In this document: positions 1-59,163 of the stretch, piece by piece | How the letters are laid out: each line of letters begins with the position of its first letter | Numbering within the stretch: position 1 is the stretch's first letter | Source of the DNA: Actinomycetota bacterium | Lineage (GTDB): Bacteria > Actinomycetota > Thermoleophilia > Miltoncostaeales > Miltoncostaeaceae | Direction of reading: 5' to 3' | Length of the DNA: 59,163 nucleotides | NCBI GenBank assembly: GCA_963169235.1 | Contig: CAUJCX010000022.1 | Coordinates: forward strand, 1 to 59,163 | Notes under the pieces: generated by a model | The model's database searches: none | Told to the model about the DNA's origin: nothing | Seen by the model: only the letters and a program-made list of their open reading frames with translations | Position numbers and translations under genes: made by a program

Positions 1-864
1 GATCTTCGTGCCGATGCCGTCGTCGGTGAAGATCTCCATCAGCACCGAGTGGGGCACGCGCCCGTCGACGATGTGGGCGGCCTCCACCCCGTGCGCCAGC
101 GCGTCGCGTACGGCCGCCAGCTTGGGCAGCATGCCGCCCGAGACGGTGCCGTCGTCCACCATGCGCTCCAGCTCCAAGAGGCGACACTCCGAGATGAGCG
201 AGTCCGCGTCGCCCGCGTCGCGGCGGATGCCCTCCACATCGGTGAGGAACACCACCTTGCGGGCCTGGAGCGCCCCTGCCAGGCTGCCCGCCACCGTGTC
301 GGCGTTGATGTTGTAGCTCTGGCCGCCTGCGTCGACGCCCACCGACGCCACCACCGGCACGAAGTCGCCCAGGCGCTCGAGCACGTGGGGATCCACCCGG
401 TCGACCCGCCCCACGAACCCGAGGTCGGCCGTCTGGGGGGCGCGGCTGGCGGTGATGAGCCCGCCATCCTCGCCGGCCAGGCCCACGGCCCGCACGCCCG
501 CGACGTTGAGCTGCGCCACGATCTCCTTGTTGACCTTGCCCACCAGCACCATCTTCGCCAGCTCCATCGTGGCCGCGTCGGTGACCCGTAGCCCCTCCAC
601 GAAGCGCACGGGCAGGCCCAGCCGCTCGCTGTAGCGCGAGATGTCGGGGCCGCCGCCGTGCACCACCACGGGGTTCATGCCGACCAGCTTCAAGAGGGCC
701 ACGTCGCGGGCGAACGACGCCTTCAACTCGGGCGCCACCATGGCCGCGCCGCCGTACTTGATCACGATGGTCTGGCCGGCGAACTGCCGGATGAACGGCA
801 GCGCCTCCAGCAGCACGTCCACGCGCTGCTCGAGGCCCTCGCGGCGGTCGCGGCGGTGGGTCAC
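1..864 (-). CDS. argB: Acetylglutamate kinase (3' end beyond window)
   Basis: Phosphorylates N-acetyl-L-glutamate with ATP, second step of arginine synthesis in the cytoplasm. The translation shows the amino-acid-kinase signatures KYGGAAM near residue 25, VVVHGGGPDIS near residue 55, and the substrate/ATP-site segment NINADTVAGSLAGAL followed by VVFLTDVEGI. The GTG start at 864 overlaps the argJ stop in a GTGA arrangement, so translation is coupled. The frame is still open at position 1 after 288 codons, close to the usual family length of about 300, so only a short C-terminus is missing. Last gene visible of the argC-argJ-argB series; argD would be expected outside the window. Confidence 0.95.
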   Translation of the reverse strand, partial: MTHRRDRREGLEQRVDVLLEALPFIRQFAGQTIVIKYGGAAMVAPELKASFARDVALLKLVGMNPVVVHGGGPDISRYSERLGLPVRFVEGLRVTDAATMELAKMVLVGKVNKEIVAQLNVAGVRAVGLAGEDGGLITASRAPQTADLGFVGRVDRVDPHVLERLGDFVPVVASVGVDAGGQSYNINADTVAGSLAGALQARKVVFLTDVEGIRRDAGDADSLISECRLLELERMVDDGTVSGGMLPKLAAVRDALAHGVEAAHIVDGRVPHSVLMEIFTDDGIGTKI

Positions 865-2087
865 GTGTGGTACTCCGCGTTCAGCGTCACGTACGCGTGG
901 CCCAGGTCGCACGCCCACAGGTCGTGGGTGGCGACGCCGCGCCCCAGCGTGATGCCGATGTCGTACTCGGCCGCGGCCATGGCGGCGGCGGCCGCGGGGT
1001 CGTCGAGCGGGTGCCCGTCGATGGTGACCCCGAGGTCGGCGGGGACGCCCCTGGTGCGGGCCAGGGCCTGCCCGACGGCCTGCGAGATGCGGCCCCAGTT
1101 GGGGTCGCGTCCGAACAGCGCGGTCTTGACCAGCGGCGAGTCGCCGACGGCGCGGGCCACGCGCTCGGCCTCGTCGCCGTCGCGCGCGCCCCGCACCCGG
1201 ATGCGCACGGCGTGCTCGGCGCCCTCGCCGTCCTTCACCATCTGGATGGCCGCCCACCGGCACACGGCCGCCAGCGCCTGGCGGAACACGGCCAGCTCGT
1301 CCCCCTCCAGCGGAGCGCCCTGCCCGTTGGCCATCACCAGGAGCGTGTCGGACGGGCTCATCTGGCCGTCGACGCTGATGCGGTTGAACGCCGCGTCCGC
1401 GGCGTCGAGCGTCGCGGCCTGGAGGTCCTCCACGATCACGGCCGCGTCGGTGGTGACGTAGGCCAGCATGGTCGCCATGGTGGGGCGGATCATGCCCGCG
1501 CCCTTCGCGGCGATGCCGATGTGCACCGTGCCCGAGCCCAGGTCGAGTGCGAACGCGCCGGCCTTGGGCCGGCGGTCGGTGGTGCAGATGGCCTCCGCGA
1601 ACGCGTCGCCCCCGGTCTGCGACAGCGCGGCCGCCGCCGCGTCGATGCCCGGCAGCGCCAGGCTGAGATCGATGCGCTCGCCGATGGTGCCGGTGGACGA
1701 CACGGCGATGGCGTCACCGGGCAGGTCGAGGCACTCGGCGGCGCGGGCGACCATGGCCAGGGCGTCCTCCATGCCGGGCGCCCCGGTAGCCGCGTTGGCC
1801 TTCGACGCGTTCACCAGCACGGCGCGGAAACCGCGCCGGTCGCGGCGCCGGTTCAGCACGATGGCCTCGGACGGCAGCGCGTTGGTGGTGTCCACCATCG
1901 CCGTGACGTTGGGGCGCACGCTCATGAGAATGCCCAGGTCGCGGGCGTCGGCCTGCGTCTTGGCGCCCGAGGCCACCCCGGACGCCGCGAAGCCCTCCGG
2001 CGTCGTCACCGACCCCCCGGGCACGGGGCGGAGCCCCTCGGGGGCGTCCAGCCAGTCGTCGTGGTCGATGGGTGGGAACGCGCTCAC
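861..2087 (-). CDS. argJ: Glutamate N-acetyltransferase / ornithine acetyltransferase
   Basis: ArgJ moves the acetyl group from acetylornithine to glutamate, giving the cyclic arginine pathway. About 408 residues, normal for the family. The self-cleavage site is visible as RPTMATMLAYVTTD, where the second Thr of the ATML motif becomes the N-terminal nucleophile of the beta chain. C-terminal motifs DPNWGRI and YVTLNAEYHT are typical. Start is GTG at 2087, overlapping the argC stop by four bases (GTGA), and its own stop overlaps the argB start the same way, so argC-argJ-argB is one coupled operon. Whether it also has N-acetylglutamate synthase activity cannot be told from sequence. Confidence 0.95.
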   Translation of the reverse strand: MSAFPPIDHDDWLDAPEGLRPVPGGSVTTPEGFAASGVASGAKTQADARDLGILMSVRPNVTAMVDTTNALPSEAIVLNRRRDRRGFRAVLVNASKANAATGAPGMEDALAMVARAAECLDLPGDAIAVSSTGTIGERIDLSLALPGIDAAAAALSQTGGDAFAEAICTTDRRPKAGAFALDLGSGTVHIGIAAKGAGMIRPTMATMLAYVTTDAAVIVEDLQAATLDAADAAFNRISVDGQMSPSDTLLVMANGQGAPLEGDELAVFRQALAAVCRWAAIQMVKDGEGAEHAVRIRVRGARDGDEAERVARAVGDSPLVKTALFGRDPNWGRISQAVGQALARTRGVPADLGVTIDGHPLDDPAAAAAMAAAEYDIGITLGRGVATHDLWACDLGHAYVTLNAEYHT

Positions 2088-3067
2088 GCCAAGCCCTCCG
2101 TCTCGGGCCGGCCCGCCATCAGGTTGAGGTTCTGGAGCGCCTGGCCGGACGCGCCCTTCACGATGTTGTCGATGGCGCCGAACGCGATCACGCGCCCGCG
2201 CCGGGCATCCAGCAGCGGGCAGATCTGCGCGTAGTTGGTGTGCTGCACCGCGCGCATGCCGGGCGGCCGCTCCACGATCTCCACGAACGGGTGCCCGTCG
2301 TAGTGCGCGCGGTACAGGGCGAACAGGTCGTCCTGCGTGGCGGGGGCGTCGGTGAGGCGCGCGTAGCACGACGCCAGCTCGCCCCGGTCGGCGGGCACCA
2401 GGTGCGGCGTGAACGTGACGTCGACGCCCAGCTCTTGGGCGATCTCGGGCTCGTGGCGGTGGCTGAGCACCTTGTAGGGCGTGACGTTCTCGGTCACCGA
2501 CGAGAAGTGCACCGCGTCGGTGGGCGTCTTGCCCGCGCCGCTCACCCCGCTCTTGGCGTCGATCACCACGTCGGCCAGGCGCCCGGCCAGGGGCAGGAGC
2601 GCCAAGAGCGCGGCCGTGGGGTAGCAGCCGGGGTTGGCCACCAGGCGCGCGTCGCGGATGCGGTCGCGGTACGCCTCGGGCAGGCCGTACACCGCCTCGC
2701 CCAGCAGCTCGGGACGCGCGTGGGTGAAGCCGTACCACTCGGGGTACAGGGCGGCGTCGCGCAGCCGGTGGTCGGCCGACACGTCCACCACGCGCACCCC
2801 GGCGTCCACCAGCTGCGCCACCAGCTCGGAGGCGGCGGCGTGCGGGTAGCACACGGCGGCGAAGTCGCCCGCGCGGGCCAGCGCGGGGTCGGGCGCCACC
2901 AGCGCGTCGGTCACCCGGTACTGCGGGTAGAGGTCCACCAGGCGGCGGCCCGCGTCGCCGCGCGCGGTGATGGCCCCCAGCGTGAAGTACGGGTGGGCAT
3001 CGACCAGGGCGGCCAGCTGGGCGCCCGCGAAACCGGCGCCGCCGAACACGTGCACCGTGGCGCTCAT
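2084..3067 (-). CDS. argC: N-acetyl-gamma-glutamyl-phosphate reductase
   Basis: NADPH-dependent reductase of the third arginine step. The N-terminal dinucleotide fold starts VHVFGGAGFAGAQL, and the catalytic cysteine lies in VANPGCYPTAALLAL, the hallmark of ArgC; AKSGVSGAGK and SHRHEPEIAQEL follow. 327 residues. The ATG at 3067 is chosen because it overlaps the pheT stop (ATGA); the frame is open far upstream but that part reads as Arg/Gly-rich shadow of pheT. Coupling of pheT to argC puts the arginine genes in the same transcriptional run as the phenylalanyl-tRNA synthetase genes. Confidence 0.95.
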   Translation of the reverse strand: MSATVHVFGGAGFAGAQLAALVDAHPYFTLGAITARGDAGRRLVDLYPQYRVTDALVAPDPALARAGDFAAVCYPHAAASELVAQLVDAGVRVVDVSADHRLRDAALYPEWYGFTHARPELLGEAVYGLPEAYRDRIRDARLVANPGCYPTAALLALLPLAGRLADVVIDAKSGVSGAGKTPTDAVHFSSVTENVTPYKVLSHRHEPEIAQELGVDVTFTPHLVPADRGELASCYARLTDAPATQDDLFALYRAHYDGHPFVEIVERPPGMRAVQHTNYAQICPLLDARRGRVIAFGAIDNIVKGASGQALQNLNLMAGRPETEGLA

Positions 3068-5487
3068 CGCAGGTCGGCCCCGTGCTCGGCGGCCAGCGCG
3101 TCGCGCACGGCCGCGACGCACGCCGCGATCTCGTCGTCGGTGAGCGTGCGGCCCGGGTCGGCGATGACCAGGCGCAGCGCCAGGCTGACGCGCCCCTCGC
3201 CCACCTGCGGGCCCTCGTAGCGGTCGAACACCGCCACGTCGCGCACCAGCGGGCCACCGGCCTGCCGGGCCGTCGCCACCAGGGCGGCGGCCGGTACGTC
3301 CTTGGCCACCACCAGCGCCAGATCGCGGGTGGAGGCGGGCACGGTGAGCAGGTCGACGAACCGCGTGGGTGTCGTCGGCGCGGCCCGGCCGAGGGCGGCG
3401 AGGTCGAGCACGACCCCCGTGGCGGGTCCCCCGACGTCGAACGCGGTGAGCACCCGCGGGTGCATCTCCCCCACCCAGCCGACCACCTCGTCGCCCGCCA
3501 CCAGCCGGGCCTGACGCACGGGATGGAAGTACGGCGCGTGGTTGGGCTCCTGGCCGGGGCGCACGCCCACCGTGCGGCACAGGGCGGTGGCGAGGCCCAG
3601 CCCCGCGAACAGGTCGTTGGCCGGCGCCTCGCCCCGCCAGTGCCGGCGCGGGGGCGGGCCGAACATCAGGGCCGCCAGGAACGGCCGCTCGTCGGCCAGG
3701 CCGCCCTCGGCCGGCGCGTACGTGGCGCCCACCTCGAACACCCCACCGGACGGCACCTGGTGGTGCTGGTTGTGCGACGCGGCCCGCAGCAGGCCCGGCA
3801 GCATCGAGCGCCGCATCACCGCCATCTCCTCCGAGATGGGGTGCGCCAGCCGCAGCACGTCGCGGCGGGGGTCATCGGGCGCCATCTGCAGCGCGTCCGC
3901 ATCGCCGGGCGGCACGAAGCGGTACGTCACGACCTCGTGCAGGCCCAGGTCGCTCGCGCGCCGCGACAGGCGCACGACGCGCTCCTGCGCGGGGGTGCGA
4001 CGGCCGTCGCCCACCAGGCGGGGCAACAGCACGGGCACGTCGCGATAGCCGTGCACGCGCCCGATCTCCTCGATGAGGTCGGCCTCACGGGTGACGTCGG
4101 CGCGGCGCTCCCACGGCACGGTGACGTCGAGGCCGTCGGGGGCGTCGGCGACGCCGAACCCCAGGCGGGTGAGCGTGGTGCGCGACTCCTCCACCGGGAT
4201 CTCGATGCCCAGCAGCGCGTTGACGCGGGCCGTGCGCACCCGCAGCACCGCGGCGGGCGGCGGCGCGGCGGCACGGGCATCGAGCGTCCCGGGCACCATG
4301 CGGGCCCCGCACAGCTCCACCAGCATGCGGCTGGCGATGCGCATCGCCCGCTCGGGAAGCTCCACCGGCAGGCCCTTCTCGAACCGACCGCTGGATTCGG
4401 AGCGCAAGCCCAGGGACAGCGACGTGCGCAGGATGGACGGGCCGTCGAACGCGGCGGCCTCCAGCAGCAGCGTCGTGGTGGCGTCGGACACCTCGACGTC
4501 CTGCGCGCCCATGATGCCGGCGATCACGGCCGGACGCTCGGCGTCGCAGATGGCCAGCATGTCGCCGGTGAGCGTACGGGTCTGTGCGTCGAGCGTGGTC
4601 ACGGGCTCGCCGGGGGTGGCGCGCCTCACCACGATGGTGGCCCCGGCCACGTGCGCCAGGTCGAACGCGTGCAACGGCTGGCCCGTCAGCAGCATCACGT
4701 AGTTGGTGACGTCGACGACGTTGCTGATGGAGCGCATGCCCGCGGCGGCCAGGCGGCCGCGCAGCCATGCGGGCGACGGGCCGACGGTGACGTCGGTGAA
4801 CACGCGGGCCATGTAGCGGGGGCACAGGTCGGGGGCCTCCACCCGCAGCGTCGCGTGGTCGGCCACGGTGCCCGGGCCGTCGGCCGGCGGGTCGGACTCG
4901 TCGAGCGGGGCGAGGTCGGCCCCCGTGACGGCGTGCACCTCGCGGGCCACGCCGTAGACGCCCAGGCAGTCGGGTCGGTTGGACGTGATCTCCAGGTCGA
5001 GCACGGTCTCGACGATGGGCAGCACGTCCGCCAGCGGCGTGCCCGGCCGGGGAGCGCCGTCGAGCTCCACGATGCCGCCGTGATCGGCCCCGAGGCCCAG
5101 TTCCTTCTCGCTGCACAGCATCCCCGACGACTCCACGCCGCGCAGCTTCGCCGTGCCCAGGGGGTCGCGACCCGGGAGCACCGCCCCGGGCAGGGCGACG
5201 GCCACGTCGATCCCCGCGCGGGCGTTGGGCGCGCCGCACACGATCTGCCGGGGCGCGTCCTCGCCCACATCCACCATGCAGACGCGCAGGCGGTCGGCGT
5301 TGGGATGCTGCTCGGCGCTCGCGACGTGGCCCACGCGGAAGAACGCCAGGTTCGCCGGGTCGGCCGCGACGCGGACGTCGTCGACGGCCTCCACGGCCGT
5401 GCCGCTGTCGGCCAGGCGCTCGGCCAGCGCGTCGGGGGTGAGGCCGGGGTCGACGTAGTCGGCCAGCCAGCCCAGGGGCAGCTTCAC
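3064..5487 (-). CDS. pheT: Phenylalanine--tRNA ligase beta subunit
   Basis: Beta chain of the (alpha-beta)2 synthetase that charges tRNA-Phe. 807 residues, usual full length. In order: an EMAP-like tRNA-binding fold (about 40-150, with CGAPNARAGIDVAVALPGA), B3/B4 editing region, B5 domain, core domain carrying RIGRVHGYRDVP-type signatures (EEIGRVHGYRDVP), and a C-terminal ferredoxin-fold anticodon-binding domain containing FDRYEGPQVGEGRVSLALR. GTG start at 5487 overlaps the pheS stop by four bases. It is followed directly by argC. Confidence 0.97.
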   Translation of the reverse strand: MKLPLGWLADYVDPGLTPDALAERLADSGTAVEAVDDVRVAADPANLAFFRVGHVASAEQHPNADRLRVCMVDVGEDAPRQIVCGAPNARAGIDVAVALPGAVLPGRDPLGTAKLRGVESSGMLCSEKELGLGADHGGIVELDGAPRPGTPLADVLPIVETVLDLEITSNRPDCLGVYGVAREVHAVTGADLAPLDESDPPADGPGTVADHATLRVEAPDLCPRYMARVFTDVTVGPSPAWLRGRLAAAGMRSISNVVDVTNYVMLLTGQPLHAFDLAHVAGATIVVRRATPGEPVTTLDAQTRTLTGDMLAICDAERPAVIAGIMGAQDVEVSDATTTLLLEAAAFDGPSILRTSLSLGLRSESSGRFEKGLPVELPERAMRIASRMLVELCGARMVPGTLDARAAAPPPAAVLRVRTARVNALLGIEIPVEESRTTLTRLGFGVADAPDGLDVTVPWERRADVTREADLIEEIGRVHGYRDVPVLLPRLVGDGRRTPAQERVVRLSRRASDLGLHEVVTYRFVPPGDADALQMAPDDPRRDVLRLAHPISEEMAVMRRSMLPGLLRAASHNQHHQVPSGGVFEVGATYAPAEGGLADERPFLAALMFGPPPRRHWRGEAPANDLFAGLGLATALCRTVGVRPGQEPNHAPYFHPVRQARLVAGDEVVGWVGEMHPRVLTAFDVGGPATGVVLDLAALGRAAPTTPTRFVDLLTVPASTRDLALVVAKDVPAAALVATARQAGGPLVRDVAVFDRYEGPQVGEGRVSLALRLVIADPGRTLTDDEIAACVAAVRDALAAEHGADLR

Positions 5488-6497
5488 GAGAACTGCTCCA
5501 GGAAGCGGATGTCACCCTCGAACAGAAGGCGCAGGTCGGGCAGCCCGTGGCGCACCATCGCGATGCGGTCGAGGCCCATGCCGAACGCGAAGCCCGTGTA
5601 CTTCTCGGCGTCGTAGCCCACGTGGGCGAACACGTTGGGGTCCACCATGCCGGACCCCAGCAGCTCGAGCCACTGGGAGCGCCCGTGCTTGTCGGTCCAG
5701 CGCACGTACAGCTCCACGGACGGCTCGGTGAACGGGAAGAAGTGGGGCCGCAGCACGTACTCGACGCCCTTGCCCAAGAGCTCCTCGGCCACGTGCACCA
5801 GCGTGCCCTTCAGGTGCGCAAGCGACAGCCCCTCGTCGACGGCCAGGCCCTCGAGCTGGTGGAACATGGGGCTGTGCGTCGCGTCCACGTCGTCGCGCCG
5901 GTACACCGCGCCCGGGCTGATGACGTACAGCGGCGGCGGCCCGGCCTCCATCGCCCGCACCTGCACCGGCGACGTCTGCGGCCGCAGCGCGACGCCGGGG
6001 CGGTCGGCCACGTAGAACGTGTCGGACGACGACCGCGCCGGATGCCCCTCCGCCACGTTGAGGGCGGTGAAGTTGTGGTACTCGTCCTCCACCTCGGGGC
6101 CGTCGGCGATGCGGTAGCCCATGGCCAGGAAGATGTCCTCGATCTCGAGGCGCACCTGGGTGATGGGGTGCAGCGACCCGAGCGGGTGGGGATCTCCCGG
6201 CAGCGTGACGTCGGTGTCGTCGCGGGCGAGCGCCGCGCCCATGGCCTCGGCCTCGAGCGCCGCGTGGCGGTCGGCTAGCGCCGCCTCCACGGCCTTGCGG
6301 GCCTCGTTGGCGGTCTTCCCCACCGGGCCCCGCTCGGCGGGCGACAGGCGGCCGATGCCCGACAGGATCTCGGCCAGCGCGCTCTTACGGCCCGTGTGGG
6401 TGACGCGCACGGCCTCGAGCGCGTCGAGGGTGTCCGCCGCCGCGACGGCGGCCAGCGCCGCGTCCTTCAAGGGGCCGATGTCGTCCAGAACCGCCAC
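5484..6497 (-). CDS. pheS: Phenylalanine--tRNA ligase alpha subunit
   Basis: Catalytic alpha chain. N-terminal coiled coil (1-90), then the class II aminoacyl-tRNA synthetase core: motif 2 region VYRRDDVDATHSPMFHQLEG and motif 3 GFAFGMGLDRIAM near the C-terminus. HPARSSSDTFYV binds Phe/ATP. 337 residues, normal. GTG start at 6497, six bases after the stop of the upstream methyltransferase gene; stop overlaps the pheT start (GTGA). Confidence 0.97.
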   Translation of the reverse strand: MAVLDDIGPLKDAALAAVAAADTLDALEAVRVTHTGRKSALAEILSGIGRLSPAERGPVGKTANEARKAVEAALADRHAALEAEAMGAALARDDTDVTLPGDPHPLGSLHPITQVRLEIEDIFLAMGYRIADGPEVEDEYHNFTALNVAEGHPARSSSDTFYVADRPGVALRPQTSPVQVRAMEAGPPPLYVISPGAVYRRDDVDATHSPMFHQLEGLAVDEGLSLAHLKGTLVHVAEELLGKGVEYVLRPHFFPFTEPSVELYVRWTDKHGRSQWLELLGSGMVDPNVFAHVGYDAEKYTGFAFGMGLDRIAMVRHGLPDLRLLFEGDIRFLEQFS

Positions 6498-6503
6498 GGC
6501 CCG

Positions 6504-7292
6504 TCAGGCTACAGAAATCCGCTGGCGAAGGGCTTCTGACATCAGCGCCGCGCCGGCCGCCGACACGTTCAGCGACTCGCTGCCCGGCGCCTGCGGGATG
6601 GCCACGCGCACCACCGGCAGGTCGGCCGCGTCGGCCAGGGCGGGCGCGATGCCGTCGCGCTCGGCTCCGAGCGCCAGCACCGTCGGGCGCGTCAGGTCGA
6701 CGTCCCAGGGCGGGACCCCGTCGTGCGGGTCGGCGGCCACCACCTGAAAGCCCGTGCGGGTCGCGAGATCACGCATGGTCACGCCCTCCAAGAGCGCCAG
6801 CGTGAACGTGGAGCCCATGGCCGCCCGCACCGCCTTGGGATGGAACGGGTCGGCCGAACCCGGCCCCGTGGCCAGCCAGTCGGCGCCCAGGGCGGCGGCC
6901 GTGCGCACCAGCGTGCCCACGTTGCCCGGGTCGGCCACGCCGGCCAGCCAGATGCCGAGCGCCGGGGGGAACGCCACGTCCGAGAAACCGCGGGGGGCGG
7001 GCTGGGGCAGGATCGCGAGCACGCGCGGATGCGCCGCCAGCGAGCTGACGCGTCCCATCACGTCGGGCGTGACGGCGTAACGCTCCGGCACTCCGGCGGT
7101 GCGCTCCACCAGGTCGGCCACGTCGTCCAGGCGGGCCTCGTCGAACAGCAGCGCGGTGGGCGTCACGCCCTGGTCGAGGGCGGACGCGATCAGGTCCTCC
7201 CCCTCCGCCACGGTCAGGCGGCGCTCACGCCGCACCTTCTTGGCCTCGAGGGCCCGCGCCAGCTTGACGTACGGGTTGCGCGTCGACGTCAC
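6504..7292 (-). CDS. SpoU/TrmH-family RNA 2'-O-methyltransferase
   Basis: SPOUT-class methyltransferase that probably 2'-O-methylates a ribose in 23S rRNA; this family regularly sits between rplT and pheS in actinobacteria. The N-terminal substrate-binding part contains NPYVKLARALEAKK and AEGEDLI; the knotted SAM-binding C-terminus has LAGVADPGNVGTLVRTA, HPKAVRAAMGSTF and IPQAPGSESLNVSAAGA, matching SpoU motifs 1-3. I take the GTG at 7292 as start, which gives 262 residues and begins at the conserved NPYVK block; an upstream in-frame start would run into rplT. The exact target nucleotide is not deducible. Confidence 0.88.
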   Translation of the reverse strand: MTSTRNPYVKLARALEAKKVRRERRLTVAEGEDLIASALDQGVTPTALLFDEARLDDVADLVERTAGVPERYAVTPDVMGRVSSLAAHPRVLAILPQPAPRGFSDVAFPPALGIWLAGVADPGNVGTLVRTAAALGADWLATGPGSADPFHPKAVRAAMGSTFTLALLEGVTMRDLATRTGFQVVAADPHDGVPPWDVDLTRPTVLALGAERDGIAPALADAADLPVVRVAIPQAPGSESLNVSAAGAALMSEALRQRISVA

Positions 7293-7296
7293 GCGC

Positions 7297-7326
7297 CGCA
7301 GGCCCCGCGCGAACGCGGGGCCTGCG
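7297..7326 (-). terminator. Perfect 13-bp hairpin between rplT and the methyltransferase gene
   Basis: Arms at 7297-7309 and 7314-7326 pair over 13 bp around a four-base loop (UUCG in the minus-strand RNA). There is no U-run, so it may be a weak terminator or an RNA processing/stability element that lowers expression of the methyltransferase-pheST-arg genes relative to the ribosomal protein genes. Confidence 0.6.
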
Positions 7327-7356
7327 GGCGGATCAGAGTGCGACCGGGACGGCCGT

Positions 7357-7731
7357 TCAGGCCGCGGCGAGGTGCTTCTCACGCGCCTCGCGGGCGCGGG
7401 TGACGAGCGACGCGAACGCGTCGGGCTCGTGCACCGCCAGGTCTGCGAGGACCTTGCGGTTCAGCTCCACCTCGGCCAGGCGCAGGCCGTGCATGAACTC
7501 GCCGTACGTGAGGCCGTTGAGGCGGGCGGCGGCGTTGATGCGGGCGATCCACAAGCGGCGGAAGTCGCGCTTGCGCACGCGCCGGTCGCGGTACTGGTAG
7601 TTGAACGAGCGGAGCACCTGCTCCTTCGCGCGCCGGTACGAGGACTTCTTCGTCCCCCAGTACCCGCGGGCGTGGGCAAGAACCTTGCGGCGCTTCTTGC
7701 GGGCCGCCACCGAGCGCTTGATGCGCGCCAT
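7357..7731 (-). CDS. rplT: 50S ribosomal protein L20
   Basis: Large-subunit assembly protein binding 23S rRNA. 124 residues, basic N-terminus [18 protein letters not shown], then the conserved block [19 protein letters not shown], both diagnostic. The start codon overlaps the rpmI stop by one base (TGATG). Part of the infC-rpmI-rplT operon, in which L20 commonly acts as autogenous repressor in other bacteria. Confidence 0.98.
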
Positions 7732-7928
7732 CAGCGCTTCCCCAGCTGGCGCAGGATCGACGCGGCGTGCTCGTCGGCCAGCGCGCGGGTGGCGCGCTTG
7801 GAACGGCGGGCGTTACCGGACATGTGCTCCAGGTTGTGGCGCAGACCGGCGGGCAGGAACATCACCTTGCCGGTGGGTGTCACGCGGAACCGCTTGGACG
7901 TGGCCTTCTTGGTCTTGACTTTCGGCAT
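7731..7928 (-). CDS. rpmI: 50S ribosomal protein L35
   Basis: 65-residue basic protein beginning [17 protein letters not shown], the L35 signature; ends ILRQLGKR. Two bases after the infC stop and overlapping the rplT start, so the three genes are translationally coupled. Confidence 0.97.
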
Positions 7929-7930
7929 CT

Positions 7931-8560
7931 CTACTCGGTCTCGCTGTCGGACGGCGCTGCGGCTTCGGTGGCCGCGGCCGCGGCGGTGGGACGTGCGGCG
8001 GGCGGTGGCGGCCCATCCTTGAGGGGATTGAGCATCATCACCATGTTGCGCCCGTCCAGATTGGGCTTCGACTCGACGGTGCCCAGGTCTTTCAGGTCGT
8101 CGGCGAGCCGAAGAAGGATGGACTCTCCGCGCTCAGGATGCAAGAGCTCACGGCCACGGAACATGATCGTGACCTTCACCTTGTCCTTGTTGCGCAGGAA
8201 CCGCTCGACGTGCCCCTTCTTGGTGGCGTAGTCGTGCGGGTCGATCTTCGGCCGGAACTTGATCTCCTTGATCACGATCTGGCTCTGGTGCTTGCGGGCC
8301 TGCTTGGCCTTCTGCTCCTGCTCGTAGCGCCACTTGCCGTAATCCATGATGCGGACCACGGGCGGGCGGGCGTCCGCGGCGACCTCGACGAGGTCGAGGT
8401 TCGCCCCGACCGCGATGTCGAGCGCACGCGCAATCGGCACCACACCGCGGTTCTCGCCGGTGTGGTCGATCAGGCGCACCGAGTCGGCGCGAATCGCCTC
8501 GTTGATGCGGGTGGACGGACCCGCGGGTGGGCGGGTATCGGGACCGCGCCTAGGGGGCAA
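7931..8560 (-). CDS. infC: Translation initiation factor IF-3
   Basis: Prevents premature subunit joining and proofreads start-codon selection. The N-domain begins RINEAIRADSVRLID, the linker has KHQSQIVIKEIKFRP, and the C-domain contains HDYATKKGHVERFLRNKDKVKVTIMFRGRE. An Ala/Pro-rich acidic tail of about 25 residues extends past the normal end. The start is uncertain: TTG at 8560 is the first possible codon after an in-frame TGA at 8567-8569, no good Shine-Dalgarno precedes it, and IF-3 genes often use rare start codons for autoregulation. Confidence 0.95.
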   Translation of the reverse strand: MPPRRGPDTRPPAGPSTRINEAIRADSVRLIDHTGENRGVVPIARALDIAVGANLDLVEVAADARPPVVRIMDYGKWRYEQEQKAKQARKHQSQIVIKEIKFRPKIDPHDYATKKGHVERFLRNKDKVKVTIMFRGRELLHPERGESILLRLADDLKDLGTVESKPNLDGRNMVMMLNPLKDGPPPPAARPTAAAAATEAAAPSDSETE

Positions 8561-8857
8561 CCAACATCACGTGCGCACTCAGGCGCCGCCTCCAATAACG
8601 AATGAAAAACAAGGACACACCCGCCCCGGGACGACGGCGACGCCGCTGTCGCGGCGAGCGCGCGCGTCGGACAAGCGCCGAGCGGGTGCGCGAAAGATAG
8701 CAGCGGCCATGCGGGCCCGTCCAGTTGGCAGGGACGCGCGGTGACCGGCTGCGGAGACCGACCGTCGCGGACGCTTCGCGAGAAGGCGTCCGCGGGAACC
8801 GGACGGGTTGATCCGAACCTCACCCCCTCCGTGCGCCTCGGCGCCGGAGGGCGGCCA
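8561..8857. other. infC leader / intergenic region with hairpin at 8766-8794
   Basis: No convincing gene in these 297 bases. It should hold the promoter and leader of the infC operon. A hairpin with 9-bp arms (8766-8774 and 8786-8794) and an inner GCGA loop lies about 200 bases upstream of infC. A GGAGG at 8589-8593 (minus strand) precedes a 3-codon GTG mini-ORF (8567-8578, minus) and an overlapping 5-codon ATG mini-ORF, neither long enough to call. Confidence 0.5.
8825..8851 (-). terminator. Terminator of the HU gene
   Basis: Arms 8825-8831 and 8845-8851 (CCCTCCG/CGGAGGG) with an inner GCGC/GCGC stem and one bulged base form a stable hairpin six bases after the HU stop codon, on the minus-strand transcript. 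No long U-tract, as is common in GC-rich actinobacteria. Confidence 0.65.
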
Positions 8858-9157
8858 TCACTTCTTCTTGCTGCCCTTGCCGGACGCGACCTCGGACTTC
8901 AGCACGGCGCCGGGCGTGAAGCGCGGCACGGTGCGGGCCGGGATCGTGACCTTCTTGCTCGGGTCCTGCGGGTTGACGCCGACGCGCTCGGCGCGGTGGG
9001 ACAGCGAGAACTTGCCGAACCCGGCAAACGCGACGTCCTCACCACCCTTGAGCGCGGTCTGGATCTCGTCGAGGACGGCCTGGACGGCACGCTGGGCCTC
9101 GGCGTTCGTCATATCGGCCCGCTTGGCGACGCGGCCGACAAACTCGGTCTTGTTCAT
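8858..9157 (-). CDS. HU-family nucleoid DNA-binding protein
   Basis: Small basic histone-like protein that bends DNA. 99 residues: MNKTEFVGRVAKRADM, then FAGFGKFSLSHRAERVGVNPQ, the HU/IHF beta-arm signature (GFG, R-G-NPQ), and a Lys-rich tail ending GKGSKKK. ATG at 9157 is preceded by AAGGGGG, a strong ribosome site, which rules out the longer upstream frame. A TGCTAGCTT-like extended -10 lies at 9202-9210 on the minus strand. Between HU and the divergent protease gene, 9158-9412 holds no gene I can support. Confidence 0.95.
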   Translation of the reverse strand: MNKTEFVGRVAKRADMTNAEAQRAVQAVLDEIQTALKGGEDVAFAGFGKFSLSHRAERVGVNPQDPSKKVTIPARTVPRFTPGAVLKSEVASGKGSKKK

Positions 9158-9412
9158 CACAACCCCCTTGAAGGTGCGGTTCCGACGGTTACTGGACGGG
9201 GAAGCTAGCACCCTGACCGGACACGAACGCAAGCGCGCCGGTCATGCGGGGCCCTCCGCGACGCCGGCGAGGAGCGCCGGGGAGGTCGCGCAGGGGGTTG
9301 TGGGGTGCCCGGGAGGCGCCGAATATCGGCTGCACCTGCCGAAAACTCAACGGCGTCGGGCCTAGAGGATGTACCTACGCAGTGAACGGCGCGGACGGGC
9401 GACGAAGAACAT

Positions 9413-11482
9413 GTGCCCCGACTCCGCAGAACAGCCCTCCTCGCCACCTTCGTCGCCTTCTCCGGCGGCGCCGTGGCCGCCCACGCCGCTCCTGCGGCCG
9501 ACACCGTGCTGGTGAAGGTGGCCCCCTCCGACGGCGCCCGCGGCGTGGACGGGGTGCGCCGGGCGCTCGACGCCGGCGCGCCCACCGCGCTCCCCGGCGG
9601 CTGGTACTCGTTCCCGGTGTCCCCGAGCACGGACGTGCACGACGCCCGGGCCGACCTGAGCGGGGTACCCGCCGCGGCCGCCGTGGACGGGCCCACCGTG
9701 CTGCGCCCCCTCGGCGTGCCGAACGACGGCTACTTCGGCTATCAGTGGGGTCTCAAGAACACGGGCCAGGACGGCGGCACCGCGGGCATCGACATCGGGG
9801 CCCCCGCCGGCTGGGACGTCGCCACCCGCCGCGACCGCGTGGTGGTGGCCGTCGTGGACACGGGCGTGAAGACCACGCATCCCGACCTGACGGGACGCAT
9901 CTGGACGAACGCGGGTGAGGTGGCCGGCAACGGCGTGGACGACGACAACAACGGCTACGTCGACGACGTGAACGGCTGGGACTTCCGCAACGACGACGCC
10001 TCGGTGTACGACGGCGCGGCGGACGGCGATCACGGCACGCACGTCGCCGGCATCGTCGCGGCGGCCCAGGGCAACAGCGTCGGCATCGCAGGCGTCGCCC
10101 CAAACGCCGTGGTGATGCCCCTGAAGTTCATGGAGTCGGGGGTCGGCGGCTACAACTCCGACGCGGCCGACGCGATCAAGTACGCCGTGAACAACGGCGC
10201 CACCGTCATCAACGGCTCGTTCGGCGGTGACACGCCGGACACCGTCCTGTGCGACGCCGTCGCGTGGGCGGCGTCCAAGGGCGTCACGTTCGTGGCCGCC
10301 GCGGGCAACGACGGCCGTGACATCGGCGTCACCGGCACGTGGCCGGCGGCGTGCACGGAGCCCAGCCTGCTGACGGTGGGTGCCGTCACCAACACCGGCG
10401 GCCTCGCGAGCTTCTCGAACTACTCGGCCTCCCTGGTGGACCTGGCCGCCCCCGGCGACAAGATCGCCAGCACCATCCCCAGCGGCTACGGCAACATGCA
10501 GGGCACGTCGATGGCCGCTCCGATGGTGTCGGGCATCGCGGCGGTGGTGCGGGGCGAGGCCCGCGCCACGACACCGACCACCGTACGCAGCCTGCTGATG
10601 GACACGGCGATGCCGCTCGCCTCGCTGAAGGGCACCACGGTCAGCGGCGGCATGGCCAGCCTGGCGCGCGCGCTCAACGCACCCGCGACGACCACCGACC
10701 CGGCCCCGGCGCCCGCCGCCGCCGACACGACGCCCCCCGCGGCCTTCGCGCTCACCAGCCCGAGCGCGGGAGCCGTGATCACGACGCCCACCGTCGCGTT
10801 CGCCTGGCAGCCGTCGCAGGACGCGGGCGGCCTGGCCGGCTATCGCATCACCGTCGACGGCGTGCAGGTGGGCGAGACCAGCGCCACGACCGCCACGGGC
10901 TTCGGTGGGGACGGCTCCCACACGTGGTACGTGACCGCGGTGGACGCGGCCGGCAACACGATGGCGTCGGCCACGCACAGCTTCCGCGTGGACACGCTGC
11001 CGCCGTCCGCCCCCGCGGTGCGATCGTCGCGCCTGGCGGGCAAGTCGCTGACCGTCACGTGGGCGCCCGCCTCCGACGCCGGCACGGGTGTCGCCACGTA
11101 CGCGGTGCTGGTGAACGGCGCCGTCCGCGCCACCGTCCCGGCCGGTGCGACGCGCGCCACCGTCCCCCTGCGTCCCGGACGCAACCGCCTGGTGGTCCGT
11201 GCCACCGACGCGGCGGGCCACTCGGCCGACAGCGCCGCGGTCGACGCCCCCGTCGTGACGGTGCGCCAGATCAGCAGCAAGGCCCACGCCCGCGCCCGCA
11301 TCAGTGCCTCCACCCGGGCCCGGGTCTCGCTCTCCGCCGTGCGCAAGGGCAAGGCCCGCGCGACCACCACCGTCACCGTCGGCCGCGGGATCACCGTGAA
11401 GTCGCTGCCCGGCAGCGTGACGCGCGAGCTGGGGCGGGGGAGCAGCCTGCAGGTGACCGCCGCCGAGACGCTCACCCCCTGA
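9413..11482 (+). CDS. Secreted subtilisin-like serine protease (S8)
   Basis: Exported endopeptidase. Residues 1-26 form a signal peptide (MPRLRRTALL... ending AHAAPA). After a propeptide-like segment, the catalytic domain shows the complete triad: Asp in VVAVVDTGV, His in DHGTHVAGIVAA, Ser in GTSMAAPMVSGI, plus the oxyanion Asn in AAAGNDGRD. An Asp/Asn-rich loop GVDDDNNGYVDDVNGWD resembles a calcium site. From about residue 430 two immunoglobulin/fibronectin-like domains follow an Ala/Pro linker (TPPAAFALTSPSAG...), probably for substrate or wall binding. 689 residues. GTG start at 9413; the ribosome site is weak. Confidence 0.93.
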   Translation: MPRLRRTALLATFVAFSGGAVAAHAAPAADTVLVKVAPSDGARGVDGVRRALDAGAPTALPGGWYSFPVSPSTDVHDARADLSGVPAAAAVDGPTVLRPLGVPNDGYFGYQWGLKNTGQDGGTAGIDIGAPAGWDVATRRDRVVVAVVDTGVKTTHPDLTGRIWTNAGEVAGNGVDDDNNGYVDDVNGWDFRNDDASVYDGAADGDHGTHVAGIVAAAQGNSVGIAGVAPNAVVMPLKFMESGVGGYNSDAADAIKYAVNNGATVINGSFGGDTPDTVLCDAVAWAASKGVTFVAAAGNDGRDIGVTGTWPAACTEPSLLTVGAVTNTGGLASFSNYSASLVDLAAPGDKIASTIPSGYGNMQGTSMAAPMVSGIAAVVRGEARATTPTTVRSLLMDTAMPLASLKGTTVSGGMASLARALNAPATTTDPAPAPAAADTTPPAAFALTSPSAGAVITTPTVAFAWQPSQDAGGLAGYRITVDGVQVGETSATTATGFGGDGSHTWYVTAVDAAGNTMASATHSFRVDTLPPSAPAVRSSRLAGKSLTVTWAPASDAGTGVATYAVLVNGAVRATVPAGATRATVPLRPGRNRLVVRATDAAGHSADSAAVDAPVVTVRQISSKAHARARISASTRARVSLSAVRKGKARATTTVTVGRGITVKSLPGSVTRELGRGSSLQVTAAETLTP

Positions 11483-11487
11483 TCCAC

Positions 11488-11509
11488 GGGGCGCACCGGC
11501 CGGCGCCCC
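11488..11509. terminator. Hairpin between convergent genes
   Basis: GGGGCGC (11488-11494) pairs with GCGCCCC (11503-11509) around an 8-base loop, five bases after the protease stop and just past the stop of the opposite gene; it can serve both strands. Confidence 0.65.
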
Positions 11510-11513
11510 GGCG

Positions 11514-11936
11514 CTACGCCAGCAGCATCACCCGCATCACCGTGTCGCCGTCCGGGCCGTCGGCGGCGGTGAAGCCCACCAGGCACGGCAGCGAGTCGCG
11601 CATCTGCATCACGTCGCCGTCCTCCAGGCGGCCCCCGGCCAGCGCATAGCCCGCCAGCTCCTTCAGCATGCGCACGGCTCCCTCCAGGAACATCGTGGGC
11701 ACATTCTGAAGCTCAAGCTCAGGGTGAGCCGCATACATCTCGAGGCCCACCGTGACCAGGCGGGCGCCGCGCGCCTGGCCGTCCTGCGTGAGCCAGGGGC
11801 GGACGGCCAGCACCGATCCGTCCGGGCGGTCGTCGCCGGTGCCGATTCCCTGCAATTCGGCGTGTCCCGGCGCGTCCGGGTCGTTGGGGGTCTGAACCGC
11901 GACCTGGACGCGCGGGTCATCGATGCGCTCGGTCAC
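11514..11936 (-). CDS. Unknown 140-residue protein coupled to an FAD monooxygenase
   Basis: I do not recognise the family. The product is soluble, acidic, without signal peptide or membrane segment. Features: an Asp/Pro-rich N-terminus (DDPRVQVAVQTPNDPDAP), a central PWLTQDGQARGARLVTVGLEMYAAHPEL, and a helical VRMLKELAGYAL. The GTG start at 11936 overlaps the monooxygenase stop (GTGA), so the two are co-translated and a role with that enzyme is likely. GC-rich third positions support a real gene. Confidence 0.75.
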   Translation of the reverse strand: MTERIDDPRVQVAVQTPNDPDAPGHAELQGIGTGDDRPDGSVLAVRPWLTQDGQARGARLVTVGLEMYAAHPELELQNVPTMFLEGAVRMLKELAGYALAGGRLEDGDVMQMRDSLPCLVGFTAADGPDGDTVMRVMLLA

Positions 11937-13078
11937 GCAGCCGCCCGGGGAGGCCACACCTCGTCGTCGCGCGGACCGGGGCCGGTGATGTTGAGACGCT
12001 GCCGGCCGGGGTCCATCGCCTCGTACGGGCGCACCACGGGGGCCCGCCACGTCTCGAACGACTGGCACGCCGCGTCGGGGTTGTCGGGGTTCTGCCGGAT
12101 CGCCTCCGCCAGCGCGTGGGCGTCTCCCATGCCGATGCCGGAGCTGACGCCCGTCTCGGGGCCGAAGAAGTGCGCCGAGTCGCCGATGAGGATGAGCCCG
12201 GGGATCCACCACTTGGGGGTGGTGAGCAGCTGCGGCTCGGAGTACCGGATCTGGTCGATGGACGTCACGCCGGCGACGGCCTCCGCCGACTCGGGCAGGA
12301 GGCGCGCCCACATCTCCTTGACCGCCTCCACGCCGGGGGCCAGGGCGGCCTCGGCGCCGACCTTCGCGCACGTGCGCCAGCCCGCGGACCCCTCGGGCCA
12401 GCTGAGCGTGCCGATGTGGCTGTTGTCCGACATGTAGCCCATCGCGAACGACACCGACCCGATGGCCGGGCTCATGAACGACAGCGCGGCCTCGGACAGC
12501 GGCGTGAACTCGGCCTCCAGGCCCGCCATGTTGCGCACCGGGGAGTTCATGCCGTCGCACGCCACCACCAGGTCGCAGTCGACCTCCCGCACCTCGACCC
12601 CCGGCACGTTCTCGGCCGTGTCCTCGCGCACGACCCCGCCGATCAGCTGGGCCTCGCGCTTGCCGTACTCCGCGTCGGGCGCCGCACCGGCGGGCGCCGC
12701 GGCCGGGTCGGGCCCCTGCACCGTGACGCCGATGATGCGGCCCGTGTCGTCGCGTCGCAGGCCCGTGACGGTGGTCTCGTACTCCACCGGCACGCCTTCG
12801 GCCAGCGCGTTGATGAGCTTGCCCACCTCGATGCAGATGGCGACGGCCTCGCCGCCCCCGCCTCCGCCCGGGGCGATCTCCCGGCCCTCGGGCTTCAGCT
12901 TGTCGAACACGCCGAGCTCCTGGAGGGGCGGATATGCCTGGAAGCCCATCATGTAGCCGCGGCGCTGATACACGCCCGCCGGCATGCGCTCGAAGACCAT
13001 GGGCTCGAAGCCACGTGCCCTCAGCAACCTGGCCAGCGTCAAGCCGACGATGCCGCCGCCCGCGATGGCGATCTTCAT
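11933..13078 (-). CDS. FAD-dependent monooxygenase (PHBH/UbiH type)
   Basis: Flavoprotein hydroxylase or related oxidoreductase of unknown substrate. FAD dinucleotide motif IAIAGGGIVGLTLARLLRARG at the N-terminus, the DG motif VVACDGMNSPVR, and the second FAD motif LILIGDSAHFFGPETGVSS, which places the flavin ribityl. About 381 residues. ATG at 13078 is preferred over the in-frame ATG at 13090 because a GGGGGG stretch lies five bases before it. An unusual Gly-run (PGGGGGGE) sits near residue 75. Followed by a coupled unknown gene. Confidence 0.9.
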   Translation of the reverse strand: MKIAIAGGGIVGLTLARLLRARGFEPMVFERMPAGVYQRRGYMMGFQAYPPLQELGVFDKLKPEGREIAPGGGGGGEAVAICIEVGKLINALAEGVPVEYETTVTGLRRDDTGRIIGVTVQGPDPAAAPAGAAPDAEYGKREAQLIGGVVREDTAENVPGVEVREVDCDLVVACDGMNSPVRNMAGLEAEFTPLSEAALSFMSPAIGSVSFAMGYMSDNSHIGTLSWPEGSAGWRTCAKVGAEAALAPGVEAVKEMWARLLPESAEAVAGVTSIDQIRYSEPQLLTTPKWWIPGLILIGDSAHFFGPETGVSSGIGMGDAHALAEAIRQNPDNPDAACQSFETWRAPVVRPYEAMDPGRQRLNITGPGPRDDEVWPPRAAA

Positions 13079-13159
13079 GGTGCCCCCCATTTCGCCCGAA
13101 TCCAGCCTGCTCGTACGTCGGAATCTAACCCGTCCCGGTGTGCGGCGGCCGCGCGGGGG

Positions 13160-14563
13160 TCAGGCGAACCCGGGACGGCCGGCGTTCATCACCCGCCACG
13201 GGGTGTCGGGTGAGTCGGTGAGGCCCAGCTCCCACGTCTGCGTGAACGCCCCGGGCCGGTCGCGGCTGCCCGCCAGCACGTCGGTGGTGTCGCGGTCCTC
13301 GACGAAGCGGATGCCCACGAGGTCGGCGCTCAGCACCACCTTCGGGGGCGCGTGCTGCGGCTCGACGGCCAGCACGCGGAACGCCATCACGTGGGGGACG
13401 CGCACCACCAGCCGTGCGCGTCCCGAGGGGTCACCCATGTAGAGCATCTGCGCGACCGCCTGCGGGTCGCTGATCGCCAGCAGGTTGTCGTCGCGCCCGT
13501 CCACGGCCTCGGCCCAGGCCCGCAGCACCCGCCGCGCCGCCGCCTCGATGACGCCGGGGTCGAAGCGGCGGTCGATCAGCGACGTGTCGCGGGCCGCGTT
13601 CAGCGCCGAGCCCTCGAAGTCGAGGTCGGCCAGCTGGGCGATGGTGGCCGGGTCGACCGCCTTCTGGGCTGCGAAGTCGGTCAGCGCCTCGTCGGACGCG
13701 GCCGGGTTCTCGACCGGCTCCGCGATGATGGGGTCACTCAGCTGGTGCTCGCCCTCGAGCTCCTGCTCGATGGACATCAGCGTCCACCGGTCGTCGCGGC
13801 GCTCCAGCGTCCAGAACTCGCGGATGGCGGCCGTGGTCGAGTCCATGCCGTCCAGCCGCACGATGTTGCCGTAGCCGTCCATGACGTAGTCCTCGGACAG
13901 CGCCGAGATGCGCACCACCACGCGGTCGTCCTGGGTGCCGGGCAGGTTGGTGATGCCGACGTACTCGATGGTCACCGGCCCCTGGATGCTGACGCGGTTG
14001 TGCCAGCCGCGCGATTCGAAGTCGGCCAGGCGGCGTCCCCACTCCACCATCAGGTCGCGCCCCACCAGGCGGTCGAGCGTCGCCCGGTCACGGTTGTCCC
14101 ACGCCACCTGGATCTCGCGGAAGAGCGCCTCGGCCTCGCTGCGCACGTGGTCGGCCTCGAACGCGGGATCGTCCTCGGCCGCGACGTACGACTTGCGCTG
14201 CACCTCCTCGGCGCGGCGGGCGCGGCGCCGCGCGGTCTTGCGGTCGCGGCGGGCCGCGACGCCCGGGTCGCGCATGCCCGCCAGAGCCTTGCGCCGGCGG
14301 TGCTGCTGGTACGCCGAGAAGATCATCACGATCACGAACAGCAGGAACATGATGAACAGGAACGTCGGGTCGCCGCTGACGATCACCGGCGCGCCGTAGC
14401 CACCGCCGCCGTAGCCGCCACCACCGCCACCGAAGCCGCCACCGCCTCCTCCGCCACCGCCGCCGAAGCCGCCGCTGCCGCTGCCGGCGGCCGCCAGCAG
14501 GGGCGCCGCGGGCCCCACGGCCCCCAGCACCATCCCGACCGCCGCGACGTACCTGATGCGCAT
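13160..14563 (-). CDS. Tim44-like domain membrane protein
   Basis: Membrane-associated protein; bacterial Tim44-like proteins are thought to bind lipids, function uncertain. Signal-like N-terminus (MRIRYVAAVGMVLGAVG), a Gly/Tyr run (about residues 28-60) with almost only Gly, a membrane segment FLFIMFLLFVIVMIFSAYQQ, a basic charged coil, then a Tim44-like fold (SEAEALFREIQVAWDNRD...). A second Tim44-like half may follow from about residue 280 (DLDFEGSALNAARDTSLIDR). 467 residues with ATG at 14563; the frame is open further upstream but is Pro/Arg-rich non-coding in character. Confidence 0.85.
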   Translation of the reverse strand: MRIRYVAAVGMVLGAVGPAAPLLAAAGSGSGGFGGGGGGGGGGFGGGGGGYGGGGYGAPVIVSGDPTFLFIMFLLFVIVMIFSAYQQHRRRKALAGMRDPGVAARRDRKTARRRARRAEEVQRKSYVAAEDDPAFEADHVRSEAEALFREIQVAWDNRDRATLDRLVGRDLMVEWGRRLADFESRGWHNRVSIQGPVTIEYVGITNLPGTQDDRVVVRISALSEDYVMDGYGNIVRLDGMDSTTAAIREFWTLERRDDRWTLMSIEQELEGEHQLSDPIIAEPVENPAASDEALTDFAAQKAVDPATIAQLADLDFEGSALNAARDTSLIDRRFDPGVIEAAARRVLRAWAEAVDGRDDNLLAISDPQAVAQMLYMGDPSGRARLVVRVPHVMAFRVLAVEPQHAPPKVVLSADLVGIRFVEDRDTTDVLAGSRDRPGAFTQTWELGLTDSPDTPWRVMNAGRPGFA

Positions 14564-14684
14564 GGCGCAAGTGTAGCCGGGCGCCGCGCCCGCACCGCGC
14601 GCCCGCGGGTGCGCGAGGGGTGGCGGCGTCGCCGGCCGGGGAGCAGACTGTGCCGGTCGTCGGACGTCCTCCAGGAGGATCCAC

Positions 14685-15476
14685 ATGCAGATCGCCGGTC
14701 ACCACGCGCTGGTCACGGGCGCGTCGCGCGGGCTGGGCGAGGCCATCGCCCGCCGCCTGGCCGCCCAGGGGGCGACCGTGACGTGCGTGGCACGCACCGC
14801 GGACGCGCTGGCGGCACTGGCCGACGAGATCGACGGGCATGCGTTGGCGGCCGACCTGGCCGACCCGGCCGCCCGCCGCGACGTGGTGGCCCGTGCGGCC
14901 GCGGCGGCCGGCACGCCGGTGACGATCCTGGTGAACAACGCCGGCATCGACCTGACGGGCCATTTCGCCGACATGTCCGCCGACGACGTGGAGCGCCTGA
15001 TCGCGGTCAACGTCACCGCGCCGGCCGAGCTGGCGCGCCAGGCCGTGCCCGGCATGCTCGAGGCGGGCGAGGGCAGCATCGTGCTGATCTCGTCGATGGC
15101 GGGCGTGGGGGTCTTCCCCGGGCTGGCCGTCTACTCGGCCACCAAGGCGGCCCTCACGCACCTCGGGGCGGGGCTGCGTGCCGACCTCAAGGGGACGCCC
15201 ATCGCCATCACGGTGGTACAGACCGGCCTGATCACCCCTACCGACATGGCCGACTCGGTGAGGTCGTACGCACCCGCTGCAGCCAGCTTCACGCGCTTCC
15301 GCCAGCTGCTGCCCGCCACCGACGTGGACGACCTGGCCGACGCCGTCACCGACGCCGTCGCCGCGGGCCGCCGCCACGTGCGGCGCCCCCGCCGGGCCGG
15401 TCTCTTCCCACTGCTCACCGAGATCCCGCGCCGCATGACCGAGATCCTTCTGGCGGGCGTCTCACCCCGGGCTTAG
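14685..15476 (+). CDS. Short-chain dehydrogenase/reductase
   Basis: NAD(P)-dependent oxidoreductase. Cofactor motif [10 protein letters not shown] at residues 11-20, NNAG, catalytic Ser in VLISSMAG and the YSATK Tyr/Lys pair. 263 residues, classical SDR length. Strong ribosome site AGGAGG nine bases before ATG 14685. Its stop codon overlaps that of the convergent cation-efflux gene. The C-terminal helix [10 protein letters not shown] suggests membrane association. Substrate unknown. Confidence 0.92.
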
Positions 15477-16423
15477 ACGCCCACCCAGCGGTCGAGGTCC
15501 TCGTCGCTGTACGACGCGGGATCCTCCAGCGGCTCCAGGTGCGTCATGGCCACGGCCAGAGGCACGGCGGCGACGATGTCGCGCTCGAGGCGCTCGCACA
15601 GGTCGTGGCCGCGCTTGACGGTCCACCCGCCCGGCACCAGCACGTGCACGGTGATGAACGCGCGCCGGCCGGCGCGGCGGGTGCGCAGCGCGTGGTACCG
15701 CACGCCGTCCGCGGCGTAGCCGTCGAGCACCCCGATGACGGCGTTCTGCTCGTCCGGCTCGAGGGCGCGGTCCATCAGTCCGGCCAGCGAGCGGCGCAGC
15801 AGCAGGGTGCCGGAGACCACGATGTTCGCCGCCACCAGCAGCGCGACCACCGCGTCCAGGCGGTCCCACCCGGTGAGGGCCGCCAGGGCGACGCCCGCCA
15901 CGACGCCGATCGTGGTCCACACGTCGGTCATCAGGTGGCGGCCGTCGGCCTCGAGCGTCAGCGACCGGTGGCGGCGTCCCACGTCCATCAGCACGCGCGC
16001 GACCACCAGGTTGATGACGGACGCGGCCACGGCGATGGCAAGGCCCACGCCCACCGCCTCGACGGGGCGGGGCTCGGTGAGGCGCGGCACCGCGGTCCAC
16101 ACGATGACCACGGCTGCCAGCAGGATCAGCGCCCCCTCCACCCCCGCGGCGAAGTACTCGGCCTTGTCGTGCCCGTGGGGATGCTCGTCGTCGGCGGGCG
16201 ACTCCACCCAGCGCAGCACCAGCAGCGCCAGCACGGCGGCCGCCAGGTTCACCACCGACTCCGCCGCGTCGGACAGGAGCCCCACCGACCCGGTGATCCA
16301 CCAGGCCAGGGTCTTGAGCGTGATGGTCGCCACCGCGGCGGCGATGGATAGCCACGCGAACCGGGTGAGCGAATGTCGGGTGTTCTGCGCAGGTTTTGAC
16401 AAGTTCGGCATGCGAGGTGACAT
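15473..16423 (-). CDS. Cation diffusion facilitator (CDF) transporter
   Basis: Proton-driven divalent metal efflux (Zn/Co/Fe/Mn class) across the cytoplasmic membrane. Six predicted membrane helices; metal-site residues in LLSDAAES (TM2) and HLMTD (TM5, HxxxD), a His-rich stretch [11 protein letters not shown], and a C-terminal ferredoxin-like domain. 316 residues with ATG at 16423, which has AGGGACG upstream; the ATG at 16411 is possible. The stop overlaps the SDR stop. Confidence 0.9.
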
Positions 16424-16510
16424 TCGTCCCTGACTAACGTCCCAATGGAAGGGTCCGCGGTCCTTCACACCCGTCCGCGGCACACCGCAGAACGACGAAG
16501 GGGATCCATT

Positions 16511-17119
16511 GTGACGCACCCCACCACCAGCCCCGCGCCCGCGGGGAACTCGACGGCAGATGTCGCCAAGCAGCAGGCCGGCGACGTGGCTGCCCATGCC
16601 GGCGACGCCGGTCGTCGTGTGGCGCAGGCCGCCGGCGACGAGGCGAAGGACGTGATGCGTGACGCATCACGCCAGGCCCGCGACCTGTGGGACGAGACCC
16701 GGCGCGAGCTGACGACCCAGAGCTCGCAACAGCAGAGGCGCGCGGCCGACGGCCTGCGCAGCCTCGGTGGCGAGCTGCGCGACATGTCGCGGCAGGGAAC
16801 GCAGCACGGCGTCGCCTCCGACCTGGCCGGGCAGGCCGCCGACCGCGTGGAGCGCGCGGCGACGTGGCTCGGCGAGCGCGAGCCGGGCGACGTCGTCGAC
16901 GACGTGAAGCGCTTCGCGCGCCGCAACCCCATGCTGTTCCTGGGCATCGCCGCCGGCATCGGCCTGGTGGCGGGTCGCGCGACCCGCAGCCTGGCCGACG
17001 ACAAGCGCGGCGTCGACGACCCGCCGGCACCGGCGGCGACGGCGACGTCCCGCCCCGCCGATCCGGGCGCCCACGTGCGGCCCGCCGGCCTTCCCCAGCA
17101 GGGCGGTGTCCTGCGATGA
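16511..17119 (+). CDS. Unknown amphipathic-helix membrane protein
   Basis: 202 residues, family not recognised. Long Ala/Gln/Asp-rich amphipathic helices (about 20-140, such as [20 protein letters not shown]), one membrane helix [17 protein letters not shown], and a Pro/Ala tail. GTG at 16511 is favoured by AAGGGG nine bases upstream. First of three coupled genes (ATGA overlaps) with a Holin-X and a DUF3618 protein; such sets are common in actinobacteria and probably act at the membrane/envelope. Confidence 0.8.
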
Positions 17120-17586
17120 CGGACGCCGCGTACACGGGTCCGCGGCACGTGCCGCTGGGCGACCCGCTGCTGGAGGCGGAGCCCGGCAAGATCGGCACGG
17201 CGGGTGCTCTCCTGGGCGCCGTCGCCGAGGACCTCAGCACGCTGATGCAGCAGGAGATCGCCCTCGCCAAGGCCGAGGCGACGCAGGCCGCCACCAACGC
17301 CGGCAAGGGCGCCGGGATGATGGCGGGCGCGGCGCAGGGCGCGCAGTTCGCCCTGTTGTTCGCGTCGGTCGCCCTGTGGTGGGCGCTGGGCGCCGGGCTC
17401 GAATGGGGCCTGGGTTGGTCGGCCGTCATCGTCGCCGTGCTGTGGGCGGCGGTCGCGGGCGCGCTCGCCATGGCGGGCAAGACCGCCCTGGCGCGGGTGG
17501 GCGTGCCGCGCACCCTCGAGTCGGCCCGCGAGATCCCGCCGGCCCTGAAGGGCGAGGCCGGCACGTTGAGGGAGGTGCCGCGATGA
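17116..17586 (+). CDS. Holin-X (phage holin superfamily III-like) membrane protein
   Basis: 156 residues. The segment LSTLMQQEIALAKAEATQAA is the typical entry helix of the actinobacterial Holin-X family, followed by two membrane helices (FALLFASVALWWALGAG and WSAVIVAVLWAAVAGALAMAG). Despite the name, chromosomal members are not phage lysis genes; role unknown. ATG overlaps the previous stop and its own stop overlaps the next start. Confidence 0.85.
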   Translation: MTDAAYTGPRHVPLGDPLLEAEPGKIGTAGALLGAVAEDLSTLMQQEIALAKAEATQAATNAGKGAGMMAGAAQGAQFALLFASVALWWALGAGLEWGLGWSAVIVAVLWAAVAGALAMAGKTALARVGVPRTLESAREIPPALKGEAGTLREVPR

Positions 17587-18188
17587 GCGACGACCCCGAG
17601 ATCATCCGGCTGCAGATCGCACGCACCCGCGAAAGCCTCAGCGCCCACGTGAACGCGCTGGGCGACGCGGTCGCGCCGGGAAACGTGGCCCGCAGGCAGG
17701 TACGCAAGGTCACCGGAGCCGTGGACGGAGCAAAGGAGCGAGTCATGGGCGTGAACGACGATGTGCGCAGCACCGCAGGATCGATGGGCAACGGGGCGGG
17801 CAACGCCCTGGCGTCGGCCGGTGGGGCCCTCCAGGACGCGCCGCACGAGGCGCGGGCCCGCACGCAGGGCAACCCCCTGGCCGCCGGGCTGGTGGCGCTG
17901 GGAGCCGGGCTGCTCCTGGGCTCGCTGCTGCCGTCGACGGCGCGCGAGCGCTCCACCGCGCGGGACGCCAAGGACCGCGCGCAGCCGCTGATGGACGAGG
18001 GCCGCCAGATCGCCCAGGACGCCGGCGAGCACCTGAGGCAGCCGGCGATGGACGCGGCGCAGGCCGTCAAGGACCACGCGCAGGACGCCGCCCAGTCGGT
18101 GCGCGCGCAGGGGCAGGCGGAGGTCGACGACGTGCGCGCGACCGCGCAGGACGCGGCGGACGCGGTGAACGGATCGCGCAAGGCGTGA
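17583..18188 (+). CDS. DUF3618 family protein
   Basis: 201 residues. The N-terminus DPEIIRLQIARTRESLSAHVNALGDAV is characteristic of DUF3618. A short hydrophobic stretch NPLAAGLVALGAGLLLGSLL can span or dip into the membrane; the tail (about 135-200) is a heptad-like amphipathic helix rich in Ala/Gln/Asp. Third gene of the coupled envelope operon, followed by a strong hairpin terminator. Confidence 0.85.
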   Translation: MSDDPEIIRLQIARTRESLSAHVNALGDAVAPGNVARRQVRKVTGAVDGAKERVMGVNDDVRSTAGSMGNGAGNALASAGGALQDAPHEARARTQGNPLAAGLVALGAGLLLGSLLPSTARERSTARDAKDRAQPLMDEGRQIAQDAGEHLRQPAMDAAQAVKDHAQDAAQSVRAQGQAEVDDVRATAQDAADAVNGSRKA

Positions 18189-18199
18189 CCCACCCCCGC

Positions 18200-18227
18200 C
18201 CCCGGGCGGTGACGCCGCCGCCCGGGG
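18200..18227 (+). terminator. Terminator after the Holin-X/DUF3618 operon
   Basis: Ten-base-pair stem (18200-18209 with 18218-18227) around an 8-base loop, 12 bases past the DUF3618 stop. Confidence 0.7.
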
Positions 18228-18279
18228 CCCGCGACGGAACGTCCATTCCGGAGCGCCGGAGCCGTGTAACCTCCGGCCC

Positions 18280-19512
18280 GTGACGACCCACCCTGCACAC
18301 GAGCCCCGGGTGACGCGCGGATCGTGGATGGCGCTCATCGGCATGCTGGTGCTGACGATGGGCACCAGCACGATCACGCCGCTGCTGCCCGTCTACCGCT
18401 CGCACTTCCATCTGTCGACCGCCACCGTGACGCTGCTGTTCGTCACGTACACGGTCACCGTCGTGCCCACCATGCTGGTGGCCGGCAACCTCAGCGACCG
18501 CCTCGGGCGCAAGCGGCTGATGCTGCCCGCGATGGTGACGATGACGCTGGCCTCGCTGGTGTTCGCCCTGGCCGAGAGCGTGCCGATGCTGTTCGCGGGA
18601 CGGGTGCTGCAGGGGCTCGCGATCGGCGGCTTCCTGGGCGTCGGCGCCGCGTTCGTGGTCGACCACGCCCGCGACCAGAACAAGGCGCTCGCGGCCGCGC
18701 TGGCCGGGGTGTTCTTCCGCCTCGGCTTCGGCCTGGGGCCGGGCCTCGCAGGGCTTGCGGCCCAGTACGGGCCCAGCCCCCGGCACACGCCGTTCTGGGG
18801 CCACATCGCCCTGATGGTGCTGGGCATCCTGGCCATCTCGTCGGCCGCCGAGACGCTGATGCGGCGCTCCGACCCGGGGCCGTTCCGCATCCGCATCGGC
18901 GTGCCCCCGGGGCAGGCGCTGGGCTTCATGACGTTCGTGGCCCCGGCCACGTTCATGATGAGCTTCGTGGAGGGCACGTTCCTGTCGGTGGTGCCGATCT
19001 TCGTGTTCGACACGCTGGGCGAGCGCAACCTGGCGATCCTGGGCGCGATCGGCTTCCTGACGCTGGCCCTGGGTGGCCTGGCCCCGTTCGTCGCGCGCGG
19101 CCTCGATCCGCGTAAGGCGGTGATGGGCGGTGCCGTCGCGTCGTCGGTGCTGTCGCTGTCGGTGGTGGCGTCGTCCAAGGTCGACAGCGTGGTGCTGGTG
19201 GTCGCCGCCGCCGCCCTGATCGGCTTCCTCAACGGGTTCATCCTGTTCGGCGGCACCGTGATCTGCGGCACCATCGTGCCCATCGAGGAACGGGGCAAGC
19301 TGATGTCGGTGCTGTACATGTGCGCGTACGCGGGCACCGTGCCCACCGTCGCGCTGGGCTACATGGCCGACGCCATCGGCCTCACGCGGACGCTGCTTCT
19401 GTTCTCGCTGGCCGCCATGGCGATCGCCGTGTTCGTGCTGCTGGTGGGCCGCCGCCTGTTCCCCGAGGTGATCCCGCACCGCGAGGTGGTGACGGTGAAC
19501 GAGGCCACCTAG
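18280..19512 (+). CDS. MFS transporter
   Basis: 410-residue permease with about 12 membrane helices; motif A between helices 2 and 3 is GNLSDRLGRKRLM. Most similar in style to multidrug/sugar efflux members; substrate unknown. GTG start at 18280. Its stop overlaps the stop of the convergent HTH regulator by four bases. Confidence 0.9.
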   Translation: MTTHPAHEPRVTRGSWMALIGMLVLTMGTSTITPLLPVYRSHFHLSTATVTLLFVTYTVTVVPTMLVAGNLSDRLGRKRLMLPAMVTMTLASLVFALAESVPMLFAGRVLQGLAIGGFLGVGAAFVVDHARDQNKALAAALAGVFFRLGFGLGPGLAGLAAQYGPSPRHTPFWGHIALMVLGILAISSAAETLMRRSDPGPFRIRIGVPPGQALGFMTFVAPATFMMSFVEGTFLSVVPIFVFDTLGERNLAILGAIGFLTLALGGLAPFVARGLDPRKAVMGGAVASSVLSLSVVASSKVDSVVLVVAAAALIGFLNGFILFGGTVICGTIVPIEERGKLMSVLYMCAYAGTVPTVALGYMADAIGLTRTLLLFSLAAMAIAVFVLLVGRRLFPEVIPHREVVTVNEAT

Positions 19513-20222
19513 GCCGGGTCCGCACCGTCGGCGGCGACGCCGGGGATCAGCACGCAGCAGCGGTTCTCCCCCGGCTCCAGGCGGGGCCGTGGGCAGTGCG
19601 GCAGGGCCTCGGCCAGGCCGCCGATGAGCACGTGGTTCATGCGGCACACCAGATCGGGCTGATCGGCCGCGAGGGCGTGGAACGGGCAGTTGCGCAGGTG
19701 GGTGACGCCGTCCGTGGTGCAGGGCTCGTAGCCGTGCGCGGCCAGGGTGCCGAGGGCCAGACGCCGGGCGGCGTCAGCGTCGACGGGGGCCCCGTGGGCC
19801 GCGACCGCCTCGGCCCCGATCTCGCGCCCCACGCGGGCGGCGACGGCGTCGAGCGCGTCGCCCACCGGCGCGCCGGTGCGCGCGGAGGTGGCGATGGCCT
19901 CGGCCATGATCCGCCCGGCCAGCGCGTACTCGCGCCCCGGCAGCGACAGCGCGATCTCGGCGTCGGCGCGGCGATAGTGCTTGGCGGGGCGACCTGCGCC
20001 CGGGCCGCTCTTGCCGGACGTGCGCACGTACTCGCTTGCCAGCAGGCCCTCGCCCTCGAGGCGGTCGAGGTGGAACTTCGCCTGGTGGCGCGGGATCCCC
20101 AGGGCGTCGGCCGCCTGGTCGCGGTTCACCGGCTCGGGCGCGGCGCACACCAGCAGGTACAGCTCACGCCGGGTGTCGTCGGCCAACGCGCCGATGCCGC
20201 CCGCTGCCTCTTTCATGTCCAC
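19509..20222 (-). CDS. Winged-helix regulator with C-terminal cysteines (SufR-like)
   Basis: 237 residues. N-terminal winged helix (DDTRRELYLLVCAAPEPV, then HQAKFHLDRLEGEGLL), then an effector region with conserved-type cysteines: one in YEPC, then RNCPFHALA, LVCRMN, LPHC and NRCC. The NCPFH...LVCRMN pattern resembles SufR-type regulators that hold an Fe-S cluster, so redox or iron sensing is plausible. It is divergent from the DoxX gene with an 88-base gap carrying a -35-like TTGACA and small inverted repeats, so it probably controls that gene and itself. Confidence 0.82.
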   Translation of the reverse strand: MDMKEAAGGIGALADDTRRELYLLVCAAPEPVNRDQAADALGIPRHQAKFHLDRLEGEGLLASEYVRTSGKSGPGAGRPAKHYRRADAEIALSLPGREYALAGRIMAEAIATSARTGAPVGDALDAVAARVGREIGAEAVAAHGAPVDADAARRLALGTLAAHGYEPCTTDGVTHLRNCPFHALAADQPDLVCRMNHVLIGGLAEALPHCPRPRLEPGENRCCVLIPGVAADGADPA

Positions 20223-20247
20223 GCGCGCAGTCTATCGGAAGAATGTC

Positions 20248-20276
20248 TTGACACTAGAGCGCCCCGGCTTCTAACG
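20248..20276 (+). promoter_or_regulatory. Candidate promoter of the DoxX gene
   Basis: Perfect -35 TTGACA at 20248-20253 with CTAACG at 20271-20276 after a 17-base spacer. The -35 lies within a short inverted repeat TGTC-TT-GACA (20244-20253), a plausible operator for the divergent regulator. Confidence 0.45.
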
Positions 20277-20310
20277 TACGGATATTCGTCCACTACACTG
20301 GGAGCGAGAC

Positions 20311-20784
20311 ATGGCGACAACAGCGGCGTCACCGGCACCGGCAGCGAAGGCCGCATCACGCGTCGGGAGTGAGCCGGCATACGATGCATTTCTGCTGCTG
20401 AGGACGGTGTTCACGATCGCGCCGATCGTGTTCGGGCTCGACAAGTTCGTCAACGTGCTGACCGACTGGCCCGACTACCTGGCCGGGTGGATGAACGGCC
20501 TCATCCCGGGCGACGCGCAGATGGCCATGTACATGGTGGGCGTGGTCGAGATCATCGCCGGCCTCCTAGTGGCCGTGGCCCCGCGGTTCGGCGGCTACGT
20601 CGTGGCGCTGTGGCTGGCCGGCATCATCGTCAACCTGCTCACGCTGTCGGGCTTCTACGACGTGGCGCTGCGTGACTTCGGCCTGCTCGTGGCCGCGCTG
20701 GCGCTGGCCCGCCTGTCGGTGACGTACGACGTCCCGCGGGGGCGTCGCCAGGGCAATCCCGGACACGTCCCGTCCGGCCGGTGA
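20311..20784 (+). CDS. DoxX-like integral membrane protein
   Basis: 157 residues with four predicted membrane helices (LLLRTVFTIAPIVFGLDKF, then MYMVGVVEIIAGLLVAVAPRFGGYVVALWLAG...). The pattern RTVFTIAPIVFGLDKF and VEIIAG fits the DoxX/DoxD-like family. Function uncertain; relatives associate with thiol or sulfur redox. ATG at 20311 follows GGGAGCGAG. Confidence 0.8.
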   Translation: MATTAASPAPAAKAASRVGSEPAYDAFLLLRTVFTIAPIVFGLDKFVNVLTDWPDYLAGWMNGLIPGDAQMAMYMVGVVEIIAGLLVAVAPRFGGYVVALWLAGIIVNLLTLSGFYDVALRDFGLLVAALALARLSVTYDVPRGRRQGNPGHVPSGR

Positions 20785-20951
20785 CGTCGGTGCCGGGCGC
20801 CGCGCGTTCGCGCGACGCCCGGCCCTCACCGGCACGCGCGCGGCCGTCTACGATCGGCGTGACCGTCGCCCCCTACCCGCGAGCGTGGCACGTTGACATC
20901 GACGCGATGCGTACGCGCGCGAGCGATCACCCCGGCGCACAGGGGTTGCGC

Positions 20952-21545
20952 GTGGCCCCCGTGAAGCGTGCGGGCGCCGTCGCCGCGGCCGTCGTGTTCG
21001 CGCTCACCGCCGCCCAGCTGGTGGTGGGGGCCGTGTCGGGCCTCGAGCAGTTCGAGGGCAAGGCGTTCGGCGCGCGGCTGGCCGCCTACCCCCTGATGAT
21101 GCTGGTGGCGCCCATCGCATGGAAGCTGGCGAACCGCGCAAAGGCCTGGGGGGACGCCCCGTGGGGCGCGTTCGCCTTGATCATGGCGCCGTTCCTCATC
21201 GACGTCACCGGCAACACGCTCGACCTCTACGACCGCGTGTGGTGGTGGGACGACGCGAACCACTTCGGCAACTGGGTACTCCTCAGCCTGGGCATCGGTC
21301 TGTTGATGGCGCGGGTGCCCGTGCGGCCCCCGTGGGCCCTGGGACTGGCCACCGCCGGCGTGGGTGCGCTGCTGGCCATCGGCTGGGAGCTGGGTGAGTG
21401 GTACGCGTTCATCCGCCACGGCACCGAGAAGTCGACCGCGTACGAGGACACGCTGGGCGACGAGGCCCTGGGATCGCTGGGCGCCGCGGTCGCGGGCGCC
21501 CTGCTGTGGTGGCGCGCGCGGCGCCGCACCTCACCGTCTACCTGA
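20952..21545 (+). CDS. DUF2238-like membrane protein
   Basis: About 197 residues, 5-6 membrane helices, with DANHFGNWVLLSLGIGLL and the charged block GWELGEWYAFIRHGTEKS followed by AYEDTLGDEALGSLGA, as in DUF2238/YjdF-type proteins. Start uncertain: GTG 20952 has AGGGG upstream; ATG 20908 or GTG 20781 (overlapping the DoxX stop) would add a basic, low-complexity extension. The last codons and stop lie in the left copy of a 19-bp repeat bounding the 20-kb island. Confidence 0.75.
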   Translation: MAPVKRAGAVAAAVVFALTAAQLVVGAVSGLEQFEGKAFGARLAAYPLMMLVAPIAWKLANRAKAWGDAPWGAFALIMAPFLIDVTGNTLDLYDRVWWWDDANHFGNWVLLSLGIGLLMARVPVRPPWALGLATAGVGALLAIGWELGEWYAFIRHGTEKSTAYEDTLGDEALGSLGAAVAGALLWWRARRRTSPST

Positions 21546-21549
21546 GGTT
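21531..21549 (+). repeat. Left direct repeat of the 20-kb island (att-like)
   Basis: 19 bases beginning TCACCGTCTACC, 18/19 identical to 41765-41783 (one G/C difference; 13 bases from TCTACC onward exact). It spans the final codons and stop of the DUF2238-like gene, a typical placement for a site-specific integration target. Weaker similarity continues about 15 bases upstream. No integrase was found. Confidence 0.5.
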
Positions 21550-21557
21550 GGGTGCGT

Positions 21558-22952
21558 CTACGTCACCTGGTACCTCGTGCCCAGACCGTCCAACACGATC
21601 GCCAGCGCCCTCAGGTCCGGCTCGGCAAGGGAGTCGAACGGCGGCATGGCCGACCCTGGCACCTTCGATGATGGTGCCTTCAGGTGATCGATGTGCCACT
21701 GCACGCCCTTGTTCTGCGCGCCGATGGTGTTCAGGTCCGGACCCAGGCTGCCACCGCCTGAGCCGATCACGTGGCAGCTCTGGCAGCTGTTGGCGGCGAT
21801 GACCTCAGAGGCCCGCTCGGTGTTGTCGTCCTGCGGCTCGAACGAGAGCTGGCCGGACGCAACCGCGGTCGATGCCCAGAGGCCCGACGGTGGCTCGTAC
21901 GCGGCCGCGACCGGAGTCTGGACCGTGAGGTAAGGCTCGTACACGCCCGCCCACACGCCCATGTCTTGGAGGGCGGGCCGCACCCGCTGCGTGATCGTGA
22001 CCACGCTGGTCGAACCGACGTCGATGGTCGCGGGGTCGGAGCACGTTCCCGACTCACCCCACTCCGCGGTCACGGTGCACAGCGTCGTGCCGTCGACGTC
22101 CACCGTCCACTCGGCGGTCGATCCCTGCTGCGACGTCGCGGACTCGTCAAAGAGGAAGCGGCCGTCCATCCCGATCACGCGCGTCCCCTCGGGCAGGCCC
22201 ATGCTCGACAGGTCGAAGCGCATGGTGCCGTCGGCGTCGTCCGGGCTCTGCGAGCTGCCGCACTGCACGATGGCGCTCTCCACCCTCTCTCCGTCGATGC
22301 GCATCCATGACGTCCCCTTCGGCCGCGGCCCCGGGCCGAAGCAGACGTCCGCGGGGTCGTCGGGGTCATCGCTCACGAACACCGTGGTCATGGGCAGCAT
22401 GATGGGGTCGTCGTACTCGGTGGCCGGGTCCGCGACCGCGGCCTCGTCCGCCTCGTCGGGCGCGGCGGGCTCGATCGTGTCGTCGGCGCCTTCCTCGTAG
22501 GACCCTTCGTCGATGGTCCCTCCATCGCCGTTTTGGGAGGCCACCGCCCATGACGGGGTGCCCTGGGGGGAGCCGATGCCCATGACGCCGGCGATGGCCA
22601 GCGTGACGGCGATGGCGGCGACCACCAGCCCGGCGACGAAGACGCCCGTCCGCGGCGGCGGTCCGGCATCGGCCGGCGCCAACGCCCTCGCGGCCGGGGC
22701 CGGACCGGCGTCGGCCAGGCGGGCCGTCGCGCGGGGGGCCACGGGGGTCCCGCACGCCGAGCAGAACGCCGTGCCCAGCGCGACGACCGCCCGGCAGGAT
22801 CCACACGGGGTGCCGTTCTCGGCACCGGCCTGAACCGGCGACGCCGCCGCCCGGGGCGGTGCCGGTGGCGGGGGCGCCGCGGGGGATCCACACGCTCCGC
22901 AGAACGGGTCGTCAGGACGTCGGGGGGCACCACAGCTCCAGCATTGCGACAT
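21558..22952 (-). CDS. Zinc-ribbon / transmembrane / cytochrome c fusion protein
   Basis: 464 residues, unusual architecture. Two CxxC-CxxC zinc ribbons (Cys 4, 7, 18, 21 and 50, 53, 64, 67), a Pro/Ala linker, one membrane helix (about 100-122, GVFVAGLVVAAIAVTLAIAG), an acidic spacer, a beta-rich domain (about 190-350) reminiscent of NPCBM-type modules, and a C-terminal class I cytochrome c domain with heme site SCQSCH near 387 and likely axial Met in GSAMPPF near 434. The topology (ribbons inside, heme outside) is self-consistent. ATG at 22952. First island gene on the left, divergent from the secreted-protein operon. Confidence 0.85.
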   Translation of the reverse strand: MSQCWSCGAPRRPDDPFCGACGSPAAPPPPAPPRAAASPVQAGAENGTPCGSCRAVVALGTAFCSACGTPVAPRATARLADAGPAPAARALAPADAGPPPRTGVFVAGLVVAAIAVTLAIAGVMGIGSPQGTPSWAVASQNGDGGTIDEGSYEEGADDTIEPAAPDEADEAAVADPATEYDDPIMLPMTTVFVSDDPDDPADVCFGPGPRPKGTSWMRIDGERVESAIVQCGSSQSPDDADGTMRFDLSSMGLPEGTRVIGMDGRFLFDESATSQQGSTAEWTVDVDGTTLCTVTAEWGESGTCSDPATIDVGSTSVVTITQRVRPALQDMGVWAGVYEPYLTVQTPVAAAYEPPSGLWASTAVASGQLSFEPQDDNTERASEVIAANSCQSCHVIGSGGGSLGPDLNTIGAQNKGVQWHIDHLKAPSSKVPGSAMPPFDSLAEPDLRALAIVLDGLGTRYQVT

Positions 22953-23051
22953 GGAATTCCGCCTGTCCAGTGTTTCACTGATCCCGCGGCGCCCGAGGAC
23001 GTGTTGAGGCGGGACGAGGGGAAGTCCACCGCGGCAACCCGATGCGCACCA

Positions 23052-23065
23052 GTTACGCGCATAAC
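23052..23065 (+). promoter_or_regulatory. Island palindrome 1 (GTTACGCGCATAAC)
   Basis: Perfect GTTA-N6-TAAC dyad in the divergent region between the cytochrome c fusion gene and the secreted operon, 60 bases before the ATG at 23126. One of five related sites confined to the island. Confidence 0.55.
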
Positions 23066-23125
23066 GTGCCATTCCAGCACCGAAGCAGCAGGCTCTGCAT
23101 CGAGTCCACTCGATGGGGAGATCCG

Positions 23126-24190
23126 ATGGCATACCACCTGAAGGGCGGGGCGCTACTGGCGGCGCTGGGCGCGCTCGTCTGTGCGCCCACCGCGCTCGGC
23201 GACAGGTCGGTGATCACCAACCTTGACGCCGCGGGCCGCGACGACCCGGTGGCGCTGGTTCCCCGCACGTTCACCGTGGTGGCCAACACCAGCGTGAAGA
23301 AGCGGGTCCTCATCAAGTACCGGGCGGTGGGAGGTGCCCCGTGCGCTCCGTCGGCCAACAGCGACTCGGGCACGTGGGCGCTGCAGTGGCCGTACTACTT
23401 CGAGATCAACGGGGACAAGACCACGGGGGAAGTCAAGACGTGGTCCACGACCGGACCGCTGATGTTCTGCACCTGGCTGGCCGACAACGGAAGCTCGGTC
23501 GCGACGCCGATCACCCAGACCATCACGTTCCGATCGCCGACATCGACGATCGACGCGAGCCAGTCGCCTTCCCCCGCGACTGCCGGGGCCGACTTTATCA
23601 TCGGGGCGAGCCTCACCACCGAGGCCCCCGCCCGCTTCTACGCGACGCTGGCGAACCCCGGGGTGGCGTGCGCCGGCACGTTCGGCAGCGACAGTGGCAG
23701 CGAGCTGACCGACGGGACTGAGGTCAACGGCACCGCATCCTTCCAGTGGAAGGTCAACCGGCCGGCCGGCACCTACATGCTGTGCACCTGGTTGGCGAAG
23801 TCGGCGTCCGACACGGCGCCGATCGCGCGACAGTCGTTCCCGATCTCCGTGGTCGCCCCGCCTGCGCCCCCGCCGCCGCCTCCCCCGCCCGCGAAGGCGG
23901 CGACGGCTGTCGGCGTGGCGTTCCCCAGCTCCATCCGGCTGCGGCGCTTGGTGGCGATCCGCGCGCGGGTCAGCGCGACCTCGGGGACGCCCACGGGCAT
24001 GTGCTACGCCGACCGCTTCATCTCCCGGCGCTGGGAACCGATCGCCTCGGGGGCGGTGGCGTCCAACGGTATCTGCCGTATGACCGTCCGCATGGGGCGC
24101 CGCGGCAGGGAGCAGCTGCGCGTCAGGTACCGCCCCTCGGGGAACTTCCTCGCCAGCGTGTCCCGCTACCGCTCCGTCAGGGTGAGGTAG
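23126..24190 (+). CDS. Secreted two-repeat beta protein of unknown function
   Basis: 354 residues, family not recognised. Signal peptide 1-25 (GGALLAALGALVCAPTALG). Two tandem beta-rich repeats of about 100 residues, each ending in a near-identical LMFCTWLADN / YMLCTWLAKS element and each containing one further cysteine, so a disulfide per repeat is likely. A Pro run of about ten residues leads into a basic C-terminal domain (about 265-354). ATG at 23126 follows GGGGAG. Start of an apparent operon with the next two or more genes, under palindrome 1. Confidence 0.85.
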   Translation: MAYHLKGGALLAALGALVCAPTALGDRSVITNLDAAGRDDPVALVPRTFTVVANTSVKKRVLIKYRAVGGAPCAPSANSDSGTWALQWPYYFEINGDKTTGEVKTWSTTGPLMFCTWLADNGSSVATPITQTITFRSPTSTIDASQSPSPATAGADFIIGASLTTEAPARFYATLANPGVACAGTFGSDSGSELTDGTEVNGTASFQWKVNRPAGTYMLCTWLAKSASDTAPIARQSFPISVVAPPAPPPPPPPPAKAATAVGVAFPSSIRLRRLVAIRARVSATSGTPTGMCYADRFISRRWEPIASGAVASNGICRMTVRMGRRGREQLRVRYRPSGNFLASVSRYRSVRVR

Positions 24191-24194
24191 GACG

Positions 24195-24704
24195 ATGCCG
24201 ACGCCGAGCGGCTGGTACCCCGATCCGTTGCACGACACCCAGGCACGCTTCTTCGACGGGAGGGCCTGGACCCGCTGGACCGTTGGGATGCCGGCCACCC
24301 CGGCACCGGTGGTGGGTGGACCTCCGCCCGGGGCGGCCCCCGCAGCGCAGGAGGGCCTGGGATGGCTCTTTCTGTCCCTGAACGGGAGGGCCAACCGCAG
24401 CACCTGGTGGCTGGGCGCCATCATCCTGACGGTGGCCTACACCGCCGGGATGTTCCTGCTGGGCGGCCTGTCTGAAGGCAACGCGTCGTCCTCGCCGATC
24501 ATGACCTCCGGGCTCATCCTGTACCTGGTGGCGGCCGTGGCGTCGTGGATGGTCAACGGCAAGCGCTGGCACGACCGGGGGAAGTCCGCGGCGTGGAACC
24601 TGATCGGGCTGATCCCCGTTGTGGGAGCGCTGTGGGCCTTCATCGAGCTGGGCTTCGTGCCCGGCACCGCGGGGCCGAACGCGTACGGAGAGGAGCCGTC
24701 GTGA
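24195..24704 (+). CDS. DUF2510-DUF805 membrane protein
   Basis: 169 residues. N-terminal DUF2510 motif PSGWYPDPLHDTQARFFDG, a Pro/Ala linker, then DUF805 with four hydrophobic helices; NGRANRSTWWLGAIIL and GKRWHDRGKS are typical DUF805 elements. Four bases after the preceding stop and overlapping the next start, so part of a tight operon. Likely a membrane component for the exported products; function of the family unknown. Confidence 0.87.
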   Translation: MPTPSGWYPDPLHDTQARFFDGRAWTRWTVGMPATPAPVVGGPPPGAAPAAQEGLGWLFLSLNGRANRSTWWLGAIILTVAYTAGMFLLGGLSEGNASSSPIMTSGLILYLVAAVASWMVNGKRWHDRGKSAAWNLIGLIPVVGALWAFIELGFVPGTAGPNAYGEEPS

Positions 24705-25714
24705 GGCGTGTGGAGCGCGGCCGGCGCGTACCGGTGGCACGTGCGATCGCGCTGGCCGTGGCCGCCTCAGCCCTCGGCGCGTCGGGCGCGGTGGCGCTCG
24801 GCGGGAGCGCGTTCAACGCGCGCCTGGGTGGCGGAGGTGCGACCGCCGGGATGGCGCAGTGTTTTGCAACGCCGAGCGGAGGGGTCACATGCGAACCGGC
24901 GCTCCCTCCCGCCGGGCGCTGTTCGGTACGCGGGATGCCTGGCCAGGCCTTCCGGGGTATCGCGCTCGGGGCTACGGGCCGCGCGCGCGGCGTGCGCACG
25001 TGCTACATCGAACGCGACGGCGGCGGCATCCCCACCCTGCGCGGGGGTGAGACGTGGGCGTACCGGGGATCGCCCGGCGTGACGTGCCGCAGCCTGCGCC
25101 GGGGGGGCGGCACGGCTGCCCCGCTCGTTGTCACGTGCCGCAACCGCACGAGATACGGGTTCACCATCAGCGCACCGGGCCGCATGGTGCCGTTCACCCC
25201 GCCCGCGAAGAAGCACTCCACCGCGCGCTCGGCCGTCGCCCCCGAGAACCTGGTTCCCAGCAACACCCCCGAGGCCCGGTTCGGCCGGTTCACGCAGGAC
25301 GGAGGGCCCGACGCGCCCCACCTCATCCGGGCGTTCGGCCCACCCGACGTGGTCCGTGAGACCGAGAGCGGCTGCTTCATGCGGTGGCGCGCCATCGGGG
25401 CGACGGTGAGCCTCACGACGTTCGGAAACGGGACGTCGGCATGCCAGGAGGGGACGTTCATCCAGGCATGGCTCAACGGCCCGCAGTGGCGTACCCAGTT
25501 CGGGGTCGGGCCCGGCGTCTCCGCCCACGCGGCGGCGCGCCGCGCCCTTCGCCCGTGCCGGAAATCGTGGGAATGCGGCGGGCCGGGACGCCGCGGCTAC
25601 GTGTATCGCACCGACCGGTCTGACTGCGGAGCGGGACGCTCTGTGACGCTGGCAGGCGAGGTGCGGAAAGGGCGCGTCGTCGCGCTCGTCGTGATGTGGC
25701 ACGGATGCGAGTAG
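24701..25714 (+). CDS. Exported Cys-rich protein of unknown function
   Basis: 337 residues, not recognised. Basic N-terminus followed by hydrophobic ARAIALAVAASALGASGAVAL, a signal peptide or anchor. The mature part has about ten cysteines (for example MAQCFATPSGGVTCEP, TCRSLRRGGG, VTCRNRTRYGF), suggesting disulfides. GTG at 24701 overlaps the DUF805 stop (GTGA), so it is co-translated. Middle of the island secreted operon. Confidence 0.82.
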   Translation: MRRVERGRRVPVARAIALAVAASALGASGAVALGGSAFNARLGGGGATAGMAQCFATPSGGVTCEPALPPAGRCSVRGMPGQAFRGIALGATGRARGVRTCYIERDGGGIPTLRGGETWAYRGSPGVTCRSLRRGGGTAAPLVVTCRNRTRYGFTISAPGRMVPFTPPAKKHSTARSAVAPENLVPSNTPEARFGRFTQDGGPDAPHLIRAFGPPDVVRETESGCFMRWRAIGATVSLTTFGNGTSACQEGTFIQAWLNGPQWRTQFGVGPGVSAHAAARRALRPCRKSWECGGPGRRGYVYRTDRSDCGAGRSVTLAGEVRKGRVVALVVMWHGCE

Positions 25715-25780
25715 GCACGTGAACCCCACATGCACCCACGCGATCCTCGCACCAAGCTGGTGCGACCTCAGGAGGAAGTA

Positions 25781-27547
25781 ATGAAGGTGCACCAGATGGT
25801 TTCCGGACACGGTCGATCCCGCCGCGGTCGACCGCCCTGCCCACGCGCCGCTCGCGCGTACGGCACGGTGACGGCCCTGTTGCTGGCTCCCCTCGCCGGC
25901 AGCGCTTGGACGGCCACGGCCGCGCCCGCGCCCGCGGGCGTGATCACCCGCCAAGCACAGATCTCGCAGGACCTCGCTCAGTGGTGTGGGCAAGGGGCGG
26001 AAAACCTGGTGGTCGTGTTCACGGTGCGCGGGTCGGGCCAGCCCCCAGGGGGATGGGGCAACGACCGCTCCGACAACACGCTCAACGGGGTCTACTTTGG
26101 CGAGCTCTCGACAGCCCTCGCGGCGAAGGGCTACCGCGTCTATGGACGCGAAGCGGACTACATGGCCGCCAGCGTCGACTACGTCACGAAGTCCTACCAA
26201 CTGGGCACTTTCATCCGTTCGGCGCTAGATAGGCGGCGTGACATCGGTGCGGCCATCGGCGACATCAACGCCCGGTGCCCCCGGGCATCCGTGGTGCTCG
26301 CCGCCTATTCCCAGGGTGGCATCGCGTTGCGGGCAGCGCTGCCGTTCGTCCCCTCGAGCGCCATCAACCGCGTGGTCGCCGTCGACCTCTTCGCGGACGC
26401 GTCCGCCAACGCCAGGCAGGACGCGGGGATGCCCACCGGGCGCACCCGACGCTCGTACGTGTGGCGACGCAGAACGTTCGGCCTGTATAGCGTCGGCCAA
26501 GCGGCGAGGGATGCGGAGATAAGGGCCCAGCTGGGCCCCGGCGGGGCTGCTGCGGTGCGGCTCTTCGCCGGGGGACCCAAGGCGAGCAACCCGTACCTGA
26601 TCTCGCTGGCGGCGTACCCCGCGACCCTGCGCCCACGTGTGGATCAATACTGCCACGACGAGGACCCCGTGTGCGACCCCACCGCGTTCGCCCAGCACTG
26701 GGTCGGGCGCTGGGGCTACATTCCTTTCGGCGGTTCCGGAGCCCCGGCCTCGTACGCAGCATGGAAGGTCGGATTGCACAGCGCGTACCCGTGGCGCTAC
26801 GCCGCTGCGGACACCGGCGACGGTTTTGCGGCGGTACCCCGGTCCGCAGCTGCACCGGCACCCGCCGCGCCGGCGCCCACGAGCGCGCCCGCCTCCCCGG
26901 CCGCAGCGCCTCCCGCGCCAGTCGCGCCTCCGCCCGCGCCTGAGCCGCCGGCGCCCGCCGGCCCCTCGTGGACGCAGGTCACCGGGGGTGTCACCAACAC
27001 GTGGACGAACTACGTGAACGCCGGGGGCACCCACGGCGGGACGATCCCCGGCCAGACGGCCGTGCAGATCGCCTGCAAGGTGACCGGATTCCGCGTGGCC
27101 GACGGCAACACCTGGTGGTACCGCATCGCGTCACCGCCGTGGAACGGCCAGTTCTACGCGTCGGCCGACGCGTTCTACAACAACGGGGCCACATCGGGGA
27201 GCCTTGCGGGTACCCCGTTCATGGACCCGGCGGTGCCGGACTGCGCGGGTTCCGGAGGCCCGGGTGGCGTCGCCGAGACCACCGGTGGATGGTCGAACAC
27301 GTGGACGAACTACACCAACGCCGGGGGCACGCAGGGACCGTCCATCCCCGGGCAGGCGACGGTGACGATCGCCTGCAAGCTGCAGGGCTTCCGGGTGGCC
27401 GACGGCAACACCTGGTGGTACCGCATCGCGTCGCCACCGTGGAACGGCCAGTTCTACGCCTCGGCGGACGGCTTCTACACCAACGGCGCGACGTCCGGCG
27501 GCCTCCATGGCACGCCGTTCGTCGACGGCGCCGTGCCGGACTGTTGA
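25781..27547 (+). CDS. Cutinase-like secreted serine hydrolase with two WWYR modules
   Basis: 588 residues. Signal sequence at about 20-50 (VTALLLAPLAGSAWTATAAPA). Alpha/beta-hydrolase domain of cutinase type: nucleophile in VVLAAYSQGGIAL, acid in the disulfide loop YCHDEDPVCD, and His in GLHSAYPWRY. After a Pro/Ala linker, two about 90-residue modules (about 397-488 and 501-588) contain TNTWTNYVNAGGT, FRVADGNTWWYRIASPPW and NGQFYASADAFY. Likely an esterase acting on lipids or polyesters at the envelope, docked by the modules. ATG at 25781 has GGAGG. Paralogue of 38376-40046. Confidence 0.87.
   Translation: MKVHQMVSGHGRSRRGRPPCPRAARAYGTVTALLLAPLAGSAWTATAAPAPAGVITRQAQISQDLAQWCGQGAENLVVVFTVRGSGQPPGGWGNDRSDNTLNGVYFGELSTALAAKGYRVYGREADYMAASVDYVTKSYQLGTFIRSALDRRRDIGAAIGDINARCPRASVVLAAYSQGGIALRAALPFVPSSAINRVVAVDLFADASANARQDAGMPTGRTRRSYVWRRRTFGLYSVGQAARDAEIRAQLGPGGAAAVRLFAGGPKASNPYLISLAAYPATLRPRVDQYCHDEDPVCDPTAFAQHWVGRWGYIPFGGSGAPASYAAWKVGLHSAYPWRYAAADTGDGFAAVPRSAAAPAPAAPAPTSAPASPAAAPPAPVAPPPAPEPPAPAGPSWTQVTGGVTNTWTNYVNAGGTHGGTIPGQTAVQIACKVTGFRVADGNTWWYRIASPPWNGQFYASADAFYNNGATSGSLAGTPFMDPAVPDCAGSGGPGGVAETTGGWSNTWTNYTNAGGTQGPSIPGQATVTIACKLQGFRVADGNTWWYRIASPPWNGQFYASADGFYTNGATSGGLHGTPFVDGAVPDC
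26968..27543 (+). repeat. Tandem coding repeat (two WWYR modules)
   Basis: Two roughly 265-275-base units encode near-identical modules at the end of the cutinase-like gene. The same module, very similar at DNA level, ends the M23 peptidase gene at 40084-40357 (other strand), so recent duplication or recombination between island genes is likely. Confidence 0.8.
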
Positions 27548-27548
27548 G

Positions 27549-27624
27549 CCCCTGATGCCGCCTCGTCGACCCCGCCAAGCGGGCTGGGGGCTCCGCCTTC
27601 GTCCGCGTTCCGCCCCATCAGGGG
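27549..27624 (+). other. Long-range RNA stem between island genes
   Basis: CCCCTGATG (27549-27557) is exactly complementary to CATCAGGGG (27616-27624), closing a 58-base GC-rich loop that holds a further CCCGC/GCGGG hairpin. It lies just after the cutinase-like gene and just before the next gene, so it may be a terminator, processing site or RNA control element. Confidence 0.45.
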
Positions 27625-27650
27625 TACCTCGACCCATGGGAGGTAGCATC

Positions 27651-28370
27651 GTGAGCACGCCAGTGTGCGGTCTGAGAGGGCCTCGTCGCCCGGGTCGGCT
27701 GGTGCACTTGCTGGCCCTGGCGGCGGGTGCTGCCGTGGTCCTTCCCCCGGCGGCCGTGTCGGCTCCACGGATCTGGTGCTCCGAGACCGGTGATTCGTGC
27801 ACCACGATCGCCATGACGCGTAGCGCCGTCGTCGTCACCGAGAGCTACGCCGCCACCATGGAGGGGCCACGCAACGTATGCGTCACCAGCCCCTCGGGGA
27901 GGCGGTGCATCGACGTCGCCTCCCGCCCGAGGAACGGCGCCACGGTGTGGACGGCCGTCTTCCGTAGTCCACAGCAGGGGTTCTGGCTCACCGGGCCGCG
28001 GGAGGCGCCGCTGGGAGTCTGGGCGGGGCGCATGAAGCGCGGGGCGGGCCCCGGCGTCACGAACGTCGGCGGCGGGTTGGCCGGATCTGGTGATCGCCTG
28101 TGGGCGAGCGCGCGGATCTGCAACAGCACGGGGGCGGCGCGGCGGTATTACGCCGAGTTCCGGGGCTACGCATCGAAGTCCGTACCGTCCGGGTTGGTCA
28201 CGCGGGTGTTCCGCGTCGGCGCGCATCGCTGCATCAGGCCGTCGATGATTGAGGTCCCTGACTGGACGGGCCGGAACTACCGGACCAGTCGGAGCTTCGT
28301 CACGGTCCTGGTACGCGACACCGCAAACGGGCGGGCCACCGTGCGTACGGGCCGGCTGTGGGGCGCGTAG
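27651..28370 (+). CDS. Secreted protein of unknown function
   Basis: 239 residues, not recognised. Signal peptide 1-36 (LVHLLALAAGAAVVLPPAAVSA). The mature part is beta-rich with several cysteines (RIWCSETGDSCTT, RNVCVTSPSGRRC) and many Arg. GTG at 27651 chosen because GGAGG lies eight bases upstream; an in-frame ATG at 27636 overlaps that site. Same strand as the preceding island operon but separated by a structured 100-base gap. Confidence 0.8.
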   Translation: MSTPVCGLRGPRRPGRLVHLLALAAGAAVVLPPAAVSAPRIWCSETGDSCTTIAMTRSAVVVTESYAATMEGPRNVCVTSPSGRRCIDVASRPRNGATVWTAVFRSPQQGFWLTGPREAPLGVWAGRMKRGAGPGVTNVGGGLAGSGDRLWASARICNSTGAARRYYAEFRGYASKSVPSGLVTRVFRVGAHRCIRPSMIEVPDWTGRNYRTSRSFVTVLVRDTANGRATVRTGRLWGA

Positions 28371-28399
28371 GCCGGTCCCCGAGCGGCACCCCCCCGGGG

Positions 28400-28413
28400 G
28401 GTATGCGCATAAC
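28400..28413 (+). promoter_or_regulatory. Island palindrome 2 (GGTATGCGCATAAC)
   Basis: One mismatch from GTTA-N6-TAAC, with a perfectly palindromic TGCGCA core. 35 bases before the ATG at 28449. Directly preceded by a C7G6 run. Confidence 0.5.
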
Positions 28414-28448
28414 TCGCCATGAGTGTGACGCACCGTGACAGTACCGTC

Positions 28449-30350
28449 ATGACTTCACGCACCCACCTGACCACCACCTTGACGGTCTGCGCCCTCGCGG
28501 GAGCGACGTGTCTCGTGGCGGCGGCCCCGGCGGCGGCCGCCACGAAATCGCGGTCTCCGTTCGTCTCGGCGTTCGCCGTGCAGCGGGGAACGCTGACGGC
28601 CTCGGGCCACCTGCCCGTCGCAGCCCGTGGCGTGAACATCCTGGTGCAGCGTCGCGTCGGACGTCGCCTTATACCGCTGCGCCAGAGCAGGCCGTCCCGG
28701 CGGAGCTATTCGCTGTCCGTCCGGGTGCCGCGGGCGTGGAAGACGGTCACCCTGCGCACCGTGGTGGTGACCCGCGGCCGCAAGAGCCGCGTGGTGGCGA
28801 CCGGCCCGTGGCGTACGTTGCGCGTGCAGGGCCTTCCGCCCGCTATGCGCATCGCGCCGGTCGCGTCGGCCAAGATCGCTTCGGCCCCGGCGCCTGGCCA
28901 AGCCGGTGCGCTGGTGGTGCGCGGTGCAGTGAGCGCCCGCCCGGGCCAGGCGATCGCCCTGGGCATCACGCCCGCTACCCCCGAAGGCCTCCTCGCCAGG
29001 GTCACGGCCGTCGCCCGCTCCGGCGACACCACGACGCTCACGGTGGAGCCCGCCACGCTGCCCGACGTGATCCCCGTGGGATCGTTCGATGTCACGTCTC
29101 CCGACCCGGCCTCCGCGTCGATGAGCGAGAAGGCGGCAGGCACCGTGCCGCGCAACCTCATCGGCCAAATGGGCACGAACGCGTCGTGCACCACCGGTGA
29201 GAAGCTGACGGCTGAGGCCTCCGCAGGTATCTCCGCGGGCATCAAGATGTCGGCCTCGTGGAGCCCGTGGAACGGGACGAAGGCGGAGTTCACTGCTTCA
29301 GCGACGGCGGAAGCGCACGTCAACATGAGCGTCTCGGGCCAGGCCGAGTGCACGCTGGACGCCGTCGCGGTGTTCCCCGCGCCGATCCCGCTGCCATCCG
29401 TCGCGTTCTCGGTCGGCCCGATCCCCGTGGTCATCACGCCCAAGGCCCAGGTGTACGTGTGGGGCAGCGCCAGCGCGCAGGCATCGGCCAGTGCCGGCGC
29501 GGACGCCGCATTCACCGTGTCCGCCGGGGCCCGCTACGACGACGGCAGGTTCAGCTCGAGCGGAGGCGCCACGCCCAGCATCACCGCCCGGCCGCCGAGC
29601 GCACAGGGCAGCGCGCTGGTACTTGCCCACGTCGGCCCGGTCGTCGACTTCCACATCAACGGCATCGCGGGGCCGCGCGTCGATGTGGACGCGGGCCTGA
29701 AGCTCGCGGCAGACACCCAGGCCAACCCGTGGTGGAAGCTCACGGCCCCCGTGTCTGCGGGTGCGCAGCTGAGGATGGCGGTGTGGAAGCTGAGCGTGGA
29801 GTCCCCCCGTTTCACGATCTGGTCGACGGAGCCTCAGCTGGCCGCCGCGGGAGGACCGTTCGCCGCGCCGGCTCCGGCGCCCGCGCCCACCCCGGCCCCC
29901 ACGCCGACGCCGACGCCCACGCCCACGCCTGCCGGGCCCACGAGCCGCGCCCTGCTCACGTGGGACAACGACGCGGACGTCGACCTCCACATCTGGGACG
30001 AGATCGGCAACCACGCCTACTTCGGCGACCAGGAGGCGATCCCGTCGGGCGAGCTGATCGAGGACGTCATCCCCGGCTTCGGCCCCGAGGAGTTCCGGCA
30101 GTTCACCGGTGCGTCCGGCCACACCTACACCTACGGCGTGTGCGTGTTCGATGGCTCCTACCCCAACGTGACGCTCAAGATCATCGATCCGGACGGCCGG
30201 GAGCGCGTCCTGACGGACCTCATGGGTAACAGAAAGTCGGCCTGGCTGGTGGACAGCAGCCCGACGGGCGTGGGCTACGTCCCGGCCCCGGACTGGTGCG
30301 ACCACTCCGGCGGCGACCCCACCGAGTTCGGGACGGAGCAGTTCAACTAG
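28449..30350 (+). CDS. Secreted protein with C-terminal DUF2135/YfaP-like domain
   Basis: 633 residues with ATG at 28449; ATG 28419 is possible and neither has a clear ribosome site. Signal peptide around residues 8-33 (VCALAGATCLVAAAPAAAA). N-terminal beta domain, a large Ala/Ser-rich middle part (about 240-450, GISAGIKMSASW, SASAQASASAGADAAF), an APAPTPTP linker, and a C-terminal domain beginning LTWDNDADVDLHIWDEIGN that resembles proteins with DVDLHV-type, possibly metal-binding, beta domains. Surface role inferred; function unknown. Own palindrome suggests an independent unit of the island. Confidence 0.82.
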   Translation: MTSRTHLTTTLTVCALAGATCLVAAAPAAAATKSRSPFVSAFAVQRGTLTASGHLPVAARGVNILVQRRVGRRLIPLRQSRPSRRSYSLSVRVPRAWKTVTLRTVVVTRGRKSRVVATGPWRTLRVQGLPPAMRIAPVASAKIASAPAPGQAGALVVRGAVSARPGQAIALGITPATPEGLLARVTAVARSGDTTTLTVEPATLPDVIPVGSFDVTSPDPASASMSEKAAGTVPRNLIGQMGTNASCTTGEKLTAEASAGISAGIKMSASWSPWNGTKAEFTASATAEAHVNMSVSGQAECTLDAVAVFPAPIPLPSVAFSVGPIPVVITPKAQVYVWGSASAQASASAGADAAFTVSAGARYDDGRFSSSGGATPSITARPPSAQGSALVLAHVGPVVDFHINGIAGPRVDVDAGLKLAADTQANPWWKLTAPVSAGAQLRMAVWKLSVESPRFTIWSTEPQLAAAGGPFAAPAPAPAPTPAPTPTPTPTPTPAGPTSRALLTWDNDADVDLHIWDEIGNHAYFGDQEAIPSGELIEDVIPGFGPEEFRQFTGASGHTYTYGVCVFDGSYPNVTLKIIDPDGRERVLTDLMGNRKSAWLVDSSPTGVGYVPAPDWCDHSGGDPTEFGTEQFN

Positions 30351-30651
30351 CGCACGAGGCCACCGGCGGATCGCCGCGCGACGCAAAAGTCTCCTGTCGT
30401 CGTGACAGACACCTCTGTGCAATCCGCGAAACATAGGGCGGCGTGGCGCCGCGGGTCGCCTGGGCCCACATGCCCAGCGCCGGAGGACCGATGGCCCTGC
30501 TGACTCCGGGGAACCGCGACTGCGTCGGCGACGCACGCGGTTACAGGGATAACGTGCGCCCCCCGGCAGCCGGTGGTCTCATGGAAATGCAGCCGACCCG
30601 CGTGCATCGCACGTTGTGGCGGAGGGCCGTCCCACCACCAGGAGTCGCACG
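30351..30651 (+). other. 301-base leader region of the lipoprotein gene
   Basis: No gene I can support. It carries palindrome 3 at 30540-30553 and ends in AGGAG before the lipoprotein ATG. The first part is AT-richer than the surrounding DNA (about 30385-30435). Confidence 0.4.
30540..30553 (+). promoter_or_regulatory. Island palindrome 3 (GTTACAGGGATAAC)
   Basis: Perfect GTTA-N6-TAAC dyad, 98 bases upstream of the lipoprotein ATG at 30652, followed by GTGC as in palindrome 1. Confidence 0.5.
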
Positions 30652-31578
30652 ATGCCCGCCATGTTTGCCGTCCGTAACCGACGAGCAGCACCACTCATCG
30701 CTTTGGTCGTGACCGGGGTGGTGGGCACTGCTCTCGCCGGTTGCGCCAGTCCGGCCGCGACGAACCAGGTCAAGGCGACCGAGGCGGCAGAAGCGACCGA
30801 TTCGGCAGCGTACGTCAAACGAGTCCGCCCCGTGGTGGTACGCCTGGGTACGTCGGCGTCCACCCTCAGCGGACGGCTGCTGGCGACGTCGTCCAAGCGC
30901 GACCTCCCGCGCCTCCACGCCGCCGCGCTCTCGCAGCTCGCCAACGTGAACGAGGTGGCGGCCGCACTTCCCGACCTGGAGGCCCCGGAAAGCCAGACCC
31001 GGTCGCAGCGAGCCTTGGTGCTGGCGGTTCAGAGCCACCGTGACTACCTCTCGGCGCTCGCGCGGGCGACCAACGGCACCCGCGGCCTTGCGCAGCTCGG
31101 CACCGTCCGGGCGAGGGCGGCTCGCTCGGTGCGCCGCTACCGCACCTTCTTCGCATTGGCACCCCGGGGGCTGCCGGATGGCATCACGTCAGCCGGCTTG
31201 GACCGGTTGGACGGGCTCCACGCGGCCTTGAAGGATGCAGCGATCCCGCCGCCCGTCCGCACCACCACCGTCACCACGGCCGTCGTGGTGCCGACCCCAC
31301 CTCCGGCCGCCGCTGCCCCCGCCCGAGGCTCGCTGGTCGACTACGTCGCCAACTCCGGGGGCGAAGGCGTGCGGTACCGCTTCTCGCCGACGCTCGGGCA
31401 CCTGGTGCCGGGCAACGGACCGTTTGAGGGGAACGCCGTCACGGTGTCGTGTTTCACCACGGGTGAGACCGTGCGGGGTAACCCGTGGTGGGCCCGACTC
31501 GCCAACGGCTATTACGTGCCGACGACGTACCTCCGGTACAGCTCGAGCGGTATCCCTGGCGACGCCGCGTACTGCTGA
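30652..31578 (+). CDS. Lipoprotein with C-terminal SH3-like module
   Basis: 308 residues. Lipoprotein signal: basic start, VVTGVVGTALAGCAS with lipobox LAGC and Cys near residue 31. Middle region (about 40-190) is helical and Arg/Ala-rich. A Thr/Val/Pro linker leads to a C-terminal module with GETVRGNPWWARLANGYYVP and final Cys, a distant relative of the WWYR modules of the cutinase-like and M23 proteins. Strong AGGAG site before ATG 30652. Stop overlaps the next start (TGATG), so it is coupled to the serine hydrolase gene. Confidence 0.83.
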   Translation: MPAMFAVRNRRAAPLIALVVTGVVGTALAGCASPAATNQVKATEAAEATDSAAYVKRVRPVVVRLGTSASTLSGRLLATSSKRDLPRLHAAALSQLANVNEVAAALPDLEAPESQTRSQRALVLAVQSHRDYLSALARATNGTRGLAQLGTVRARAARSVRRYRTFFALAPRGLPDGITSAGLDRLDGLHAALKDAAIPPPVRTTTVTTAVVVPTPPPAAAAPARGSLVDYVANSGGEGVRYRFSPTLGHLVPGNGPFEGNAVTVSCFTTGETVRGNPWWARLANGYYVPTTYLRYSSSGIPGDAAYC

Positions 31579-32672
31579 TGCTCCGCTGGTGTGCCGCCGC
31601 TGCCGCCATGGCGGTGGCGGCCGTTGCTCCCGCTGCGGCGGCAACTCCGACGCCAGCGCAGTTCGCGGTACAGCGGATCGTTACTCAAAGCCCCGCGCTG
31701 GTGGGGGTGAGCGCCCAGTGCGCGTCCGGTCGCCCGGTGGGCGCGGGGGACCGGCGCAGGATCCGCGCCGCCAGCACGCTCAAACTCGGAATCGCCTTGG
31801 CCGCCGTACGGGCCGACCCCGCCGTGGTGACCAGCCCCGCGATGCGCGCCATGCTCTCGGAGTCGAGCAACACAGCGGCCAACAACCTGATCGCCCTCGC
31901 TGGAGGTGGCTCCACGAGCGCCGGGACGCAGCGCGTCAACAGCCTTTTCGCCCTTCTCGGGATGACGGACACCGTGCTCGACGGCCCGTACCGCGACGGG
32001 CCCGGACCTTCGGGCAAGTTCACGTCCGCCCGCGATCTGCGGTTGTTGGCGGCCGCAGTGGCGGTGCTCGACCGTGACGACAAGGGCGTCCTCGCCGAGT
32101 GGGGCATCACTCGCCGCCAGGCCAGGGCGATGCTCTCGTACATGGAGCGCGGAACCCACACGAGTCTCCTGGCCGGAACGCCTGGCGCCATCGCACACAA
32201 GTCCGGCTGGCTCACGGAGGTCGAGAACGACCTCGTGATCATCCGCGGGGTCGCGGGTGCGCCGTGCGTTGTCGGGATCGTGACGGAACACGTGGGTGTG
32301 GCAGGAGCTCAGGGCGTGGGACGCCGCGTGGGCAGGGAAGTGCTGCCGAAGCTCATCGCGGGGCAACAGGTCAACCAGTCTGCGGCGGCCGCTCCCCCGA
32401 CCCCGCTCGCCCAGCCTCGCTCCACGCTCACCTCGCCACCCGTGCCCGCATCCGCCGCCCGTCCCCGAAAGGCCGTCGTCGAGACCCGCCAGGGGGAGGG
32501 TGCGCCCCGGCCCACGCACGATGGTGCTGGCGCGTCGCACGGATGGTGGCGGACCCTGGCCTGGACAGCGGCGCTGGCCGGTCTGGGTGTGCTGGCACTG
32601 CGCCAGTTGCAGGTGAGTCTTCGCCACCGCCGCCGGCTGCAACGCCAACGCGCCCGTCGCGGCGCGCCCTGA
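31578..32672 (+). CDS. Beta-lactamase-fold serine hydrolase, membrane anchored
   Basis: 364 residues. Signal peptide (MLRWCAAAAAMAVAAVAPAAAA). Class A beta-lactamase/DD-peptidase motifs: SxxK as STLK near residue 72, SxN in SSNTAANNL, and KSG in AHKSGWL. The ExxLN loop needed for fast deacylation in true class A lactamases is not seen, so a peptidoglycan endopeptidase/carboxypeptidase role is more likely than antibiotic hydrolysis. A Pro/Ala linker, a membrane helix (TLAWTAALAGLGVLAL) and a basic Arg tail close the protein. Coupled to the lipoprotein gene. Confidence 0.85.
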   Translation: MLRWCAAAAAMAVAAVAPAAAATPTPAQFAVQRIVTQSPALVGVSAQCASGRPVGAGDRRRIRAASTLKLGIALAAVRADPAVVTSPAMRAMLSESSNTAANNLIALAGGGSTSAGTQRVNSLFALLGMTDTVLDGPYRDGPGPSGKFTSARDLRLLAAAVAVLDRDDKGVLAEWGITRRQARAMLSYMERGTHTSLLAGTPGAIAHKSGWLTEVENDLVIIRGVAGAPCVVGIVTEHVGVAGAQGVGRRVGREVLPKLIAGQQVNQSAAAAPPTPLAQPRSTLTSPPVPASAARPRKAVVETRQGEGAPRPTHDGAGASHGWWRTLAWTAALAGLGVLALRQLQVSLRHRRRLQRQRARRGAP

Positions 32673-32826
32673 CCCGCCCCTCACTCCACCGCCCAAAGAC
32701 TCGCGCGCCTCGTTGGCGCCGACCCAGCGGCCCCGCCTTGTCAGGCGAAACGAAGGCCCCTGCTCACCCGGCCGTTGCCGTCGGCGACCACCTACCGGCC
32801 GAGGACGTCTTCGCCCGCACTCGACG

Positions 32827-32856
32827 CACCGTCGTGGTGATCACACCACGACGGTG
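32827..32856. terminator. Perfect 13-bp hairpin between convergent operons
   Basis: CACCGTCGTGGTG (32827-32839) pairs exactly with 32844-32856 around ATCA. Lies between the serine hydrolase gene (+) and the convergent 33443-32958 gene (-); suitable for both directions. The rest of 32673-32957 shows no supportable gene. Confidence 0.75.
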
Positions 32857-32957
32857 AAGGGCGCCACCCCGGCACTCGGGGGCCCGGCGCGCCGCCGCGG
32901 CGGACCCGCCCGTGTGGCTCCCCTCATCGTTCGAGAGGCGACCCGATTGTGTGCGTT

Positions 32958-33443
32958 TCAGGCACGGGTACAGATGTCGAAGCGGGCGTCCGGGTCGCTC
33001 CCCACGTACGACGCGCCCCACCGCAGTTCGGGCGGGCCGGTGAGGAACTTCAGGCACTGATAGATGCGGGTGGCGGGCTCGCGCCGGAACACCGCGATGC
33101 GTACCGCAGCGGTGTCGCAGGAGCGGGGAACGCTGGTGCAGACCTCCATGCGACCCGTCGCCGTCGGCCGCGCCGAGTTCCATCCGCTCCACTTCAACGC
33201 CGTGAGCTTGACGCCCAGGCCGCGCCTCGGGATGCGGTTCGGCACCCACGTCGGGGGGCGCTGCCGGGCAATGCCTCCGACCATCACGAACGACGAACCC
33301 GCGTCGCGGCACATCGCGCACCGGGGATCGAGGCGGGCGGGCACTCCTGACGACGCGGACGATGACGACACCAGCGCCAGCGCGAGCGCGGCACATCCGG
33401 TGCCCGCGATGCGCGACATCCCGGGGAGAATGCGGGGGCTCAC
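32958..33443 (-). CDS. Secreted protein of unknown function
   Basis: 161 residues, not recognised. Signal peptide at 1-32 (IAGTGCAALALALVSSSSA). Six cysteines in the mature part (for example DPRCAMCRD, VCTSVPRSCD, FDICTRA), suggesting disulfides. GTG at 33443 is preceded by GAAGGAG. Begins 27 bases after the lectin/CHAP gene and is probably in its operon. Confidence 0.8.
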   Translation of the reverse strand: MSPRILPGMSRIAGTGCAALALALVSSSSASSGVPARLDPRCAMCRDAGSSFVMVGGIARQRPPTWVPNRIPRRGLGVKLTALKWSGWNSARPTATGRMEVCTSVPRSCDTAAVRIAVFRREPATRIYQCLKFLTGPPELRWGASYVGSDPDARFDICTRA

Positions 33444-33470
33444 GTGTGTCTCCTTCGTCCGTGGGTCTCG

Positions 33471-35426
33471 CTACCGCCGGGGACGCAGGTAGCCGAGTAG
33501 GTTCCCCTTCGAGATGCTCTGGGTGTGCGCGTACGCGCCGCCCCAGTTCTGGTGGAAGACGTCGAGCGTGGAGCCCCGGTCCGCAAGCACGATGGCCACG
33601 TGGCCGGCGCCGTAGGACCCCGGCAGGTCGCTGGAGTACACTGCGACGTCGCCCTTCTGGGCGGCCGCGCCCGGCGACACCTTGTCGTAGTTGCTGTTGA
33701 TCGGGCCGAGGTCGTTGCGCGTCCAGAGCTGGTAGGCGTACGGCGTCCACGGGATCGCGCCGATGCCCAGCGTGTCGCGGTGATAGAAGTTGAACAGGTC
33801 GACGCACTGGGCGCCGTAGACGCCGTCGAAGTCCACGGCCCTCCCGTTGTACGCCGACACGAAAGCGTCGACGCGCGACCCGCCGCCGCCTCCACCGCCC
33901 TGGATGCGACCCGTCTGCGACGACCACGTCGGGCCGGACGCGATGTAGACCACCAGGTTGCCGTCGTCCTGCATCAGCAGGACGGGGTTCTCTCCGGTGG
34001 TCCCCGAGTCCCACAGCGCAGGTCCCGCGTAAATGACGAGGTTGCCGTCGCTCTGCATGTAGACGCTCGCTCCGGCGTGCCCGACGGTGCCGGAGTCCCA
34101 CTGCGCGGCACCACCCGACCGGTAGACCACGAAGTTGCCGTCACCTTGCATCTCGGCGGAGTAGCCACCATTCGGTGATACCAGATGCGTCCCCGGCCCC
34201 AGGTGGGAGTTCACACCCAGCATGTAGCCGACGTATCCGGTTCGGATCGACCAGATCGTGCGGCCTTGGCCCGTGAGCACGAGGTTGCCGTCGTCCAGAA
34301 GGCGCAACGATGCCCCCGGGAACCCGGCGGGACCGCTCGCCCACCGCGTCGCGCCCCCTTGGATGACGCTCATGGTGCCGTTTCGGCCCGGGCTCACGAC
34401 GAACTCCGCATTCGCCCCCGACGTGTTGGTCGTCCACACCGTGGAGCCCCCGTCCGACAGGACGACGTTGCCGGAGGCGAGCATCTCGAAGCGGTGGCGC
34501 CCGTTGGGGCTGCGCAGGTTGTCCCCTGGGTAGAGGCGCTGCCCCTCCTCCATGCGGTCGCCCACGAAGCCGCGCCGGGTGCCCCAGACGTCGTGGCCCT
34601 TCTGCGTCAGGACGACCTCGCCGACCGGGGTGAGGCCCAGCGCCGCGCCGGGGAAACCGGTCGTTCCCGAGCGCCACGTGACGGAAGCGCCGCTACGGAG
34701 CACCAGCTCGCCGTCCGCGCGCATCTCCGCCGCCGCGTCCGGTCCGCCACCCCCGCTTGTCCACACCGTGCGGGAGCCGGACATGACGGCAAGCTGGCCG
34801 TCCCCGGTGATCTGGAGCGTCATGTCCGTCGACGGCTCGAGGACCTTGTCACCAGGCAGAAGGGTCTGCCCGGACAGGAGCACCCCGGAGGGATAGACGA
34901 CGGGGGTTCGCGGTGCGGGCGGGGGCGTTGAGCTGGGTACCTCTGTCGCGCTGCTCGTCGCCGGGCCCACCGTCCCGCTGGCAGGTGCAGAGGCCGCAGG
35001 CGGGCGGGCCGGGGTCACCACGACAGGGCTCGGGGTGGCCACCGGCGCGGTGCGACTCGTCCGGGGGATCACAAACGACGCGCGCAGAACCCGCACCCTC
35101 CCGCCGATGGAACAGCGAGCGACCACGCGCACACGCATACCGGGGCGCGCCGCGCGCACCCCGACGGTGACGGCGGACCCTCCGCGCGGGCTGATCCGGA
35201 CCCCGAACGGGCGCCTCCGGCCTGCGCCGTCGATGACCTGGACCGCGCAGCGTACGCGGGCGGGACCCGTCACCGCGATCAGGCCTCGGCTCGGGCCCTC
35301 CGCCTGCGCCGTGACGGACACGGCGGCGCGACTTGCGGCGTCCGCGGCCGAGACTGCGGTGGCTGCGCCGCACAGAGCGAGCGACGCAGCGGTGACGCTG
35401 GAGAACGCGCGGGGGCGACGGCTCAT
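33471..35426 (-). CDS. Secreted lectin-repeat protein with C-terminal CHAP domain
   Basis: 651 residues. Signal peptide 1-28. A beta domain, Pro/Ala/Ser linker (about 125-175), then three or so bulb-type mannose-lectin (B-lectin) repeats (about 180-510) with many DGNLV/GDGNFVVY-type motifs such as MQSDGNLVIYAG and LLDDGNLVLTGQG. A Gly run leads to a CHAP domain: catalytic Cys in YGAQCVDLFNFY, His in GAGHVAIVLADRG. Likely a carbohydrate-docked peptidoglycan amidase or endopeptidase. ATG at 35426. Palindrome 4 lies about 110 bases upstream. Confidence 0.9.
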   Translation of the reverse strand: MSRRPRAFSSVTAASLALCGAATAVSAADAASRAAVSVTAQAEGPSRGLIAVTGPARVRCAVQVIDGAGRRRPFGVRISPRGGSAVTVGVRAARPGMRVRVVARCSIGGRVRVLRASFVIPRTSRTAPVATPSPVVVTPARPPAASAPASGTVGPATSSATEVPSSTPPPAPRTPVVYPSGVLLSGQTLLPGDKVLEPSTDMTLQITGDGQLAVMSGSRTVWTSGGGGPDAAAEMRADGELVLRSGASVTWRSGTTGFPGAALGLTPVGEVVLTQKGHDVWGTRRGFVGDRMEEGQRLYPGDNLRSPNGRHRFEMLASGNVVLSDGGSTVWTTNTSGANAEFVVSPGRNGTMSVIQGGATRWASGPAGFPGASLRLLDDGNLVLTGQGRTIWSIRTGYVGYMLGVNSHLGPGTHLVSPNGGYSAEMQGDGNFVVYRSGGAAQWDSGTVGHAGASVYMQSDGNLVIYAGPALWDSGTTGENPVLLMQDDGNLVVYIASGPTWSSQTGRIQGGGGGGGSRVDAFVSAYNGRAVDFDGVYGAQCVDLFNFYHRDTLGIGAIPWTPYAYQLWTRNDLGPINSNYDKVSPGAAAQKGDVAVYSSDLPGSYGAGHVAIVLADRGSTLDVFHQNWGGAYAHTQSISKGNLLGYLRPRR

Positions 35427-35534
35427 CGCAGGCTCCTACGAGGGGGGATCGGCAAAGACGTGCGCGAGGGTGGGAGGTCGGCCTGGTCGGCCGCCTTCCG
35501 GTGCAGTGCACCATCGCACCAGGCCTTCCGCAAC

Positions 35535-35548
35535 GTAATGTACGTAAC
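35535..35548 (-). promoter_or_regulatory. Island palindrome 4 (GTTACGTACATTAC on minus strand)
   Basis: One mismatch from GTTA-N6-TAAC; core CGTACA. 108 bases before the ATG of the lectin/CHAP gene and oriented with it. Lies in the 196-base gap 35427-35622 between two minus-strand genes, where I see no other gene. Confidence 0.5.
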
Positions 35549-35622
35549 CGGGGCTGCCCTCGTCGTCGTCCACCCTCCCCACGGTCACCGCGCCCGCAAC
35601 TCGTACGTCGCGGCCTCGGGTC

Positions 35623-37659
35623 TCACCCCTCCGGCGAGGGAGAGGGAGGTCCCAGCCGCGTCAGAACCTGGTTGAGGTCGGTCCGCAGACGGTCGAGCTG
35701 CCGCCGCAACGCGATCATGTCGGGCGTGTGCCCCTCATCCTTGGCCACGCGGGACGACGTCAGAAGTGCCGCTCCCACGTATTGGCGCAGGGTGTGGTGA
35801 AGCTGCGCTTGCGCGATGGCCGCGGCGCGCAGGTGCTCGTGGACCCGCAGCGCCTCCACCTCTGCCTCGACGGTGTCCTCGTAGACGTCGAGCGTGTCCT
35901 GCGAGCGTGCGAACACCCACGTCATCCCGCTGGCGATGGCAAGTACCACCAGGTAGGCACACACGTTGAAGGCCCAGTCGATGGGCATCGTTTGCACCAG
36001 CGTGCCGTGGTCGTCCACCGGCAGCGTCGTCATCATCCAGTAGCCGAAGAGCAGGGCACCGGAGAGCATCGCCACCAGCGCCGCGCCGGCCTTCCAGCCT
36101 TTGAAGTGCGCGAGCGTCAGGATGCACCCCATCGACACGGGGATCCACGGGCACGACATGCCGCCCTGGAAGGCAACGCACACCACCAAGAGACCGCTGT
36201 CCCACCACGCGACATCGGGGTGGCGATAGACGAACGGCCGCAAGCGCTGCCACCACACGAAACCCACGAAGTTGATCGCCACGAGCACGAATGACGTGGC
36301 GATCAGCATCGGGAGGATGGTGCGGTGCTCGCCGGCCTTGATCGGGATCATCACGGCGGTCAGTACCGCGAAGGCCAATCGCACGAACAGCAGCGCCCGC
36401 TCGTACGAGACGAAGCGCGCCGTGAAACGCGCGCGCGCACCCTCGACGCGCCGCGCCTCGTCGCCCGCGTCACGCACGGGTACGACGACCCGCACCCGGT
36501 GCATGCCGTCCTCGTGCGTACGGTCGAGTTCCACCCCCGCAGCCTTCGCATCGGCCTCCATGGCGCTCAGTCCCAGGCTGCCCCAGCGACGCGACGATGG
36601 CGCATCCGACGGGTTGGCCACCTCCACGTGCACCGTCCCTTCGTCGTCGGTGGTCGTGATGACCTCCGCGGTGCCCGGCCCGTGCTTGCGCGCGTTGTTG
36701 AGCGCCTCGGTCAGCACGCGCTCGAGGGCCTCGTGATCGACGCCCGAGAGCGGGGCGTCGTCCTGCGACCGCACCACCACGTCTCCCCCCAGGGCGGCAC
36801 TGGCATCCGCGGCCCGCGTGATGACCTCGTCCACCGACCGCTCGGGCACGGCCGCGCCCACCGTGCCCAGCGAACGCAGTGACTCCCTGATACGCGCCAG
36901 AGTGTGCACGAGCGCTTGACGACGCTGCGACGGCTCCTCGCCCGGAGGCACCGGGGGGACCGTGAGGCCGTCCAGGTGCACGCGCAGGCCCCTCGCCACG
37001 TCGACATTGATCTCGTGCACCTCACGGTCGCGGGCAACTGAGGCGCGTGTGGCGACCAGGTCGCCCCGAACGTTCTTCTCGGCTGCGATCAGGCCGTCGA
37101 TGTCGTTGACGACGCGCCGCACGGACGACACCAGGAAGAACCCTGTGGCGGCCAAGAGCGACGGCGCCAATGGCGTGATGGGGGTGTCTGCGATCACCGC
37201 GGGAGCGATTCGGTCGACCAGCATGCTGCCCCACAGCGCCATGGCCAAGCCCAGGGTCGCGATGCCGCCCGACCGTAGGCCGAGGAAGTACGTGATGAAC
37301 GCGATCGGCACGTATGCGTGCAGAACGTGCCACGATTGGCTGCCCAGGCCGAGGAACGCCAGCACCGCGAACACCGCCATCTCGGTGATGGGGATCCACG
37401 GGCGCGCAGCAACCCATTTCAGATGCGACCACGACAGCAGCATGGACAAACCCGTCCAGACCGCGAGAACCGCCCACACCACCATCGTGACCGTGCGGAC
37501 CTCGTCGAGGTCCTGGGCCACCAGCAGGGTGAGCAGCGCGACGACGGGAAACGCGAAGCGCGCGATCAGGGTCGCGTGGAACAGCCGCACCTCGAACGAC
37601 CGCACCCGTCCCTCGAGGACCCAGGCCGGCGTTACCGTCTCGGAGCCGCGAGCGGGCAC
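35623..37659 (-). CDS. Membrane sensor histidine kinase with a second membrane/DHp-like half
   Basis: 678 residues. First half: five or six membrane helices (about 30-180), a dimerisation coil with His in REVHEINVDVARGLRVHLDG, and a HATPase_c domain (about 305-395: N-box EALNNARKHG, G-box WGSLGLSAME), typical of NarL-partner kinases. Second half: another membrane domain (about 420-585), then a coil with QAQLHHTLRQYVGAALL that looks like a second phospho-acceptor helix, but no second ATPase domain. GTG start at 37659. Divergent from the response regulator gene with 48 bases between. Probably senses an envelope cue for the island. Confidence 0.85.
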   Translation of the reverse strand: MPARGSETVTPAWVLEGRVRSFEVRLFHATLIARFAFPVVALLTLLVAQDLDEVRTVTMVVWAVLAVWTGLSMLLSWSHLKWVAARPWIPITEMAVFAVLAFLGLGSQSWHVLHAYVPIAFITYFLGLRSGGIATLGLAMALWGSMLVDRIAPAVIADTPITPLAPSLLAATGFFLVSSVRRVVNDIDGLIAAEKNVRGDLVATRASVARDREVHEINVDVARGLRVHLDGLTVPPVPPGEEPSQRRQALVHTLARIRESLRSLGTVGAAVPERSVDEVITRAADASAALGGDVVVRSQDDAPLSGVDHEALERVLTEALNNARKHGPGTAEVITTTDDEGTVHVEVANPSDAPSSRRWGSLGLSAMEADAKAAGVELDRTHEDGMHRVRVVVPVRDAGDEARRVEGARARFTARFVSYERALLFVRLAFAVLTAVMIPIKAGEHRTILPMLIATSFVLVAINFVGFVWWQRLRPFVYRHPDVAWWDSGLLVVCVAFQGGMSCPWIPVSMGCILTLAHFKGWKAGAALVAMLSGALLFGYWMMTTLPVDDHGTLVQTMPIDWAFNVCAYLVVLAIASGMTWVFARSQDTLDVYEDTVEAEVEALRVHEHLRAAAIAQAQLHHTLRQYVGAALLTSSRVAKDEGHTPDMIALRRQLDRLRTDLNQVLTRLGPPSPSPEG

Positions 37660-37707
37660 TATGGTATGGCCGACTGCAGTGAGGGATTGTCGAGGAGGAT
37701 CCCCCGG

Positions 37708-38352
37708 GTGATCTCCGTGCTCGTCGTGGAGGACCAGTTCGAGTGGGCGGACAGCGTCCGCTTCGAGGTGGCCTGCCAGAAGGGGATGAAGGCGGTCGGA
37801 TCGGCGCTCACGGTGCGCGAGGCGCTGGACATCTGCAGCGCGCAGCGCGTGGACGTAGCCGTCGTCGACCTGGTGCTCCAGGGCGAGTACGGCCTCGACT
37901 TCCTGCGGACCGCCTCACAGCGATACCCCTCCACGGCAGTGGTGATGATGTCGGCGCAGCCCACTCCCTGGGCTGTCGAGGAGGCCCGCACGTGCGGCGC
38001 GGTCGGGTTCATCGACAAGAAGGACATGGAGTCGGCGGAGGGCATCGCCCGCATCATCAGCCGCGTCGCCAACGGCGAGGCCGTGTTCACTCCCGGCGTC
38101 AGCGGCGAGTTCGGCCAGTCGCTGGCGCAGGCGTACGGCCTGAGCCAGAAACACCGGGAGATCCTCCGCTGCCTACGGCGCGGCATGGTGGTGGAGGAGA
38201 TCGCCGACCACCTGAACATCGTGCCTCAGACCGTGCGCAACTACATCTCGGCGATCGCCCGTGCCGCCGGCGTGCCGGGCAACCAGGTGAAGGTGCTCGC
38301 GTGGTACCTCGATGAACTCGAGTCGGGGCGCTTCCCCGACGAAACCGCGTAG
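37708..38352 (+). CDS. NarL/LuxR-type response regulator
   Basis: 214 residues. Receiver domain 1-120: acidic pocket VVEDQFEW, phospho-Asp in VVDLVLQGEYG, MMSA (Thr/Ser switch) and IDKKD (conserved Lys). LuxR-type HTH at the C-terminus: GLSQKHREILRCLRRGMVVEEI then QTVRNYISAIARAAGV. GTG at 37708 after GAGGAGG. The only dedicated DNA-binding protein inside the island, so the best candidate to bind the five palindromes; dimeric sites fit this family. Confidence 0.9.
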   Translation: MISVLVVEDQFEWADSVRFEVACQKGMKAVGSALTVREALDICSAQRVDVAVVDLVLQGEYGLDFLRTASQRYPSTAVVMMSAQPTPWAVEEARTCGAVGFIDKKDMESAEGIARIISRVANGEAVFTPGVSGEFGQSLAQAYGLSQKHREILRCLRRGMVVEEIADHLNIVPQTVRNYISAIARAAGVPGNQVKVLAWYLDELESGRFPDETA

Positions 38353-38375
38353 CTGACGACGAACCGGGATCATGG

Positions 38376-40046
38376 TCACCTCGGCACCCGGGGCAGACGG
38401 ATGCGGGCGATCACCTGCGGGCGGGCCGCCACCGTCTGGATGACGACGGTGCCCGCAGCCGCGAGGCGACGTAGGCGCAGCGTGACGGTGGCCGTGGCGC
38501 CTGTGGTGATCGTCCGCGCGACCCGCCTCCCCTGTGTCACCGTGACCCGGTAGCCCCGTGCGTTGCCGAGCGGGCTCCACGTCACGACGAGGCGCCCGCG
38601 CACCCACCGCGCCGACGCCGCCGCACGGGTAGGCGTCGAGGGGGTCGCCACCGGCTGCGGGGGGCCCGCCGACGGCCCAGGGAGCGCAGCCGCGGCCGCA
38701 ACGGCCGCAGGTGGCGGGGGTGCCGCCGCGGGGGTAGCGATCGGCGTGACGATGGGGGCGCGCCCCGGCGGCACGAGCGGGACAGGGGCGTCCACGGGAC
38801 CGATCGGAAGGGTGTCGTCGCCGCAGCGGGCCCATACCCCGTGGCGATCGGGGAGGCGGTCGAGCGTGGCGGCGGGTAGAACCGCCGGACCCGCACCCAG
38901 CCGCATCAGGCAGTGGTACGTCGCGGCATCGGGGATCCACATGCGCGTCAGGTCCGGGGCCACCAGCCAGGAGGTGCGCGGGTTCGCCGTATCCCCGCCC
39001 CACTGCACGAGGCTCCAGCGGTAGCTCGCGACCTCGTACGGCGCCGGCTCGGGCGGCGCGCCGAACGCGTCCGCCGTATCGAGGGCGATGTAGCGCAGGG
39101 GGTAGGCGCCGTGCAGGCTGGTCCCGAGGCCCCACTGCGCCTTCACGGCGCCCGAGTCCCACGACAGCAGGCTCAGCGACGCCGCGCCGGCGAGGGCCCG
39201 GGTGAATGCGCCACTGTCGCAGACCAGGTCGCCGTCGTGACAGTACTGGTCGATACGGGGCCGCAACCACGCCGGGTAGACGGGTGCGTCCTGCACGCCG
39301 CTGATGCCGTCGAGCCCGTAGAGCTTGCGGGCGGCAAGCGAAACGGGATCCCGGCCATTGCGAAGCTTCACCGCGACCCACCAGATGCCCTGGGTGGAGC
39401 GGCGCCACACGTACGAGCGCGTGGTGCGGCCGCGGGGCATGCCGTCGTCGCCCTCGGCCCACGCCGACGCGTCGGCGATGAGGTCGATGTTCTCCACCCG
39501 CACCAGGTACTGGGGCTCCAGCAGCGCCACCGCGCTGCGTAGCGCGATGCCCCCTTGCGAGTACGCGGCGATCACGATGCGCGCGCTCGGGCACTGCACC
39601 GCCATGTTGCGGATCTGGGCGGCGATCGCCCGCCGGTAGGCGACGGCGCTGAGGATGAAGTCCTGCACCTGGCCGTCTTTGAGGGCGTCCACCGACAGCG
39701 CCGGGTAGCGCGCCTCCATGCCGTAAACGCGGTAGCCCTTGTCGCGCAGCGCCGTGCTGAGCGCCTCGAAGTACGCGCCGTTGAGCGAGTTGCCGCTGGT
39801 GACGTCGCCCCACCCGCCGTACGGCTGACCCGAGCCCCGCACCGTGAGCACCACCACGAGGTTGGTGGCGTCCTGGTGGCACGACGCGCGCATCTCGTCG
39901 AACGCCTCGGGAGTCTCGACCGGCGCGACGATGGCGGGCGCCGGGTTCTGCGGAATGGTGGCGGCAGCGCCCTGCATTGAGGTGCCTCCGGCCGCCAGGC
40001 AGGCGGCGAGCATTGCGCGCTTCCAGAGGACGCTGCGGGACATCAT
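38376..40046 (-). CDS. Cutinase-like secreted serine hydrolase with QW/DAATY module
   Basis: 556 residues. Signal peptide 1-29. Cutinase-type domain with nucleophile in IAAYSQGGIAL, acid loop YCHDGDLVCD and His in SLHGAYPLRY. A module at about 340-405 has LVQWGGD, MWIPDAATYHCL and LDRLPDRHG, shared with the M23 protein encoded just upstream. Pro/Ala linker, then a fibronectin-like C-terminal domain (RLVVTWSPLGNARGYRVTV). ATG at 40046 (or 40043) after AAGGA, 34 bases past the M23 stop, so both form an operon. Paralogue of the enzyme at 25781-27547. Confidence 0.87.
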   Translation of the reverse strand: MMSRSVLWKRAMLAACLAAGGTSMQGAAATIPQNPAPAIVAPVETPEAFDEMRASCHQDATNLVVVLTVRGSGQPYGGWGDVTSGNSLNGAYFEALSTALRDKGYRVYGMEARYPALSVDALKDGQVQDFILSAVAYRRAIAAQIRNMAVQCPSARIVIAAYSQGGIALRSAVALLEPQYLVRVENIDLIADASAWAEGDDGMPRGRTTRSYVWRRSTQGIWWVAVKLRNGRDPVSLAARKLYGLDGISGVQDAPVYPAWLRPRIDQYCHDGDLVCDSGAFTRALAGAASLSLLSWDSGAVKAQWGLGTSLHGAYPLRYIALDTADAFGAPPEPAPYEVASYRWSLVQWGGDTANPRTSWLVAPDLTRMWIPDAATYHCLMRLGAGPAVLPAATLDRLPDRHGVWARCGDDTLPIGPVDAPVPLVPPGRAPIVTPIATPAAAPPPPAAVAAAAALPGPSAGPPQPVATPSTPTRAAASARWVRGRLVVTWSPLGNARGYRVTVTQGRRVARTITTGATATVTLRLRRLAAAGTVVIQTVAARPQVIARIRLPRVPR

Positions 40047-40080
40047 CGGGATTCCTTCGAGGTCTGCGGTCCGGATCGGC

Positions 40081-41508
40081 TCAGCAATCGGCGACGGCAG
40101 CGTCGACGAACGGCGTGCCCCTCAGGGGCCCGGAGGTCTGGCCGTTGTTGTAGAAGGCGTCCGCCGACGCGTAGAACTGGCCGTTCCACGGGGCCTGCGC
40201 GATGCGATACCACCACGTGTTGCCGTCGGCCACCCGGAACCCTTGGAGCTTGCAGGCGATCTGCACGGTCGTGTTGGGGGGGATCGTCGCGCCCTGGGTA
40301 CCCCCGGCGTTGGTGTAGTTGGTCCACGTGTTGGTGTATCCACCTGTGGTCTGGCCCCACGTGGGGGGCGGGGTCGGCGTGGGCGTCGGCGTCGGCGTGG
40401 GCGTGGGCGTGGGTGTGGGAGCGGGCGGCGGCGCCGAGCTGGGAGCGGGGGCTGGCGTGATGACGGTGCTGTCGTCACAGAACACGCTGGCGCCGGTGAG
40501 GTCGGGAAGGCGGTCCAGCTCGCTCGCCGGCAGCACGTCGGGGCCCACGGCGCCCCGGGCCTTCAGACAGTTGTACGTCGCAGCGTCCTTGATCCACAGG
40601 CGCTGCAGCCACGGTGTCACCAGCCACGCCGTCTTCTGGGCCTTGGAGTCGCCGTCCCACTGGACGATGTGGCCCCGGTACCGGCTCAGGTCGGAGGCGC
40701 CGGGCGCGGGCACTGCAGCGGCCGGCGTCTGCGGAGCATTCGCCGATCGCAGCGTCGCGCCGGTGGGTGATGGCCCCTCCACGAACTGCCACGGCAGGGT
40801 CTGCTGTGTCACGCAGTTCATGCGTCCGTAGTGCAGGTGGGCGCCGTCGGACCTTCCCGTGTTACCCGAACGGCCGATCATCTCGTACTGGCGGATCTGC
40901 TGCCCCAGCGACACCCCGACCACGGAGAGGTGGGCATGCATCGCACACGTTCCGTCCGGGGCCTTCAGCAGAACGTAGTTGCCCCACCCTCCCCCACACT
41001 CCCGATGCGGGCCAGGGCCAGCGACGCACCCCGTGGAGACGCGGGCGACCACACCGGTGAAGCCCGCTCGCACCTCCGTCCCTGATGCCACCGGCAGGTC
41101 GACGGCGTCGCGCGTGGTGGCTCCGTTGTGCGAGTAGCGACTCCCGGGCCCCTGGCTCACCGTTACCGTGTAGCCCGTCGCCAGTGGCATGTACGTACTG
41201 AAGCCGACCGCGCCACCCGTTCCTTCCGGGAGGATGACCGTGTACGCGTTCGGGTTTCCCCGCCCGGGGGGCAGGCCTCGCCGCACCGGGATCGGCGCAC
41301 CGCGGCGGATCGCGCACACCTTCTTCGCCTTCCGGGCCGCACGACGGGCCGCGATGGTGTTGCACTGGGCCGGCTTGGCGACGCATTTCCGGGCCTTGCC
41401 GACGCACCCCGGTGCCGCCTGCGCGGACGTCGAGAGCGCCATCGCAGCCAGCGCCCCACCCGCAAGAAGACCACAGCGAGTGGCCCACCGAGACCCATGC
41501 TTGATCAT
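40081..41508 (-). CDS. Secreted M23-family peptidase with two C-terminal modules
   Basis: 475 residues. Signal peptide 1-31. LytM/M23 zinc peptidase: His127 and Asp in SHNGATTRDAVD, HAH at 191-193 (CAMHAHLS) and GAHLHY at 222-227; cleaves peptide cross-bridges of peptidoglycan. Two loop disulfides are likely. The QW/DAATY module (279-344: IVQWDGD, WIKDAATYNCL, LDRLPDLTG) is followed by a PTPT linker and one WWYR module (about 384-475, GNTWWYRIAQAPWNGQFYAS). ATG at 41508 after GGAGAG. Leads an operon with the second cutinase-like gene, under palindrome 5. Confidence 0.9.
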   Translation of the reverse strand: MIKHGSRWATRCGLLAGGALAAMALSTSAQAAPGCVGKARKCVAKPAQCNTIAARRAARKAKKVCAIRRGAPIPVRRGLPPGRGNPNAYTVILPEGTGGAVGFSTYMPLATGYTVTVSQGPGSRYSHNGATTRDAVDLPVASGTEVRAGFTGVVARVSTGCVAGPGPHRECGGGWGNYVLLKAPDGTCAMHAHLSVVGVSLGQQIRQYEMIGRSGNTGRSDGAHLHYGRMNCVTQQTLPWQFVEGPSPTGATLRSANAPQTPAAAVPAPGASDLSRYRGHIVQWDGDSKAQKTAWLVTPWLQRLWIKDAATYNCLKARGAVGPDVLPASELDRLPDLTGASVFCDDSTVITPAPAPSSAPPPAPTPTPTPTPTPTPTPTPPPTWGQTTGGYTNTWTNYTNAGGTQGATIPPNTTVQIACKLQGFRVADGNTWWYRIAQAPWNGQFYASADAFYNNGQTSGPLRGTPFVDAAVADC

Positions 41509-41617
41509 GGCTACTCTCCGTACCTGAATAGTGACGAAACGGTTCGTACAACATGTCGACACCGCACTATGGGTGCGGGGTCGCCGGAATCGTCCCAGTC
41601 GTGCCCTACCGGAGCTA

Positions 41618-41631
41618 GGTACGCACATAAC
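41618..41631 (+). promoter_or_regulatory. Island palindrome 5 (GGTACGCACATAAC)
   Basis: One mismatch from GTTA-N6-TAAC. 109 bases upstream of the M23 ATG (minus strand); its stronger half points away from the gene, acceptable for a palindromic site. The surrounding 41509-41764 shows no supportable gene. Confidence 0.5.
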
Positions 41632-41764
41632 CGATTCTGGAAGCGGCACGCGAACGCGCGCAGCCGTGCGAGAAGCCCAGCAGCGCGCCGCCCGCCAGAA
41701 CGCGTCACCAGCGCGCGCAGTGCCCTACGTCACACTACGAGGCGCCCGCGTGGCGCTGCCAGCA

Positions 41765-41783
41765 TCACCCTCTACCTGAGGTT
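41765..41783 (+). repeat. Right direct repeat of the 20-kb island (att-like)
   Basis: TCACCCTCTACC..., 18/19 identical to 21531-21549. It abuts the stop codon of the universal stress protein gene. With the left copy it brackets all genes that carry the palindromes and the shared modules. Confidence 0.5.
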
Positions 41784-42220
41784 TACTCCTTGTCGTCTTC
41801 CACCGGCGGCGGCACCAGCATCACGGGGCAGTGCGCGTGGTACGCCAGATACGCGGCGAAGCTGCCCATCAGCGCGCGCTTGAAGAAGCCCTGGTGGCTG
41901 GCGGCCACCAGCATGTCGACCCCCGCCTCCTGCGCCCAGGCCACCGCCTCGGCGGGCGGGTAGCTGGACAGGCTGTCCACCAGCACCACGTCGGCCCCGG
42001 GTGCGTCCTTCGCCAGCTCGGTGAGCCAGTCAGGTACCTCGTGGGTGATGGGCTCGGGCGGGGGCAGGTAGACGCCGACGTAGACGGGGGGCGGCACCAG
42101 GTGCACCACGCTCAGCCTCGACGCGCCGACGTCCTGGGCCAGGCGCGCCGCCTGGTGGAGGCCGCGACGGGCAGCTTCGCTCTGGTCGACGCAGCATGCG
42201 ATGTGGTCGAAGCGGGACAT
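41783..42220 (-). CDS. Universal stress protein (UspA-like)
   Basis: 145 residues. Starts MSRFDHIACCVDQSEAARRGL, with the typical beta-strand/acidic D then S, and ends in FKRALMGSFAAYLAYHAHCPVMLV. The usual GxxGxxxxG(S) ATP loop is altered (QGFFKRALMGSFAAYL), so ATP binding is uncertain. Start ATG 42220 has GGGAGA upstream. Lies just outside the island. Confidence 0.88.
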   Translation of the reverse strand: MSRFDHIACCVDQSEAARRGLHQAARLAQDVGASRLSVVHLVPPPVYVGVYLPPPEPITHEVPDWLTELAKDAPGADVVLVDSLSSYPPAEAVAWAQEAGVDMLVAASHQGFFKRALMGSFAAYLAYHAHCPVMLVPPPVEDDKE

Positions 42221-42360
42221 GGGGTCTCCCTCGCTGGCGGTGCCGCGCTCGGGGCGCGGTGGGCAACCCCTATTCAACCGTGCCACGGGGGTGTTCGCAG
42301 CCTCAGCGTCGACGAGGCGCAACCTTGGAGAAAACCGGCCTTCTGGCCGATACTCCGGAC

Positions 42361-43845
42361 GTGAGCCATCGCTTTCTCAGATGGACGGCCGCCGCATGCG
42401 CCGCCGTCATCGCGTCCTACTACGTCCTGATCACGCTGCCGGGCACCGTGGCGGGCCCCGGTGGTGCGACCATCGACGTGGGCTTGGGCGCCGCCGACGG
42501 GATGTTCGTGATGGTGGGCTACGCGGCGGCGATCGCCGTGCTGATGGGCGTGCGCAGGAACCGTCCGCACCATGCCGGCGCCTGGTACCTGCAGGCGGCG
42601 GGCCTGGGGTTGTGGGCCACCGGTGACGCCATGTACGTGGTGTTCGAGAACGTGCTGAACGAGACCCCGTCACCCTCCATCGCGGACGCGGCGTACCTGC
42701 TGTCGTACCCGTTCCTGGCGATCGGCCTGGCCGGGGTGGCCCGAGGACGCCGCGGTGAACGCGACGCCGGGGGGCTCATCGACAGCGCCATCTTCGCCGT
42801 GGGCGCCCTCTCCACCGTCTGGGTCTTCCTCATCGAGCCGGCCCTCACCGACCCCGAGATGTCGTCCGTCGGACGCGGTGTGTCCGCCGCGTACCCGGTG
42901 ATGGATGTGCTGCTCCTGGGCGTGCTGGTGCGGCTTCTCACCGGGCCGTCCCGGCGCCCCACCGCCGTGTGGGTGCTGGCGGGCGCGGCCTCGGCGTTTC
43001 TGCTGGCCGACACCGCGTTCAGCGTCGCCACCGTGCTGGGGGTCGACGGGGACGTGGAGTTCAGCTGGGCCTGGCTGCTGGGATATGTGCTGTGGGCAGC
43101 GGCCGCGCTGCACCCGTCGATGGCGACGCTGTCACGCGAGGACCGCAGCGATGCCACTCATCTCACGACCGCCCGGGTGGTGGGCGTGACGCTGGCGGCC
43201 ATGGCGCCGGCGGTGACCCTGGTGCTGCTGGAGCTGCGCGGCCAGCGCATCCAGGTGTGGGCCATCGTGCTGTCGTGGGTGGTGCTGTTCAGCCTCGTGA
43301 TGCTGCGCGTCGTCGGGCTGATCCGCCGCATCGAGCAGCAGCGCGAGACGCTGGCCCGCGTGGCCCGCACCGACGCCCTCACCGGCCTGCCCAACCGCCG
43401 CAGCGGCGACGCCGAGCTGCGGCGGGCCATGGACAGCGCGACCGCCACGGGCGCACCGCTGCACGTGGCGATGATCGATCTCGACCACTTCAAGCGGTAC
43501 AACGACACCCACGGCCACCAGGCGGGCGACGAGCTGCTGGTGACGGCGGGCGAGAGCTGGTCGGCCGGACTTACTCCGCCCGCGTTCCTGGCCCGCCACG
43601 GCGGCGAGGAGTTCCTGTTGGTGGTTCCCGGCTCCGATGGGGACCACGTCGCGGACACGCTGCAGATGATGCGGGGCGTGCTGCCGCCCGGCACCACGCT
43701 GTCGGCGGGCGTCGCCCGCTGGGACGGGCGCGAGGACCACCTCGGCCTCTTGGAACGCACAGACGCGGCCCTTTACGCGGCCAAGGCGGCCGGACGCGAC
43801 CGCGTGGAGTGGGCGCGGGACGAGGACCCGGCGCCCGTCGGGTAG
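42361..43845 (+). CDS. Membrane diguanylate cyclase
   Basis: Makes c-di-GMP. 494 residues: about nine membrane helices in an N-terminal sensor (1-325), then a GGDEF domain with ARTDALTGLPNRR, IDLDHFKRYNDTHGH and the active-site loop HGGEEFLLVV (GGEEF). A canonical RxxD inhibitory site is not evident before the loop. GTG start at 42361; ribosome site weak, and a small CGGCC-TTCT-GGCCG hairpin lies just upstream. Confidence 0.93.
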   Translation: MSHRFLRWTAAACAAVIASYYVLITLPGTVAGPGGATIDVGLGAADGMFVMVGYAAAIAVLMGVRRNRPHHAGAWYLQAAGLGLWATGDAMYVVFENVLNETPSPSIADAAYLLSYPFLAIGLAGVARGRRGERDAGGLIDSAIFAVGALSTVWVFLIEPALTDPEMSSVGRGVSAAYPVMDVLLLGVLVRLLTGPSRRPTAVWVLAGAASAFLLADTAFSVATVLGVDGDVEFSWAWLLGYVLWAAAALHPSMATLSREDRSDATHLTTARVVGVTLAAMAPAVTLVLLELRGQRIQVWAIVLSWVVLFSLVMLRVVGLIRRIEQQRETLARVARTDALTGLPNRRSGDAELRRAMDSATATGAPLHVAMIDLDHFKRYNDTHGHQAGDELLVTAGESWSAGLTPPAFLARHGGEEFLLVVPGSDGDHVADTLQMMRGVLPPGTTLSAGVARWDGREDHLGLLERTDAALYAAKAAGRDRVEWARDEDPAPVG

Positions 43846-43959
43846 CCCGAGCCGCGGGACGACACCCCGTGTGAACCTGATGTGACCAGGGGTTTCAGGT
43901 TCGGCCAAGACCGGCCCCGCGGCCGTGCGCGCGGTGCGGGGCGCGGGCATCCTGCCACG

Positions 43960-44877
43960 ATGATCAACGTCAACGGACTTACAAAACGCTACGGCGAGCA
44001 CACCGCGGTGGACGACGTCACGTTCACCGTGCCGCCGGGAACCGTCGCCGGTTTCCTCGGGCCCAACGGAGCCGGGAAGTCGACCACCATGCGCATGATC
44101 GTGGGGCTGACGCCTCCGACCGACGGCAGCGCGACCGTGCTGGGCATGCCGTACGCGCAGATCGGCAACCCGGGGCTGTCGGTGGGCGTGCTGCTCGACG
44201 CGTCGGCCCAGCACCAGGGGCGCACGGGGCGCGAGGTGCTGGCGCTCGGCGCCCGCCTCATGGGGCTGCCGTCGTCCCGCGTGGACGAGATGCTGACCCT
44301 CGTGGGCCTCAATGGCACCGAGGGGGCGCGCAGGGTGGGTGGCTACTCGCTGGGCATGCGGCAGCGGCTGGGCATCGCCCACGCCCTCCTGGGCGACCCG
44401 CAGGTGCTGATCCTGGACGAGCCCGCCAACGGCCTCGACCCCGCCGGTATCCGCTGGATGCGTGACCTGCTGCGCGGGTTCGCCGCGCGCGGGGGCACCG
44501 TGCTGCTGTCGTCGCACCTGCTGAACGAGGTGGAGGCCGTCGCCGACCGCCTCGTGGTCATCGGCCGCGGCCGCATCGTGGCGCAGGGCACCAAGGACGA
44601 GCTGCTGGCCCGGGGCGGCGCGATGGTGCGCACGTCCGACGACGCCCGGTTCGCCCAGGCGGCCCAGGCGGCCGGCTGGAGCGTCACGCGCCTCGCGTCC
44701 GGCGGGGTGTCGGTGGAGGCCGAGACCGACGACGTCGGCCAGCTGGCCTTCGACCAGGGCCTGGTGGTGCGCGAGCTGCGCTCGGCCGACAGCGCCGGCC
44801 TGGAGGATCTGTTCCTGACGCTCACCGCCGACACGGCGCGCGAGCAGGTTCCCGGCGCCGAGGAGGTCCCGGCATGA
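43960..44877 (+). CDS. ABC transporter ATP-binding protein
   Basis: 305 residues. Walker A GPNGAGKST, Q-loop region, signature YSLGMRQRLG, Walker B VLILDEPANGLD, H-loop SSHLL. Subfamily of antibiotic/bacteriocin-type exporters (CcmA/DrrA-like) with a C-terminal extension. ATG at 43960. Its stop overlaps the permease start (ATGA). Confidence 0.95.
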   Translation: MINVNGLTKRYGEHTAVDDVTFTVPPGTVAGFLGPNGAGKSTTMRMIVGLTPPTDGSATVLGMPYAQIGNPGLSVGVLLDASAQHQGRTGREVLALGARLMGLPSSRVDEMLTLVGLNGTEGARRVGGYSLGMRQRLGIAHALLGDPQVLILDEPANGLDPAGIRWMRDLLRGFAARGGTVLLSSHLLNEVEAVADRLVVIGRGRIVAQGTKDELLARGGAMVRTSDDARFAQAAQAAGWSVTRLASGGVSVEAETDDVGQLAFDQGLVVRELRSADSAGLEDLFLTLTADTAREQVPGAEEVPA

Positions 44878-45659
44878 GCACGACCACCGCACCCCCGCCG
44901 CCTGCGGCCACCACGGCACCCACCACGCGTGCCGTCCCGTTCACGCGCCTGGTCGGCGTGGAGCTGCGCAAGCTCTACGACACCCGCGCCGGCATGTGGC
45001 TGCTCATCAGCATCGTGGGCATCACCGCCGCGGTGATGATCATCGGGGCGCTCACGATGAAGAGTGCCGACAAGACGCTCGACAACTTCATGGGCCTGGC
45101 CGGCGTGCCGCAGGGCATCCTGCTGCCCATCCTCGGGATCATGGCGGTGACCAGCGAGTGGAGCCAGCGCACCGGGCTCACGACGTTCACGCTGGAGCCC
45201 CGTCGCCTGCGGGTGATGGGCGCCAAGATCGCGGCGGCCGTGCTGCTGGCCATCGTCGCGCTCGTCATCGTGGTGGCTCTGGGCGGCCTGCTGTGGGCGC
45301 TGGCCGGCACCGGCGACTGGACCCTGGGCGCCGTCCAGATGGGCGAGCTGCTGGTGGGGCAGGTGCTCGGCATCCTGTTCGGCCTGGCGTTCGGTATGGC
45401 GCTGCTGAACACCCCCGCCGCGATCGTGGCCTACTTCGCGCTGCCCATGGCCTGGTCGATCGCGCTGTCGATCGCCGGTGACCGCCTGGAGTTCTTCCAG
45501 CGCTGGTTCGACACGGGCACCACCACGAACCCGCTGTTCAACCACCACATGGATGGCGAGGCCTGGGCGCGTCTGGGCGTGTCGCACCTGGTGTGGGTGG
45601 GCATTCCGCTAGCCATCGGCCTGTGGCGGGTGCTGCACCGCGAGGTGAAGTCGGCCTAG
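44874..45659 (+). CDS. ABC-2 type transporter permease
   Basis: 261 residues; a Thr/Pro-rich N-terminus, then VELRKLYDTRAGMWLL and six hydrophobic helices. FTLEPRRLRVMGAKI is typical of permeases paired with DrrA-like ATPases. Together with the preceding ATPase it forms an exporter of unknown substrate. Confidence 0.92.
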   Translation: MSTTTAPPPPAATTAPTTRAVPFTRLVGVELRKLYDTRAGMWLLISIVGITAAVMIIGALTMKSADKTLDNFMGLAGVPQGILLPILGIMAVTSEWSQRTGLTTFTLEPRRLRVMGAKIAAAVLLAIVALVIVVALGGLLWALAGTGDWTLGAVQMGELLVGQVLGILFGLAFGMALLNTPAAIVAYFALPMAWSIALSIAGDRLEFFQRWFDTGTTTNPLFNHHMDGEAWARLGVSHLVWVGIPLAIGLWRVLHREVKSA

Positions 45660-45665
45660 CACCGG

Positions 45666-45710
45666 CCCGTTCCGCCGCGCGGGGTGGCGTCACTCCCCGC
45701 GGCGGACGGG
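45666..45710 (+). terminator. Terminator after the ABC operon
   Basis: A long GC-rich stem with two bulges: 45666-45684 pairs with about 45694-45710 around a short loop, seven bases beyond the permease stop. Confidence 0.65.
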
Positions 45711-45721
45711 CTCCCGTGCCG

Positions 45722-45823
45722 TCACCCCCATGCCCGCAGGCCGAACACGGCCAGGCCCATCGGCGCCAGCAGGATGAACGCCGGGTTCGACAGGGCGCCG
45801 ATCAGCAGCAGGCTCATGGCCAT
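45722..45823 (-). CDS. Putative 33-residue membrane peptide
   Basis: Encodes a 33-residue, almost wholly hydrophobic peptide (AMSLLLIGALSNPAFILLAP, then MGLAVFGLRAWG) with one membrane span. GAGGA lies about nine bases before ATG 45823, and the frame is closed just upstream of any longer extension that looks coding. Could be a real small membrane protein or chance; no homology is claimed. Confidence 0.45.
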   Translation of the reverse strand: MAMSLLLIGALSNPAFILLAPMGLAVFGLRAWG

Positions 45824-45952
45824 GGGGCGGTCCTCACGGTGGGTGGAATCGTCACGACGAGCGTAGCGGCCCGGGCGCGGGCCACGGCAGTGCCCGGTCC
45901 CGCACCTGCGTGACGTGCATTTCTCGGCGTGTCGTGCCGACATAGTTGTCGT

Positions 45953-46309
45953 ATGGCCTTTCCGCTGCCGCCACCGAGTGCGTCCGTCCGGCAGTGGGCG
46001 ACCCGCGGTGCGGCGTTGTGCTTCGGTCCGATCGTCAGCGTCCCAGTGTCGCTGGCGTTCGGGGTGGTGACCGAGTCGGAGGGGGCGTTCTTCGGGCTCC
46101 TGGCCATGGGAGTGCTGGCGGGGATCATCGGCCTGGCGTTGCTGGTTGAGGCCCGCCGGCTGGCCCGGGACATGCCCACGGGCGGCGACGTCCGCCGACA
46201 CGTGCGCCGGGCCGCCTGGGTGGCGATAACGGCCCTCGCGGTGTACGCGCTTGCCTGTGGGGTGCTCGTATGGCTCTGGATCCAGGCGCTCGGACGCGTG
46301 ACGAGCTGA
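45953..46309 (+). CDS. Small membrane protein of unknown function
   Basis: 118 residues with three predicted membrane helices (GAALCFGPIVSVPVSLAFGVV, LLAMGVLAGIIGLALLVEA and AWVAITALAVYALACGVLVW). Not recognised. ATG at 45953 without a clear ribosome site; a leaderless start is possible. Confidence 0.6.
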   Translation: MAFPLPPPSASVRQWATRGAALCFGPIVSVPVSLAFGVVTESEGAFFGLLAMGVLAGIIGLALLVEARRLARDMPTGGDVRRHVRRAAWVAITALAVYALACGVLVWLWIQALGRVTS

Positions 46310-46360
46310 GACGAGCTCGGGGGACGCCCCGGGTTTCCCCGTGACGTCCCCCGATGGAGG

Positions 46361-46729
46361 TGGACCCGGCCGGCACTGCCCCGGCGTCCGAAAGCGCTTA
46401 CGTGTCAGTTTCTCCGAGCGCAGTCGAAAGGATTGATCTCACACGGGGCGCCCCTTCCGACCCATCGCTCCCGTGCCAGGCTCTCCTGCGTTCTCGCCCG
46501 TCGATCGAGTGCCGTTACCGACGTGGCCAGGGTTACTGGGCTGACACCGGTGATCTCCCCCGCAACCCAAGGGAAGGCCGATGGCTCTCAGTGACTGCTA
46601 GTTAGGCAGCGAGAGCGAGCTTGGGAGAAGTCTCCGCAGCTACGTTGAATCCCGGTTTTTAACGCGGTCCTCCGGGTCCGCGGCTCGCTTACCGACACGC
46701 TCCCGCCCCGTCGAAACTGGATCGGGCCC
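46361..46729 (-). ncRNA. ssrA: Transfer-messenger RNA (tmRNA)
   Basis: Rescues stalled ribosomes with SmpB. Minus-strand RNA begins GGGCCCGATCCAGTTTCGAC, the family 5' signature; its GGGCCCG pairs with CGGGTCC at 46362-46368 to form a 7-bp acceptor stem with a G3-U pair as needed for alanine charging, followed by discriminator A (46361). A 5-bp T-stem GCCGG/CCGGC precedes it. The tag frame reads NVAAETSPKLALAA then TAA (stop at 46602-46604); the resume codon may lie one or two codons earlier (GF-). Length 369 is normal. The full CCA is not encoded. Confidence 0.93.
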
Positions 46730-46737
46730 GTGGGCGA

Positions 46738-46743
46738 ATGGTA
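46738..46743 (-). promoter_or_regulatory. -10 element of the tmRNA promoter
   Basis: TACCAT on the minus strand, eight bases before the tmRNA 5' end. A poor -35 (CTGGCG) sits 17 bases further upstream. Confidence 0.45.
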
Positions 46744-46898
46744 GCAGCGTCCCGCCGCCGCGCCAGGGCGGGCACGGAGGGTCGGCTGAGCCTTAACCGA
46801 CGGTGCGTGATGCTTCAGGACGGCGCGAGTACGGCCGATGCAGTGACGAAAGGCACCGTTTCGGGCCTCACCCCTGCCCCGCTTTGACAAGGATGTCG

Positions 46899-49433
46899 AT
46901 GAAGCGCACCCGCACCGCACGCATGCTTGGTCTCGCGTTGGCCGTGGCCGCCATCGCCCCCGCCTTCGCCTCCGCGACGGACGTGTGGCCGGCCCTCACC
47001 ACCGAGCACGTGTTCCCCGACTCCACCAAGCCCGCCACCGCGGACGCCGGCCTCGCGCTGCAGGCCGCCCGCGGCGAGTACGAGGGCGGCCAGATGGCCG
47101 TGCGCCCCGATGGCGCCACCACGGTGCCCGCCACGGTCGGCGACCTCACGGGCCCCGCCGTGATCTCCGCCCAGAACGTCAGCGTGTTCCAGGTGGGCTA
47201 CGCCAAGCTCACGCAGCCCTCCACGGGCATCGGCGCCCTGCACGGCGACGGACGCTACGGCGACGCGCTGATCCCGGTGACCGCCCCCATCACGCTGCCC
47301 GGCGGCGAGACCACGTCGCTGTACGTGCGGGTCAACGTCCCGGCCGACCAGGCCCCCGGCACGTACACCGGTGCGCTCGACCTGGGCGCCCTGGGCACGT
47401 TCCCCGTGAGCGTGGACGTGGTCGGCGTCACCGCCAACCGCGACCGGTTCCCCATCACCGCCCGCCTGCACACCATCAACCTCGCGGCATCGCTGGGCAC
47501 CACCACCGACGACCCCGAGTTCGCCCGGGGCGTCTACGAGAGCCTGCTGCCGATGCTGCGCGCCTACGGCGTCAACCCCGGCCGCATCCCGCTGGCCGAC
47601 CCGGTAGTCGACGGCGGCAGCGGCAGCCCGGCGTTCGGGCCGCGCGTGACCGGCAACATCGACGCGTTCACCGGCATGGGCTTCACGGCCTTCGAGATGC
47701 CGTTCCTGCCCAACCTGCCCGCGTACAACGGGGCCGAGGACCGCGAGTACAAGTCGCCGGCACGGGCCGCGACGGCCGCCGGCCTGGCCGCCCGCTACGC
47801 GGGTGTGATCCAGAAGAGCTACGCGCTGGTCGTCGACGAGCCGTCGGACGCCGAGTACCCGGTGGTCAACCGCGCCGCGTCCATCCTGCACGCCACGAAC
47901 CCCCGCATCCCGGTGATGATCACCGAGGCGCCGTCCAAGAAGGCCGTCGCCGAGATGGGCGCGTCGGTCGACATCTGGACCCCGCCGCTGTGGGACCTCT
48001 ACAAGGACCCCGCCGCGTCGCGTCGCGTGGTCTCCCAGGGCAAGACCCTGTGGTGGTACACGTACGGCAGCGACACCCAGCGCTACACGCCCAACGTGCT
48101 GATCGACAAGTCGGGCGCCGACCCGCGCGTGCTGGGCTGGCTGGCCCAGAAGGAAGGCGTCCAGGGCTTCTTCTACTGGGGCCTCAACAACTGGGGCGGC
48201 AAGGACAGCTTCGTCTCGCCCAACCAGAACGCCTGGTACGTGAGCCACACGAAGGCCGACATCAAGTGCGGCTCGTCCAAGCGCACGGTGGGCGGCAACG
48301 GCGAGGCCAGCCTCATCTGGCCGGGCCCCAGCGCATCCCAGCCCGCGTACGGATCGCTGCGCCTCGAGTCGCTGCGTGACGGCGCCGAGGACTACAGCCT
48401 GCTGGCTCAGCTGCAGGCCGCCGACCCGGCCGCGTACGCCCAGGTGATGAACGGCGTCTCGCGCCCGTTCACCGGCACGACCGACGGCGACGAGGGTGAC
48501 GCCTGTGGCGACTACGCCCGCCCCGGCTACCTGCCGGTGGTGGAGGACTCTCCCGCGTCGCTCGACGGCGCCCGCCAGATCGTGCTGGCCAAGCTCTCCG
48601 GCCGCCCGATGGCCACGCTCACCGGCCGCGTGACGGCCCCCCAGGTGTCCGAGACCGGGCGCGGCGCGGGCAAGAAGAAGCGCTCCAAGGCCACGTCGGT
48701 GCGGGGCGTCCACGGCGCGATCGTGCGCTTCGGGATGCTCGAGACCACCACGGCCGCCGACGGCAGCTGGACGCTCACCAACGTGCCGGCCGTCGCGGGT
48801 GACCTGACCGTCAGCCGTGACCCCGAGGGCGCGATCGACAAGGTCACCGTGCCGGTCGACAAGGCCACGCTGGCCGCGGGCGGCGGCACCATCACCACGC
48901 CGCCGCTGCCCACGTCGAACAGCCGCCCGCTGATCGGCCCCGGCCTCAAGCGGTTCGCCGGCGCGGCCCGCCCCGCCAAGGCACGGGAGCTGGGTGGCGC
49001 GGTCACCCTGACGGTGTCCAACACGTACACGGCCGACGGCGCGTCGCGGTTCGTGGCGGGCGGCACCACGCCGTCGGTGGAGGCGTTCTACGAGCGCACC
49101 GCCGCCTCCCGTGCGGCCCGCAACTGGTCGGGCTACCGCTTCCTCGACCTCACCGTGGAGGTACGCAAGCAGTCCCAGGAGGGGCAGCGCTGGTACCTGA
49201 TCGTCACGCCGGGCGGCCACTTCGCGAACTCCCGCAACCTGGCGATCGGGCGCACCGTGCAGAACGTGCGCGTCGACCTGCGCCGGGCGCACGCGACGAA
49301 GGGCAAGATGAAGGGGATGAACAACGTGAAGTACATCCGCTTCGGCCTTCAGAGCGCGCTGCCGAAGTCGTGGCGCGGGGGCCAGTCGCCCACCGTCACG
49401 CTGCGCATCAGCAACATGCGGCTGGTGAAGTAG
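46899..49433 (+). CDS. Large secreted DUF4091 (GH123-like) protein
   Basis: 844 residues. Signal peptide (MLGLALAVAAIAPAFASA). N-terminal beta-sandwich with LARGEY-type start (AARGEYEGGQMAV), then a barrel-like region with VVDEPSDAEYP (adjacent Asp-Glu, as in the catalytic pair of GH123-type enzymes) and the DUF4091 stretch LWWYTYGSDTQRY ... FFYWGLNNWGG ... LESLRDGAEDYSLL. C-terminal Ig-like and jelly-roll-like domains (about 600-844), the last suited to carbohydrate binding. ATG 46899 has AAGGA five bases before; 46893 is the alternative. Sits between ssrA and smpB on the opposite strand. Confidence 0.87.
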   Translation: MKRTRTARMLGLALAVAAIAPAFASATDVWPALTTEHVFPDSTKPATADAGLALQAARGEYEGGQMAVRPDGATTVPATVGDLTGPAVISAQNVSVFQVGYAKLTQPSTGIGALHGDGRYGDALIPVTAPITLPGGETTSLYVRVNVPADQAPGTYTGALDLGALGTFPVSVDVVGVTANRDRFPITARLHTINLAASLGTTTDDPEFARGVYESLLPMLRAYGVNPGRIPLADPVVDGGSGSPAFGPRVTGNIDAFTGMGFTAFEMPFLPNLPAYNGAEDREYKSPARAATAAGLAARYAGVIQKSYALVVDEPSDAEYPVVNRAASILHATNPRIPVMITEAPSKKAVAEMGASVDIWTPPLWDLYKDPAASRRVVSQGKTLWWYTYGSDTQRYTPNVLIDKSGADPRVLGWLAQKEGVQGFFYWGLNNWGGKDSFVSPNQNAWYVSHTKADIKCGSSKRTVGGNGEASLIWPGPSASQPAYGSLRLESLRDGAEDYSLLAQLQAADPAAYAQVMNGVSRPFTGTTDGDEGDACGDYARPGYLPVVEDSPASLDGARQIVLAKLSGRPMATLTGRVTAPQVSETGRGAGKKKRSKATSVRGVHGAIVRFGMLETTTAADGSWTLTNVPAVAGDLTVSRDPEGAIDKVTVPVDKATLAAGGGTITTPPLPTSNSRPLIGPGLKRFAGAARPAKARELGGAVTLTVSNTYTADGASRFVAGGTTPSVEAFYERTAASRAARNWSGYRFLDLTVEVRKQSQEGQRWYLIVTPGGHFANSRNLAIGRTVQNVRVDLRRAHATKGKMKGMNNVKYIRFGLQSALPKSWRGGQSPTVTLRISNMRLVK

Positions 49434-49449
49434 CCGCCGCCCGCACCGC

Positions 49450-49475
49450 CCCGGGGTCGCCCACGCGGCCCCGGG
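49450..49475. terminator. Hairpin between the DUF4091 gene and smpB
   Basis: CCCGGGG (49450-49456) with CCCCGGG (49469-49475) forms a 7-bp stem between two convergent genes; probably bidirectional. Confidence 0.5.
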
Positions 49476-49484
49476 CGCCGGGTG

Positions 49485-49976
49485 TCACCCCCGCTTCATG
49501 GCCCGCGCGGCCTCACGCCGCGTCTCGCGTTCCACGATGGTCTGCCTCTTGTCGTGCAGCGTCTTGCCCCGGCCGAGGCCGAGCTCGAGCTTGGCCCGGC
49601 CCTCCTTGAAGTACATCTTCAGGGGAATGAGGCTGAGGCCCTTCTCGGCCAGGCGGGACTGCAGCCGCTCGATCTCCTTGCGGTGAAGCAGGAGCTTGCG
49701 GTCGCGCTGCGGCTCGTGGCGGGCGTACCCGCCGTTGGCGTACTCGTGGATGGTGGCCTTCATCAGCCACGCCTCGCCGTCGCGGATGGACACCCACGCG
49801 TCCACGATGGACGCGCCGCGCTCCCGCAGGCTCTTCACCTCGGTGCCCACCAGCACGATGCCGGCCTCGAGGCGCTCGGTGATCTCGTACTCGAAGAACG
49901 CACGCCGGTTGCGGGCGATGTCGCGAAAGCGATCGTCGTCCTTGTCGGTCTTCTTCTTGTTCTTGCCGGGAGCCAT
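49485..49976 (-). CDS. smpB: SsrA-binding protein SmpB
   Basis: 163 residues. Binds tmRNA and brings it to stalled ribosomes. Hallmarks: NRRAFFEYEITERLEAGIVL, GTEVKSLRERGASIVD, then YARHEPQRDRKLLLHRKEI and a basic C-terminal tail (GKTLHDKRQTI...). ATG at 49976 chosen at MAPGKNKKK, the normal family start. Between smpB and the next gene, 49977-50228 holds no gene I can see. Confidence 0.97.
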   Translation of the reverse strand: MAPGKNKKKTDKDDDRFRDIARNRRAFFEYEITERLEAGIVLVGTEVKSLRERGASIVDAWVSIRDGEAWLMKATIHEYANGGYARHEPQRDRKLLLHRKEIERLQSRLAEKGLSLIPLKMYFKEGRAKLELGLGRGKTLHDKRQTIVERETRREAARAMKRG

Positions 49977-50228
49977 GGGCCGGACAGTGTAGCCGTCCGC
50001 GGGACGTAACCGAACGCGATCGGCGCTTGTCGGTAGGTGTAGCCCCCTCCTCACCCGTCGGCGTCCGCGCCGCGAAAGGTCCCGCCCATGTCCGCCTCCG
50101 GCGTTCGCATCACCCGCCGCCTGTCCTGGTAGTACGCTCGGTCGCCTGAGCCGCCCGCCCGATCGATCGGAGGTCCCGTTGGCGCGCGAGCACCATCACG
50201 GCGACCGCAGATCCGCTCGGGAGGCGAC

Positions 50229-50879
50229 ATGACCGGCCGCGTGCACTCACTCAACGTCGGCGCCCCCAGCCCGATGGCGTCGGGTGGCCGCATGTCGGGC
50301 TTCGACAAGCGCCCGGTGGACCGCATCGACGTGGTCGACCCCGGCCCGCGCGACACGGGCCTCGGCAGCGGCGTGGTGGGCGACGCGGTGCTCAACCGCG
50401 TGCACCACGGCGGCTCGACCCAGGCCGTGTACGCGTTCGCCCGGGAGGAGCTCGACGGCTGGGCCGAGCGCCTGGGACGCGACATCCCCGACGGCTGGTT
50501 CGCCGAGAACATGACCACCCGCGGCATCGACGTGGACGCGGCCCTGGTGGGCGAGCGGTGGCGGGTGGGCACCGCGCTTCTGGAGGTGTGCGGGCCGCGC
50601 AAGCCGTGCGCCACGTTCGCGCTGCGCATGGGCATCCCCGGCTGGGGTGAGCGGTTCGTCGCGCACGGCCGCACGGGCACGTACCTGGCCGTGGTGGAGC
50701 CCGGCACCATCCGCACGGGAGACGCCATCGACGTGGTGCACCGCCCCGCGCACGACGTCGACATGATGCGCCTGTTGCGCGCGCTGCACGACCCCGCCGT
50801 CGCCACCGAGGTGCTGGCCGTGGGCTGCCTGCGCGAGCCGGAGCGCGTCCGGGTGGAGCGGGTGCTGCAGAAGGCCTGA
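50229..50879 (+). CDS. MOSC-domain protein (YiiM-like)
   Basis: 216 residues. MOSC domain with HHGGSTQAVYAF and the conserved cysteine in VCGPRKPCATFALRM, which in the family can carry a sulfur or molybdenum-cofactor group; a role in hydroxylated-base analogue reduction is known for YiiM-type proteins. GGGAGG precedes ATG 50229. Confidence 0.9.
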   Translation: MTGRVHSLNVGAPSPMASGGRMSGFDKRPVDRIDVVDPGPRDTGLGSGVVGDAVLNRVHHGGSTQAVYAFAREELDGWAERLGRDIPDGWFAENMTTRGIDVDAALVGERWRVGTALLEVCGPRKPCATFALRMGIPGWGERFVAHGRTGTYLAVVEPGTIRTGDAIDVVHRPAHDVDMMRLLRALHDPAVATEVLAVGCLREPERVRVERVLQKA

Positions 50880-50910
50880 GGCGGCGGGGGCCCTCCTCAC
50901 CCGGTGTTAC

Positions 50911-50926
50911 ATCAACGTTTCTTGAT
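50911..50926 (+). promoter_or_regulatory. ArsR-type operator (ATCAA-N6-TTGAT)
   Basis: Perfect inverted repeat in the only AT-rich island of this intergenic region, 32 bases before the ATG of the ArsR-phosphatase fusion. Consistent with self-repression relieved by arsenite. Confidence 0.65.
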
Positions 50927-50958
50927 CTAAATGGCGCCCGTCGCGTACGGTGCGGCCC

Positions 50959-51642
50959 ATGGACGTCGAGGAACGCGCGCGCATCCTGAAGGCACTGGGC
51001 GACCCGCATCGCCTGGCGATCGTCGACGCGCTGTGGGTGGGCGACCTCACGTCGGGGGAGCTGGGTGAGCGCGTCGGCGCCGCGCCCAACCTGCTGGCCC
51101 ACCACCTGGCCGCGCTGGAGGACGCCGGGATGATCGCCCGCACGGCCTCCGAGGCCGACCGCCGGGCCCGGTACGTCACGGTGCGCACCGGCGCCCTCGA
51201 CGGCCTGCTGCCGCGCGCCGAGCCGCCTGCGGGGACGGTGCTGTTCGTCTGCACCCACAACTCGGCCCGGTCGCAGTTCGCCGCCGGGTGGTGGGCGACG
51301 CACCCGGGACGGCGGGCGGCGTCGGCCGGATCGCATCCCGCCGACCGCGTCCACCCCGGCGCCGTGCGCGCCGCCGCCGCGTTCGGCGTCGACCTGCGCG
51401 GCCGCGTGCCGCGCGGCCTCGACGGCGTGGCCGAGCCGTCGCTGGTGGTGACCGTGTGCGACCGGGCCCGACGCGATCCGCTGCCGTTCGCCTGCCCCCG
51501 GCTGCACTGGTCGGTGCCCGACCCCGTCGCGGTGGGCACCCCCGCCGCGTTCCGGCGCGCGTTCGACGACCTCGCCCACCGCCTCGCCCGGCTGGCCGCC
51601 CCGGCCGCCGGCCCACCCGCACCACAGGAGACGACCACATGA
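50959..51642 (+). CDS. ArsR regulator fused to a low-MW phosphatase/arsenate reductase domain
   Basis: 227 residues. Residues 1-75 form an ArsR winged helix (ALGDPHRLAIVDALWVGDLTSGEL), lacking the E. coli-type ELCVCDL cysteines. Residues about 88-215 are a low-molecular-weight tyrosine-phosphatase/ArsC fold with P-loop VCTHNSARSQ and acid loop SVPDPVAVG. Such fusions couple sensing to arsenate reduction. ATG 50959 preferred (GTG 50950 possible). ATGA overlap to the next gene. No arsenite pump is present in the window. Confidence 0.87.
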   Translation: MDVEERARILKALGDPHRLAIVDALWVGDLTSGELGERVGAAPNLLAHHLAALEDAGMIARTASEADRRARYVTVRTGALDGLLPRAEPPAGTVLFVCTHNSARSQFAAGWWATHPGRRAASAGSHPADRVHPGAVRAAAAFGVDLRGRVPRGLDGVAEPSLVVTVCDRARRDPLPFACPRLHWSVPDPVAVGTPAAFRRAFDDLAHRLARLAAPAAGPPAPQETTT

Positions 51643-52298
51643 GCGAGTCCCCCACCCTGTTCGCCCACCTGCCCGTGGAGGAGGCGCTCAAGCTGCGCCA
51701 GGTCGCGGCCCGCCTGCAACAGCGGTTCGATGGACGCCTGAGCGTGGAGACCATCGAGCGCTTCCTCAGCGACTCACTCGATGACCTGGTGCCCGACGCC
51801 ACAGTGACGGCGTGGCTGCCGCTTCTGGCCGAACGGTATGCGGGTGACCGACTGCGGGCGCTTCTGCGCATCGAGGATGCCCACGTCACGACGCCTGGCG
51901 TCCTGTTCCTGTGCGTCCACAACGCGGGGCGCTCGCAGATGGCCGCCGGGTTCACGCGCCACCTGGGCGGCGAACGGGTGGAGGTGTTCTCGGGCGGGTC
52001 CGAGCCGGCGTCCCAGGTGAACCCCGCGGCGGTCGCCGCGATGGCCGAGAAGGGCATCGATATCGCGCACGAGGTCCCGCAGCCGTGGGCCGACGAGATG
52101 GTGCGCGCGGTCGACGTGATCGTCACGATGGGCTGCGGCGACGCGTGCCCCGTGTACGCCGGCAAGCGCTACGTCGACTGGCAGCTGGACGACCCCGCCG
52201 GCCAGGGCGTCGAGGCCGTGCGCCCCATCCGCGACGAGATCGAGCGGCGCGTGCGGGCGTTGCTCGACGAGCTGGGCGTCGCCCCCCGCCCCGCCTGA
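51639..52298 (+). CDS. Arsenate reductase (LMW-phosphatase type) with helical N-domain
   Basis: 219 residues. N-terminal three-helix domain (about 1-80, VEEALKLRQVAARLQQRFDG) as found in actinobacterial mycothiol-linked ArsC proteins, then a phosphatase-fold domain with P-loop FLCVHNAGRSQMAA, VTMGCGDACP and DWQLDDPAGQG. Reduces arsenate to arsenite. GGAG before ATG 51639, overlapping the previous stop. Confidence 0.9.
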   Translation: MSESPTLFAHLPVEEALKLRQVAARLQQRFDGRLSVETIERFLSDSLDDLVPDATVTAWLPLLAERYAGDRLRALLRIEDAHVTTPGVLFLCVHNAGRSQMAAGFTRHLGGERVEVFSGGSEPASQVNPAAVAAMAEKGIDIAHEVPQPWADEMVRAVDVIVTMGCGDACPVYAGKRYVDWQLDDPAGQGVEAVRPIRDEIERRVRALLDELGVAPRPA

Positions 52299-52408
52299 AT
52301 CGGGGCACCGCAATGGGGCGGGATGTCGCACGCGGGCCGGGCGGCGTGACACCCAGGGCGGCGCGGGCATAGGGTCGAGAGGCGGTTCTCCTCACCCCCG
52401 GAGGCGCC

Positions 52409-53758
52409 ATGCCTCACCCCAGCGTCGCGCTCGCGGCGGTCACCGCGGCCGCGCCCGACGCACACCTCGTGGCCGCCCGCCAGCTGCAGGCGTTCTCGTT
52501 CGCGTTCCACATCGTGCTGGTGGCGTTCGGCGTCGCGATGCCCGCGATGGTGCTGGTGGCCGAGTGGCGCGGACGCCGCCGCGGCGACCCGGGGCTCGTC
52601 GACCTGGCCCGGCGCTGGAGCAAGGTGATGGTGGTGCTGTTCGCCGTCGGCGTGGTGTCCGGCACCGTGCTGTCGTTCGAGCTGGGACTCCTGTGGCCCG
52701 GCTTCATGAAGCACTGGGCCGCGGTGTTCGGGGCGGCGTTCGCCATGGAGGGCTTCTCGTTCTTCATCGAGGCGATCTTCCTGGCGATCTACGTGTACGG
52801 ATGGGATCGCCTGCCCGCCGGATGGCACCTGGCCAGCGGCATCCCGGTGGTGATCTCGGGCCTCACCGGGTCGCTGTTCGTGCTGTCGGTGAACGCGTGG
52901 ATGAACACCCCCACCGGCTTCCGGGTCGAGAACGGCCAGCCGGTCGACATCCATCCCGTCGAGGCGCTGCTCAGCCACCACCTGTGGCACACGTACGTGC
53001 ACATGATGCTGGCCGGCTACATGGTGGCGGGCTTCCTCACCGCCGGCGTGTACGCGCGCGGCTGGATGCGCGGGCGGCGCGACGCCGTCACCCGGGCGGC
53101 CATCGTGATCCCCCTGACGTTCGCGTGCGTCGCCGCCGTGTCGCAGGTGGTGGTGGGCGACTGGGCGGGCCGCGACGTGGCGCACCACCAGCCGGTGAAG
53201 CTGGCCGCGTTCGAGGGCCTCGGCACCACCCAGGACGGCGCGCCCGTCCACATCGGCGGGTGGTATCGCGACGGGGAGGTGGTGGGTGGCATCCCGGTGC
53301 CGCACATGCTCTCGCTGCTGGCGTTCCACCGCCCCGACGCGCGCGTCGAGGGCCTCGACGCCGTGCCCGTCGCCGACCAGCCGCCCGTGAACGTGGTGCG
53401 CATCGCGTTCCAGACCATGGTGGGCATCGGCACGGCGCTGGTGGCACTGGCCGTGTGGTTCCTGGTGGCCCTGGCCCGCCGCCGCGCGCCGCCCGCCAAC
53501 CGGTGGTTCTGGCGCGCGCTCACCGTCGCGGGCCCCGCGTCGGTGCTGGCGCTGTGGGCGGGGTGGACCACCACGGAGGTGGGGCGCCAGCCGTGGGTGG
53601 TGTACGGCCACATGCGCACGGCCGAGGCCGTCACGTCGTCCGGCGCCGTCGTGCCGGCGTTCGCGGTGCTGGTGGCGGTGTACGCGGCCCTGGGGGTCAT
53701 CGCCGTCGCGGTGGTGCGGCGCGTCGGCGCGCGGCCCCCCGGGGAGGACGCCACGTGA
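52409..53758 (+). CDS. cydA: Cytochrome bd ubiquinol/menaquinol oxidase subunit I
   Basis: Quinol oxidase reducing O2 without proton pumping; subunit I carries the hemes. 449 residues, nine or so membrane helices, short Q-loop form. Signature blocks: RQLQAFSFAFHIVLVAFG (heme ligand His), GDWAGRDVAHHQPVKLAAFE, and GWTTTEVGRQPWVVYGHMRT. GGAGG site before ATG 52409. Stop overlaps the cydB start (GTGA). Confidence 0.96.
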   Translation: MPHPSVALAAVTAAAPDAHLVAARQLQAFSFAFHIVLVAFGVAMPAMVLVAEWRGRRRGDPGLVDLARRWSKVMVVLFAVGVVSGTVLSFELGLLWPGFMKHWAAVFGAAFAMEGFSFFIEAIFLAIYVYGWDRLPAGWHLASGIPVVISGLTGSLFVLSVNAWMNTPTGFRVENGQPVDIHPVEALLSHHLWHTYVHMMLAGYMVAGFLTAGVYARGWMRGRRDAVTRAAIVIPLTFACVAAVSQVVVGDWAGRDVAHHQPVKLAAFEGLGTTQDGAPVHIGGWYRDGEVVGGIPVPHMLSLLAFHRPDARVEGLDAVPVADQPPVNVVRIAFQTMVGIGTALVALAVWFLVALARRRAPPANRWFWRALTVAGPASVLALWAGWTTTEVGRQPWVVYGHMRTAEAVTSSGAVVPAFAVLVAVYAALGVIAVAVVRRVGARPPGEDAT

Positions 53759-54780
53759 GCCCGGGCGACCTGGTGTTCTGGCTGATCCTGGCGGGCATCG
53801 CCGCGTACACCGTGCTGGCGGGAGCCGATTTCGGCGCGGGCGTCTGGGACCTGGGCTGCGGTCACTCCCCGCGCGGCGAGCGGCTGCGGCAGGCGATCCA
53901 CCGCTCGGTGGGTCCCGTGTGGGAGGCCAACCACGTGTGGCTCATCTTCGTGCTGGTGATGGCGTGGACCGCGTTCCCCGCCGTGTTCGCGGCGGTCATG
54001 GAGACGCTGGTGATCCCCCTGTCGCTGGGCCTTCTGGGCATCGTCTTACGCGGGTCGGCGTTCGCGTTCGCGCCGTACGCGCGGGGACGGGGCCGGCGGG
54101 CCCTCGACGCCGTGTTCGGGCTCAGCTCGGTGCTGACCCCGTTCATGTTCGGCGCGGCGACGGGCGGCATCGTGTCGGACCGCGTGCCCGCCGGACGGCC
54201 CGGGGACGCGTGGTCGAGCTGGCTCAACCCCACGTCCCTCGCGCTGGGCGTGCTGGCCGTGGTGCTGTGCGCGTACCTGGCCGCCGTGTACCTGGCGGCC
54301 GACGCGCGGCGCCGCGATCTGCCCGACGAGGCCGCCGTGTTCCGCGCGTGGGCGCTAGGCGCCGGGGTCGTCGCCGGTGCCCTCGCACTGGCCGCGCTGG
54401 TGGTGGTGCGGGCCGACGCGGACCGCGTGTGGACGGGCCTCGTGCACGGCGACGGCCGCGCCGCCGTGGCCGCGTCGGTGGTGTGCGGCGTCGCCGCGCT
54501 CGCCGCCGTCTGGTGGCACCGCGCCGAGGTCGCCCGCCTCGCGGCCGCAGGCGCCGTCGCGGCCGTGGTGGCGGGCTGGGCGCTGGCGCAGCACCCCCAC
54601 GCCCTGCCGGGATCGCTCAGCATCGACCAGGCGCAGGCCGAACGTCCCGTGCTGGTGCTGCTGTTGTGGACCGTCGGCGTGGGCGCCGCGATCCTGGTGC
54701 CGTCGCTGGTGCTCCTGTACCGCCTGGCCCTCACCGGCCGCGTGGAGGCCTACCACGACGAGGACGACGCGCCCGGGTGA
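53755..54780 (+). CDS. cydB: Cytochrome bd oxidase subunit II
   Basis: 341 residues, eight to nine membrane helices, with GADFGAGVWDL near the N-terminus and GPVWEANHVWLIFVLVMAWTAFP, both diagnostic. GTG start overlaps cydA stop. The last 10 codons and stop belong to a direct repeat that reappears at the end of vapC. No cydDC exporter genes follow. Confidence 0.95.
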   Translation: MSPGDLVFWLILAGIAAYTVLAGADFGAGVWDLGCGHSPRGERLRQAIHRSVGPVWEANHVWLIFVLVMAWTAFPAVFAAVMETLVIPLSLGLLGIVLRGSAFAFAPYARGRGRRALDAVFGLSSVLTPFMFGAATGGIVSDRVPAGRPGDAWSSWLNPTSLALGVLAVVLCAYLAAVYLAADARRRDLPDEAAVFRAWALGAGVVAGALALAALVVVRADADRVWTGLVHGDGRAAVAASVVCGVAALAAVWWHRAEVARLAAAGAVAAVVAGWALAQHPHALPGSLSIDQAQAERPVLVLLLWTVGVGAAILVPSLVLLYRLALTGRVEAYHDEDDAPG

Positions 54781-54798
54781 GCCGGGACCCCTCGGGAG
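54752..54798 (+). repeat. Left direct repeat flanking vapBC
   Basis: 47 bases across the cydB stop, from ACCACGACGAGG; matches 55451-55498 with two substitutions and one single-base insertion. The two copies bracket the vapBC cassette, about 700 bases apart. Confidence 0.85.
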
Positions 54799-54814
54799 TT
54801 CCACCCTTCCACGG

Positions 54815-54820
54815 TAGAAT
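54815..54820 (+). promoter_or_regulatory. -10 element of vapBC (TAGAAT)
   Basis: TAGAAT ends six bases before the vapB ATG, implying a leaderless or nearly leaderless mRNA. No good -35 seen. Confidence 0.5.
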
Positions 54821-54826
54821 GCGGGC

Positions 54827-55069
54827 ATGGCGAGCCTCAACATCAAAGACCCCACCGTGCACGAGATGGCGCACGCCCTGGCCACCCTCCGAGGGACGTC
54901 GGCAACGGCGGCCGTGCGTGATGCCCTCAGCGAAGCCCTGGAGCGCGAGCGCTGCGACCGCACCGGCGTCGCGGAGCGGCTGCGTGCACTTGCCGAGGAG
55001 GCCGCCCTGGTGCGCGAGCCATTCCTGCGCGACGAAGACCTGTACGACGACGAGGGTCTGCCGCGATGA
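54827..55069 (+). CDS. vapB: VapB-type antitoxin
   Basis: 80 residues: N-terminal LNIKDPTVHEMAHALATLRG, the Rv0623-like/PSK transcription-factor DNA-binding motif, then an acidic C-terminus (RDEDLYDDEGLPR) that would thread into the toxin. Stop overlaps the toxin start (ATGA). Probably autoregulates the pair. Confidence 0.92.
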   Translation: MASLNIKDPTVHEMAHALATLRGTSATAAVRDALSEALERERCDRTGVAERLRALAEEAALVREPFLRDEDLYDDEGLPR

Positions 55070-55479
55070 TCCTCGACACCTCGGCGATCGTGGCGATCGT
55101 CGCCGCCGAGCCGGAAGCCGAGGCCTTCACACGAGCGATCGAAGAATCGCCGTCCGTCGCAATCTCGGCCGGCACGGTGATCGAGGCCTCTCTGGTGCTC
55201 GGCACGCATCGCGGACACATTCTGGACACGTTCCTCAGGCTCGCACGCGCACGGGTGATACCCGTCGACGAGCCGCAGGTGGTGGCCGCGCGCCAGGCCC
55301 ACGCTCGCTACGGCCGGGGCAGCGGTTCCCCCGCGCGCCTCAACTTCGGCGATTGTTTCTCGTACGCTTTGGCGCGCACGACGGGCGAACCCCTCCTGTA
55401 CAAGGGCCGCGATTTCATCCACACCGACGTGACGCCCGCGGTCCGGGCGCACCACGACGAGGACGACGCCCCCGGGTGA
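55066..55479 (+). CDS. vapC: VapC-type PIN-domain ribonuclease toxin
   Basis: 137 residues. PIN acidic residues: Asp4 in MILDTSAIVAI, Glu in AGTVIEASLVL, Asp in LNFGDCFSYALA and Asp in FIHTDVTPA. Mg-dependent endoribonuclease of a toxin-antitoxin pair. The family usually ends soon after the FxxTD motif; here 12 further residues (ending HHDEDDAPG) are encoded by the direct repeat and copy the C-terminus of CydB. Confidence 0.93.
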   Translation: MILDTSAIVAIVAAEPEAEAFTRAIEESPSVAISAGTVIEASLVLGTHRGHILDTFLRLARARVIPVDEPQVVAARQAHARYGRGSGSPARLNFGDCFSYALARTTGEPLLYKGRDFIHTDVTPAVRAHHDEDDAPG

Positions 55480-55498
55480 GCGCGGGACCCCTCGCGAG
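55451..55498 (+). repeat. Right direct repeat flanking vapBC
   Basis: 48 bases matching 54752-54798. Overlaps the 3' end of vapC and reaches the stop codon of the convergent DHFR-like gene, so the pre-insertion order was probably cydB next to that gene. Confidence 0.85.
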
Positions 55499-56149
55499 CT
55501 ACTCCTTGCGGCGGAAGAACATGTGCGTGACGCCCGATGGCACGCTCACCGACTCCACCGTGAAGCGCTCCTCGATGCCCTCCAGGCCATCCCACAGCCG
55601 TTCGCCCCGCCCCAGGATGATGGGCACCACCACGATGTGCATGTGGTCCACCAGGTCGGCGGCCAGGAACTGACGCACCGTCCCGACACCCCCGCCGATG
55701 CGCACGTCGCGCCCGCCCGCGGCCTCGCGGGCCACCCCCAGCGCCTCCGCGGGCGACGCGTCGAGAAACGTGAACACGGTGCCGTCGCCGGTCACCAGCG
55801 GCGGCCGAGGGTGGTGCGTCAGCACGAACACCGGCGTGCCGAACGGGGGTTCCTCCCCCCACCAGCCGCGCCACGACTCGTCGTCCCACGGGCCCGTCTG
55901 CGGGCCGAACTTACCGCGGCCCATGATCTCGGCCCCGATGGACCCGTCCCACCCGGCGCGCATCAGCGCGTCGTCGAGGTCGCGTCGCCCGCCACCCGTG
56001 CCCTGCATCTCGGCGAACAGCCGCGTGCCGAAGAACGACTGCACCAACCGCACGCCCGCATGCCCGAACGGCGCCTCGAGCGCCTGGCCCTCGCCCGTGC
56101 CGAACCCGTCGAGGGACACCGCGAACGACGTCACGCGCGTCAGCGACAT
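55499..56149 (-). CDS. RibD C-terminal/dihydrofolate reductase-like protein
   Basis: 216 residues. Starts MSLTRVTSFAVSLDGFGTG and has EIMGRGKFG, VFVLTHHPRPPL, DVRIGGGVGTVRQFL and HIVVVPIILGRGERLW, typical of the RibD_C/DHFR superfamily of NADPH-dependent reductases often seen beside regulators. Substrate unknown. ATG 56149 chosen with GGAGG five bases upstream. Divergent from the HxlR gene. Confidence 0.92.
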   Translation of the reverse strand: MSLTRVTSFAVSLDGFGTGEGQALEAPFGHAGVRLVQSFFGTRLFAEMQGTGGGRRDLDDALMRAGWDGSIGAEIMGRGKFGPQTGPWDDESWRGWWGEEPPFGTPVFVLTHHPRPPLVTGDGTVFTFLDASPAEALGVAREAAGGRDVRIGGGVGTVRQFLAADLVDHMHIVVVPIILGRGERLWDGLEGIEERFTVESVSVPSGVTHMFFRRKE

Positions 56150-56167
56150 CATCGCCTCCAGACCTGT

Positions 56168-56222
56168 GGTTGCAATCGGCAACCACTCTCCCCCGTTGGT
56201 AGAGTGGTTGTCAAGCGCAACC
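56168..56222. promoter_or_regulatory. Nested operator between DHFR-like and HxlR genes
   Basis: Two GGTTGC-N5-GCAACC-type repeats (56168-56184 perfect; 56206-56222 one mismatch) also form a larger dyad with arms around CAACCACTCT / AGAGTGGTTG separated by 11 bases. Likely cooperative binding site of the adjacent HxlR regulator controlling both genes. Confidence 0.65.
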
Positions 56223-56237
56223 GGTTCTTCTGGGGAG

Positions 56238-56738
56238 GTGAGCCTCACGCCGCCACGCGATCAGCCCCGCTCGGGATGTCCCATCAACGCGGCCGTCGAG
56301 GTGCTGGGCGACCCGTGGAGCGTCATCGTGCTGCGCGACATCATGTTCGGCGACCGGCGGCACTTCCGCGACCTGCTGGCGGGCTCGCGTGAGGGCATCG
56401 CGTCGAACGTGCTGGCGTCGCGGCTGCGATCCCTGGTGGCCGCGGGCCTGCTGACCCGCGAGGACGCCCGGCGCGGTCAGCGCGCCCGCTACGACCTGAC
56501 CGAGGCGGGCATCCGCACGCTGCCCGTGCTGGTGGCGCTGGGCGCGTGGGGGCGCGCCAACGCCCCCAGCACGCCACTTCTGGCCGTGCGCCAGCGCGTG
56601 ATGGAGGAGGGCGGCGACGCGTTCGTCGGCGATCTGATGGACGAGCTGCGCGAGGCGCACCTGGGCATCGCGCGTCCCCGCCCGGACGCGCCGCGGGCCT
56701 TCGACGCGCTGCGCACCGCGCACGAGGCCGCGGTGTGA
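56238..56738 (+). CDS. HxlR-family transcriptional regulator
   Basis: 166 residues. The conserved entry Cys in SGCPINAAVEVLGDPWSVIVLRD, then RHFRDLLAGSREGIASNVLASRL and GQRARYDLTEAG, typical HxlR winged helix. GTG start at 56238 with GGAGG almost touching it, so the start or a leaderless transcript is uncertain. Stop overlaps the photolyase start (GTGA). Confidence 0.92.
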   Translation: MSLTPPRDQPRSGCPINAAVEVLGDPWSVIVLRDIMFGDRRHFRDLLAGSREGIASNVLASRLRSLVAAGLLTREDARRGQRARYDLTEAGIRTLPVLVALGAWGRANAPSTPLLAVRQRVMEEGGDAFVGDLMDELREAHLGIARPRPDAPRAFDALRTAHEAAV

Positions 56739-58141
56739 GCGCGCCGACCGTGATGTGGTTCCGGCGCGACCTGCGCACGGCCGACAACGCCGCGCTGGCC
56801 GAGGCCACCGCCGCCGGGCCCGTGGTGTGCGCGTGGGTGCGCGACCCCGCGCTGCTTGCCCGCCGCCACCACCGTGCCCCCGCCCGCCTGGCGTTCCTGC
56901 GCGACGGCCTGGTGGCGCTCGACGCCGACCTGCGCGCGCGGGGGTCGCGGCTGGTGGTGCGCACGGGCGCGCCCGAGGACGTGCTGGCCGGCATCTGCCG
57001 CGACGCCGGCGCCCGGCAGGTGGTGCACGCCCGGGAGGTGTCGCCGTGGGGCCGCGCGCGCGACGCCCGGGTGGCCGCGGCGCTCGCCCGCGACGGGGTG
57101 CGCGTGGACGCCGCCGGCGGCGACCTGCTGGTGGACCCGGACGGCCTGCCCGGCTCGTCCGGCCACGGATACCGCGTGTTCACGCCGTTCTGGAGCGCGT
57201 GGCGGGCGTTCCCCATACCCGCCCACGTCCCGGCGCCCGACCGCATCGACGGGCCCGCCCTGGCGGGCGACGACCCCGGCCATGTGGCGGACGGCGCGTC
57301 GCCCGTCCCCGCCGGGGCCGCCGCGGCCCGCGACGCGCTGGTGCGGTTCGTGCGCGACGGCGGCGCCGACGGGTACGCCGCAGCGCGCGACGATCCCGCG
57401 GCCGACGCCACGTCGCGCCTGTCGGCCTACCTGCGCCTGGGCATGTGCACCGCGGCCCAGGTGGGCCGGGCGCTGGGCCTGCCCGCCCCGCTCTCTCCCG
57501 GGCGCGAGGAGTTCTGGCGCCAGATCGCGTGGCGCGAGTTCTTCCACCACCTGCTCGCCCGCCGCCCCGACGTGGCCCGCGGCGCGCTCAACCCGGCGTT
57601 GCGCGACGTGGCGTGGGCCGACGATCCCGCCGGCCTCGCGGCGTGGGCGCGGGGGCTGACCGGCTACCCGCTGGTGGACGCGGGCATGCGCCAGCTGGCC
57701 GCGACGGGGTGGATGCACAACCGCGTGCGGATGGTGGCCGCGTCGTTCCTGGTGAAGGACCTGCACGTCGACTGGCGCCGGGGCGAGACCGTGTTCATGC
57801 GCGCGCTGGTGGACGGTGACCCGGCCAGCAACAACGGCGGCTGGCAGTGGGTGGCGGGCACGGGCGCCGACGCGGCCCCGTACTTCCGGGTGCTGAACCC
57901 GGTGCGCCAGTCGCAGCGCTTCGACCCCGGCGGTGCGTACATCCGCCGGTGGGTGCCCGAGCTCACCCGCGTGCCCGACGCCCGCATCCACGAGCCGTGG
58001 CGGATGACGGCCGACGAGGAGGCCGCCGCGGGCTGCGTGATCGGGGTGGACTACCCGGCCCCGATCACCGACCACGCGGGCGCCCGCGAACGCACGCTGG
58101 CTTTGTACCGCGACGCCCGCGAGCGCGCCGCGCCGGGCTGA
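56735..58141 (+). CDS. phr: Deoxyribodipyrimidine photolyase
   Basis: 468 residues. N-terminal antenna-binding alpha/beta domain (VMWFRRDLRTADNAAL), then the FAD domain with GREEFWRQIAWREFFHHLL, RMVAASFLVKDLHVDWRRGE and NNGGWQWVAGTGADAAPYFR. Uses blue light to split pyrimidine dimers; FADH electron relay Trp residues are in the expected motifs (WREF, GGWQW). GTG start overlaps the HxlR stop, so the two are co-transcribed and may be redox- or light-responsive together. Confidence 0.96.
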   Translation: MSAPTVMWFRRDLRTADNAALAEATAAGPVVCAWVRDPALLARRHHRAPARLAFLRDGLVALDADLRARGSRLVVRTGAPEDVLAGICRDAGARQVVHAREVSPWGRARDARVAAALARDGVRVDAAGGDLLVDPDGLPGSSGHGYRVFTPFWSAWRAFPIPAHVPAPDRIDGPALAGDDPGHVADGASPVPAGAAAARDALVRFVRDGGADGYAAARDDPAADATSRLSAYLRLGMCTAAQVGRALGLPAPLSPGREEFWRQIAWREFFHHLLARRPDVARGALNPALRDVAWADDPAGLAAWARGLTGYPLVDAGMRQLAATGWMHNRVRMVAASFLVKDLHVDWRRGETVFMRALVDGDPASNNGGWQWVAGTGADAAPYFRVLNPVRQSQRFDPGGAYIRRWVPELTRVPDARIHEPWRMTADEEAAAGCVIGVDYPAPITDHAGARERTLALYRDARERAAPG

Positions 58142-58147
58142 CGCGCC

Positions 58148-58480
58148 TCAGCGGGGCCGCTGCCAGGGCTTCACGTCGGGCAGGCGGGCAAGGATCTGGG
58201 CCACCTGGGCTTCGAGAACTGCCACCCGTTCGGCGAGCGCGGCGACCACCTGTGCCACGTCGTCACCGGCGACGTCGCCGGGCTCGAGGCGGTGAAGCGG
58301 CACGAGGCCACGCGACGCGCGCCAGCGATCGATTGCTCCCAGAAGGGTCTGTACGTCACGGTCGTGCATGATGAACTGCACCGTGCGGGACGCGCCCCCC
58401 TCGTGCCCTGTCAGCGAGAGACGTATCCGGGGTCTCAGCTCGTGTGTGGTCGTCGCCCATTCGATGGTGTCGCGGTCCAT
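58148..58480 (-). CDS. Unknown 110-residue protein (or C-terminal part of interrupted gene)
   Basis: Starts MDRDTIEWATTTHELRPRIR and ends with a predicted coiled coil (DDVAQVVAALAERVAVLEAQ) and KPWQRPR. No known family. ATG 58480 has no clear ribosome site. The frame continues open upstream through coding-like sequence to an amber codon at 58640-58642, so this may be the tail of the larger gene listed separately. Confidence 0.55.
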   Translation of the reverse strand: MDRDTIEWATTTHELRPRIRLSLTGHEGGASRTVQFIMHDRDVQTLLGAIDRWRASRGLVPLHRLEPGDVAGDDVAQVVAALAERVAVLEAQVAQILARLPDVKPWQRPR

Positions 58481-58489
58481 CGGGCGGGT

Positions 58490-58523
58490 GCAGGCACTCG
58501 GGGGAGACGACCCGAGTGCCTGC
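58490..58523 (-). terminator. 13-bp perfect hairpin inside the interrupted frame
   Basis: GCAGGCACTCGGG (58490-58502) pairs exactly with 58511-58523 around 8 bases. Ten bases before the ATG at 58480. It would terminate the upstream genes, arguing that 58480-58148 is a separate gene, or be a repeat inserted into one gene. Confidence 0.55.
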
Positions 58524-58817
58524 CCCTCCCCCGCACCATGCTTGAGCGACAGTTCCCTGAGGCTGCCACGCAACGCTGACGCCTCCGATTCCGCCGCTTC
58601 CGCGCGCCCCGCGGCCCGTTCCAGCTCGGTCTTCCCGGCCTACGCGTGGCGGGCGAGCTCGGTCTCCACCTGTTTCAACCGACGGCGCGACTCCGCCGCG
58701 TGACGGCGGGCGTTCCCCGCATCCCCATCATCCGGCGGGGTGCCGGTGGCATCGCTCGCGGGCGGGCCTTTTGATCGACTGTCTCGTCGACGGCGGCGTC
58801 CGTGGTGGCATCGGTGG

Positions 58818-58973
58818 TCATCCTTCGTCGTCGTCATCGAGGACGTCTCGGTCGGTGTCGTTCGCGAGGCCGTAACCGGGGAGATCCTTGATGTTCGGTC
58901 GATCCTTCATCAACTTCGCGAAAATCTGCTCTGGCGACGGCCGTGCCGTCTCCTCGTAATCGCGTGATGTCAC
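58818..58973 (-). CDS. Small 51-residue acidic protein
   Basis: GTG start at 58973 with AGGAGG about 12 bases upstream (58983-58988). Product: VTSRDYEETARPSPEQIFAK, then LMKDRPNIKDLPGYGLAND and an Asp-rich end. Not recognised. Too short for most gene finders but supported by ribosome site, coupling to the next frame (ATGA) and GC-rich third positions. Confidence 0.6.
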   Translation of the reverse strand: MTSRDYEETARPSPEQIFAKLMKDRPNIKDLPGYGLANDTDRDVLDDDDEG

Positions 58974-59000
58974 TCGGATGTGCCTCCTATGCACCTGGCG

Positions 59001-59162
59001 CTATGCGTCCAAGGCGCCCGCGTCCAGCCGGAAACGCTCGGATGGGGTGCGCCGCAGGTCGGTGGGGCTGCTGCTCACGCGCACCAGCAGGCCGAACGCG
59101 AGCGCCCCCGTGGCCTCGTCGAACACCAGCTCGCCATCCGCCTCATCCCCCGCGGCGACGGC
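59001..59162 (-). CDS. Partial unknown gene at right edge (C-terminus)
   Basis: An open minus-strand frame enters from the right edge and ends TAG at 59001-59003; the last 53 residues include ELVFDEATGALAFGLLVRVS and RRTPSERFRLDAGALDA. Strong GC-ending codons. Not identifiable from this fragment; it lies 27 bases upstream of the 51-residue gene and could be in its operon. Confidence 0.6.
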   Translation of the reverse strand, partial: AVAAGDEADGELVFDEATGALAFGLLVRVSSSPTDLRRTPSERFRLDAGALDA

Positions 59163-59163
59163 G

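What the first reader, a model, noticed from the sequence alone, without database searches (positions are those of the whole stretch)
21531..41783. A 20-kb secretome island bracketed by att-like direct repeats
Seen: 19-bp repeats (18/19 identical) at 21531-21549 and 41765-41783; the left copy covers the stop of a gene, the right abuts another gene. All genes between encode exported, membrane or two-component proteins, share modules with each other, and look less GC-biased than the flanks. Inference: site-specific acquisition of a functional unit. Weak point: no integrase and the repeat is short and imperfect.
Basis: partly seen in the sequence, partly recalled or inferred. Interest (0 to 1): 0.8.

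Follow-up and report, generated by a model that had tools for sequence, protein, structure and literature searches.

The report
Lineage-specific island of secreted-protein genes
A 20-kb block of genes for exported and cell-wall-acting proteins sits in this actinobacterial genome at a spot where its nearest relative and a more distant one have none, so it was gained fairly recently, but its edges only suggest, and do not prove, that a mobile element put it there.

Summary
The two 19-mers exist (18/19) and are the only near-exact copies in the 2.94-Mb genome. They sit within about 20 bp of both ends of a block missing from the only held congener, G001 (HKST-UBA59), where the two flanking genes are neighbours. 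A second genus of the family (G015) keeps the neighbourhood without the block, so the block was gained, not lost. By a permissive rule 14 of 15 gene models carry a signal-peptide-like or membrane segment, against 39% genome-wide. GC, GC3 and tetranucleotides deviate. Cutinase, SH3-like and lectin modules were found in no family member searched.

Site-specific acquisition as one unit is not shown. No integrase, transposase, phage structural gene or tRNA was found. The empty site in G001 carries no 19-mer copy. The gene at the left edge is a chimera whose last 291 bp are a copy (85%) of the organism's own bc-complex gene, so part of the island was made in this lineage. Best reading: a mosaic accessory-secretome island (two cutinases, M23 and CHAP peptidases, a serine enzyme, a two-component pair) inserted between two convergent genes, the 19-bp repeat being the probable insertion footprint. 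New member of a known kind.

The parts
20781..21545 (+). left flank gene, small membrane protein (no Pfam family); orthologues in G001 and other family members
21531..21549 (+). left 19-bp repeat, contains the stop codon of the flank gene
21558..22943 (-). chimeric zinc-ribbon / transmembrane / cytochrome c protein; final 291 bp (21554-21844) 85% identical to own bc-complex gene on contig C11; middle part 41-44% identical at protein level to C26; start codon at or upstream of 22943 not settled
23123..24190 (+). exported protein with weak Ig-like (Big_3_5) match, below cutoff
24195..24704 (+). DUF2510-DUF805 membrane protein
24725..25714 (+). exported protein of unknown family; distant paralogue on own contig C34 (49%); start uncertain
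25730..27547 (+). cutinase-family esterase with two tandem C-terminal SH3-like modules
27639..28370 (+). exported protein of unknown family; start uncertain
28419..30350 (+). exported DUF7223 protein
30652..31578 (+). lipoprotein (lipobox LAGC) with C-terminal SH3-like module, weak match to GsmA model
31575..32672 (+). Beta-lactamase2-family serine enzyme with SxxK, SxN, KSG motifs and C-terminal hydrophobic segment
   Evidence: and sequence
32958..33443 (-). small exported protein, uncertain gene model
33471..35426 (-). exported B_lectin repeats + CHAP peptidase
35623..37659 (-). membrane histidine-kinase-like protein; HATPase_c match is below the Pfam cutoff
37717..38352 (+). LuxR-type response regulator (start approximate), divergent from the kinase
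38376..40046 (-). second cutinase-family esterase, shares a ~77-aa module with the M23 protein
40081..41517 (-). exported M23 peptidase with one SH3-like module
41765..41783 (+). right 19-bp repeat, abuts the stop of the universal stress gene
41783..42220 (-). right flank gene, universal stress protein (G001 orthologue 70%)

Best explanation
A lineage-specific genomic island: about 20 kb of accessory secretome genes inserted between the 3' ends of two convergent core genes after this species split from G001. The 19-bp direct repeats most likely mark the insertion ends; joining the outer flanks through one repeat copy would leave the two stop codons 3 bp apart (TGA GGT TTA), a plausible compact convergent pair. 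The insertion could have been a circular DNA entering by a recombinase supplied in trans or since lost, or by short-homology crossover. Shown: lineage-specific presence, absence in the congener and in an outgroup genus, unusual content and composition, repeats at both breakpoints. Inferred: that the repeats are the crossover, and the agent. The content is a mosaic: most modules tested have no relative found in the family, while the gene at the left edge was built partly from the organism's own bc-complex gene. Proposed function (inferred): two-component-controlled export of envelope- and polymer-active enzymes (two cutinases, M23 and CHAP peptidases, a penicillin-binding-type serine enzyme, SH3-like and lectin binding modules) that remodel the cell's own wall or attack neighbours.
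For: Empty site in the congener with colinear flanks on both sides; outgroup genus G015 keeps the neighbouring core genes within about 10 kb without the island; repeats within about 20 bp of both breakpoints, chance about 2e-4; 19-mer rare in the genome; cutinase in none of 40 relatives, SH3-like module only in three other genomes of 296 in the phylum and none of the family, lectin in no same-family genome searched, kinase only a 28% full-length relative in another family; composition and GC3; 14 of 15 exported or membrane; domain matches.
Against: No integrase, transposase or conjugation gene recognised in the block; no tRNA target; no 19-mer copy at the G001 empty site; left-edge gene is partly a copy of a host gene; neighbouring stretches 19486-20982 and 42221-46318 also lack a match in G001, so the region may simply be plastic.
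Confidence: 0.55

Rival explanations
1. Accretion hot spot: the block grew by several separate insertions, duplications and module exchanges at a permissive spot between convergent genes; the 19-bp repeats are a by-product or chance and do not mark a single event.
For: Left-edge gene is a chimera of host-lineage parts; one unknown exported protein has a paralogue elsewhere in the genome; modules duplicated inside the block; two nearby stretches are also absent from G001; secreted proteins are enriched in accessory genomes generally (PMC3506625).
Against: An 18/19 repeat at both breakpoints is unlikely by chance; composition is shifted across the whole block.
Confidence: 0.33
2. Ancestral block lost in G001.
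For: Two-species comparison alone cannot polarise the difference.
Against: Outgroup G015 lacks it at the syntenic place; cutinase, lectin and SH3-like families were not found in any searched family member.
Confidence: 0.06
3. Assembly or binning artefact: foreign DNA joined to the contig.
For: The genome is a 65-contig draft; the island differs in composition.
Against: Both flanks are on the same contig and colinear with G001; the repeats share only 13 identical consecutive bases, shorter than usual assembly k-mers (established knowledge); the left-edge gene's cytochrome domain groups with this genome's own copy (support 69).
Confidence: 0.04

Closest known systems
Accessory-genome secretome genes (Nogueira, Touchon and Rocha 2012, PMC3506625)
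   Same: Exported genes concentrated in the variable genome, absent from relatives
   Different: Here nearly every gene of a 20-kb block is exported or membrane-bound and the block is edged by a short direct repeat; the pooled analysis read there is of Firmicutes and Proteobacteria
Integrative elements with att direct repeats
   Same: Direct repeats at both breakpoints, empty site in relatives, deviant composition
   Different: No recombinase, no mobility genes, no tRNA target, no attB copy in the empty site examined
Cutinase locus on the 815-kb Miltoncostaea oceani plasmid (NZ_CP064357.1)
   Same: Cutinase-family gene (29% identity) near other exported genes and a recombinase, in class Thermoleophilia
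   Different: Low identity, no SH3-like module match, different neighbours
Lectin-like bacteriocins (putidacin L1, pyocin L) and other MMBL-domain proteins
   Same: B_lectin repeats of 33471-35426 align with putidacin L1 and pyocins L1/L2
   Different: Has a CHAP peptidase domain and scores below the NCBIfam cutoff; not a bacteriocin by that model

Membership tests
Integrative element / att-bounded genomic island | direct repeats at both ends | tested here: met
Integrative element / att-bounded genomic island | relative with an uninterrupted site | tested here: met
   outgroup
Integrative element / att-bounded genomic island | single repeat copy (attB) in the empty site | tested here: not met
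   best 11/19 in the G001 gap; G001 is diverged (about 76-79% DNA identity in flanks), so an intergenic 19-mer need not survive
Integrative element / att-bounded genomic island | integrase or other recombinase inside | tested here: not met
   Pfam, PHROGs, NCBIfam on the gene models
Integrative element / att-bounded genomic island | excision or transfer | not testable with these tools
   needs PCR or reads
Prophage or phage satellite | virion, packaging or replication genes | tested here: not met
   PHROGs matches confined to the CHAP/lectin and M23 proteins; no viral contig gave a confirmed relative of the cutinase or the SH3-like module, nor the 19-mer
Transposon with target-site duplication | transposase | tested here: not met
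   none among the gene models; terminal inverted repeats were not searched for
Lectin-like bacteriocin (for 33471-35426) | score above the NCBIfam LLB_putidacin cutoff, no enzymatic domain | tested here: not met
   127.9 bits against cutoff 275; CHAP domain present
Accessory secretome island | most genes exported, block variable among relatives | tested here: met

The most novel reading that the evidence does not exclude
A cargo element devoted to secreted wall- and polymer-degrading enzymes and their two-component regulator moves between Thermoleophilia by a recombinase supplied in trans, using 19-bp sites between convergent genes, and picks up host gene pieces at its edge.
Probability: 0.1. 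Interest if true: 0.7.

Novelty: new member of a known kind. Interest (0 to 1): 0.42.

Why it matters
It is a clear polarised case in an understudied class: a block of exported enzymes gained by one species at a locus that is empty in its congener and in another genus. It gives a testable footprint (a 19-bp repeat) for how secretome islands enter genomes, and shows that one gene at the island's edge was built partly from a respiratory-chain gene of the same lineage. If the enzymes attack other bacteria's envelopes, it is a competition module; that is untested.

Tried and rejected
Terminator or genome-wide motif: the palindromic core ACCCTCTACCTGAGGGT is found 16 times with up to 3 mismatches against 11 for the reversed control, so it is no abundant repeat; the left copy does not keep the hairpin arms. 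Phage origin: no hit of the SH3-like module in phages and no confirmed relatives or 19-mer in viral contigs. Repeat carried along with the copied bc-complex gene: no 19-mer downstream of the C11 gene (best 11/19). SH3-like fold: the structure prediction was too poor (mean pLDDT 57), and the profile search of PDB gave only antibody chains with weak scores, taken as spurious; 'SH3-like' therefore rests on a weak GsmA match of the lipoprotein copy. Two whole-genome searches failed and the file of the own genome was not available.

Full report
OBSERVATION. In the whole 2.94-Mb draft genome they are the only two copies with no mismatch to TCACCNTCTACCTGAGGTT; two others have 2 mismatches and eight have 3, against 1 match of the reversed control. 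For random pairs of 100-bp windows of this genome a match of 18/19 or better occurred 7 times in about 39,800 draws. The repeats are thus unlikely to be chance at just these two places, though in a 72% GC genome 18/19 repeats as such are not rare: 106 overlapping pairs in the window, 5 of them 15-30 kb apart.

EMPTY SITE AND POLARITY. In the only held congener (G001; the same contig is JAGQUM010000053.1, Thermoleophilia isolate HKST-UBA59) the left flank gene and the universal stress gene are neighbours. Window and G001 align from 13531 to 19486 (two blocks) and 20982 to 21515, then from 41802 to 42221 and 46318 to 50003. The island is therefore a clean difference, with breakpoints within about 20 bp of the repeats. 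The G001 gap of 283 bp appears to code a small hydrophobic protein and holds no copy of the 19-mer (best 11/19). In G015, another genus of the family, the homologues of the window genes at 49485, 46803, 20781 (inverted) and 13160 lie in the same order within about 10 kb, with neither island nor universal stress gene. Absence is therefore most simply ancestral, and the island was gained.

CONTENT. Fifteen gene models lie between the repeats: two cutinase-family esterases, an M23 peptidase, a lectin-repeat + CHAP protein, a Beta-lactamase2-family serine enzyme, a DUF7223 protein, a lipoprotein, a DUF2510-DUF805 membrane protein, a zinc-ribbon/cytochrome c protein, a weakly Ig-like protein, three exported proteins of no known family, and a divergent histidine-kinase-like / LuxR-type regulator pair. 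By a permissive rule 14 carry a signal-peptide-like or membrane segment; the same rule flags 39% of 296 genes in a 400-kb sample. A stricter rule flags 9 of 15, because alanine-rich signal peptides score low. Several starts are uncertain. Modules are shared: the two cutinases are about 48-50% identical; a 90-aa SH3-like module occurs twice in one cutinase and once in the M23 protein at about 80%; a 77-aa module links the second cutinase to the M23 protein. A weaker copy is in the lipoprotein.

ORIGIN. The second cutinase matched only inside the island among 41 genomes. The SH3-like module was found in 3 other genomes of 296 in the phylum, best 62%, none in the family. The lectin part matched 12 other genomes of 299 in the class, none in the same family. 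The kinase has one full-length relative (28%) in another family, next to a regulator gene, other matches being short. The only plasmid match to the cutinase is a 29% relative on the 815-kb plasmid of Miltoncostaea oceani, class Thermoleophilia. Composition differs from twenty 20-kb pieces of the genome, and GC3 is lower than in other genes with hydrophobic segments.

THE COUNTER-EVIDENCE. The gene at the left edge is not wholly foreign. Its last 291 bp (21554-21844), starting 5 bp inside the repeat, are 85% identical to the 3' end of this genome's own bc-complex gene, a fusion of a cytochrome b subunit IV-like part and cytochrome c in an operon with cytochrome b and Rieske genes (identification by reading the sequences and operon context). 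The island copy is closer to that gene (82% aa over 98 codons) than to the G001 orthologue (68%), and the two orthologues are 73.5% identical; the tree agrees with modest support (69). The copying thus probably happened in this lineage after the split from G001, or came from a close congener. Its middle part resembles another own gene on contig C26, and an unknown exported protein has a paralogue on C34. So the island is a mosaic, and arrival as one ready-made unit is not shown.

MECHANISM. No integrase, transposase or phage structural gene was recognised and no tRNA lies in the window. If the flanks are joined through one repeat copy, the convergent genes would end 3 bp apart. I think it somewhat more likely than not that the repeat is the footprint of an insertion; a recombinase in trans, a lost recombinase, or short-homology crossover of a circle would all fit. 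Stepwise accretion is the main rival.

FUNCTION (inference). Active-site motifs of the cutinases, the serine enzyme and the CHAP domain look intact by eye. The set suggests envelope or polymer degradation under control of the linked two-component pair. The lectin-CHAP protein resembles lectin-like bacteriocins only in its binding repeats; MMBL domains fused to other domains, and tandem MMBL proteins in actinobacteria, are described in PMC6240691.

VERDICT. Real, lineage-specific and well bounded, but of a known kind: secreted proteins are known to be enriched in the variable part of bacterial genomes (PMC3506625).

Noticed in passing
window 19486-20982 and 42221-46318: Two further stretches (helix-turn-helix + DoxX genes; GGDEF + ABC-transporter-type genes) have no DNA match at this place in G001, where 60 bp and about 1.9 kb lie instead. 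The region is plastic beyond the island.
   Followed up: partly
window 21554-21844 and L126 9810-10100: Apparent duplication of the 3' end of the bc-complex subunit IV-cytochrome c fusion gene into a new zinc-ribbon membrane protein.
   Followed up: yes
L126 9814-11390: The genome's own bc complex has a cytochrome b subunit IV-like part fused to cytochrome c.
   Followed up: no
window 35623-37659: The kinase-like protein has its HATPase-like region in the middle, followed by a second set of hydrophobic segments; a 28% relative exists in G036.
   Followed up: partly
window 54827-55479: Small gene pair that looks like a VapBC-type toxin-antitoxin pair from its sequence; not tested against a family library.
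   Followed up: no
G000:C59:68909-68927 (L004): A perfect palindromic version of the repeat core lies at the stop codon of a gene between two convergent genes.
   Followed up: partly
L070 (NZ_CP064357.1): Miltoncostaea oceani megaplasmid region with cutinase, L,D-transpeptidase, S8 peptidase and recombinase genes.
   Followed up: partly

Follow-up and report, generated by a model that had tools for sequence, protein, structure and literature searches.

The divergent gene pair and its setting

The locus described here raises the question of whether a histidine kinase and a response regulator, encoded back to back among genes for exported proteins, control those genes through a palindrome that recurs ahead of them. 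It lies in the window, i.e., the whole 59,163-nucleotide stretch of DNA that was analysed, which is one contig (C22, 72% GC) of a 2.94-Mb genome assembled in 65 contigs. At the centre of the locus are three features:

35623..37659, minus strand: histidine kinase gene (open reading frame), 678 aa, GTG start
37660..37707: divergent promoter gap between kinase and regulator genes, 48 bases, palindrome-free in sequence
37708..38352, plus strand: NarL/FixJ-type response regulator gene, 214 aa, GTG start

An earlier note on this DNA had described a minus-strand kinase and a plus-strand regulator whose starts lie 48 bases apart, in the midst of effector operons. The coordinates and GTG starts agree with this description, and Pfam matches and translations place exported-enzyme genes on both sides of the pair, although we prefer the word exoenzyme to effector, as there is no sign of injection into a host. 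The neighbouring units are the following, export having been called by eye from signal-like N-termini:

21558..22954, minus strand: double-zinc-ribbon, cytochrome-c-like membrane protein, divergent from site 1 (Pfam DZR, FixO, Cytochrome_CBB3)
23126..28370, plus strand: likely operon of five genes behind site 1 (Pfam, spacing)
28449..30350, plus strand: exported DUF7223 protein behind site 2 (Pfam, translation; start uncertain, 28419 or 28449)
30652..32672, plus strand: two-gene operon behind site 3, a lipoprotein-like exported protein with an SH3-like end, then a beta-lactamase-fold protein (gene start 31578)
33471..35426, minus strand: exported lectin-CHAP protein behind site 4 (B_lectin 48.2 bits, CHAP 29.5 bits)
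38376..41508, minus strand: operon behind site 5, an M23 peptidase with an SH3-like domain, then a cutinase-like protein

The run behind site 1 opens with a Big_3_5 exported protein, a DUF2510-DUF805 membrane protein and an exported protein (24701-25714), and closes with a cutinase-like protein carrying SH3-like repeats (25781-27547) and a further exported protein (27651-28370). According to the coordinates, its genes are spaced by 4 bases or overlap, and then by 66 and 103 bases, a spacing from which the run is likely to be one operon; the cutinase-like gene at 25781 and the gene at 27651, which have no site of their own, would need read-through across the 66- and 103-base gaps. The lectin-CHAP protein also matches the NCBIfam model LLB_putidacin in four stretches at 127.9 bits, under the cut-off of 275, and this match to a putidacin-type lectin-like bacteriocin, joined to CHAP, suggests that the protein is possibly an antibacterial lectin-hydrolase. 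The minus-strand protein at 21558-22954 (ATG near 22952) fuses a double zinc ribbon and a cytochrome-c-like domain within one membrane protein, and a GH123-like (glycoside hydrolase 123) protein is encoded at 46803-49433 on the plus strand, outside the palindrome cluster.

Five palindromes mark the exported-protein units

The earlier note had spoken of five palindromes without giving their coordinates. All five could be located as GTTA-N6-TAAC, one for each exported-protein transcription unit:

23052..23065, plus strand: palindrome 1, GTTACGCGCATAAC, between the divergent genes at 22952 (minus) and 23126 (plus)
28400..28413, plus strand: palindrome 2, GGTATGCGCATAAC, ahead of the DUF7223 protein gene
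30540..30553, plus strand: palindrome 3, GTTACAGGGATAAC, ahead of the 30652-32672 operon
35535..35548, minus strand: palindrome 4, GTTACGTACATTAC, ahead of the lectin-CHAP gene
41618..41631, minus strand: palindrome 5, GTTATGTGCGTACC, ahead of the M23-cutinase operon
46358..46729, minus strand: tmRNA gene (Rfam RF00023, 95.2 bits), within which a sixth match lies at 46532

With up to one mismatch allowed, the window holds these six matches against 1.03 expected, and none of 100 shuffles reaches six; the tmRNA was the sole match in an Rfam search of the window. We tested 3328 symmetric dyads (all 256 four-base arms with gaps of 0-12) against the five promoters, taken as the 150 bases ahead of the starts and mostly set before the motif was noticed; the DUF7223 start was shifted later, from 28419 to 28449, with site 2 within 150 bases of both. 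GTTA-N6-TAAC alone is present in five of five, with a probability of 5.9e-12 under base composition and of 7.8e-10 under window counts, values that are post hoc because the motif came from inspection of the same promoters, and that both remain below 1e-5 when multiplied by 3328. Moreover, matrices built from four sites ranked the held-out fifth at positions 1, 3, 5, 5 and 4 of 59150. Among the ten half-sites, the successive bases are G (10/10), T (8/10), T (9/10), A (10/10), C or T (10/10) and G (8/10), the rest being weaker, so that the GTTA arms are conserved, at a relative entropy of 1.5-2.9 per position, around a loose centre.

The exact motif occurs twice in the 2.94-Mb genome, both times in this cluster. 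At up to one mismatch there are 22 copies genome-wide against 31 for a reversed-pattern control; hence, the motif is not enriched in the genome, and only its clustering is unusual, with five copies in 18.6 kb where the 16 copies outside the window would lead one to expect 0.10 (Poisson 9e-8). Two of those 16 were read (C57:24762 and C15:88112); both cover the opening codons of genes and seem fortuitous. A search for exact dyads with arms of 4, 5 or 6 bases over 11 upstream regions revealed no pattern common to more than three of them. The sequence GGTGCANTGCACC at 35500 was also considered as a common palindrome and rejected, with 8 matches versus 5.83 expected.

The claim that the pair's own promoter lacks the palindrome is borne out by the matrix, which scores the five sites at 17.0-22.7 and reaches at most 1.75 across 220 bases around the gap. 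Having no site, the kinase and regulator genes are therefore not controlled through it.

The regulator is of the NarL/FixJ type

The regulator matches Pfam Response_reg at 57.9 bits (cut-off 30.2) and the GerE/LuxR helix-turn-helix at 34.6 bits (cut-off 23.5; profile positions 3-43 of 57). Its receiver keeps the acidic pair E8 and D9, the phospho-acceptor D54, which is invariant across four aligned regulators, S82 at the Ser/Thr position and K104. With a receiver and a C-terminal GerE domain, it is, by these domain matches, a clear NarL/FixJ-type regulator. Between 21.5 and 43 kb it is also the sole DNA-binding protein, and the sole one with a helix-turn-helix, that was found in the main genes; the whole genome has 15 GerE-domain matches. 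A paralogue in the same genome (L037:4060-4707, on contig C24) shares 34-35% identity and lacks the receiver acidic pair; it carries the same QTVRNYI stretch, with no kinase gene seen in its neighbourhood.

The earlier note had stated that NarL-family regulators bind dyads, and the published sites agree with this. NarL binds two 7-base elements 2 bp apart (7-2-7; PMC7419079), BldM a 16-bp palindrome, TCACcCgnncGgGTGA (PMC4125116), and OsdR a 16-nt palindrome, AGGGCCGATCGGCCCT (PMC5069765). By analogy, these dyads make the geometry of the palindromes possible for our regulator, without being diagnostic of it.

The kinase has an atypical, double architecture

The first half of the kinase comprises a membrane module (residues ~11-190), a helical region with H215-E216 (DHp1) and a CA/ATPase domain (276-393); its second half comprises another membrane module (~398-590) and a C-terminal helical hairpin with H621, and has no ATPase. 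This double architecture does not appear in the earlier note. In Pfam, HATPase_c alone matched, at 18.3-23.3 bits and under the cut-off of 26.4, and none of the DHp models did. Alignment with eight kinases of relatives puts H215-E216 where canonical kinases have their phosphoacceptor, and it marks N322 as an N-box residue and G363 as a G2-box residue; the core aligns with canonical kinases of relatives at 21-30%. The N and G boxes that characterise GHKL ATPases are thus represented by N322 and G363, with a degenerate G1 box (N349-P350), and the C-terminal helix carries LHHTLRQ (H621), which resembles an H box with its acid replaced.

An AlphaFold2 model computed from a 10-row alignment (mean pLDDT 70.5, pTM 0.57) consists of N-terminal membrane helices, a long helix (164-210), low-confidence helices (216-231 and 243-264), the ATPase (276-393), membrane helices from 398, a second long helix (559-642) and a last one (646-668). 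Foldseek returned 84 PDB matches at E<=0.001, and most of the 50 listed were histidine kinases, a few others being phytochromes or pyruvate dehydrogenase kinases. The protein is accordingly predicted to have a histidine-kinase core fold. The usual order of an N-terminal sensor and a C-terminal ATPase is not found, as about 280 residues follow the ATPase; this counts against calling it a typical member of its class, and not against its working like one.

The two membrane modules are suggestive of internal duplication, which their sequences do not support significantly: hhalign gave E 0.0042 with a probability of 8%, and the pairwise scores were matched by 85, 55, 13 and 55 of 300 block shuffles. 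We speculate, with considerable doubt, that the kinase may be a single-chain pseudo-dimer, in which the ATPase of the first half would serve both H215 in DHp1 and H621 in a second such region, DHp2, and two sensors would integrate two cues ahead of one exoenzyme switch. If functional, such a double architecture would be an added way to join two membrane inputs in one chain.

Comparison with relatives

Among the 398 other genomes of the class, a single relative of the whole kinase arrangement was found (genome G048), besides three short matches to the ATPase only. In the alignment, the G048 kinase has lost the DHp1 histidine and kept the equivalent of H621, so on the pseudo-dimer reading it would be a kinase with its ATPase and its acceptor in separate halves. 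It had no Pfam match at E<=0.05. It is flanked on each side by a different NarL-type regulator (L022 and L036), and no exoenzyme genes lie beside it. No close orthologue of our regulator was found in 60 relatives, the best match outside the genome reaching 71 bits. The strict motif, GTTAYGYRCRTAAC, has a single copy in each of five of the 399 class genomes, a count that takes in the genome of the window; G048 has none. The comparative test of the link between regulator and palindromes therefore failed.

In 40 kb of G048 (L061 and L062), TACGTAA/TTACGTA occurs just twice, and one regulator promoter next to the kinase contains both copies; seen post hoc, they are a weak lead. A further observation concerns the SH3-like domain that recurs in proteins of the cluster (window 26867-27544 and 40084-41514). 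A search of 41 genomes at E<=1e-10 found it in the window's own genome and in G048, which holds the sole related kinase found, and in no other; the G048 copy (C86:9724-9972) forms the end of a protein of ~2115 aa.

A proposed local exoenzyme regulon and its alternatives

The earlier note had inferred that the pair controls the five palindromes. This stands in part: the exclusive placement of the sites and the presence of a single local DNA-binding protein argue for it, and the comparative test did not bear it out. In our judgement the best reading, and a reasonably probable one, is a local exoenzyme regulon run by the kinase and regulator through the five palindromes, in which the binding of the regulator to the sites is guilt by association. 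The kinase would sense an extracytoplasmic or membrane cue, autophosphorylate on H215 with its own ATPase domain and hand the phosphate on to the regulator at D54. A dimer of the phosphorylated regulator would then bind the 14-bp palindrome GTTAYG-NN-CRTAAC and switch all five exported-protein units jointly from ~35-110 bp upstream, more likely as an activator. So read, pair and palindromes would form an ordinary local two-component regulon, whose unusual part is the kinase. It would be compact and testable, with one regulator, five near-identical sites and exported proteins encoded in all of the marked units, in a lineage known here from genome sequence alone.

The sites might instead be operators of a regulator encoded elsewhere, such as a TetR-, MarR- or ArsR-type repressor, with the pair controlling something else. 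Dyads of 14 bp are not peculiar to the NarL family, the genome has 15 GerE-domain matches, and a gene for an ArsR-like HTH_20 protein (19509-20222) lies ~3 kb from site 1; however, no second DNA-binding protein was found among the main genes at 21.5-43 kb, and all exact sites of the genome lie in this cluster, as would be expected of a local regulator. We consider this alternative rather unlikely, but serious. Much the same kind of proposal can be made for the redox regulator Rex, whose motif, as given in PMC5886521 (ATTGTTANNNNNNTAACAAT), includes the GTTA-N6-TAAC core common to our sites, and which is encoded in this genome (C35:181192-181815). Yet no copy of that core at up to one mismatch lies in the 6 kb around rex, its own promoter included, where there is instead a TTTGCGAC-N5-GTCACAAA dyad; none of the cluster's sites has the outer TTG/CAA of the Rex motif, the base after GTTA being C or T in every half-site, and the target genes differ, being exoenzymes and not respiratory genes. 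Because of the different dyad in its own promoter and the missing outer bases, we rate Rex as very improbable.

Just as improbable, in our view, is that the AT-rich dyad represents a sigma-factor promoter element and not a regulator site. In a window of 72% GC, TAAC might pass as part of a -10 element, and the right-hand flanks of the sites are somewhat polar; on the other hand, both arms are conserved and lie 4-6 bases apart, and -35 and -10 hexamers cannot stand so near to each other. The remaining alternative concerns the kinase, which may be degenerate and unable to autophosphorylate, so that the regulator would work by another input or without phosphate. The sub-threshold ATPase, the missing DHp match, the degenerate G1 box and the loss of the DHp1 histidine in G048 are in line with this, whereas the retention of H215-E216, N322 and G363, and of the phosphorylation residues of the regulator, speaks against it, and we regard it as unlikely.

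Likeness to known systems

The regulon proposed for the kinase and regulator resembles NarX-NarL and DevS-DevR, which pair a HisKA_3-type kinase with a NarL/FixJ regulator, in its receiver with GerE output, its kinase core and its dyad targets. It differs from them in the core of its sites, GTTAYG-NN-CRTAAC, and in a kinase that continues beyond the ATPase with another membrane module and another histidine-bearing helix. BldM and OsdR of Streptomyces are actinobacterial members of the NarL/FixJ family that bind 16-bp palindromes of other sequence; the former is an orphan developmental regulator and the latter a dormancy regulator. Against the reading proposed here, the arms bound by BldM and NarL stand one base farther from the centre than those of our palindrome. 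In the open-access literature, searches on two-component control of cutinase, CHAP and M23 genes, on tandem or pseudo-dimeric kinases, on NarL palindromes and exoenzymes in actinobacteria and on the motif itself brought up no account of such an arrangement; for the motif, the one paper returned was that on Rex. The two-component systems WalKR and GraSR are likewise reported to be linked with wall metabolism and with CHAP proteins. Regulators of the WalKR and GraSR type are OmpR-type and have dispersed regulons; unlike theirs, the proposed targets described here form a single 19-kb cluster that also contains the regulator gene.
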